Shown one piece after another: positions 1-33,721 of a stretch of DNA of 33,721 nt. Every line of letters starts with the position of its first letter. The first letter of the stretch is position 1. The notes beneath the pieces were generated by a model that saw nothing but the letters and a program-made list of their open reading frames with translations, did no database searches and was not told where the DNA came from. The position numbers were made by a program, and so were the translations under genes. Source of the stretch: Oscillospiraceae bacterium (lineage in GTDB: Bacteria > Bacillota > Clostridia > Oscillospirales > Oscillospiraceae); the NCBI GenBank assembly GCA_902767915.1, contig CACXJE010000014.1, positions 1 through 33,721 on the forward strand. The letters are read 5' to 3'.

Positions 1-94
1 ATATCTCCGATATGGAAAATGATTTCAAATCGTCCCGAAGGGACTCCGAAATTCTTTCATGCTTTCATCATTTCATTTTTTCATTCTCCTCGCC

Positions 95-204
95 AAATCG
101 GGGTTTGTGTGGTCGTAGGGGCCGATGCCCACATCGGCCCTCACGCTGATCCGGGGTAGGGCCGATGTGGGCATCGGCCCCTACGAATTGAAATCGACAA
201 ATCC
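95..204. repeat. Left arm of 110-bp inverted repeat with GTAG/CTAC palindrome
   Basis: The core 115-184 starts with GTAG, ends with CTAC and is a perfect 27-bp inverted repeat around a 16-bp centre; each 27-bp arm is itself a hairpin (GGCCGATG facing CATCGGCC). The flanks 95-107 and 185-204 also match the reverse complement of 2067-2176. I count about 6 differences in 110 bases. The word ATCGGGGTTTGGCG found in these flanks occurs again beside a palindrome with a different core at 14893, so flank and core appear to be separable modules. Confidence 0.9.
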
Positions 205-209
205 TGATT

Positions 210-340
210 CTGGTTATCGGGTTTACTCAGCAAATACACCGTAGGGACGAGCAGTGCTCGTCCCTACGGCAGCTTTGAAACGCTTCGGCCTCAGTTGGGT
301 GCCGCATTCAGTTGTCAGGCTGAGCAAAACCGATAACCAG
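210..340. repeat. Inverted repeat enclosing a GTAG palindrome
   Basis: Arms 210-230 and 320-340 pair at 19 of 21 positions. Between them lies a 27-bp palindrome (241-267) with GTAGGGAC / GTCCCTAC ends, related to the element at 27771-27814. It lies just downstream of the minus-strand membrane protein gene but lacks the T-run expected of an intrinsic terminator. Confidence 0.75.
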
Positions 341-348
341 AACGCTGT

Positions 349-1008
349 TTATTCTTTTCGTTTCAGACTCATAATGCCTTTTCTCAAAGCAGCGATGGAC
401 AGCGCAAGCACCGCCAGCATGATCGCCGCGCTTGTGACCGCGGTCAAGGACAGCATTCGGTTGCTCTCGTCCTTCATATTTACCATGATCAACGTGTTTT
501 GCAGCGTCAGAATCGACACCAGCGCGTCTATAAAATTGATCATTCGCAGGAGTCTGACGAGCCTGTTTTCCGATCTCGTTCTTCTTTTCAGGTTGACAGA
601 CGCCATAACGATTTTATAGGTCGTATAGGTCGCCATCGCAATGGCAGGAATCAAAGATAACGCGACCGGTTTCTGCAGCAGGACCAGCAGCGATACCGGC
701 ACCACCAGGCTCACGTTCAGGATGAACAGCATCACAGCCGAGATGACGTAGACCCTTCTCCTCGCCTCTGCCTCCCGCGCGCTGCCTGCGATCCTTTTCT
801 CGGACAGGACGATCAGTCCCCGCAGAGCGGAAAGAATCAGATAATAAACGCAGATCGTCCCGTGCCAGAGAGAGGCATGATACACCCCGAGAAACCCGTT
901 ATACAGCGCGAAAAGCACCGTCACGGCAAGCGAGTTGAAGGATGCTGTGAGCGTTTTGAAATCGAAGTCGTTCTTCCATCGTCCAAGGAACTGTTTTATG
1001 CTGTTCAT
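349..1008 (-). CDS. Polytopic membrane protein of TetR cassette, unknown function
   Basis: I do not recognise the family. The 219-residue product has roughly five to six hydrophobic segments (for example around LAVTVLFALYNGFLG, YVISAVMLFILNVSLVV, LSLIPAIAMATY and the C-terminal AAIMLAVLALSIAAL), so it should sit in the cytoplasmic membrane. I chose the ATG at 1008 because it overlaps the stop codon of the upstream TetR gene in an ATGA junction, which suggests translational coupling; a longer frame reaching 1095 would overlap the regulator by 90 bases. A transporter or an accessory membrane protein controlled by the TetR regulator is the simplest inference, but no catalytic motif or transporter signature is visible. 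Confidence 0.8.
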   Translation of the reverse strand: MNSIKQFLGRWKNDFDFKTLTASFNSLAVTVLFALYNGFLGVYHASLWHGTICVYYLILSALRGLIVLSEKRIAGSAREAEARRRVYVISAVMLFILNVSLVVPVSLLVLLQKPVALSLIPAIAMATYTTYKIVMASVNLKRRTRSENRLVRLLRMINFIDALVSILTLQNTLIMVNMKDESNRMLSLTAVTSAAIMLAVLALSIAALRKGIMSLKRKE

Positions 1009-1577
1009 TTTGCATCCCGTCCGTATGCCAAAGTGTGCCGCATAATCAAATCTACAATCAGATCGATCTCGTCCTGACAGTTGCTTTCGAGCCATTTCCC
1101 GATGATTGCAACCGTGCCCTGCGTATAGAACGCAAACACATATTTCTTCTCCCGCTCGCTGACGCCGAAATACGTCAGCGCCGGTGAGAAAATCGACTGA
1201 TAAAAGCTCTCGAAGGTTTTTTGCGAGTTGAACAGATGGTCCTTTTGGTGTATGACCCGATAGGCGCGCATGTTCTCTTTAATAAATTTAAGATACGGAC
1301 GCAGATATTTTTCGCTTGTCAGGATAACCCTGCTCGGATCCTCGGTCGGGACGGCAGCAAGCGACGCCTTGAATCTGTCGTTGATGAAGGCGACCGTTTC
1401 TTCCAGCAGATCGTTCATCGTCTCATAGTGAAGATAAAACGTCGAGCGATTGACGCCGGCCTTCTGGCAGACCTCCTTCACGGTGATCGCGTCAAAGTCT
1501 TTTTGTTCCAGCAAAAGCAGGAGAGCCTCGTCCATCAACGAGGCTGTGTATTGATATCTGCTTTCCTGCTTGCTCAT
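1005..1577 (-). CDS. TetR/AcrR family transcriptional regulator
   Basis: This 190-residue protein has a typical TetR N-terminal helix-turn-helix at about residues 30-52 (ITVKEVCQKAGVNRSTFYLHY, shortened here to its key part VNRSTFYLHY) followed by a variable all-helical ligand and dimer domain. TetR proteins usually repress their own operon until a small ligand binds. The ATG at 1577 is preferred over an upstream start because AAAGGAG precedes it at good spacing; this site lies between the stop of the preceding small gene (1588) and the regulator. The next gene overlaps by four bases. The ligand cannot be predicted; regulation of the two flanking membrane protein genes is inferred from the gene order. 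Confidence 0.92.
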   Translation of the reverse strand: MSKQESRYQYTASLMDEALLLLLEQKDFDAITVKEVCQKAGVNRSTFYLHYETMNDLLEETVAFINDRFKASLAAVPTEDPSRVILTSEKYLRPYLKFIKENMRAYRVIHQKDHLFNSQKTFESFYQSIFSPALTYFGVSEREKKYVFAFYTQGTVAIIGKWLESNCQDEIDLIVDLIMRHTLAYGRDAK

Positions 1578-1587
1578 AAGCGCTCCT

Positions 1588-1941
1588 TTATTCTGCTGCA
1601 ATCTGGTTTGCGAGGGCGAGAATATCAGCCGAATACTTTTTCTTTGCGTTTTCCAGAAGCTTTTTATAGATCGCGTAGTTGACCGAAACGCCGGCGATCC
1701 CGATCACACCGACAACAATTCCGAGCACCATAAAAAGCGTGCTTCCGTTCCCGATCACCTTCATCGAAAGGCACATGCCCACGCCCAGCAGAAGCGCCAT
1801 GACAACGCCGAAGGTGTAGGCAAAAATCGTTGCCGGACGTTTCGCGCGGTTGTCCAGCTTCTTCAGCGCGACGACCTTTCTCGTCTCTTTGGGGGCGTAT
1901 TCGCTGGCAATCTTTTCCGCATAAGCTTTATCTGTGTTCAT
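1588..1941 (-). CDS. Small two-TM membrane protein, first gene of TetR cassette
   Basis: The 117-residue product has a charged N-terminus (MNTDKAYAEKIASEYAPKE), a KKLD motif, then two hydrophobic segments at about residues 38-60 and 68-90 and a basic C-terminal tail. From memory it resembles a family of short clostridial membrane proteins sometimes labelled dihydropteridine reductase in databases; the name has no visible enzymatic basis here, so I call no function. The ATG at 1941 has AAAGGAGG eight bases upstream; a TTG at 1947 is too close to that site. It is 10 bp upstream of the TetR gene and probably co-transcribed with it. Confidence 0.85.
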   Translation of the reverse strand: MNTDKAYAEKIASEYAPKETRKVVALKKLDNRAKRPATIFAYTFGVVMALLLGVGMCLSMKVIGNGSTLFMVLGIVVGVIGIAGVSVNYAIYKKLLENAKKKYSADILALANQIAAE

Positions 1942-1970
1942 TTTCAAAACCTCCTTTGTTTTGTGCTTCC

Positions 1971-1976
1971 TTTATA
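1971..1976 (-). promoter_or_regulatory. Possible -10 box of the TetR cassette
   Basis: TATAAA reads leftwards at 1976-1971, which would start a transcript about 20-25 bases before the ATG at 1941. No convincing -35 hexamer lies 17 bases away, so the call is weak. A TetR operator would be expected nearby but no clear dyad stands out. Confidence 0.35.
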
Positions 1977-2066
1977 CCATGAGAAGCCGATGAAAGGAAC
2001 AACACAAAGGAGGGAAACTGTCGAGATCCTTGCGGCTGCGGCAGTCCAAATCGGCTCGACAAGCCG

Positions 2067-2176
2067 GGATTTGGCGATTTCAATTCGTAGGGGCCGATGC
2101 CCACATCGGCCCTACCCCGAATCAGCGTGAGGGCCGATGTGGGCATCGGCCCCTACGTCCCGCCAAACCCCGATTT
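2067..2176. repeat. Right arm of 110-bp inverted repeat
   Basis: This is the inverted partner of 95-204. The GTAG...CTAC core is 2087-2156 and differs from the left copy by one base in its 16-bp centre. Flanks 2067-2086 and 2164-2176 match the other arm as well. Together the arms enclose the three-gene TetR cassette. Confidence 0.9.
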
Positions 2177-2287
2177 GCAGGGTTGATTATATCAGATAAT
2201 ACCGTGTCTTTCAATGTAAAAGTCTGATGCGTGTAGACAATTCTTTGCTTGCCGGATGAATACTGAAAACTGAAGGTTGGACTACAG

Positions 2288-2325
2288 CGCAAAAATCCTG
2301 CCACTTTCATGACAGAATTTTTGCG
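2288..2325 (-). terminator. Terminator-like hairpin after tRNA remnant
   Basis: CGCAAAAAT (2288-2296) pairs with ATTTTTGCG (2317-2325). Read on the minus strand it follows directly after a 20-bp copy of the tRNA-Ser 3' end, the same order as the real tRNA and its terminator. The T-rich tract is inside the stem, so activity is uncertain. Confidence 0.45.
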
Positions 2326-2326
2326 T

Positions 2327-2421
2327 TGGCGGAGCGGGTGGGATTCTCCCGCGGGCTCACAAACAGTCCACCGGACTGTTTGTGACGGCTGTCGCCGTCG
2401 CCCTTTTCGAATCCCACCCGC
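2327..2421. repeat. tRNA-Ser 3'-end remnants in inverted orientation
   Basis: Positions 2327-2346 are identical over 20 bases to the 3' end of the tRNA-Ser gene (2476-2495), including the encoded CCA and half of the T arm. Positions 2409-2421 repeat 13 of these bases in the opposite orientation. Between them is a strong palindrome: CACAAACAGTCC (2358-2369) facing GGACTGTTTGTG (2373-2384), followed by a smaller ACGGC/GCCGT hairpin. It may be a broken second tRNA copy or an integration scar. Confidence 0.75.
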
Positions 2422-2435
2422 ATAAATACCATGCC

Positions 2436-2476
2436 AAAAAACCGAAAGAACGCGAAAATGCGTTCTTCCGGTTTTT
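2436..2476 (-). terminator. Rho-independent terminator of tRNA-Ser
   Basis: On the minus strand a 17-bp arm (2476-2460) pairs with 2453-2437 with a single mismatch around a six-base loop, and the 3' arm ends in a run of T. It begins at the CCA end of the tRNA, so it should end the tRNA transcript. Confidence 0.85.
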
Positions 2477-2566
2477 GGCGGAGCGGGTGGGATTCGAACC
2501 CACGGTACCATTGCTGGTACACCTGATTTCGAGTCAGGGCCGTTATAACCACTTCGATACCGCTCC
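2476..2566 (-). tRNA. tRNA-Ser (anticodon CGA)
   Basis: The gene is 91 nt with an encoded CCA (2478-2476). The acceptor stem pairs GGAGCGG (2566-2560) with CCGCTCC (2486-2480), and the discriminator base is G as expected for serine. The anticodon stem-loop has loop CTCGAAA with anticodon CGA at 2531-2529, which reads UCG codons. A long variable arm (GTACC...GGTAC) is present, the hallmark of class II tRNAs, and the T arm is GTGGG-TTCGAAT-CCCAC. No promoter is obvious upstream. A 20-bp copy of its 3' end lies about 150 bp away. Confidence 0.96.
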
Positions 2567-2940
2567 GTATTCGGGGACGAGTTTGTGGCGCAGCAGGTCC
2601 AATGTCGGGCGTCTTTGCGGGCAGACCTTGTGCCCTTCATGGGGATTACCCGGGCGGCGGGAACGGTGAAATCGGGCCGCAGGGGGCGGCAGCGGTGTAA
2701 CCAGCGTAACCAAAACAGGCCTTGGTTACAAAGTCGGTTACGCCGAAATTCCTTGCTATAGCACGATTTCTCGAACGGTTACAGGTTACAAGCTGCCCCA
2801 GGCAGATTTCGTTCCCGACCCCGGTGCCTCGTCGGAGCGGGGTACCCGTGGCGATCGATGATCGCCGCTACCGAGCGGGTCTGTTCCCTGTTCCCTGTTC
2901 CCTGTTGCCCAGGGTGCAGAGATGGCTCTTTTCCGGGGAT
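2567..2940. other. Intergenic region with GGTTAC cluster and CTGTTCC tandem repeat
   Basis: No gene is supported. Six copies of GTAACC/GGTTAC occur within 93 bases (2697, 2706, 2724, 2736, 2777, 2784; the first two inverted relative to the last four). A palindrome GTGGCGATC/GATCGCCGCTAC lies at 2848-2871 and ends in CTAC like the larger elements. A 7-bp unit (CTGTTCC) is repeated in tandem about three and a half times at 2881-2905. The plus-strand frame from 2722 to 3768 is antisense to the kinase gene and is rejected. Confidence 0.6.
2848..2871. repeat. Short palindrome ending in CTAC
   Basis: GTGGCGATC and GATCGCCGCTAC pair around GAT. On the minus strand it starts GTAGCGGCGATC, so it shares the GTAG end with the other elements in the window but has a core not seen elsewhere in it. 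Confidence 0.55.
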
Positions 2941-3642
2941 TTATTCCGGCAGATGACGGCCCATGGTCTCCCAGGCCATCCGGGCCGCGGAGGGGTCCAT
3001 ATTACAGTACAGGGTATAGACCGGCAGGGCGCGGAAGCAGGCGTCCATCAGACCCAGCTGCTTCACAAGCCGGGCTGCGTCCTTGGGACGGTAGGTCTGC
3101 CGCAGCATCATGGGCAGGAGCTCCTCCCGGGCAGCAGGCCGGATCTCATTCTTCTCGCCCCGGTTCAGGATCCCGAAGGCCGTCAGAGGGCGGATGGCGT
3201 TGGTTCCCATCCCCTCCTTGCCGCACCAGGGCGTTCCGCAGGCAACAAACCGGCCCTCCAGCTTCCGGATCACCGGCTTGTCTCCGTTCAGCACCCAGCT
3301 GTCCGGAAAGGCCTTTTGCCAGAGGTTGATATGGGTGGTTTTGCCGGTGCCGCTGGGGGCCGTAAAGACAAAGGCGCCCCCCCGGCGGGCGATCACAGCG
3401 CCGTGGAACACGAAGGCGTCATAGTCCGGCAGCAGCTCCGCGATCTTCCGGTAGGTACAGGTGAACTCCAGGTACTCCTTCCGGCCGGGGCAGAGCCGAT
3501 ACTCCGCCTCCAGCTCCTCATCGGTCACCGAGACCGTAAAATCCGGCCGGGTGCTCTCTGTGCGGAAGGCTTCGAAGCGCCGGCTGTGCATAAACCGATT
3601 TTCAATGCCGATGGTCAGGCCGGCCATTTCGATTGTGATCAT
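2941..3642 (-). CDS. HprK-like P-loop kinase
   Basis: The 233-residue product has a P-loop APSGTGKTTH at about residues 93-102, preceded by FHGAVIARRGGAFVF, a layout typical of proteins related to HPr kinase/phosphorylase and to the nucleotide-binding part of ATP-type PEP carboxykinase. Downstream NGDKPVI (near residue 116) would be the metal/phosphoacceptor region. The N-terminal HPr kinase domain is absent, so it is not bona fide hprK; relatives are often linked to peptide or cell-surface modification. I chose the ATG at 3642, which overlaps the previous stop in an ATGA junction; a start at 3663 is possible but less well placed. It is the last gene of the long minus-strand run. The substrate is unknown. 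Confidence 0.75.
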   Translation of the reverse strand: MITIEMAGLTIGIENRFMHSRRFEAFRTESTRPDFTVSVTDEELEAEYRLCPGRKEYLEFTCTYRKIAELLPDYDAFVFHGAVIARRGGAFVFTAPSGTGKTTHINLWQKAFPDSWVLNGDKPVIRKLEGRFVACGTPWCGKEGMGTNAIRPLTAFGILNRGEKNEIRPAAREELLPMMLRQTYRPKDAARLVKQLGLMDACFRALPVYTLYCNMDPSAARMAWETMGRHLPE

Positions 3643-4202
3643 AGGCCTTGCTTTTCTCCCCATTTTTCATACGGGACCTCCTTCAGAACCACGTTCCGAA
3701 GGAAGTCGAAGAGCGTTTCCTCTCCCCTGTCCTGCAGCAGGGTCAGCAGGAAGCGCATTTTTTTGTAGGTATCCGGATGGAGCTTGTCCCGGGCATGCTC
3801 CCGGTCCATATAGGCCAGAGGATCCCCGTCCCTGTAGTCCTTCCCCCGGTAGACCTTGGAGGCCGCGATCCGGTCCATGACCGACTCCACCAGGTAGCGG
3901 GTGGGCATGGGGACCGGCTGATACTCGTGTTCTCCGGGAGGCACGTCGGTCCAGTATTCATAATGGTGCTTGTTGCGGCCCTTATGGTGCATCCAGGCGG
4001 TGGAATAGCCCAGCGCCTCCCGGGCGCCGGCGTTGGGGCTGCGGGTGCCCTGGTAATACTTGGCGCCCTGCCAGAATTCCGTGGGGGAGTATTTGCTCAG
4101 ATCGTGGCAGAGTCCCTGCCGGATCAGGCCCACCCGGAGACAGTAGCCCATGACCATGTGGCGGTGCCTGGTGATGGTGCGAAAATGCTTGATCGGATGC
4201 AT
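3639..4202 (-). CDS. DUF5662 family protein
   Basis: This 187-residue protein has the HDLSKYSPTEF segment near residue 33 and a histidine-rich WMHHKGRNKHH stretch near residue 70, the hallmarks I associate with the DUF5662 family, which looks like a divergent HD-type metal site. No reaction has been assigned to it to my knowledge. The ATG at 4202 has a GGAG site seven bases upstream. It overlaps the HprK-like kinase gene by four bases, so the two are probably translated together, and it is separated from the glycosyltransferase gene by a GTAG-type palindrome. Confidence 0.75.
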   Translation of the reverse strand: MHPIKHFRTITRHRHMVMGYCLRVGLIRQGLCHDLSKYSPTEFWQGAKYYQGTRSPNAGAREALGYSTAWMHHKGRNKHHYEYWTDVPPGEHEYQPVPMPTRYLVESVMDRIAASKVYRGKDYRDGDPLAYMDREHARDKLHPDTYKKMRFLLTLLQDRGEETLFDFLRNVVLKEVPYEKWGEKQGL

Positions 4203-4258
4203 GGTCAGTCTCCTTTCCCCTTCTGCCTGCGGCTTCGGCGGACCGATGCGGGCTTTGT

Positions 4259-4303
4259 TGGGCCGATGTGGGCATACCCGCAGGGCACGCAGTCGGCCCC
4301 TAC
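4259..4303. repeat. GTAG/CTAC palindrome, 45-bp variant
   Basis: This 45-bp unit matches 10071-10115 at 44 of 45 positions. It is the GGCCGATG-type element with an alternative centre (CCCGCAGGGCACGCAGT). The CTAC end (4300-4303) lies in the glycosyltransferase gene, where on the minus strand GTAG provides the last base of the lysine codon and the TAG stop. Confidence 0.85.
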
Positions 4304-5013
4304 TTGTCGTAATTTTTGATCCGTTTCTTCATTACCCGCAGCTCCTTGAGCATGCGGAAGGTATCCCGGACCACCTTGACCTTGGATTCCCGGTGATTGA
4401 CGATCTTCACGGGCATCTCAATGAAGCTGTAGCCCAGCTTCTGGGCCCAGAGGATGGTCTCAAAGTCAAAGGCGAAGCCCTTGGTCTCCACCCTGGAGAA
4501 GATGTCCCGGATGGCCTTGCCCCGGTAGGCCTTGCAGCCGCACTGGGAGTCGGACAGCTTGAAGCCGCCGGCAATGTTCAGTACCTTGATATAGACGTGG
4601 GAGGCCAGCTTCCGGATGAAGGTATAGCCCTCGTAGCCCTCCGGATGCAGGGTCCGGGAGCCCAGCAGCACGTCCCGGTCCGGATTCTTCGTCATCAGCT
4701 CCTGCGCCTGGGCGATCACGTCGGTGCCGTAGGCCAGGTCTGCGTCGATGAACATGGCCAGCTCGCCTTCGGCGGCCAGCATGCCGGTTTTGACCGCGTT
4801 GCCCTTGCCCTGGTTGGGGGTGTAGCGGATGATCCGGGTCTTGGGCAGGGCCATGGCCTCCACCCGGGCGGCGCAGTCGTCGGTGCTGCCGTCGTCTACA
4901 AAGATCAGCTCATAGTCCTCGAAGTGGGCGACCAGGTAATCCGACAGGGTCCTGGCGCTGGCCTCGATGATGCTGCTCTCGTTGTACATGGGGACAATTA
5001 AGGATAATTTCAT
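4300..5013 (-). CDS. Family 2 glycosyltransferase, polyprenyl-phosphate type
   Basis: A 237-residue GT-A fold enzyme: N-terminal SLIVPMYNE, the nucleotide-binding DDGSTDD (residues 40-46), the metal-binding DAD (90-92), and LSDSQCGCKAYRG in the acceptor region. The arrangement is like dolichyl- or undecaprenyl-phosphate glycosyltransferases, which move a sugar from a nucleotide donor to a lipid phosphate at the inner face of the membrane. There is no C-terminal membrane domain, so it is the short, soluble form. The start at 5013 has only a weak AGAGG site. The stop codon lies in the terminal GTAG of a palindromic element, so the final residues may have been altered by the insertion. It lies in a probable lipid-modification operon. 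Confidence 0.9.
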   Translation of the reverse strand: MKLSLIVPMYNESSIIEASARTLSDYLVAHFEDYELIFVDDGSTDDCAARVEAMALPKTRIIRYTPNQGKGNAVKTGMLAAEGELAMFIDADLAYGTDVIAQAQELMTKNPDRDVLLGSRTLHPEGYEGYTFIRKLASHVYIKVLNIAGGFKLSDSQCGCKAYRGKAIRDIFSRVETKGFAFDFETILWAQKLGYSFIEMPVKIVNHRESKVKVVRDTFRMLKELRVMKKRIKNYDK

Positions 5014-5067
5014 GGTATCACGCCTCTTTGTTGTATTGTTGTAGTACGGCCTTCGCCGAACGGGCGG

Positions 5068-5292
5068 TTAAATCCGCTCCTCCCCCGCAAAGGTGAACCG
5101 GGGCATGATTTTTCCGTCCCGCTCCACGGTTTCGGTAAACATGGCCAGAGGGCGCACCCAGAGGCCCCGCTCGCCGTAAAGAGGGCGGTAGACCACCAGC
5201 TCCTCGCCGGTTTCGGAATGGCGGGCCACCCCGAGAACCTCGTAGTAGTTGCCCTTGAAATGGCGGTACAGACCAAGCTTCAGCTCTGTCAT
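5068..5292 (-). CDS. DUF1653 domain protein
   Basis: The 74-residue protein is almost entirely a DUF1653 domain: YRHFKGNYYEVLGVARHSET, then ELVVYRPLYGERGLWVRP and FTETV. These small beta-rich domains are widespread and have no assigned biochemical function. The ATG overlaps the stop of the E2-like gene (ATGA at 5292-5289), so translation is probably coupled. The glycosyltransferase follows after a 54-base gap. Confidence 0.88.
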   Translation of the reverse strand: MTELKLGLYRHFKGNYYEVLGVARHSETGEELVVYRPLYGERGLWVRPLAMFTETVERDGKIMPRFTFAGEERI

Positions 5293-6239
5293 GCCGGCAC
5301 CGTTTCCTTTTCCCGGTCCAGCATAAAGCGGCGGTCATCCATGGGCAGGTAGTCCACCGGCGCGGAGGCGGGCTGCTCCAGCAGCTCCGGATTGGCCAGC
5401 AGGTACTTGACCAGCTTCATGGTCTTGGAATAGTAATAGCCGTCGGCGATCCGCTCGTCCAGGGTCACGCCGATGTTGATCACCGGCCGGACCGTCACGC
5501 TGCCGTCCGCATGGCACTCGGGGGCCAGATGCTTCTTGCCGATCACCACAAAGCAGGAGCAGGTGCCCCAGTTGCTCAGATGGTGATAGCCGCAGCTCAG
5601 GTCGATGGAGCCCAGGTTGGTCAGGAAGATGGAGGAATAGTTGGGATCGTCCTTGATGAGATCGTAGGGGACCTTGCCCTTCCGGTCCAGGCTGAACAGG
5701 ATCTTCATCACCAGCCGCAGCACCCAGCGGGGAAGCTTCAGCAGCTTTTCCATGAAGTAGGTGGAGTTGTCGGTGGTACCCTCCTTGCGCTGGGTGTGGA
5801 TCTCCTCGCAGAGGCTGTCGTGGAGCTTGTCGATGGTGGAGTCGTCGTCGAACTTGCGGAAGGCCAGACCCTCCTCGGAACGGTCGGAGAACTTCTTCTT
5901 CACCACAAAGGCCACGGACAGGAACTTCCGCTGGTACATCCGGTTGCCGGAGATGAAGCGGTTCATCTTGGGCCGCAGCACAAAGGCCTTCACCACGGCG
6001 GCGCAGATGATATGGAAGTAGGTGTACTTGTCCTCGGTCCGGCCCTGGTTTTTCTTTGCCAGGTAGGCCTCGATGGGCCGCAGGTCGATCTCCTCGTTGA
6101 TGTAAGCCTCGTTGTCGGCCCGGTTCGGGTAGAGATAGGCCACGAACTGATTCATCGCAGGCTCTCTTTTGAGCCAGATGCCGTCCCGCCGGTCGCCGCG
6201 CTTGATTTTCTCTTTCTTCTCTTTCTTTTCTTTCGACAT
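5289..6239 (-). CDS. E2-like (CAT-fold) acyltransferase without the usual catalytic His
   Basis: The 316-residue product starts with a very basic stretch (MSKEKKEKKEKIKRGDRRDG) and then matches the catalytic domain of 2-oxo acid dehydrogenase E2 and chloramphenicol acetyltransferase: a YFHIICAAVVKAF helix, a central FLTNLGSI strand, and the C-terminal VTLDERIADGYYYSK. In true E2 enzymes this last motif is HRxxDG with histidine as catalytic base; here glutamate replaces it (ERIADG, about residues 258-263). There is no lipoyl domain. It may be a divergent acyltransferase working with the AMP ligase, or an inactive carrier-binding protein. I chose ATG 6239; a TTG at 6251 is too near the AAGGG site. 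Part of the operon starting at 8709. Confidence 0.8.
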   Translation of the reverse strand: MSKEKKEKKEKIKRGDRRDGIWLKREPAMNQFVAYLYPNRADNEAYINEEIDLRPIEAYLAKKNQGRTEDKYTYFHIICAAVVKAFVLRPKMNRFISGNRMYQRKFLSVAFVVKKKFSDRSEEGLAFRKFDDDSTIDKLHDSLCEEIHTQRKEGTTDNSTYFMEKLLKLPRWVLRLVMKILFSLDRKGKVPYDLIKDDPNYSSIFLTNLGSIDLSCGYHHLSNWGTCSCFVVIGKKHLAPECHADGSVTVRPVINIGVTLDERIADGYYYSKTMKLVKYLLANPELLEQPASAPVDYLPMDDRRFMLDREKETVPA

Positions 6240-6268
6240 TCGTTGTTTCAAACCCTTCTGTTAATTTT

Positions 6269-6991
6269 TTACAGGAGCAGGGAAATCGCCGTCATGATCC
6301 CGCCCACCAGGGGCAGATGGAGCACGAAAATATAGAGGGAGTTTCTGCCGCACCAGCAGAAGAACCGGATCGGCAGGCTGGTCTCCCAGGGGCCGGGCCA
6401 CAGGCTCCGCTTTGTGGGGTAGAGGATCCGGCCCAGCACGATGCCCAGGCAGAACCAGCCCAGGTGGGGGGCGATGGGGAAATAATCTCCGGAGGAAAAG
6501 CCGGGATACCGAAGACCCAGGGGGAACAGCAGGGGGGTCCTGACCAGCGGGGGCTGCCCCTCCAGCCAATAGCCCACAACCACCAGGGCCAGACCCAGCA
6601 CAGCCAGGGTCCAGTTGGGCAGCTTTTTGAGGATCGGCGCCAGCATCATGGCAAAGCCCAGCAGATGCAGCACGCCGAAGTGGATCACCATATCCTCTCC
6701 CAGCCAGCCCAGCAGCACCCCGATATAGGAGCCCAAGGTCAGGATCATGCCGGCCACGAACACATAGACGCCCCGGCGGAGGCTGTTGGACCCCAGGGTG
6801 CAGGACAGGCCGGAGAGCAGCACGAACAGAGCCCCGCCATACTGCATCACGTACTCGATCACCGGCGGGATCCGGAACAGCCCCAGCATATAGGAGCTGA
6901 AAAACAGCGTGTGGGAAGCAATCACACAGAGGATCAGGAAGCCCCGGATCGCGTCGATCTCCCAGATCCGCTGCTTGCCGGGGGCGCTCAT
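6269..6991 (-). CDS. DUF1624 / HGSNAT-like membrane acetyltransferase
   Basis: A 240-residue polytopic protein with about seven hydrophobic segments. It opens with RIWEIDAIRGFLILCVIASHT, the typical start of the DUF1624 heparan-alpha-glucosaminide N-acetyltransferase-like domain, in which the conserved Arg and His take part in acetyl transfer across the membrane. Family members are thought to carry acetyl or acyl groups from cytoplasmic acyl-CoA to surface glycans or lipids. Its ATG overlaps the stop of the AMP ligase gene (ATGA at 6991-6988), so the two proteins are probably made together. The acceptor substrate is unknown. Confidence 0.85.
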   Translation of the reverse strand: MSAPGKQRIWEIDAIRGFLILCVIASHTLFFSSYMLGLFRIPPVIEYVMQYGGALFVLLSGLSCTLGSNSLRRGVYVFVAGMILTLGSYIGVLLGWLGEDMVIHFGVLHLLGFAMMLAPILKKLPNWTLAVLGLALVVVGYWLEGQPPLVRTPLLFPLGLRYPGFSSGDYFPIAPHLGWFCLGIVLGRILYPTKRSLWPGPWETSLPIRFFCWCGRNSLYIFVLHLPLVGGIMTAISLLL

Positions 6992-8709
6992 GCCCCCTGC
7001 TGGGCGTTGGCTTCTTCCTCCAACACCCGATAGGCCACCTTGCCCACGAGGGTCTTGGGCAGATCCTCCCGGAACTCGATCTCATAGGGCATGGCGTATT
7101 TGGCAATGTGCTTCCGGCAATGGGCAAAGAGCTCCTGACGGACCTCCTCGGTGGGCTCCACACCGGGCCGCAGCACCACATAGGCCTTGACCTTCTGCAT
7201 TTTGTACTTGTCCTTCACGCCCACCACGCAGGAAAGCAGGACCTTCTCGTGGCCGTCGATGATGTTCTCCAGCTGGCTGGGATAGACGTTGTAGCCGGAG
7301 GTGATGATCATGCGCTTGATGCGCTGGCGGAAGTAGACGAAGCCGTCGGCGTCCATGGTGCCCAAATCGCCGGTATGGCACCAGATCCGGCCGTCGGCAT
7401 GGCGGCGAAGGGTCTGGGCGGTCTCCTCGGGGTTGTCGATGTAGCACATCATGACGGAGGGACCGGAAATGCAGATCTCGCCCTCCAGGTTGGGATCCAT
7501 CTCCTCCTCGGTGCCGGGCTTGACGATCTTATAGTAGGTGTCCGGGAAGGGAATGCCGATGGAGCCGGAGCGGGCATAGTCCTTGGGGGTCAGGCAGGAG
7601 GCGGTGACGCACTCGGTGGTGCCGTAGCCCTCCCGGATCTGGATCTTGGCGTTGTGGGCCTTCAGGAAGTCGTCCACCTTCCGCTTCAGCTCCACGGACA
7701 GGGAGTCGCCGCCGGAGAACATGCCGTCCAGGAAGCTCAGATCGGCCCCCTCCAGCATGTCGGTCCGCAGCAGGGCCTCAAAGAGCGTGGGCACGCCGGG
7801 GATGAAATTCGGCTTCTTCTTCAGCAGCAGCTTGGCGTAGGTCTTCACGTTGAACTGGGGCACCAGGATGCAGCGGGCGCCGCCCACCAGGGCGGTATGG
7901 ATGCCAATGCCCAGGCCGAAGCCGTGGAACACGGGCATGACCGAGAGCATCTTCTTGTTGATGATGTTCTCGCAGCCGGAGGCCGCAATGGTCTGCAGGG
8001 CCGTGGCGTTGAAGTTGGCGGAGGACAGCAGAATGCCCTTGGTGGTGCCGGTGGTGCCGCCGGAATAGAGGATGGAGGCTCCCTCCAGGTAGTTCATATC
8101 GTCCTCGGGCAGCGCCTTGACCTTTTCACCGCCCCGGAGGAAGTCCCTCCACAGGATATAACTGCCGTCCTTGGGCAGCTTTGGGATCTTCCGGGCGGCC
8201 TTGGTCATGGGATAGAGCAGATTCAGCGGGGCCGGCAGCTCGTCCTTGATCTGGGCGATGATGCGGATCACCGGCTGCTTGAGCTGATCCTCGATCTCCA
8301 CCAGCTTGCCGTAGAACTGGTCCAGGGTCAGGATGGCCTTGGAATGGGAGAAGTTCAGATAGAAGGCGATCTCCGAGGGTGCGGACAGGGGGTGGATCAT
8401 ATTGGAAACCGCGCCGATGCGGTTGATGGCGTAGAAGGTGTCCAGCGCCTGGGGAGAGTTCGGCATGCAGATGGTGACCCGGTCGCCCTTCTGAATGCCC
8501 AGCGCCACCAAAGCCCTGGCGGTGCGGTCAATGCGGGCCATGAACTGGGTATAGGTGGTCTCCTTGTTCATAAACTCGTAGGCCACCAGCTTCGGATGCT
8601 CCTTGGCGGTGGTCCGGACAATCTGATAGATGGTCTTTTTGGGATAGTTCAGGTGGGCCGGCATGTTCCCATAGAATTTCAGCCAAGGCGCCTGCGCGGA
8701 AATGCCCAT
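6988..8709 (-). CDS. Acyl-CoA / fatty-acid AMP ligase (ANL superfamily)
   Basis: The 573-residue enzyme shows all the main motifs of adenylate-forming ligases: P-loop YSGGTTGTTKG (about 213-223), YGTTE (near 360), HTGDLG (near 442), IKRMIITSGYNVYP at the hinge and PKTLVGKVAYR near the C-terminus with the catalytic lysine. Such enzymes join a carboxylic acid to CoA or a carrier via an acyl-AMP. The length and the FHGFGLGIG segment fit a medium- or long-chain acyl-CoA synthetase. I chose the ATG at 8709, between a strong promoter and the coding region; the frame upstream runs through the promoter itself. It heads an operon with two acyltransferase-like proteins and a lipid-type glycosyltransferase. 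Confidence 0.92.
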   Translation of the reverse strand: MGISAQAPWLKFYGNMPAHLNYPKKTIYQIVRTTAKEHPKLVAYEFMNKETTYTQFMARIDRTARALVALGIQKGDRVTICMPNSPQALDTFYAINRIGAVSNMIHPLSAPSEIAFYLNFSHSKAILTLDQFYGKLVEIEDQLKQPVIRIIAQIKDELPAPLNLLYPMTKAARKIPKLPKDGSYILWRDFLRGGEKVKALPEDDMNYLEGASILYSGGTTGTTKGILLSSANFNATALQTIAASGCENIINKKMLSVMPVFHGFGLGIGIHTALVGGARCILVPQFNVKTYAKLLLKKKPNFIPGVPTLFEALLRTDMLEGADLSFLDGMFSGGDSLSVELKRKVDDFLKAHNAKIQIREGYGTTECVTASCLTPKDYARSGSIGIPFPDTYYKIVKPGTEEEMDPNLEGEICISGPSVMMCYIDNPEETAQTLRRHADGRIWCHTGDLGTMDADGFVYFRQRIKRMIITSGYNVYPSQLENIIDGHEKVLLSCVVGVKDKYKMQKVKAYVVLRPGVEPTEEVRQELFAHCRKHIAKYAMPYEIEFREDLPKTLVGKVAYRVLEEEANAQQGA

Positions 8710-8761
8710 AATACATTCATCTCTCTTTTCACAAAATTTGTGCGAGGGGATATTCTTATAT

Positions 8762-8790
8762 ATTATAGTGAATAACCCATGGAATTGCAA
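8762..8790 (-). promoter_or_regulatory. Sigma-A promoter of the acyl ligase operon
   Basis: Reading leftwards, -35 TTGCAA (8790-8785), a 17-bp spacer and a perfect -10 TATAAT (8767-8762). The start point would be near 8755, giving a leader of about 46 bases before the ATG at 8709. Confidence 0.88.
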
Positions 8791-8863
8791 GTAATTTTAT
8801 GCAGCATACAAGCTTGCCGGAAAAGCAGCGGGGACGACTGTGTGCCCTGCGGAGTCCGGGTTT

Positions 8864-10015
8864 TTACCGTACCAGCAGCCTTGCCAGAGGGGGACGCTTG
8901 ACCTTCATGGCCCCCTTGGGACAGAACTCCTGGCAGCAGAAGCAGCGGATGCACTTCTTCCGGTCGATCACCGGGCGCCGATTCTTCATGGTGATGGCCT
9001 TGGCCGGGCAGACCTGGAAGCACTTTTTGCAGCCCACGCATTCGTCCTTGACGACGCCGGGCCGGGCGGCGATGCTCCGGTTCAGAAAGCCGCTGAAGGC
9101 CAGGCCGGCCTTGCCCTTGAACAGGTTCTGGAACTGCAGGCCGTTCCGCTCCCGGATCGTCTCAAAATCCGGGATCACGTACCGCTCCCAGGGCCCCTCG
9201 ATGGTCAGGTCTTCGAGGGCTTCCGGGGTCAGCCTCCGGTCCATGGCGGCCCGGAGGGTGGGCACGTCCCGGGGATCCAGGCCGATCAGCCTCGCGCAGA
9301 GCAGGTCGAGCTTATGGGGATTCTCCCCCGCCAGGATGCAGCCCACAGCCCTGGGCTTGCCCGCCGTGGGGCCGTTGCCCTCCATGGCCACCACCGCGTC
9401 CACGATGTGGAGCCGGGGCTTCCAGTATTCGTCCAGATCCACCAGCATGTTGGCAAAGTCCTTGGGATCCGGGTAGCGGAAGTGATATTCCGGCTTCATG
9501 GTGCCCGGGATGGTGCCGAACAGATTCTTGGCCGCGGCGGAGAGGCCCATCATGCCGTGGGATTTCAGCTTGCAGAAGTTGATGATCCCGTCGCAGCGGT
9601 GGAGCCAGTCGGTGACCGTGGCGGTCTTGGCCGCCAGAGCCCCGGGCAGGGTGATTTCCTTGGTGGAATAGTCCCCGTTCAGCTCCGCGCCGGTGGACTG
9701 CATGCCGGTGGCGTGATAGATTCGGTTGACATAAACTGCCGTATACAGGCCGCCGGGGCTGTCGCCGATGACAGGCTCGGCGCCCCGCTCCTTGATCATA
9801 TCCACCAGGGCCTTCAACAGCTCCGGGTGGGTGGTGGCGGCGGTTTCCGGCTTCATCATGGCCACCAGGTTGGCCTTGATGCCGATCCGCATACCGGGCC
9901 GGATCCAGTCCAGGCCGCCGACGGCGGCAACCGCCTGCTCCATGGCCTGCCGGCAGAGGGCGGGCGTGTAATCCGCGCAGGGAACCAGGACGACGTCGGG
10001 GGTGGATGTACCCAT
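8864..10015 (-). CDS. DUF362 protein with C-terminal 2x[4Fe-4S] ferredoxin domain
   Basis: The 383-residue protein has a DUF362 domain (GIKANLVAMM near 48, HPELLKALVDMIKERGA, CKLKSHGMMGLSAAAKNLFG near 170) followed by two ferredoxin clusters, CVGCKKCFQVCP (about 323-334) and CIRCFCCQEFCP (about 350-361). The eight cysteines should bind two [4Fe-4S] clusters; the DUF362 part is common in anaerobes and probably couples electron transfer to an unidentified reaction. The ATG at 10015 is preceded by GAGGTG; a longer frame to 10087 has 24 extra residues encoded by a palindromic repeat and is rejected. A divergent promoter pair separates it from the ECF sigma gene. Confidence 0.9.
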   Translation of the reverse strand: MGTSTPDVVLVPCADYTPALCRQAMEQAVAAVGGLDWIRPGMRIGIKANLVAMMKPETAATTHPELLKALVDMIKERGAEPVIGDSPGGLYTAVYVNRIYHATGMQSTGAELNGDYSTKEITLPGALAAKTATVTDWLHRCDGIINFCKLKSHGMMGLSAAAKNLFGTIPGTMKPEYHFRYPDPKDFANMLVDLDEYWKPRLHIVDAVVAMEGNGPTAGKPRAVGCILAGENPHKLDLLCARLIGLDPRDVPTLRAAMDRRLTPEALEDLTIEGPWERYVIPDFETIRERNGLQFQNLFKGKAGLAFSGFLNRSIAARPGVVKDECVGCKKCFQVCPAKAITMKNRRPVIDRKKCIRCFCCQEFCPKGAMKVKRPPLARLLVR

Positions 10016-10056
10016 AGTAACACCTCGTCTTGTGAATTGTATTCGTTGAACGTGCA

Positions 10057-10167
10057 GCAAGCCGGCAGAAAGGGCCGATGTGGGCATACCCGCAGGGCAC
10101 GCAGTCGGCCCCTACGACCTTGCTCTGCAAGCCGGCAGGAAGGGCCGATGTGGGCATCGGCCCCTAC
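10057..10167. repeat. Two tandem GTAG/CTAC palindromic units in the DUF362 leader
   Basis: The two units, 10057-10115 and 10127-10167, both begin GCAAGCCGGCAG and end CGGCCCCTAC. The first has the same alternative centre as the element at 4259-4303; the second has the plain GGCCGATG-TGGG-CATCGGCC hairpin. They lie between the promoter at 10178-10206 and the DUF362 start, so the transcript should carry them in its 5' leader. Confidence 0.85.
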
Positions 10168-10177
10168 TTTCAATTTG

Positions 10178-10206
10178 ATTGTATCATGCCGTCAGGGATC
10201 GCACAA
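10178..10206 (-). promoter_or_regulatory. Probable promoter of the DUF362 gene
   Basis: Leftward -35 TTGTGC (10206-10201), 17-bp spacer, -10 TACAAT (10183-10178). The predicted leader is about 155 bases and contains the two palindromes. The -35 box lies nine bases from that of the divergent ECF promoter. Confidence 0.65.
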
Positions 10207-10215
10207 GGGAAAAGA

Positions 10216-10244
10216 TTGCATTCCCCGGAAAAAAATGTTATGCT
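10216..10244 (+). promoter_or_regulatory. Probable promoter of the ECF sigma operon
   Basis: -35 TTGCAT (10216-10221), 17-bp spacer, -10 TATGCT (10239-10244). This looks like a housekeeping sigma-A promoter and not an ECF-type one. The start codon at 10311 has AAGGAGG at 10297-10303. Confidence 0.7.
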
Positions 10245-10310
10245 GAGGGTGCAAACTCTTTTCCCCGTTTCCGTCTATCAAAGTGAAGGGCCCTGCAAGG
10301 AGGCGAAGCC

Positions 10311-10865
10311 ATGAACGACGAAGCAATCATTTCTCTATACTGGAAGCGGGATTCCGACGCCATTGCCCAAACAGAGGCGGCCTACGGACCCGCCTGCCGC
10401 GCCCTGGCCGGACGGATCCTCCGCAGCCGGGAGGACGCGGAGGAGTGCGTCAACGACAGCTATTACCGGCTCTGGGACAGCATTCCCCCGGAAAAGCCCC
10501 AGTCTCTGTCCGCCTACCTGTCCCGGATCGTCCGGAATCTGTGTCTGGACCGACTGCGGGAGCTGGGGGCCATGAAGCGGGGCGGGGCCGACGTCACCGT
10601 CGCCCTGGATGAGCTGCAGAACGTCTGCGGCAGCAGCGACGTGGAGAGCAGTCTCAGCGCCAGAGAGCTGGGGCAGGCTGTGGACCGGTTTTTACGGACC
10701 CAGCCCCAGCGGAGCCGGAACGTCTTTTTACGCCGGTACTTCTACTTTGAGACCCGGGCGGAGATCGCCCACCGGTACGGGATCTCCAGCGCCCAGGTGT
10801 CTGTGATCCTGTCCCGGGTCCGGAAGAAGCTCCGGGCATATTTGATGAAGGAGGGTTTGCTGTGA
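10311..10865 (+). CDS. ECF-type RNA polymerase sigma factor
   Basis: The 184-residue protein has sigma region 2 (RILRSREDAEECVNDSYYRLW, key part DAEECVNDSYYRLW, about residues 43-60, then LSAYLSRIVRNLCLDRLR) and region 4 (RRYFYFETRAEIAHRYGISSAQV, with the helix-turn-helix at about 148-172). It lacks regions 1 and 3, as ECF sigma factors do, and would redirect RNA polymerase to a stress or surface regulon. The ATG has AAGGAGG seven bases upstream. Its TGA overlaps the GTG start of the next gene, indicating a sigma/anti-sigma pair with coupled translation. Confidence 0.95.
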   Translation: MNDEAIISLYWKRDSDAIAQTEAAYGPACRALAGRILRSREDAEECVNDSYYRLWDSIPPEKPQSLSAYLSRIVRNLCLDRLRELGAMKRGGADVTVALDELQNVCGSSDVESSLSARELGQAVDRFLRTQPQRSRNVFLRRYFYFETRAEIAHRYGISSAQVSVILSRVRKKLRAYLMKEGLL

Positions 10866-13800
10866 AATCCGAAGATTTATTGACCGGCCTTTCCGAGGTC
10901 GGAGAAGATTTGCTGGCCGAAACCGAAAGCGGGATCCGGGTCAGCACCAGGCGGCCTTGGGTGGGAGGCGCTATCGCGGCAGGCCTCGCCCTGCTGATCG
11001 GTCTGGGAGGGCTCACCTTCTGGCAGGTGCGGAAGCACCGCCGGGAGGCCGCCGCCGAGGCCGCCACCGTAATCATGCCCGGGCCGGAGGCCGAGGCGCT
11101 GGAGCAATTCTACGTGGACCGCAACTGGAGGGGGGAGTCCGCCTGGACCTTTGACAATCTGGAACGGTCCCTGCGGGTCAACCGCTGGACCCTGGAGACC
11201 GGCGCGGACCGGCTGCCGGTCTACGAGGTGCCCACTACCCACCCGGACATGGAGGGCTGGACCTGGGAGGGCGGAATGGAGCAATCGCTCCGCGGGATCC
11301 TGAACGAAGCAGCCGCCCGGCTGGGCCTTCCCGCACCCGAAGACGTCCGCATTCAGGAGGAAGGCGGCGAGATTGCCTGGGTGGAAGCCGATACGGAGAT
11401 GGGCGTTCTGACCGTATACCTGAACGGGACGGTGCGGATCCTCTTAAACGAGGAGCATTGGCTCACCTCCGGCGCAAAGATCGATTATGCGGAGGAGCCT
11501 CCGGCTGAGGAACGGGCCGCCGATTACCGGGATACCGTCATGGAAGCCTGCGGCGAACAGGTCGAGGCGCTGCTGGGTCTGCCCGCCTGCCATCCGGCGG
11601 TCTGCGACCGATACAGCAGCCTGTCCAGCTCCTACACGGCCTATATTCTCTATCCCGTCCGGGAGGATCCGGCGGAGCAGCTGAAATCCCGGTACTTTGA
11701 ACAGGTCCGGCTGCTGACCGTAGGCGGCAACAGCGTCATGGGGCTGGAATGGGACCGGCTGCCGGAGGCCGGCGGGACCTGCACGGTGCCGGAGGACTGG
11801 CGCTGCATGGGAAACTACCCCATCATCTCCGCCGAGGAAGCCAAGCAGGCCGTACTGCAGGGAGCGTACTATTTTGAGCCCAGATTTTCTCCGCTGGTGA
11901 CCGAGGAGAATCTGGCCTGGGGCGAGCTGGTCTATCTGCCGGATGCAAAGGACGTCGGTATCCTGCTCCCCTTCTACCGGTTCTGGGTCCCCTGCCGGGA
12001 GGGCGAGGTTACGTCCCTGATGGACTGTGCGGCCGTCTACGTCCCCGCTGTGGACCCGGATTATCTGATCGATTATCCGGTGGAAGCGCCCGTCGATACC
12101 GGGGAGGACATCCTTTCTTTGCGGGATTGCTTCTTTGGAAACGGCACACCTCTGTCTGAGGATCGTATCTTCCGGGACATCGACAGCGAGCTTGACCTGA
12201 GCCCTTGGTCCGACAGGGATCCGGAGCGTGCGCAGTATCTGAACGGCTACCCGGAGGAGTGGCAGCAGGCCGTTCCTGAGATCCAACTGCCGGTATTTCG
12301 GAACAAGCTGCAGTCGGAAGCAGCGAACGGGCTCCGGGCCCTGACCCAGGAGGAGATGGAACGGATTGCGAGAGGCCAGGCGGAACGCCTTGGCACAGAA
12401 ATCCTTTCCACAGAGAGCACCGAAGGAGAAACGGCGGACGGTTCTCACCTGACCGTGGAAACCGGACTGGGCCAGCTGCAGATTTTCCGCAACGGAGACT
12501 ATGCCTGGAGCTTCAACAGTCCCATCGCGATTCCCGAGACCGCGAAAGCAGCCTTCCCCACGGACCCTGTAACAGATGAGAATCACGGGGATTACATGCT
12601 GGCCTGGATCAACGCTTTGGCGGATCCAGACGATGAGCCGCCGCATGTGTTGCCGGGCTGCAGCGTGTATTATGACGAGGCGGGCAACGCCGAAAAGCGC
12701 TTCTACCTTTGGGTCAACGAGTCCTATCCCCACGAAGGGATCCTGGGGTATAGCTTCTCCCGAGTGACCATGGAGCTGGACGAAAGCGGGAGACTTCTGG
12801 CGCTCCGGTCAGCGCGACAGGACGAGGAGGGCCGGAAGCTGGGCAATGACGACAGCCGCCATGACCTTTTGCCGGACTACGACAACGCCCGGCTCTACCC
12901 CTGGATTCCGAAGGACATGGCAGACGCCAGCTTCCGCAGCGGCTTTTACATCACAACGATCAGTCCCTCTTACTTCCCGGGCGGAGAAGTGTCCGGCCAG
13001 GCTCTGCTGGAACACGCTGCCCATTGTGAAATCGTCTATCGGCTGGATGGCGCAACCCTCTTCATGCCCTTCTACCGGTATTGGGTGGAGTTGGACAGCG
13101 GGGATCTGGCCGAGGGTCTGACCCGTTACGGAGTCTTCTACGTCCCGGCGATTCCCATCGACAATCTGACAGACTACCCCCTTGCGCTGATGCCGGGTAT
13201 GCGCTCCTCCGGGACTCCGGAACCCGATGGTCCCGACGGCCAGGATCCGGCGGCGCTGCCCGTGCTTTCCCTGGCGAACTGCTTTGGCAACAACGGGGAG
13301 GAGGGCAAGCTGTTCCGGGATCCGAACAACGAGATTGCTCTGAGCCCCATTTCTGATTTCACCATGGACCTGCCCCGGGAGCTGCCGGTCTATCAGAACA
13401 TGGCCTATGTGGACGAATCCGGGATCCCGGTTTATCTGGCCCGGGAGGAAATGCAGCTTCGGGCCGACGCTTTGGTGCAGCGCTGGAAGCTCCAAGTGCA
13501 GCGGGAGGAATGGATCGACGGCGCCCTCCGGCCGGAGGACCCGGCGGGAACCGTGCCCAACCCCAGTGCGCTGACCGTGGAGACTGACAAGGCAACCGTC
13601 ACGGTTTACGGAAACGGAGAATGCCTTGTGACCTTCCGGGAGCCCCTGGATAAGGACACCGAGCTGGCAGCCGAGTGGGTCTATGATCCCGCAGCTCCCC
13701 TCACGCCCGAAAGCGCTGCGGCCTACGCACAGGCCTGGGCGGAATACTGCGAGATGGGCTGCTCCGGACTCCAGGTCCAGTGCGAGCCGGTCTACGGCTA

Positions 13801-14863
13801 CGCGGATATGGAGGCCCGGACCTATACCTGCGTCTACTATCTGACGGAGCCGGCCCGTGACGATGAGGCCGCCCGTTTGGAACAGCGGCTGCTGGAATAT
13901 ACCTTCCACGAACAGCTTTACATGGACGAGAACGGCAATCTGACGGGCTATCGGACCCATCTGGTTCCGCCCAGCGCCGTATCCTCCTGTTACGCCGCCG
14001 AGCCGGTGGGCACCTATCCGATCCTCTCCAAGGCGGAGGCGGATCAGGCCTTGAAGAACGGTTTCTTCTTTACCAACGCTTCGATGCCCGTGTTCCGGAA
14101 CGGCAAGCCCCTGGGTGAGGCCCTGCTGGCGCACACCGTGGCGGCGGAGCTGGTCTACCGCACCGGGAACGACCGGTACTTCCTGCCCTATTACCGCTAT
14201 TGGGTGGTGGGCGACGTCCGGGAGACCGCCGGGGGACTGACCCAATGCGGGGCCGTCTACGTGCCGGCGATTCCGGAGGAATATCTGACGGACTGGCCAG
14301 AATACCTGATGCCCGGCTGGTTCGGTGACGACGAACTGGCGGCGCTGCAGGCCCTGTTTGAGGACGAGAACAGCTGGTACGGCCGTATCCTGCGGTGCGG
14401 GGCCTTCCCCGCTCCGGATCTGGTGCCGCTGGGCAATCTGCTGTGCGCCGGGCTCCCCGGGGTGGACAATACCCTTTCCGACGAGGAACGGGCCGAGCTG
14501 GAGGCCGCGGCCACCGCGGAGCAGCTGGACACGGGCGTGGAGCCGGTGAAACTGCCGAAGCAGACCCTGAACGACCTGCTGCAAAGCACCCTGGGCCTGA
14601 CCCTGGACCAGATCCAATACAACGACCTGCGAGATTGGGTCTACCTGGAGGACCGGGACTGCTTCTATCTGTTCGGTGAAGATCCGGGCGGGATCATCAT
14701 CGAGGTGGAGAGCTACCTTGCGCGCTCAGACAACGAGCTGCAGCTCCGGTACTGGCGCCTGGAGGACGGCCGGGACACGCCTGTGATGTACGTGGCCAAC
14801 CTGCGGAAGACCGGGGACGGATACCTGGTTCTGAGCAACGAGCCCGCAGAGTGGAACAATTGA
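10862..14863 (+). CDS. Giant membrane-anchored probable anti-sigma factor with three ~370-residue repeats
   Basis: A 1333-residue protein with a short cytoplasmic N-terminus, one membrane segment at about residues 33-54 (GGAIAAGLALLIGLGGLTFW) and a very long outer part. The outer part has three related units: a FYR(F/Y)WV signature followed by (V/F)YVPA and a (I/T)D(Y/W)P ending occurs near 369-405, 735-773 and 1108-1147, a period of about 370 residues. A final ~150 residues are unique. The GTG start overlaps the sigma stop and has AAGGAGGG in front. The position and topology suggest an anti-sigma factor sensing something outside the membrane, but the N-terminus shows no classic zinc anti-sigma motif, so it could instead be an effector co-transcribed with the sigma factor. 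Confidence 0.8.
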   Translation: MKSEDLLTGLSEVGEDLLAETESGIRVSTRRPWVGGAIAAGLALLIGLGGLTFWQVRKHRREAAAEAATVIMPGPEAEALEQFYVDRNWRGESAWTFDNLERSLRVNRWTLETGADRLPVYEVPTTHPDMEGWTWEGGMEQSLRGILNEAAARLGLPAPEDVRIQEEGGEIAWVEADTEMGVLTVYLNGTVRILLNEEHWLTSGAKIDYAEEPPAEERAADYRDTVMEACGEQVEALLGLPACHPAVCDRYSSLSSSYTAYILYPVREDPAEQLKSRYFEQVRLLTVGGNSVMGLEWDRLPEAGGTCTVPEDWRCMGNYPIISAEEAKQAVLQGAYYFEPRFSPLVTEENLAWGELVYLPDAKDVGILLPFYRFWVPCREGEVTSLMDCAAVYVPAVDPDYLIDYPVEAPVDTGEDILSLRDCFFGNGTPLSEDRIFRDIDSELDLSPWSDRDPERAQYLNGYPEEWQQAVPEIQLPVFRNKLQSEAANGLRALTQEEMERIARGQAERLGTEILSTESTEGETADGSHLTVETGLGQLQIFRNGDYAWSFNSPIAIPETAKAAFPTDPVTDENHGDYMLAWINALADPDDEPPHVLPGCSVYYDEAGNAEKRFYLWVNESYPHEGILGYSFSRVTMELDESGRLLALRSARQDEEGRKLGNDDSRHDLLPDYDNARLYPWIPKDMADASFRSGFYITTISPSYFPGGEVSGQALLEHAAHCEIVYRLDGATLFMPFYRYWVELDSGDLAEGLTRYGVFYVPAIPIDNLTDYPLALMPGMRSSGTPEPDGPDGQDPAALPVLSLANCFGNNGEEGKLFRDPNNEIALSPISDFTMDLPRELPVYQNMAYVDESGIPVYLAREEMQLRADALVQRWKLQVQREEWIDGALRPEDPAGTVPNPSALTVETDKATVTVYGNGECLVTFREPLDKDTELAAEWVYDPAAPLTPESAAAYAQAWAEYCEMGCSGLQVQCEPVYGYADMEARTYTCVYYLTEPARDDEAARLEQRLLEYTFHEQLYMDENGNLTGYRTHLVPPSAVSSCYAAEPVGTYPILSKAEADQALKNGFFFTNASMPVFRNGKPLGEALLAHTVAAELVYRTGNDRYFLPYYRYWVVGDVRETAGGLTQCGAVYVPAIPEEYLTDWPEYLMPGWFGDDELAALQALFEDENSWYGRILRCGAFPAPDLVPLGNLLCAGLPGVDNTLSDEERAELEAAATAEQLDTGVEPVKLPKQTLNDLLQSTLGLTLDQIQYNDLRDWVYLEDRDCFYLFGEDPGGIIIEVESYLARSDNELQLRYWRLEDGRDTPVMYVANLRKTGDGYLVLSNEPAEWNN

Positions 14864-14915
14864 GGATTCATTTGTGGGAAGGTTTTTCACAGATCGGGGT
14901 TTGGCGAGATGCTGC

Positions 14916-14990
14916 GTAGGGCGGCCAGACCCCTGGCCGCCGCGATGCCCGCCAGCGTGACGGCGGCGGCCTGGGGTCAGGCCGCCCTAC
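14916..14990. repeat. 75-bp GTAG/CTAC palindrome, GGCGGCC type
   Basis: It begins GTAGGGCGGCC and ends GGCCGCCCTAC; the outer arms pair and each half also forms its own hairpin. A relative lies at 23111-23185 with nearly identical arms but an inverted centre. The left flank (14893-14906) repeats the ATCGGGGTTTGGCG word found beside the elements at 95 and 2176. Confidence 0.88.
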
Positions 14991-15032
14991 GCAAGAGCCC
15001 CACAAATCCGAATATGGACCTGCTGATCGCGC

Positions 15033-15066
15033 AGGAAAGCCCCCGCCGGATGGCGGGGGCTTTCCT
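15033..15066. terminator. Bidirectional terminator between the ECF operon and rpoC
   Basis: A perfect 15-bp stem (15033-15047 with 15052-15066) closes a GGAT loop. It lies downstream of both convergent genes, 27 bases after the rpoC stop. The T-tracts are short (TTTC), so it is likely shared and depends on the very stable GC stem. Confidence 0.8.
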
Positions 15067-15093
15067 GTATCTGCGCGGGATCCGGAGACCGGA

Positions 15094-19041
<3,948 letters not shown>

Positions 19042-19058
19042 TGTATTTCTCCTCCTTC

Positions 19059-22000
19059 TTATTCATAGTCGTCGTTGGCCTCGGCTTCGGCAACGACCTC
19101 CTGGAGCACGTCGGCGAAGGTGTCCTCGTCCTGCTCCTCGTCGAAGTTATAGCCGGATTCCAGCACCTCGTCGGGGTTGGCAACGAATTCTTCCTCATGG
19201 ACGTATTCGTTGTCGCCGGCGGTGTAGACCACATCGTCCTCATCCTCGTCCTTGAGCTCGATGACGTCGCCCTTCTCGTCCAGGACCTTGATGTCCAGAC
19301 ACAGGGACTGCAGCTCCTTCACAAGAACCTTGAAGGATTCCGGAACGCCGGGCTTGGGCACGTTGTGGCCCTTGACAATGGCCTCGTAGGTCTTGACACG
19401 GCCGGTCACGTCGTCGGACTTCACCGTCAGGATCTCCTGCAGGGTGTAGGCGGCGCCGTAGGCCTCCAGGGCCCAGACTTCCATTTCGCCGAACCGCTGG
19501 CCGCCGAACTGGGCCTTGCCGCCCAGAGGCTGCTGGGTGACCAGGGAGTAGGGGCCGGTGGAACGGGCGTGGATCTTATCGTCGACCAGATGGTGCAGCT
19601 TGAGGAAGTAGACCCAGCCCACAGTGACCAGGTTGTCAAACTGCTCGCCGGTACGGCCGTCGTAGAGAACAGACTTGCCGTCCTCCCGCAGACCCGCCAG
19701 CTTCAGGGTTTCGCGGATGTCCTTCTCGTTGGCGCCGTCGAAGATGGGGGTGGAAACCTTCCAGCCCAGGGTCTTGGCAGCGTAGCCCAGGTGCACGTCC
19801 AGCACCTGGCCGATGTTCATACGGGAGGGAACGCCCAGGGGGTTCAGCACGATGTCCAGCGGGGTGCCGTCGGGCATGAAGGGCATATCCTCCTCGGGCA
19901 GGACCCGGGAAACGACGCCCTTGTTGCCGTGGCGGCCGGCCATCTTATCGCCCACGGAGATCTTCCGCTTCTGGGCGATGTAGACCCGGACCACCTTGTT
20001 GACGCCGGGGCTCATCTCGTCGCCGTTGGCGCGGGTGAACTTCTTGACGTCCACAATGATGCCGCTCTCGCCGTGGGGAACCTTCAGAGAGGAGTCCCGG
20101 ACCTCACGGGCCTTCTCACCGAAGATGGCCCGGAGCAGACGCTCCTCGGCGGTGAGCTCGGTTTCACCCTTGGGGGTGACCTTGCCCACCAGGTAGTCGC
20201 CGGAGGTGACCTCGGCGCCCACGCGGATGATGCCCTCCTCGTCCAGATCCTTCAGAGTGTCCTCGCCCACGTTGGGGATGTCCCGGGTGATTTCCTCGGG
20301 CCCCAGCTTGGTGTCGCGGGCCTCGGTCTCATACTCCTCGATGTGGATGGAGGTGAACACGTCCTCCCGGACCAGACGCTCGTTCAGCAGAATGGCGTCC
20401 TCGTAGTTGTAGCCTTCCCAGGTCATGAAGCCGATGAGCACGTTCTTGCCCAGGGAGATCTCGCCCTGAGAGCAGGCGGGACCGTCGGCGATGACCTGAC
20501 CGGCCTCCACAGCCTCGCCCACCTCGACGATGGGCCGCTGGTTGACGCAGGTGCCCTGGTTGGACCGGGCAAACTTGGTGAGCTTGTAATCCTTGACCTC
20601 GCCGTTTTCATAGCGGATGGTGATCCAGTCGGCGGAGACCTTGGTGACGGTGCCGGTGCCCTCGGCCTTCACGCAGACCTCGGAGTCCACGGCGCACTTG
20701 TGCTCCACGCCGGTGGCAACGATGGGGGCCTCGGTGACCATCAGAGGCACGGCCTGCCGCTGCATGTTGGCGCCCATCAGGGCACGGTTGGCGTCGTCGT
20801 TCTGCAGGAAGGGGATGAAGGCGGTGGCCACGGAGACCATCATCTTCGGGGAGACGTCGATATAGTCGATCTGCTCCCGGTCCACAGCGATGATCTCGTT
20901 GCGGTGCCGGCAGGTGACACGGGTGTTCACCAGGAAGCCGTTCTCGTCCAGAGGCTCGTTGGCCTGGGCGACCCGGTAATCGTCTTCCACGTCGGCAGTC
21001 ATGTAGTCCACCTGGTCGGTGACCTTGGAGCCCACATACTTGCCGTTTTCGTCATAGATCTTTTCCAGTCTGCGGAAGGGCGCCTCCACAAAGCCGTATT
21101 CGTTGATCTTGGCGAAGCAGGCCAGATAGTTGATCAGGCCGATGTTGGGACCTTCGGGGGTCTCGATGGGGCACATACGGCCGTAGTGGGAGTAGTGCAC
21201 GTCACGGACGTCGAAGGAGGCGCGCTCACGGCTCAGACCGCCGGGGCCCAGGGCAGAGAGACGGCGCTTGTGGGTCAGCTCGGCCAGGGGATTGTTCTGG
21301 TCCATGAACTGAGACAGGGGGCTGGAGCCGAAGAACTCCTTGATCACCGCGGTGACGGGCCGGATGTTGATCAGGCTCTGGGGGGTGACGGTTTCCAGAT
21401 CCTGGACCGTCATGCGCTCCCGGATGACCCGCTCCAGACGGGTGAAGCCCACCCGGAACTGGTTCTGCAGCAGCTCGCCCACGCAGCGCAGGCGGCGGTT
21501 GCCCAGATGGTCGATGTCGTCGGTGGTGCCGACGCCGTTGGCCACGCAGATCAGATAGTTGATGGAGGCCAGGATATCATTGGGAGTGATGTGCTTGGGC
21601 AGCAGGGTGGGCGCGTAGTCCTCCACGGCAAACTGCCAGTCCTCCGTGGTCCAGTTCTCCTCGGCGGCCTTTTCCAGCATGGTGCGGAGGGTGGCGAAGT
21701 CCACCTTCTCCTTGATGCCGATGGTCTTGGGGTCGAAGTCCACGAATTTGGACATGTCGGCCATGCCGTTGGAGAAGATCTTCAGCTCCTTCTCGCCCAG
21801 CTTCAGCACGGCGGAATTGACGCCGTGGTCGGAAATCTCATGGGCCCGGGCCCGGGTCAGGACCTCGCCGGCCTCCGCCAGGATCTCGCCGGTCATGGGA
21901 TCGGCGATGGGCTGGGCCAGCTCATGGCCCGCCAGACGGGACCAGATGTCCATCTTCTTATTGAACTTGTAGCGGCCCACCTTGGACACGTCGTAGCGGC

Positions 22001-22790
22001 GCTCGTCGAACAGCAGGGCCTCCAGGTAGGACTTGGCATTGTCCACCGTGGGGGGCTCGCCGGGACGCAGCCGGCGGTAGATCTCCAGGAAGCTCTCCTC
22101 CGCGGAGTGGCAGGTGTCCTTCTCCAGGGTGGCGGTGATCAGGGGATCCTCGCCGAAGAGCTCCAGGATCTTGGCGTCGGTGTCCACGCCCAGGGCGCGG
22201 ATCAGGCAGGTGATGGGCAGCTTCCGGTTCTTGTCGATGCGGACGTAGAAAGCGTTCTGGGTGTCGGTCTCATATTCCAGCCAGGCGCCCCGGTAGGGGA
22301 TCACGGTGGCGGTATAGGAATGCTGGTCGGCCTTGTCCACCTCGTCGCCGTAGTACATGCCGGGAGAGCGGACGATCTGGGAGACGATGACACGCTCCGC
22401 GCCGTTGATGACGAAGGTGCCGCCGTTGGTCATCATGGGGAAGTCGCCCATGAAGATCTCCTGCTCCTTGATCTCACCGGTCTCCTTGTTGCGCAGACGG
22501 ACCCGGACCTTGATGGGTCTGGCGTAGGTGGCGTCCCGCTCCTTGCACTCCTCCACGGTGTACTTGGGCTTGTCGTTCATGGAGTAATCCAGGAAGGTCA
22601 GCTCCAGGTTGCCGGTGTAGTCGGTGATGGCGTCCGTGTCGCGGAAGACCTCATGCAGGCCCTCCTCCAAGAACCAGTTGTAGGAATCCTTCTGGATCTT
22701 GAGCAGATTGGGCATTTCGAGGATCTCTTCGTACTTGGCATAGCTCTTACGCAGGGTTTTGCCGAAATACTGGTCTTTCACCAATGCCAT
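19059..22790 (-). CDS. rpoB: DNA-directed RNA polymerase subunit beta
   Basis: Full-length beta subunit of 1243 residues starting [17 protein letters not shown]. The rifampicin pocket (about residues 485-520) reads [20 protein letters not shown] with the wild-type Asp, His and Ser positions, so the protein should be rifampicin-sensitive by sequence. The conserved [11 protein letters not shown] and [10 protein letters not shown] motifs are present, and the C-terminal tail is strongly acidic. The ATG has only a weak AAAGG site. Unlike the common order, rplJ and rplL are not directly upstream; the gene has its own promoter at 23021-23049 and a long leader containing a palindromic repeat. Confidence 0.99.
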
Positions 22791-22820
22791 GTTGATTCAT
22801 CACTGCCTTTCGTTATTACT

Positions 22821-22890
22821 GTAGCGGCGCACAGCGTGCGCCAGTTGTTCGTTGTTTCAGACTTGTGCGGCGCACACTGTGCGCCGCTGC
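22821..22890. repeat. 70-bp GTAG palindrome in the rpoB leader
   Basis: The left end GTAGCGGCGCAC pairs with the right end GTGCGCCGCTGC with one mismatch, and each half holds a GCGCAC/GTGCGC-type hairpin. The same ends occur in the element downstream of mtaB (29235-29324). It lies between the rpoB promoter and start codon, so it should fold in the mRNA leader. Confidence 0.85.
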
Positions 22891-22936
22891 GGATTCGATA
22901 CGCCCGGGTAAGTTGACGTTTTCTCGCGGGAGCCGC

Positions 22937-22965
22937 TTGCAATCCCGGGCGGCCTGTGTTATACT
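22937..22965 (+). promoter_or_regulatory. Plus-strand promoter antisense to the rpoB leader
   Basis: -35 TTGCAA (22937-22942), exact 17-bp spacer, -10 TATACT (22960-22965). No coding gene follows on this strand; a strong terminator does, about 100 bases on. Confidence 0.6.
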
Positions 22966-23020
22966 GTGTATAGTAAGGGTGAAATCTGCGGCAACGCAGA
23001 TTTTCGCATATTGGGAGACA

Positions 23021-23049
23021 ATTATAGCACACCAAAGCCCCAAAGTCAA
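23021..23049 (-). promoter_or_regulatory. Promoter of rpoBC
   Basis: Leftward -35 TTGACT (23049-23044), 17-bp spacer, perfect -10 TATAAT (23026-23021). The start would be near 23014, giving a leader of about 220 bases. The -35 box lies inside the loop and 3' arm of the plus-strand terminator hairpin. Confidence 0.85.
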
Positions 23050-23069
23050 CAGACTTTGGGGCTTTTTTT
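23033..23069 (+). terminator. Strong intrinsic terminator, plus direction
   Basis: AAAGCCCCAAAGTC (23034-23047) pairs perfectly with GACTTTGGGGCTTT (23052-23065), followed by a T-run on the plus strand. On the minus strand the T-run precedes the stem as A residues, so it is mainly a plus-strand terminator although no plus-strand gene lies upstream. Confidence 0.85.
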
Positions 23070-23110
23070 CGGTTCTGACAAAAGATTTTTGTAACAGTTC
23101 ACCCCTTACC

Positions 23111-23185
23111 GCAGGGCGGCCTGACCCCAGGCCGCCGCGACAACCGCCAGCGTACAGACGGCGGCCAGAGGTCTGGCCGCCCTAC
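23111..23185. repeat. 75-bp GCAG/CTAC palindrome, GGCGGCC type
   Basis: The arms match the reverse complement of 14916-14990 with one difference each (GCAG instead of GTAG at the left end), but the 22-bp centre is inverted relative to the arms. It lies between the anti-sigma gene and the rpoBC promoter. Confidence 0.85.
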
Positions 23186-23341
23186 GCAAAACCGATAGAA
23201 TTTTTCTTGGGCAGACCTGTTACAGATTTTTACAGGTTTCTTTGTGAGCAGAAGTGGATCCGGTACTGCGCAGCGCCTGCGTCCTTGCGGCTCCGTACTG
23301 CGAAAACTCTTCGGCGCAGGCGGCCATTCCGTAGATTCCGA

Positions 23342-25285
23342 TCAGCTTTTTCCGCGCAGCCGTTTTACCCATTTCTCCGGAAGAACGTATTCTTTCTGCT
23401 CGATGGAGACGGAATAGGCCATGTCATTGTAGGAGGTCACGGTCATCGGGACTGCCAGATTCGGTTCTTCCGAGAAGAAGCCGTAAATCACGCCGTATTG
23501 ATAGCAGTTCTCTAAAAAGCCGTTCTCTTTTCGGACCAGATCATACAGCCCGGCCTCCTCCGGGCTCTTCTGAGACCGGACGTCAGCCAGGAACGCCGCG
23601 ATCTCCGCGGGGTCGGCGATCCCGTCGCCGCAGGTCAGATGCTCCGTGTTGTTTTTCAGCAGCCAGCTGTTTTTCACCAGCTCCAGCCTGACACAGTTGT
23701 CCACGGAGAAATCAAAGGGCGGCGAGGATACCTTGCGATAGATGCCGTACCATTCACTGGAGGAAACCCGGATCAGAATGTTGCGGGCCTCGTCCTCATC
23801 CAGCGCATAAAATCCATAGGCAGCCTTCCATGCAGGCCCTTCCCCTTCCCCGTTCACCTTCCCGACAAAGGTTTCGGTTCCGATGCAATCCAGAATACCT
23901 TCATTTGCCAGAAGCGCATATTCCTCGCCCCAGGGACTGAGATAATTTCCGTTCTCGGTTTCGGTGAAAACAGCGTTTGTTTCCTGCTCGCCGGAACCGT
24001 TCACATTCACCGCCGCGAAGGCGGCTTCGGGGTCTACGTTGCAGCTGAGGAACAGCCAGTCGGCACGGTAATCGGGGTATTCATCGGGTTCTCCGTTCAA
24101 GCCTCTGTCCTCGATGCGCTGGCAGCCCTCGGCCCGGACGAACAGGTATCGGTACGGCAAGCCGCCGCCCGTGGGTTCTTTTGAAATATCGAAGAAATCC
24201 TCAAACGGTTCGCCCTCCGGATCCCACATCGGCGTATTCTCGGTCCAAATGCAGATCGTTTCATCTCCGAAGCGGAGGATAAAAGCCTTTGGCGGGACAT
24301 GTCCAAAGGGTTCCGCTCTCTCTGCCCAGCCGATGATCCGGATCGAGCCGTCCGGGAGGGTCTCCATTTTGTTCTTCTTCCAAAGCGTCAGATCCAGGTG
24401 TTTCCAGTGATACGTCTTTTCGGACATCACCCGGCGCGTCTCCAGGCTGGTTATCTCCAGCGTCGTCGGAAGCACCAAAACCCAAGCGCGCCCGGGGTTA
24501 GCCCAATAAGTTGTAAGCTTCACTTGCGGCTCGTCCTGATTCCAGAAATAGAGATATGCCGTCTGTGCGTCCCATGTCACGTCGATCAGTCTCAGATCTT
24601 CACCGAAATTATTGGGATACCATTTCGCCCAGACCAGATAACGCTGGTCCGGATCGCGGTATTTTTGATCCATGCCCCATTTCTCGCAATAGGCAGCATA
24701 CTCCGCATAGGACATGAGCGTTTGCTGCTCGAAGCCCTCCCTTTCTTCGTCCCGGCTCCAGTTGATCTCCGGATTCTTTTCGGTCAGGCTCTGCAAATCA
24801 TACTCGCCCTCGTAGCGGGCGTTCTCGTCGTCCAGGACCCAGACGGTCTCGCCGCCCAGGTCGGCGGCGTGGCAGTGTTGGGGGTTCAACGGCTCGGCGG
24901 GCGTCGTCTCCTCCGGGAGCTGGGTCCCTTCCATGGGGGCAGCGGACCTTCGGGTGAGCTGCCGATGGAGCAGCCAGCCGCCGGCGCCCAGGATGGTCAT
25001 CACCAGGACGGCGGCCACGGCCCCCTGCCAGCGGGCCCGCTTGGTGGAGGTGGAGCGGATGGCCACCGGCGCCTCCGGCTCCCCGCTGTCCTTGTTGTCA
25101 TTGCGAGACCAGTGCACACACTGGTCGTGGCAATCTTTGGAATTGGTGTTGGAGGAGCGGCTTGCCACACCGGTGACGTCGGTCACCGGTTCGCAATGAC
25201 AGGAAAGAGCCGCGTCCAAATGGGCGTCATAGGCCTCTGTGAGAAGGGCCGACAGGCGCTCGTCACGCATTTGCTTCCGTTTCAT
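23342..25285 (-). CDS. Membrane-anchored probable anti-sigma factor with in-frame palindromic insertion
   Basis: The 647-residue protein has a short N-terminus (MKRKQMRDERLSALLTEAYD), a single membrane segment at about 86-107 (GAVAAVLVMTILGAGGWLL) and a long, unrecognised outer domain rich in Trp, Tyr and acidic residues. It directly follows an ECF sigma gene (its ATG touches the sigma stop, with GGAGGTGG inside the sigma gene), so a regulatory partner role is likely. Residues about 29-63, cysteine- and serine-rich (SCHCEP...CHDQCVHWS), are encoded by a 104-bp palindromic repeat with GTCATTGCGA ends. This part would lie between the presumed sigma-binding helix and the membrane. No zinc anti-sigma signature is seen; the cysteines come from the repeat. 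Confidence 0.78.
   Translation of the reverse strand: MKRKQMRDERLSALLTEAYDAHLDAALSCHCEPVTDVTGVASRSSNTNSKDCHDQCVHWSRNDNKDSGEPEAPVAIRSTSTKRARWQGAVAAVLVMTILGAGGWLLHRQLTRRSAAPMEGTQLPEETTPAEPLNPQHCHAADLGGETVWVLDDENARYEGEYDLQSLTEKNPEINWSRDEEREGFEQQTLMSYAEYAAYCEKWGMDQKYRDPDQRYLVWAKWYPNNFGEDLRLIDVTWDAQTAYLYFWNQDEPQVKLTTYWANPGRAWVLVLPTTLEITSLETRRVMSEKTYHWKHLDLTLWKKNKMETLPDGSIRIIGWAERAEPFGHVPPKAFILRFGDETICIWTENTPMWDPEGEPFEDFFDISKEPTGGGLPYRYLFVRAEGCQRIEDRGLNGEPDEYPDYRADWLFLSCNVDPEAAFAAVNVNGSGEQETNAVFTETENGNYLSPWGEEYALLANEGILDCIGTETFVGKVNGEGEGPAWKAAYGFYALDEDEARNILIRVSSSEWYGIYRKVSSPPFDFSVDNCVRLELVKNSWLLKNNTEHLTCGDGIADPAEIAAFLADVRSQKSPEEAGLYDLVRKENGFLENCYQYGVIYGFFSEEPNLAVPMTVTSYNDMAYSVSIEQKEYVLPEKWVKRLRGKS
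25097..25200. repeat. 104-bp palindromic element inside the anti-sigma gene
   Basis: Ends GTCATTGCGA (25097-25106) and TCGCAATGAC (25191-25200) are perfect inverted repeats. Inside are GACCAGTG/CACTGGTC, GTGGCAA/TTGCCAC and ACCGGTGA/TCACCGGT stems, a cloverleaf-like fold. The TCATTGCGAG...GTGGCAATC pattern resembles dispersed repeats seen in many bacteria. A degenerate copy is at 25893-25993. The reading frame stays open through it. Confidence 0.9.
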
Positions 25286-25798
25286 CTATTCCACCTCCCG
25301 CAGCTGCTTCCGCAGCTTTTCCTTGCCCCGGCTGATCAGCTTCTCCGCCTTGGCGGGGCTGCAGCCCAAGGTTTCCGCCACCTGCCTTGCCGTAAGGCCG
25401 CAGGTCAGAGCCAGCAGCACCGCCGTGCGCTGCTCCTCCGGCAGCCGGTCCAGGGCCTCCCGGACCGCCAGACGCAGGTCCGGGTCCGGCCCGGGACTCC
25501 CCTGCTCCGGCAGGGCCTCCAGGGGCAGGATTTGCGCCCGCTTCTGCCTGCGCAGCAGGTCCAGGGCGGTGCGCTCCGTCACCACCGCCACAAACCGGCG
25601 GGTTCGGGGGCTCACCGGCTCGTCCAGGCAGTCCCAGTGCTCCAGCACCTTCACCATGGACTCGGACACCGCGTCCTCCGCCAGGGCCGGGTCCTGCAGG
25701 ATCCGGTTCGCCAGGGCCAGCATCAGCCCGCGATATTCAGAATAGGTGCGCTCAAACTCCGGGTTCAGCCGATCCCGGGACAGCACGGTGGGGCACAT
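25286..25798 (-). CDS. ECF-type RNA polymerase sigma factor
   Basis: The 170-residue protein has region 2 (LANRILQDPALAEDAVSESMVKVLEH, key part DPALAEDAVSESMVKV, about residues 35-52) and region 4 (RTAVLLALTCGLTARQVAETLGCS, with a helix-turn-helix TARQVAETLGCSPAKAEKLI at about 136-155). No region 3. ATG 25798 has AAAGGAG eight bases upstream. The anti-sigma gene starts immediately after its stop. No ECF-type promoter with the normal spacing was found upstream; the region there holds a terminator split by a repeat. Confidence 0.93.
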   Translation of the reverse strand: MCPTVLSRDRLNPEFERTYSEYRGLMLALANRILQDPALAEDAVSESMVKVLEHWDCLDEPVSPRTRRFVAVVTERTALDLLRRQKRAQILPLEALPEQGSPGPDPDLRLAVREALDRLPEEQRTAVLLALTCGLTARQVAETLGCSPAKAEKLISRGKEKLRKQLREVE

Positions 25799-25868
25799 GG
25801 CAGGGTCTCCTTTTTTGGTTTCTGTTCTCTATAACGCAGGGGATGCGGGGTTTCGGACAGGGGGATAG

Positions 25869-26018
25869 AAAAAACGTGCCGCAAAATGCGTGTCCCTGCG
25901 AGACCGGTGCGGACACTGGTCGTGGCAATCTGTGGTTCCGGGTTCAGAGTACAGATTCCCACACCGGTACCGTCGGGCACCGGTTCGGAATGACTGGCTT
26001 ACGCATTTTGCGGCACGT
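25869..26018 (-). terminator. Terminator of the PfkB/GIY-YIG unit with a repeat in its loop
   Basis: On the minus strand the arm 26018-26001 is perfectly complementary over 18 bases to 25891-25874, and the second arm is followed by a run of six T (25874-25869). This is the form of an intrinsic terminator just after the GIY-YIG stop (26021), but its loop is about 109 bases long because a palindromic element (25893-25993) sits in it. Confidence 0.75.
25893..25993. repeat. Degenerate copy of the GTCATTGCGA-type element
   Basis: It shares the GCGAGACC(A/G)GTG, CACTGGTCGTGGCAATC and CACCGGT...CACCGGTTCG(G/C)AATGAC blocks with 25097-25200; the outer ends are partly decayed. It occupies the loop of the 18-bp terminator stem. 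Confidence 0.8.
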
Positions 26019-26020
26019 CT

Positions 26021-26392
26021 TCAAATGGCGCGGACTTCCGTGCGCCGCTGCAGGGCGGCGTCGTTTACGAGGGCTTCCTTCTCCCTGTGGGACAGGCGCT
26101 TGAGGTGCCATTCCCGGGAGAGGGCGGCCTCCCTGGTGGGGCAGGCCTCGGTATAGACCAGCTCCACCGGCAGGCGGGAGCGGGTATATTTCGCTCCCTT
26201 GCCGGAGTTGTGGACCGCTGAGCGCCGGACCGGGTCGGTGGAATAGCCGCAGTAATAGCTCCCGTCCCGGCAGCGGACCAGGTAGACGTAGTGGGATGCG
26301 GCATTCACGGAGGGAAGGTCGGCCGGCAAATTTCCGGCGCTGCAATCGGGATCGGCCGGCAGATTGCCGGCGCTACGTGTGGATTCGGTCAC
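26021..26392 (-). CDS. GIY-YIG nuclease superfamily protein with repeat-derived N-terminus
   Basis: Residues from about 34 onward (YVYLVRCRDGSYYCGYSTDPVRR, key part YVYLVRCRDGSYYCG) are a GIY-YIG domain of the small YhbQ/UPF0213 type, with the YVY and YCG pair, an arginine at STDPVRR and a glutamate near VYTEAC. Small members are about 85-95 residues; here 123 because the first 30 residues, including two copies of SAGNLPAD, are encoded by a tandem palindrome (26319-26376). The start is uncertain: GTG 26392 lies eight bases after the PfkB stop without a clear ribosome site, and an internal GTG near residue 29 could be used. Probably co-transcribed with the kinase. Confidence 0.82.
   Translation of the reverse strand: MTESTRSAGNLPADPDCSAGNLPADLPSVNAASHYVYLVRCRDGSYYCGYSTDPVRRSAVHNSGKGAKYTRSRLPVELVYTEACPTREAALSREWHLKRLSHREKEALVNDAALQRRTEVRAI
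26319..26376. repeat. Tandem palindrome ending in GTAG, GCGCCGGCA type
   Basis: On the minus strand two direct units, GTAGCGCCGGCAATCTGCCGG and GCAGCGCCGGAAATTTGCCGG (each 21 bases; differing at three positions) follow each other, and each is a hairpin. The element lies within the N-terminal frame of the GIY-YIG gene. Confidence 0.75.
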
Positions 26393-26400
26393 GGGCTGTA

Positions 26401-27339
26401 TCAGTCTTCGTCTTCCACTTCCACGTCCAGGCCAATTTCGCTGGGCAGGAAGCGGGGGCAGACGTTCTCGGAGGTCATGATCACCGAGGCCGCCAGGAAG
26501 GAGCCGATCTCACAGGACTCCGCCAGGGTCTTGCCGTAGGTCAGGCCCACGGAAACGCCGGCACAGAAGGCGTCCCCGGCGCCGGTGGTGTCCTTGACGA
26601 TGACGTTTCTCGCCGGGCAGTAGCCCTTATAGCCGAACATATCCGCGTAGACCGCGCCCTTGTCGCCCAGGGTGATGATCATGCTGGGGATCCGGGCCCG
26701 GCGGACCTTCTCCGCCAGGATGGCCTCCATCTCGGGGATGGTCTTTTCGGTGTAGTCGTCGGAGAACAGGATGCCGGCCTCCTGCCGGTTGCAGATGAAG
26801 CAGGCGCAGTCCTGCAGGAAGTCCCGGCGCTGGACCGCGATGGACATATTGGCCACCACGGCGTAGACGGGCTTGTTATATTTCTTGGCCAGCTTGAAGG
26901 TCTTTTTGACGATCTCCTTGTCCAGGCAGATCTCGATCACGATGGAATCCGCGTTTGAGAAGATCTCGTCGCCCTTTTCCTCCAGCAGGTCCAGCAGCGG
27001 GGTCATGTCCGGCCGCTGCGAGACGGAGCCCACCACGTCGCCGGTATGGTCAAAGACCGCCAGCCAGGTACCCATGCCGTTCTTCACGGTGCGGATATAG
27101 TCCACGTTGACCTTGTGGCTCTTGAGCTTGCGGACCACCTCCGCGCCGGCGCCGTTGTCGTCCACCAGACTCACATAGGTGGGGCGAAGCTCCACGTTGG
27201 CAATGTCCTCCGCCACGTTCCGGCTGACACCGCCGTGGACCTGCTCGATCCAGCCCACGTTCCGCCCCTGGGGGATGTACTTATCCGTGGGGAAGCCCTT
27301 AATGTCCACAAAAACTGCGCCGATGACTACGATACCCAT
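26401..27339 (-). CDS. PfkB family carbohydrate/nucleoside kinase
   Basis: A 312-residue ribokinase-fold enzyme: N-terminal GIVVIGAVFVDIKG, substrate-binding GGVSRNVAED near residue 37, and the anion-hole/catalytic motif DTTGAGDAFCAG at about 250-261 with the catalytic aspartate. The family phosphorylates sugars or nucleosides such as ribose, fructose-1-phosphate or pseudouridine; the lack of neighbouring sugar genes leaves the substrate open, though the SRNVAEDIA segment is like that of pseudouridine/nucleoside kinases. ATG 27339 has AGGAGGT upstream. A good promoter lies at 27453-27481 and the GIY-YIG gene follows after eight bases. Confidence 0.9.
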   Translation of the reverse strand: MGIVVIGAVFVDIKGFPTDKYIPQGRNVGWIEQVHGGVSRNVAEDIANVELRPTYVSLVDDNGAGAEVVRKLKSHKVNVDYIRTVKNGMGTWLAVFDHTGDVVGSVSQRPDMTPLLDLLEEKGDEIFSNADSIVIEICLDKEIVKKTFKLAKKYNKPVYAVVANMSIAVQRRDFLQDCACFICNRQEAGILFSDDYTEKTIPEMEAILAEKVRRARIPSMIITLGDKGAVYADMFGYKGYCPARNVIVKDTTGAGDAFCAGVSVGLTYGKTLAESCEIGSFLAASVIMTSENVCPRFLPSEIGLDVEVEDED

Positions 27340-27452
27340 GCTGTAACCTCCTGCTTTTTGTTCCCGTTATGGTTCGTATGTTCCGTCCGTGTTGACAATC
27401 GAAAATTGTCGGTGTTTTTCACATTTCGTTGGAAAACAAAGGATTTTATATG

Positions 27453-27481
27453 ATTGTATCATCCTTTTTTTGAAATTTCAA
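27453..27481 (-). promoter_or_regulatory. Promoter of the PfkB kinase gene
   Basis: Leftward -35 TTGAAA (27481-27476), 17-bp spacer, -10 TACAAT (27458-27453). The leader of about 105 bases contains a GACAAT/ATTGTC dyad (27394-27410) that could be an operator, though nothing else supports that. Confidence 0.75.
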
Positions 27482-27510
27482 TTGTAAGTATTTCATTTTC
27501 CGGTTTTTTG

Positions 27511-27519
27511 TGCTATGAT
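27511..27519 (+). promoter_or_regulatory. Extended -10 promoter of the mtaB operon
   Basis: TGC followed by TATGAT (27514-27519) forms an extended -10 element; the matching -35 (TTTCAT, 17 bases upstream) is weak. It is divergent from the kinase promoter and about 65 bases before the next gene. Confidence 0.55.
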
Positions 27520-27589
27520 ACATTCTGAAGTATTTACCGAGGCAAACCGCCTTCTCAATTTTCAATTTGCAACTCCGGGAGGACTTGAG

Positions 27590-27766
27590 ATGGATCCCAC
27601 TCTATGTGAATCCTGCTGGCATTACGATTACGACGAGGAGACCGACGAGTATTACTGCCGGATGGATCTGGACGAGGACGAGTACTACCGGTATCTCGCC
27701 GCGCCGAAGGCCAGGTGCCCCTTCTATCAGAAGGGTGACGACTATTACCTGCCCAGGCATCAATAA
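27590..27766 (+). CDS. Small four-cysteine acidic protein, DUF6472-like
   Basis: The 58-residue protein starts MDPTLCESCWHYDYDEETDEYYC and has cysteines in the order CxxC, C, C (CESC, YYCRMDLDEDEYY, RCPFY), with many Asp, Glu and Tyr residues. From memory this matches the short DUF6472 family, which may bind a metal through the four cysteines; no function is known to me. I chose ATG 27590 because GGGAGGA precedes it by six bases; the frame upstream to 27515 overlaps the promoter. It is followed by a GTAG-type palindrome and mtaB. Confidence 0.8.
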   Translation: MDPTLCESCWHYDYDEETDEYYCRMDLDEDEYYRYLAAPKARCPFYQKGDDYYLPRHQ

Positions 27767-27770
27767 TATC

Positions 27771-27814
27771 GTAGGGACAGGCCCTGTCCGCGGACGAGCG
27801 CGGCTCGTCCCTAC
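27771..27814. repeat. 44-bp GTAG/CTAC palindrome, GGACGAG type
   Basis: It starts GTAGGGACAGG and ends CTCGTCCCTAC and holds two hairpins (GGACAGG/CCTGTCC and GGACGAG/CTCGTCC). The right half matches the small element at 241-267. It lies between the cysteine protein and mtaB. Confidence 0.85.
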
Positions 27815-27834
27815 ACAATTCCATGAGAGGTACT

Positions 27835-29238
27835 ATGAACTTTACCATTGTAACCTTAGGCTGCAAGGTCAATCAATACGAGTCCCAGGCCATGGAGCAA
27901 TGGCTGACCCAACGGGGCCACACCGAGGTGGAGCCCGACGAGGCCTTTGACCTGGCGATCGTCAACACCTGCACAGTCACCGCCGTGGCGGACAAGAAAA
28001 ACCGCAACGTGATCCGCCGGATCCGAAAGCAGAGTCCCGGGGCGGTGGTGGCGGTCTGCGGCTGCTACAGCCAGGTGAAGCCGGAGGATATCCGGGACCT
28101 GGGTGTGGACGTGATCTCCGGCTCCGCCGGGCGGGAGGCCTTTTTGGAGCTGGCCCTGCAGACCGTGGCCGACCGGCAGAGGCGGGAGGCCCTGGACGAG
28201 GCTCTGAAGCGGCGGCAGTTTGAAATTCTGCCCGCCGGCGGTCTCTCCACCCGGACCCGGTCCATGCTGAAGGTTCAGGATGGCTGCTCCAACTTCTGCT
28301 CCTACTGCATCATCCCCTACGCCCGGGGGCCGGTGCGGAGTCTGCCCCTGGCAGAGGCCGTGGCGCAGGCAAAGCAGCTGGCTGCGGAGGGCTACCGGGA
28401 GATCGTGATCACCGGCATCGAAATCGCCTCCTGGGGCTGGGATTTCCACGATGGCAGCTCCCTTGTGCAGCTTCTGGACGCCATCTGCGCCGCGGTTCCC
28501 GCGGTGCGGATCCGGCTGGGCTCCCTGGAGCCCCGGATCATTGACCAGGCCTTTTGCCGGGTCATGGCCGCCCACAAAAATCTCTGCCCCCATTTCCACC
28601 TGTCCATGCAGTCCGGCTCCGACACGGTGCTGTCCCGGATGCGGCGGAAATACGACACGGCCCGCTACTACGAAAGCGTGGCCCTGCTGAAGGCCGCCTT
28701 CCCGGGCTGCGCGGTGACCACGGACATGATCGTGGGCTTCCCCGGGGAAACCGAGGCGGAGTTTGCGGAAAGCCTGACCTTCATCCGCAAATGCGGCTTT
28801 GCCGCCATGCACGTCTTCCCCTACTCCCGCCGACCCGGCACCCCTGCCGACAAGATGCCCGGCCAGCTGGGCAACGCTGTCAAGGAGGCCCGCTCCGCTG
28901 CGGCCATCGCCGTGGCCGGGGAGATGAACCGAGCCTTCCGGGAGCGCATGATCGGGACGGTGCAGGCGGTGCTGTTCGAGGAGGAGGCAGCAGGCAGCAG
29001 GCAGCAGATAAGCCCGACAGCGGCGCAGATCAGCATACCACAGGACCCGGCGGACGACGATCGCCTGCTGACGCATGCGATGAATGGCGCACAGTGTGCG
29101 CCGCTACAATGCTGGACCGGCCATGCGCCGAATTCGATCCGGGTCTACGCCCCCGGGGAGGCTCTGCACAACCAGGTCCTGCCCGTGAAGATCACCGGCC
29201 TGTACGAGGACGGCTTGCTCGGAGAAACTGTTCTGTAG
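27835..29238 (+). CDS. mtaB: tRNA threonylcarbamoyladenosine 37 methylthiotransferase MtaB
   Basis: A 467-residue radical-SAM methylthiotransferase that adds a methylthio group to t6A37 of tRNAs. The N-terminal domain has the three cluster cysteines (TLGCKVNQYE near 12, VNTCTVT near 47, CGCYSQ near 80); the radical SAM motif is CSNFCSYC (about 152-159); a TRAM domain is at the C-terminus. ATG 27835 is chosen over 27823 because GAGAGG stands in front. Residues about 383-426 (rich in Ala, Gln and Pro) interrupt the TRAM domain between its first strands and are partly encoded by a palindromic repeat (29055-29107). The TAG stop is bases 2-4 of the next palindrome. MtaB proteins are usually about 430-440 residues. 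Confidence 0.94.
   Translation: MNFTIVTLGCKVNQYESQAMEQWLTQRGHTEVEPDEAFDLAIVNTCTVTAVADKKNRNVIRRIRKQSPGAVVAVCGCYSQVKPEDIRDLGVDVISGSAGREAFLELALQTVADRQRREALDEALKRRQFEILPAGGLSTRTRSMLKVQDGCSNFCSYCIIPYARGPVRSLPLAEAVAQAKQLAAEGYREIVITGIEIASWGWDFHDGSSLVQLLDAICAAVPAVRIRLGSLEPRIIDQAFCRVMAAHKNLCPHFHLSMQSGSDTVLSRMRRKYDTARYYESVALLKAAFPGCAVTTDMIVGFPGETEAEFAESLTFIRKCGFAAMHVFPYSRRPGTPADKMPGQLGNAVKEARSAAAIAVAGEMNRAFRERMIGTVQAVLFEEEAAGSRQQISPTAAQISIPQDPADDDRLLTHAMNGAQCAPLQCWTGHAPNSIRVYAPGEALHNQVLPVKITGLYEDGLLGETVL
29055..29107. repeat. Partial palindrome inside mtaB
   Basis: This stretch matches 29272-29324 with few differences: a GATCGCCTGC/GC(A)GGCGAT hairpin followed by GCGCACA/TGTGCGC and ending in CCGCTAC. 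Only the right half of the full 90-bp element is recognisable. Just upstream, 28985-29004, a GGCAGCA unit is repeated about three times. Confidence 0.85.
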
Positions 29239-29324
29239 TGGCGTACAGTGTGCGCCACGGAAGCTGCGCGACGATGATCGCCTGCTGACGCAGGCGATGA
29301 ATGGCGCACAATGTGCGCCGCTAC
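29235..29324. repeat. 90-bp GTAG/CTAC palindrome after mtaB
   Basis: It begins GTAGTGGCGTACA and ends TGTGCGCCGCTAC (two mismatches between arms), with a central ATCGCCTGC/GCAGGCGAT hairpin. The arms match the rpoB-leader element at 22821-22890; its right part matches the insertion within mtaB. The left GTAG contains the mtaB stop codon. Confidence 0.88.
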
Positions 29325-29375
29325 AACTTTACTGCTTCGTATCGGTATAAACCATACGTGAATGGAGGAACACAA

Positions 29376-30191
29376 TTGAACTGTCCGAAATGTCAAAAGA
29401 AGCTGCCGAAGGGCAATCCGAAGATCTGCCCGAATTGCAAAAAGGATCTCAGCAACTACTACAGGCTGCTGGAAAAGCAGGGCAGCACTGAGCTTCAGCA
29501 AAACGCCAAGGCTCCGAAAAATCTTCCCCGCATCCTTCTGATTGCAGCCCTGGCCTGCTGCGTGATCGCAGGCGTTGTGATCCTGCTCCTCACCCTGGAC
29601 GGGAAGAAGGAAGAGAATCCCGTTGCTGTGGACATGGAGGCTGTCAAGGCCGAGATCAACAGCCTGCAGGTCTCCGATTTTGAGACCAGCGAGGCGGAAA
29701 CGGATTACGTGCTGCTCACGGTCAAGGACTTCGGCCAGATCGTGGTGCGGCTGCGGCCCGACGTGGCGCCCATCTCCGCCCAGAACTTCAAAGAGCTGGT
29801 GGCCCGGCACTATTACGACGGCACCACCTTCCACCGGATCATGCCCGGCTTTATGATCCAGGGCGGCGCAGGCGCGGAGGAGCTCACCCCCATCAAGGGC
29901 GAATTTTCCTCCAACGGGGTGGAGAACAACCTGCTCCACATCCGGGGCGTGCTCTCCATGGCCCGCACCACCGCGAAGGACTCCGCCACCAGCCAGTTCT
30001 TCCTGATGCACGCGGACAACGACACCCTGGACGGCAATTACGCTGCCTTCGGCTACATCGTGGCCGGGCTGGAAACCGTGGACAAGGTCTGTCAGATCGA
30101 GCTGGGCTACAACGCCTACAACGGAGAAAAATCCGTTCCCCAGGAGGAGGTTCTCATTGAATCCGCGGTGTTCGCAACACCGAAGAAATAA
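29376..30191 (+). CDS. Membrane-anchored cyclophilin-type peptidyl-prolyl isomerase with zinc ribbon
   Basis: The 271-residue protein begins with a zinc ribbon (CPKC at 3-6, CPNC at 18-21), has one membrane segment at about 53-74 (ILLIAALACCVIAGVVILLL), and ends with a cyclophilin domain from about 105 on. The active-site arginine and neighbours are in FHRIMPGFMIQGG (about 151-163) and the SQFFLM and NYAAFGYI strands are present. It should catalyse proline isomerisation outside the membrane and help secreted proteins fold, with the ribbon inside the cell. I chose TTG 29376, with GGAGG seven bases upstream; the ATG at 29301 lies inside the preceding palindrome and has no ribosome site. Confidence 0.9.
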   Translation: MNCPKCQKKLPKGNPKICPNCKKDLSNYYRLLEKQGSTELQQNAKAPKNLPRILLIAALACCVIAGVVILLLTLDGKKEENPVAVDMEAVKAEINSLQVSDFETSEAETDYVLLTVKDFGQIVVRLRPDVAPISAQNFKELVARHYYDGTTFHRIMPGFMIQGGAGAEELTPIKGEFSSNGVENNLLHIRGVLSMARTTAKDSATSQFFLMHADNDTLDGNYAAFGYIVAGLETVDKVCQIELGYNAYNGEKSVPQEEVLIESAVFATPKK

Positions 30192-30211
30192 TTGACAGGA
30201 GGAGATTCCGC

Positions 30212-30436
30212 ATGGCACTGGACATCAAGGCAAAGATCGAAGAAATCGTCAGCAAGATCAAGAACGACAAAGCTCTGGGCAAGCTCTTTAAGAAGGACCC
30301 CGTCAAGGCTGTAAAGGGCATCGTGGGCGAGCTCCCCGAGGATCAGATCAAGGCCATCATCGAGGGCGTCAAGGGCAAGATCAACGTCGGCGGCTTCTTC
30401 AGCAAGCTCAAGAATCTGTTCAAGAAAAAGAAGTAA
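30212..30436 (+). CDS. Small helical protein, basic paralog
   Basis: This 74-residue protein consists of amphipathic helices: MALDIKAKIEEIVSKIKND, then KKDPVKAVKGIVG, LPEDQIKAIIEGVKGKI and a lysine-rich C-terminus (KLKNLFKKKK). It has no signal peptide, cysteine or membrane segment. I recall similar short proteins in many clostridia without a known role. AGGAGGAG precedes the ATG by seven bases. It shares its first 13 residues with the following gene and is surely a tandem duplicate. The net charge is strongly positive, unlike its neighbour. Confidence 0.85.
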   Translation: MALDIKAKIEEIVSKIKNDKALGKLFKKDPVKAVKGIVGELPEDQIKAIIEGVKGKINVGGFFSKLKNLFKKKK

Positions 30437-30470
30437 GCTTTCAGCATGATTAAGATTAGGAGGAACTGAA

Positions 30471-30689
30471 ATGGCACTGGATATCAAAGCAAAAATCGAA
30501 GAAATCGTGGACAAGGTCAAGGGCGACAAGGACATCGGCGAGAAGTTCCAGAAGGATCCCACCAAGACCGTGGAAGGCCTGATCGGTGTGGACCTGCCTG
30601 AGGACCAGATCAACGCCGTGGTGGAAGGCGTCAAGGCCAAGGTGAAGCTGGACAGCGTCACCAGCAAGCTGGGCGGCCTGTTCGGCTGA
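30471..30689 (+). CDS. Small helical protein, acidic paralog
   Basis: The 72-residue product aligns along its length with the preceding protein (MALDIKAKIEEIV, KxxGDKDIGEKFQKDPTKTVEG, DLPEDQINAVVEGVKAKV) but is near neutral to acidic and ends in KLGGLFG. AGGAGG lies seven bases before the ATG, 34 bases after the first copy. The strong ribosome sites suggest high expression. The opposite charge of the pair could mean that they interact, which is only an inference. Confidence 0.85.
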   Translation: MALDIKAKIEEIVDKVKGDKDIGEKFQKDPTKTVEGLIGVDLPEDQINAVVEGVKAKVKLDSVTSKLGGLFG

Positions 30690-30700
30690 TAGGCCAACAC

Positions 30701-30742
30701 AAAAGCTCCCTCTGTGAGAAATTTCTCACAGAGGGAGCTTTT
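30701..30742. terminator. Bidirectional terminator
   Basis: A perfect 21-bp inverted repeat (30701-30721 with 30722-30742) with A-run and T-run ends lies between the small paralog gene and the convergent membrane protein gene. It should end transcripts from both sides. Confidence 0.93.
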
Positions 30743-30752
30743 TACAGGACGG

Positions 30753-31949
30753 TCACATGGGCTCCGGTTCCGCTGCGGCGGCCTCCGCCATGGCCCCGCG
30801 GTACTGGAAAATACAGACGCCGAAGGTGCAAAGGGACACGCACAGGCAGAGCAGGGCCAAGCCGAAGAGCGCACCGTCCGTCCGGAAGACCCGGAGGGTC
30901 AGATACAGCAGGCCGGTGGTCATGAGGAAATTCATCACCGCCACATAGCCGGAGGCGCCGGGGTTGGGAATCCCGGTCTGCAGGCTGCTGCGCACCGCGT
31001 TCAGGGTTCTGAGAATCCCCGCATAATACAGGATTCCCATCACCATGACGCCCACGAGGATACTGGTCATCAACAGGAAATAGAGGATCCCCACTCCCCG
31101 GAGCTCCGCGAATTCAAAGGCATCGTTCACAGCACCTTGAATCAGTCCCCCGATCAAAGCGCCGAACAGGACAAGGGCAAAGAAAATGCAGAACAGGACC
31201 AGCCGGATAATGGTCACCACCTTGATCATGGTCAGGCCCGCTCCCGACATCCGGTCGCTTCCCCGCTTGACCGCGGATCCGAAGGTGATCCACAGGCCGG
31301 CCGCGATCAGCACCGAGAACAACACGGAAAGCCCGCAATAGACCACCCACATGACTGCCTCCCGTTCGGAGATCCGCTCAGAGAACAGACCGGAAATGTA
31401 GCCGCCCCGCCAATATCTCTCGGCACCGGTGAGGATCCCGATGACCTGGACGGCAAAAACCGTAAAGAGCAGCATATAGAGGGTGAAGGCCACGGCGGCG
31501 ATCAGATAGGCGGGAGAGCTGCCCAGCCTGCGAGCCACCCGACGCCCCTCCCGGGAAACGGGTCTCTGGCCTTGGCCGCCAAAGCGGTTCCGGGGCGGAT
31601 AGACCGGCGGCATATAGGGCGGAACCGGCGCGCCATAGGCCGGTGCGCCGTAGCTCTGGGGCGGCGTCTGATAGGCGGGGGCCCCATAGCTCACAGCGGG
31701 TCTGCCGTAATTTGCCGCCGGCGCTCCGCCATAGCCGGCAGGCGGCGCAGACGTGGGATAGGCGGGGGCGGCGGGGGGTGTTTCCGGAGCCGCGGGGGCA
31801 ACCGGCACGGCGGCCCCGGGGGTTGCCCCGGGCACAGGCTCCTGCGGGGCAGGGTTCCGAACCGGTGCGTCGGCGGGGGGCGTCAGCTTCGTGCCGCAGT
31901 TGGTGCAGAAGGACCCCCTGTTCTCGCGGCCGCAGTTGGGACAAATCAT
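30753..31949 (-). CDS. Zinc-ribbon, proline-rich polytopic membrane protein
   Basis: The 398-residue protein starts with a zinc ribbon (C3, C6, C15, C18), followed by a linker of about 110 residues rich in Pro, Ala, Tyr and Gly with recurring YGAPAY-type words (about 23-130), and about six hydrophobic segments. Conserved stretches shared with the neighbouring paralog include GLWITFGSAVKR, AGLTMIKV, SGYVAVMNFL and TFGVCIF. ATG 31949 has GGAGGAG at five bases; the longer frame to 32030 overlaps the upstream gene and lacks a site. Function unknown; zinc-ribbon membrane proteins of this sort are common in Firmicutes. Confidence 0.85.
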   Translation of the reverse strand: MICPNCGRENRGSFCTNCGTKLTPPADAPVRNPAPQEPVPGATPGAAVPVAPAAPETPPAAPAYPTSAPPAGYGGAPAANYGRPAVSYGAPAYQTPPQSYGAPAYGAPVPPYMPPVYPPRNRFGGQGQRPVSREGRRVARRLGSSPAYLIAAVAFTLYMLLFTVFAVQVIGILTGAERYWRGGYISGLFSERISEREAVMWVVYCGLSVLFSVLIAAGLWITFGSAVKRGSDRMSGAGLTMIKVVTIIRLVLFCIFFALVLFGALIGGLIQGAVNDAFEFAELRGVGILYFLLMTSILVGVMVMGILYYAGILRTLNAVRSSLQTGIPNPGASGYVAVMNFLMTTGLLYLTLRVFRTDGALFGLALLCLCVSLCTFGVCIFQYRGAMAEAAAAEPEPM

Positions 31950-32026
31950 GGCTTCTCCTCCGTTTCTGATATTGTCTTGGATCGTATACATCTGTTCGTT
32001 CAAGGCGTCATGCCGAAATGCAGGCT

Positions 32027-32956
32027 TCAAAAATCGCTTCGTGCAACCGCCTGCATAGCCGCCCGAAGGCGGAAGATACAGACGCCGAAGGCAATGTAGG
32101 AAACGGCCTGGCTGACCGTACCCAGCGTGGACAGCCAGGTATCGGTGTCGAAGGAACCCAGCGTGCTTTGAAGCAGGGAGGCGGCAATCAGGAAATTCAT
32201 CACCGCCACAAAGCCAGAGACCTTTGTATCCGGCACCCCGGTGCGGAAAACGCCGCTCACGAGATTGATCAAGCTGATGATTTTTACCATATATACCACA
32301 AACAGCACCAGCACGCCGGACAGCAGAAGGCAGATGAGAACCCAGAGTGCGCTTCCGACCTTATGGCTGCCGCCGTCCATAAGTTCGGACAGGTCCGCGA
32401 AGCCGTTGAAGAGGGAAACCATACTGCTTCCGGTCAGATAGAAGAACGCAAAGAGTGACAGAATTCCGAACAGGGCGAGTTCGAGAAACATCGCCACCTT
32501 GATCATGGTAAGGCCCGCCGTGGTCATTTTCCCGTCGCTACGATTTCCGGTGGCGGAGAAGGTGATCCACAGGCCCACAGTCGTCAGAATTGTCAGCAGG
32601 AGGCCGCCGAAAAAAACAGTCAGGAATTCACCGGGCAGCGGACGATCGTTGAAAAGATGCAAGCTCCCGAGGACGGAACACAGGCAGGATCCCGTGTAGG
32701 CGATGACACCGATCAGGAACCAGGGAGAACGGGCAAGCCGGCGGATCACATCATAGCCCCGCACATTGTGCCTGCCGACGATGCGGAGCAGAGAGCTCGG
32801 CTGGGCCGGGTCCACCTTCTGATAGATGCTCAGCGTTTGGGAAAGGGTGGAAGCAGTCTCATGGGACGCCGATTCCGGGATCCCCACAGCAGCCGCAGAG
32901 CTGCATTCCGGACAGGAACTGCCCTCGAAGGCCCGGCCGCAGTTGGGACAGATCAT
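32027..32956 (-). CDS. Zinc-ribbon polytopic membrane protein, paralog
   Basis: A 309-residue protein with the same C3, C6, C15, C18 ribbon, a short linker (residues about 19-75) in place of the proline-rich one, and about six membrane segments. It shares GLWITFSATGNRSDGKM, TAGLTMIKV, SGFVAVMNFL and AFGVCIF with the gene at 30753-31949. The sequence GGAGGAGAAGCC before its ATG is the same as before the paralog's, consistent with a duplication including the ribosome site. It is first behind a perfect promoter, so the two genes are probably one transcript with a 77-base gap. Confidence 0.86.
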   Translation of the reverse strand: MICPNCGRAFEGSSCPECSSAAAVGIPESASHETASTLSQTLSIYQKVDPAQPSSLLRIVGRHNVRGYDVIRRLARSPWFLIGVIAYTGSCLCSVLGSLHLFNDRPLPGEFLTVFFGGLLLTILTTVGLWITFSATGNRSDGKMTTAGLTMIKVAMFLELALFGILSLFAFFYLTGSSMVSLFNGFADLSELMDGGSHKVGSALWVLICLLLSGVLVLFVVYMVKIISLINLVSGVFRTGVPDTKVSGFVAVMNFLIAASLLQSTLGSFDTDTWLSTLGTVSQAVSYIAFGVCIFRLRAAMQAVARSDF

Positions 32957-32991
32957 GGCTTCTCCTCCATTCCAAGGAATTCTATACGATA

Positions 32992-33020
32992 AGTATACAC
33001 CGCTGCGTATGGAATGTCAA
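32992..33020 (-). promoter_or_regulatory. Promoter of the zinc-ribbon membrane protein pair
   Basis: Leftward consensus -35 TTGACA (33020-33015), 17-bp spacer, -10 TATACT (32997-32992). The start should be near 32985, about 30 bases before the ATG at 32956. Confidence 0.88.
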
Positions 33021-33030
33021 TCTGGAGAAC

Positions 33031-33064
33031 AAAAAAGGGCCTCCCGGAGGGGAGGTCCTTTTTT
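33031..33064 (-). terminator. Terminator of tuf
   Basis: GGACCTCCC and GGGAGGCCC (33058-33050 and 33045-33037) pair with one GU-type position around a CTCC loop and are followed by six T on the minus strand. It lies 9 bases after the tuf stop and directly before the next promoter. Confidence 0.93.
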
Positions 33065-33073
33065 GATTGAGAA

Positions 33074-33721
33074 TTAGTCCTCGTTGATGCCGATGACAAC
33101 ACCGGAGCCGACGGTACGGCCGCCTTCACGGATGGCGAAGCGGAGGCCGTTCTCGATGGCGATGGGGGTGATCAGCTCAACGTCCATGTCGACGTTGTCG
33201 CCGGGCATGCACATCTCAACGCCTTCGGGCAGGGTGATGATGCCGGTCACGTCGGTGGTACGGAAGTAGAACTGGGGTCTGTAGTTGTTGAAGAACGGGG
33301 TATGACGGCCGCCTTCTTCCTTGGTCAGGACGTAAACCTGGCCCTTGAACTTGGTGTGGGGATGAATGGAGCCGGGCTTAGCCAGAACCTGGCCGCGCTC
33401 GATGGACTTCTTGTCAATGCCGCGGAGCAGAGCGCCGATGTTGTCGCCAGCCTCAGCGAAGTCAAGCAGCTTGTGGAACATCTCGATGTCAGTGACAACG
33501 GTGTTCTTCTTCTCGTCGGACAGGCCAACGATCTCGACGGGCTCCATCTTCTTGATGGTACCACGCTCGACACGGCCGGTGGCCACGGTGCCGCGGCCGG
33601 AGATGGTGAAGACGTCCTCAACGGGCATCAGGAAGGGCATATCAGCCTTACGGTCGGGAGTGGGGATCCAGGTGTCGACAGCGTCCATGAGCTCCTTGAT
33701 GCAGGCGTACTCGGGGGCGTT
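33074..33721 (-). CDS. tuf: Elongation factor Tu, C-terminal part
   Basis: The window ends within this gene, leaving 215 codons. The visible part begins [20 protein letters not shown], followed by [18 protein letters not shown] (domain 2), [19 protein letters not shown] and the domain 3 segments [20 protein letters not shown] and [21 protein letters not shown]-Tu brings aminoacyl-tRNA to the ribosome in a GTP-dependent way; the GTP-binding domain lies beyond the right edge. The frame is open to the last base, so the ATG at 33688 is an internal methionine. Confidence 0.99.

What the first reader, a model, noticed from the sequence alone, without database searches (positions are those of the whole stretch)
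115..29324. Many unrelated palindromic cores share GTAG / CTAC ends
Seen: at least a dozen palindromes (115-184, 241-267, 2087-2156, 2848-2871, 4259-4303, 10071-10115, 10127-10167, 14916-14990, 22821-22890, 23111-23185, 26319-26376, 27771-27814, 29235-29324) have different cores (GGCCGATG, GGACGAG, GGCGGCC, GCGCACA, GCGCCGGCA, GGCGATC) but nearly all start GTAG and end CTAC. The flank word ATCGGGGTTTGGCG is shared between elements with different cores. Inference: one mobilising or replicating mechanism recognises the ends and flanks and tolerates any hairpin core, in the manner of REP/BIME elements but with swappable cores.
Basis: partly seen in the sequence, partly recalled or inferred. Interest (0 to 1): 0.78.

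Follow-up and report, generated by a model that had tools for sequence, protein, structure and literature searches.

The report
Repeat hairpins with matched transposase enzymes
These repeated DNA hairpins are REP elements of a bacterium that is probably one of the Clostridia; they come in several families that tend to go each with its own transposase-like enzyme, and some sit inside a second repeat whose ends stay the same while the contents change.

Summary
The palindromes are real. They are GTAG-tagged REP hairpins, often in inverted pairs (BIMEs), which produces the GTAG…CTAC look: 6 of the 13 listed have both ends, all have at least one. GTAG precedes a hairpin at 3.2% of its sites, against 0-1.2% for 16 control tetramers. 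The cores are not swappable inside one mechanism. The genome has four REP-associated tyrosine transposase (RAYT) genes, each next to REPs of its own core. Over 59 RAYT loci, core follows RAYT relatedness (Mantel r 0.34, 0 of 5000 permutations), with exceptions. This is known REP/RAYT biology. The shared flank word is a separate layer: 17-bp inverted arms CAAATYSGGATTTGKCG that enclose six REP cores, AT-rich DNA, heptamer arrays or other hairpins. Identity falls to chance outside the arms; no target duplication and no mobiliser were found. REPs inside longer palindromes have precedents (PMC3733652); one frame with many cargos I did not find described. In passing: genes of a four-helix-bundle family (PF05635) are often flanked by inverted 7-bp repeat arrays.

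The parts
94..211 (.). Frame A element: 17-bp inverted arms (94-110, 195-211) around an F1 BIME
115..184 (.). F1 BIME: two inverted REPs, core GGGCCGATG
208..342 (.). Frame B element: 24-nt inverted arms TTCTGGTTATCGG... around one F2 hairpin
241..267 (.). F2 hairpin GTAGGGACGAG...CTCGTCCCTAC; same core type beside RAYTs L094 and L186 of the same genus
1..110 (.). Part of an AT-rich non-REP frame cargo cut by the window edge, with a frame arm at about 90-110
2060..2177 (.). Frame A element around an F1 BIME
   Evidence: L152 1496-1613
2087..2156 (.). F1 BIME; same core beside RAYTs L178, L180, L181
2850..2871 (-). Single REP GTAGCGGCGATCATCGATCGCC; a further copy in L020 and a near copy in L017; no RAYT seen with this core
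4260..4303 (-). F1-type REP with extra bases inside the hairpin
10072..10115 (-). Identical copy of the unit at 4260-4303
10142..10167 (-). Single F1 REP
14890..15016 (.). Frame A element around an F4 BIME downstream of rpoC; no framed element seen at this place in 17 relatives
14916..14990 (.). F4 BIME, core GGCGGCCwGACC; same core 49 bp upstream of RAYT L111 (one side only)
22821..22890 (.). F7 BIME (core CGGCGCACA) upstream of rpoB; 11 relatives lack this pair, but one (L236) has REPs of another core there and one (L239) a single REP with a similar GGCGCACA core
23111..23185 (.). F4 BIME, left tag degenerate (GCAG)
26319..26376 (.). REP pair with core CGCCGGCAA, left half degenerate; same core type beside this genome's own RAYT on contig C10
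27771..27814 (.). F2-type BIME made of GGACAGG and GGACGAG hairpins
29086..29107 (-). Single F7 REP
29235..29324 (.). F7 BIME, core CGGCGCACA; same core type beside RAYTs L187, L195, L196

Best explanation
The palindromes are GTAG-tagged REP elements: an unpaired 5' GTAG followed by a GC-rich hairpin, often in inverted pairs (BIME). The genus carries several parallel families, defined by their hairpin cores and mostly tied each to its own RAYT, a single-tyrosine HUH transposase. Each RAYT most likely recognises the folded single strand of its cognate REP through GTAG and core and copies or moves it (inferred from published work on other RAYTs; not shown here). Over this lies a second layer: some BIMEs sit between 17-bp inverted arms ('frame A') that also enclose other cores, AT-rich DNA or unrelated hairpins. 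The framed unit behaves like one dispersed block, most likely a MITE-like element moved by an unidentified enzyme, with REPs as cargo (inferred).
For: REP anatomy and excess at GTAG. Four RAYT genes in this genome, each next to REPs of its own core: three on both sides, the C82 gene upstream and inside its open frame. Genus: 34 of 36 RAYT loci examined (of 54 rows listed) have a GTAG hairpin within 500 bp, 28 on both sides; 5.2 per kb against 0.41 per kb beyond 900 bp. Exact inverted repeats of 14 bp or more within 450 bp flank 15 of 93 RAYTs: 13 hold GTAG or CTAC themselves, one lies inside a GTAG REP (L121), one is a REP with the tag GCAG (L083). Core follows RAYT relatedness. Protein identity: NCBIfam REP_Tyr_transpos is the best family for all four; 4er8 TnpArep is the one strong PDB sequence hit, E 7e-7, the other 12 being 0.06 or worse; the best fold match is also 4er8 (model pLDDT 79.8). 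HUH residues N95-H96-x-H98 invariant in 20 aligned RAYTs. Frame: 32 copies against 1 control; 59 sites in 8 of 23 genus genomes, none in the control; 49 called frames with mixed cargo; outside identity 0.23-0.26, arms 0.67-0.92, core 0.91-0.92 (9 F1 and 7 F7 copies chosen by hand).
Against: NCBIfam scores (55-63 bits) stay under the curated cut-off of 80. 53 of 115 RAYT loci have no GTAG hairpin within 500 bp, 51 of them outside the genus. Exceptions to core specificity: L068 and L108 are distant RAYTs with an F1 REP nearby; the GGCCGATG and GGACrAGC groups are not single clades; 35 of 59 rows fall in no named core group. F1, F2, F4 and F7 have no matching RAYT in this 78%-complete assembly; F4 has a RAYT neighbour at one locus and on one side only. 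Frame: no target duplication in 27 frames and no autonomous partner found, so its mobility is inferred from the copies alone.
Confidence: 0.85

Rival explanations
1. One RAYT or other nuclease recognises GTAG and the flanks and mobilises any hairpin core.
For: GTAG is common to all families; flanks are shared by different cores.
Against: Four RAYTs with four cores in one genome; core tracks RAYT relatedness; frame arms are not found near RAYT genes.
Confidence: 0.06
2. The frame is not mobile: it is a pre-existing palindrome whose loop is a preferred insertion site for REPs of any family (the 'target palindrome' view of PMC3733652).
For: A cargo-free 46-bp frame exists (L010 17977-18022); published precedents of REP dimers inside longer palindromes.
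Against: At most 3 of 49 called frames are nearly cargo-free; spacers between arm and REP differ between cargos and recur within one cargo family (read by eye); non-REP cargos occur.
Confidence: 0.35
3. The hairpins are locally evolved transcription terminators or RNA stabilisers, not mobile repeats.
For: Some lie just downstream of genes (for example after rpoC).
Against: Near-identical copies at many places, RAYT coupling, lineage-specific presence at rpoB and rpoC. A secondary RNA role is not excluded.
Confidence: 0.04
4. The mixture of cores in one frame comes from recombination between similar hairpins (gene conversion or template switching) rather than from independent cargo capture.
For: The spacer GGCTGCGCCC occurs with both F1 and F5 cargo.
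Against: Other spacers go with one cargo; not tested formally.
Confidence: 0.15

Closest known systems
GTAG-tagged REPs / BIMEs (PMC3733652; PMC2817692)
   Same: Unpaired GTAG, GC-rich palindrome, inverted pairs, several families per genome, family-specific REPtrons.
   Different: The main texts of those two papers hold neither Firmicutes nor Clostridi; here the host is taken to be a Clostridia bacterium from the titles of genomes that share the F1 core.
RAYT / TnpAREP, perhaps subclass 2.4 of PMC6006769 (NH[IFV]H, WQ, YIxNNP; scattered over phyla; REP insertions inside the gene)
   Same: Most of these motifs in the alignment; REPs beside the gene; the C82 gene has a REP inside its open frame.
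   Different: Scores below the NCBIfam cut-off; the subclass is a comparison of motifs only, no tree with reference members was made.
REP dimers inside longer palindromes (A. variabilis GTAG-15, H. neapolitanus CGTC-1, T. roseum GTAG-23; PMC3733652, passage read)
   Same: A REP enclosed by an outer palindrome.
   Different: In that passage each outer palindrome is given with one REP family; here frame A encloses six REP cores and non-REP cargos, and frame B arms stand before at least three cores (both arms verified only for the window copy).
Bacterial MITEs
   Same: Short non-coding element, 17-bp inverted ends, sharp boundaries.
   Different: No target duplication and no parent element found.

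Membership tests
GTAG REP / BIME | Unpaired 5' GTAG at the foot of a hairpin, more often than chance | tested here: met
   61 of 1934 GTAG sites against 0-1.2% for 16 control tetramers
GTAG REP / BIME | Palindromic unit of about 20-40 bp, also in inverted pairs | tested here: met
   typical units of 22-38 nt; inverted pairs at 115, 2087, 14916, 29235 and others
GTAG REP / BIME | High copy number per genome | tested here: met
   61 strict hits in 434 kb of a 2.23-Mb assembly, all families together, a few of them chance hairpins; single families are smaller
GTAG REP / BIME | RAYT gene flanked by cognate REPs | tested here: met
   3 of 4 RAYT genes of this genome on both sides, the fourth (C82) upstream and inside; in the genus 34 of 36 loci on at least one side, 28 on both; outside the genus 28 of 79
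GTAG REP / BIME | Single-strand cleavage of the REP by its RAYT | not testable with these tools
   needs purified protein
RAYT / TnpAREP | HUH motif and conserved C-terminal tyrosine | tested here: met
   N95 H96 H98 and Y150 invariant, Y144 in 90% or more of 20 sequences
RAYT / TnpAREP | Y1 transposase fold, closest to TnpAREP | tested here: met
   4er8 first, E 4.3e-7, TM 0.57, rmsd 6.4; next IS200/IS605 transposases
RAYT / TnpAREP | NCBIfam REP_Tyr_transpos curated cut-off | tested here: inconclusive
   best family for all 4, but 55-63 bits against a cut-off of 80
MITE (for frame A) | Terminal inverted repeats with sharp outer boundary | tested here: met
   17-bp arm; in 40 partner arms (some near-duplicates) conservation falls to background beyond about the 17th base
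MITE (for frame A) | Target-site duplication | tested here: not met
   no clear excess of direct repeats at the ends of 27 frames (largest z 2.0 among 49 offset and length settings); frame A is therefore called MITE-like only
MITE (for frame A) | Autonomous element with the same ends | tested here: inconclusive
   none recognised among convergent arms 500-3000 bp apart (8 listings); open frames there were not profile-searched

The most novel reading that the evidence does not exclude
Frame A (and frame B) is a cargo-agnostic mobile container: an enzyme that recognises only the 17-bp inverted arms spreads whatever lies between them, so that one carrier picks up REPs of several independent RAYT systems, heptamer arrays and other hairpins, and each species amplifies its own combination (F1 in this genome, F7 in G305).
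Probability: 0.3. Interest if true: 0.68.

Novelty: new variant of a known kind. Interest (0 to 1): 0.46.

Why it matters
The genus offers several parallel enzyme-hairpin pairs in related genomes (up to 7 RAYT matches per genome in the genus, some of them pieces of one gene), a natural set for working out which residues of a RAYT read which REP core. The frame layer suggests that REP families with different enzymes can share one carrier, which would give REPs a second way to spread that does not need their own RAYT.

Tried and rejected
Rfam on the window found only the tRNA at the gathering threshold. The F1 BIME has no match in phage records. The Y1_Tnp hit on contig C9 (L001) is an ordinary IS200-type transposase (136 bits) without a role here that I could see. 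The Pfam search of 120 family genomes mixed IS200 transposases with RAYTs and scored RAYTs low; the protein query replaced it. I tested whether RAYTs are flanked by frame arms: no. I tested for target duplications of the frame: none clear. I looked for a parent element between distant arms: none recognised; a PF05635 gene near one arm led to the side observation below, but 27 of 30 PF05635 loci have no frame-like arm nearby and the 3 matches are weak, so by this evidence it is not the frame's mobiliser. Orthologous sites upstream of rpoB (11 relatives) and downstream of rpoC (17 relatives; one, L440, has a weak single arm-like match, and GTAG/CTAC words in three were not checked for hairpins) show lineage-specific differences, but the spacers are too diverged to define the exact empty site. 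One search failed by a script error and was rerun. The PF05635 coupling used wrongly extracted proteins and is replaced. In one search the copies were chosen by hand for equal length (9 F1 copies of this genome, leaving out L150 and L159; 7 F7 copies of G305, leaving out L359, L364, L365 and one of two in L207), and one F7 copy (L362) was parsed wrongly, which lowers the F7 left-spacer figure. In one search the arm rule is loose and a few short frames (for example L160 751-800, L227 1354-1405) are doubtful; it also misses frames accepted (for example L166, L170, L198, L206). RAYT loci: 115 were examined, that is those for which searches returned loci plus 60 more of the longer matches fetched by place; other matches in those lists were left out. 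Paper searches gave nothing on the point sought in the rows listed.
Full report
What was checked. The window is contig C14 of an unnamed 2.23-Mb assembly (99 contigs, 78% complete).

The observation. All 13 listed places form hairpins. 7 of 13 start GTAG, 12 end CTAC, 6 have both. The basic unit is GTAG plus a hairpin such as GTAG-GGGCCGATG-CCCA-CATCGGCCC; two units in inverted order give GTAG...CTAC. In 433,721 bases of this genome, 61 of 1934 GTAG sites carry such a hairpin, against 0-1.2% for 16 other tetramers. With a looser rule over 95 tetramers GTAG is second, 6.9% against a median of 2.9%.

REP families have their own enzymes. A Y1-transposase search found a weak hit on contig C50 that proved to be a RAYT with REPs on both sides within 150 bp. 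Its protein finds four RAYT genes in this genome (five matches, one gene in two pieces). Their neighbouring cores differ: GGAACGATC and GGAAGGATC at C50; CGCGGGCAA and CGCCGGCAA at C10; CGGCGGCCAT and CGGCGAGCAT at C7; GGGACGGG at C82, where the REPs lie upstream and inside the open frame only. RAYT matches occur in 94 of 300 genomes of the family and 17 of 23 of the genus. Of 36 RAYT loci from the genus, 34 have a GTAG hairpin within 500 bp and 28 on both sides; of 79 from other genera 28 and 11. Density near the genes is 5.2 per kb in the genus, against 0.41 per kb further away. Without asking for GTAG, exact inverted repeats of 14 bp or more around the gene occur in 15 of 93 loci: 13 hold GTAG or CTAC, one lies inside a GTAG REP, one is a REP tagged GCAG.

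Core and enzyme go together. Over 59 loci with a core within 300 bp, RAYT identity and core similarity (best match between the two sets of cores) correlate: Mantel r 0.34, 0 of 5000 permutations. RAYT pairs of at least 70% identity share the core (at least 0.9) in 14 of 16 cases, 60-70% in 15 of 24, under 50% in 21 of 1582. On a maximum-likelihood tree of the 59, three core groups (8, 3 and 3 rows) are single clades in 96-100% of bootstrap trees; all labels need 11 changes against 23.1 in shuffles, as low in 0 of 200. Against: the GGCCGATG group (6 rows) needs 4 changes, in part because two distant RAYTs (L068, L108) have such a REP nearby, the GGACrAGC group (3 rows) needs 3, and 35 rows carry cores that I did not name. 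Five core types of the window have a RAYT neighbour somewhere: F1 at L178, L180, L181; F2 at L094, L186; F7 at L187, L195, L196; CGCCGGCAA at this genome's own C10; F4 at one locus only, L111, on one side. For the core at 2850-2871 I saw none. F1, F2, F4 and F7 have no matching RAYT in the present assembly, which is incomplete.

The enzyme. NCBIfam names REP_Tyr_transpos first for all four, at 55-63 bits, under its cut-off of 80. The best PDB sequence match is 4er8, TnpArep (E 7.4e-7). An AlphaFold2 model from 20 sequences (pLDDT 79.8) matches 4er8 first (TM 0.57), then IS200/IS605 transposases. HUH residues are invariant in 20 sequences. Motifs agree broadly with subclass 2.4 as printed in PMC6006769 (passages read), including REPs inside the gene, which the C82 gene shows.

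The second layer. The flank word belongs to a 17-bp arm, CAAATYSGGATTTGKCG, present as inverted pairs. CGGGRTTTGKCG: 32 copies in this genome, 1 for the reversed pattern. AATCGGGATTTGKCG: 59 sites in 8 of 23 genus genomes, none in the control. The exact 17-mer is in 4 of 400 family genomes: 2 of the 9 genus genomes drawn and 2 others; exact matching is strict, so this only suggests that the frame is near-confined to the genus. One outlier, L241 in another genus, again encloses a different hairpin repeat. Forty partner arms show conservation that falls away beyond about the 17th base. Of 49 frames called in six species, 36 hold GTAG REPs of five cores (F1 16, F7 10, GGCGTCC 6, F4 2, F5 2), 4 hold AT-rich DNA and 9 something else: heptamer arrays (4), a GCCTTCCCC hairpin (2), or almost nothing (3, two of them doubtful); add the CGCGGGC core, making six. 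Within one species copies of a framed unit share core (0.91-0.92), arms (0.67-0.92) and part of the spacers (0.46-0.77), while 30 bases outside are at chance (0.23-0.26). So the unit seems to disperse with the arms as its limits. No clear target duplication was seen in 27 frames and no parent element. In the 434-kb sample 10 of 98 REP clusters have an arm within 60 bp, 6 of them on both sides (19 of 2100 random places have one), so framing is a minority state. A second frame (B, TTCTGGTTATCGGNTTT) at 208-342 encloses F2 here, and its arm stands before other cores elsewhere.

Orthologous places. Upstream of rpoB, 11 relatives lack the F7 pair at 22821-22890; at the same place L236 has several REPs of another core, and L239 a single REP with a similar GGCGCACA core, so a shared origin with that one is not excluded. 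Downstream of rpoC none of 17 relatives shows the framed F4 element. Most of these differences look like lineage-specific insertions.

Comparison with print. PMC3733652 (first part and passages read) describes GTAG REPs in Proteobacteria, Cyanobacteria, Chloroflexi and the PVC group, family-specific REPtrons, and REPs inside longer palindromes. PMC2817692 and PMC6006769 (passages read) state that RAYTs and REPs coevolve and that each tnpAREP has its own REP family. PMC8266576 (passages read) treats recognition of the folded single strand and a role of GTAG. So the REP layer is a new set of members of a known kind. I found no report of GTAG REPs with RAYTs in Clostridia in searches (for 26, 20 of 231 papers were listed), and the library lacks many journals. 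A frame shared by many REP families and by non-REP cargo I did not find described (search 68 had no paper; the passage is the nearest).

Verdict.

Noticed in passing
Loci L374-L403 (genus) and L404-L431 (other genera); window arrays at 2879-2910, 27552-27572, 28980-29010: Genes of the PF05635 four-helix-bundle family ('23S_rRNA_IVP'; 16 of 23 genus genomes) are often flanked by arrays of 7-bp tandem repeats: both sides in 21 of 30 genus loci examined, inverted in 19; both sides in 9 of 28 loci of other genera, inverted in 8 (periods 5, 6, 8: 1, 2, 0 both), against 5 of 600 random windows of this genome and 0 of 89 RAYT loci. The heptamer differs between loci and follows protein relatedness (Mantel r 0.53, n 23, 0 of 5000; pairs of 70% identity or more share it in 6 of 7). 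Against: 4 of 11 rpoB-upstream loci also have period-7 arrays, and arrays in AT-rich relatives may be partly chance. It looks like a second protein-plus-cognate-repeat system, parallel to RAYT/REP; paper searches showed nothing on it.
   Followed up: partly
L084 123-809 (contig C82 of this genome): The RAYT open frame holds a REP of its own core (574, minus strand) and stays open across it.
   Followed up: no
L055, L180, L191: Very similar stretches of about 20 bases (ACTCGAAGAGTCACGAAGTA) lie inside REP hairpins of two different cores; the window units at 4260-4303 and 10072-10115 hold other extra bases at the same point of the F1 core.
   Followed up: no
window 25089-25208 and 25891-25935: A repeat beginning TGTCATTGCGAGACC with inverted ends, two copies at 87% identity; a repeat that looks similar in kind is the cargo of the frame in L241.
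   Followed up: no
window 30701-30742: Perfect 21-nt inverted repeat without spacer, AAAAGCTCCCTCTGTGAGAAA.
   Followed up: no
window 2406-2421 beside the tRNA-Ser at 2476-2566: Inverted copy of 16 bases of the 3' part of the tRNA-Ser (GCGGGTGGGATTCGAA), 61 bases away.
   Followed up: no
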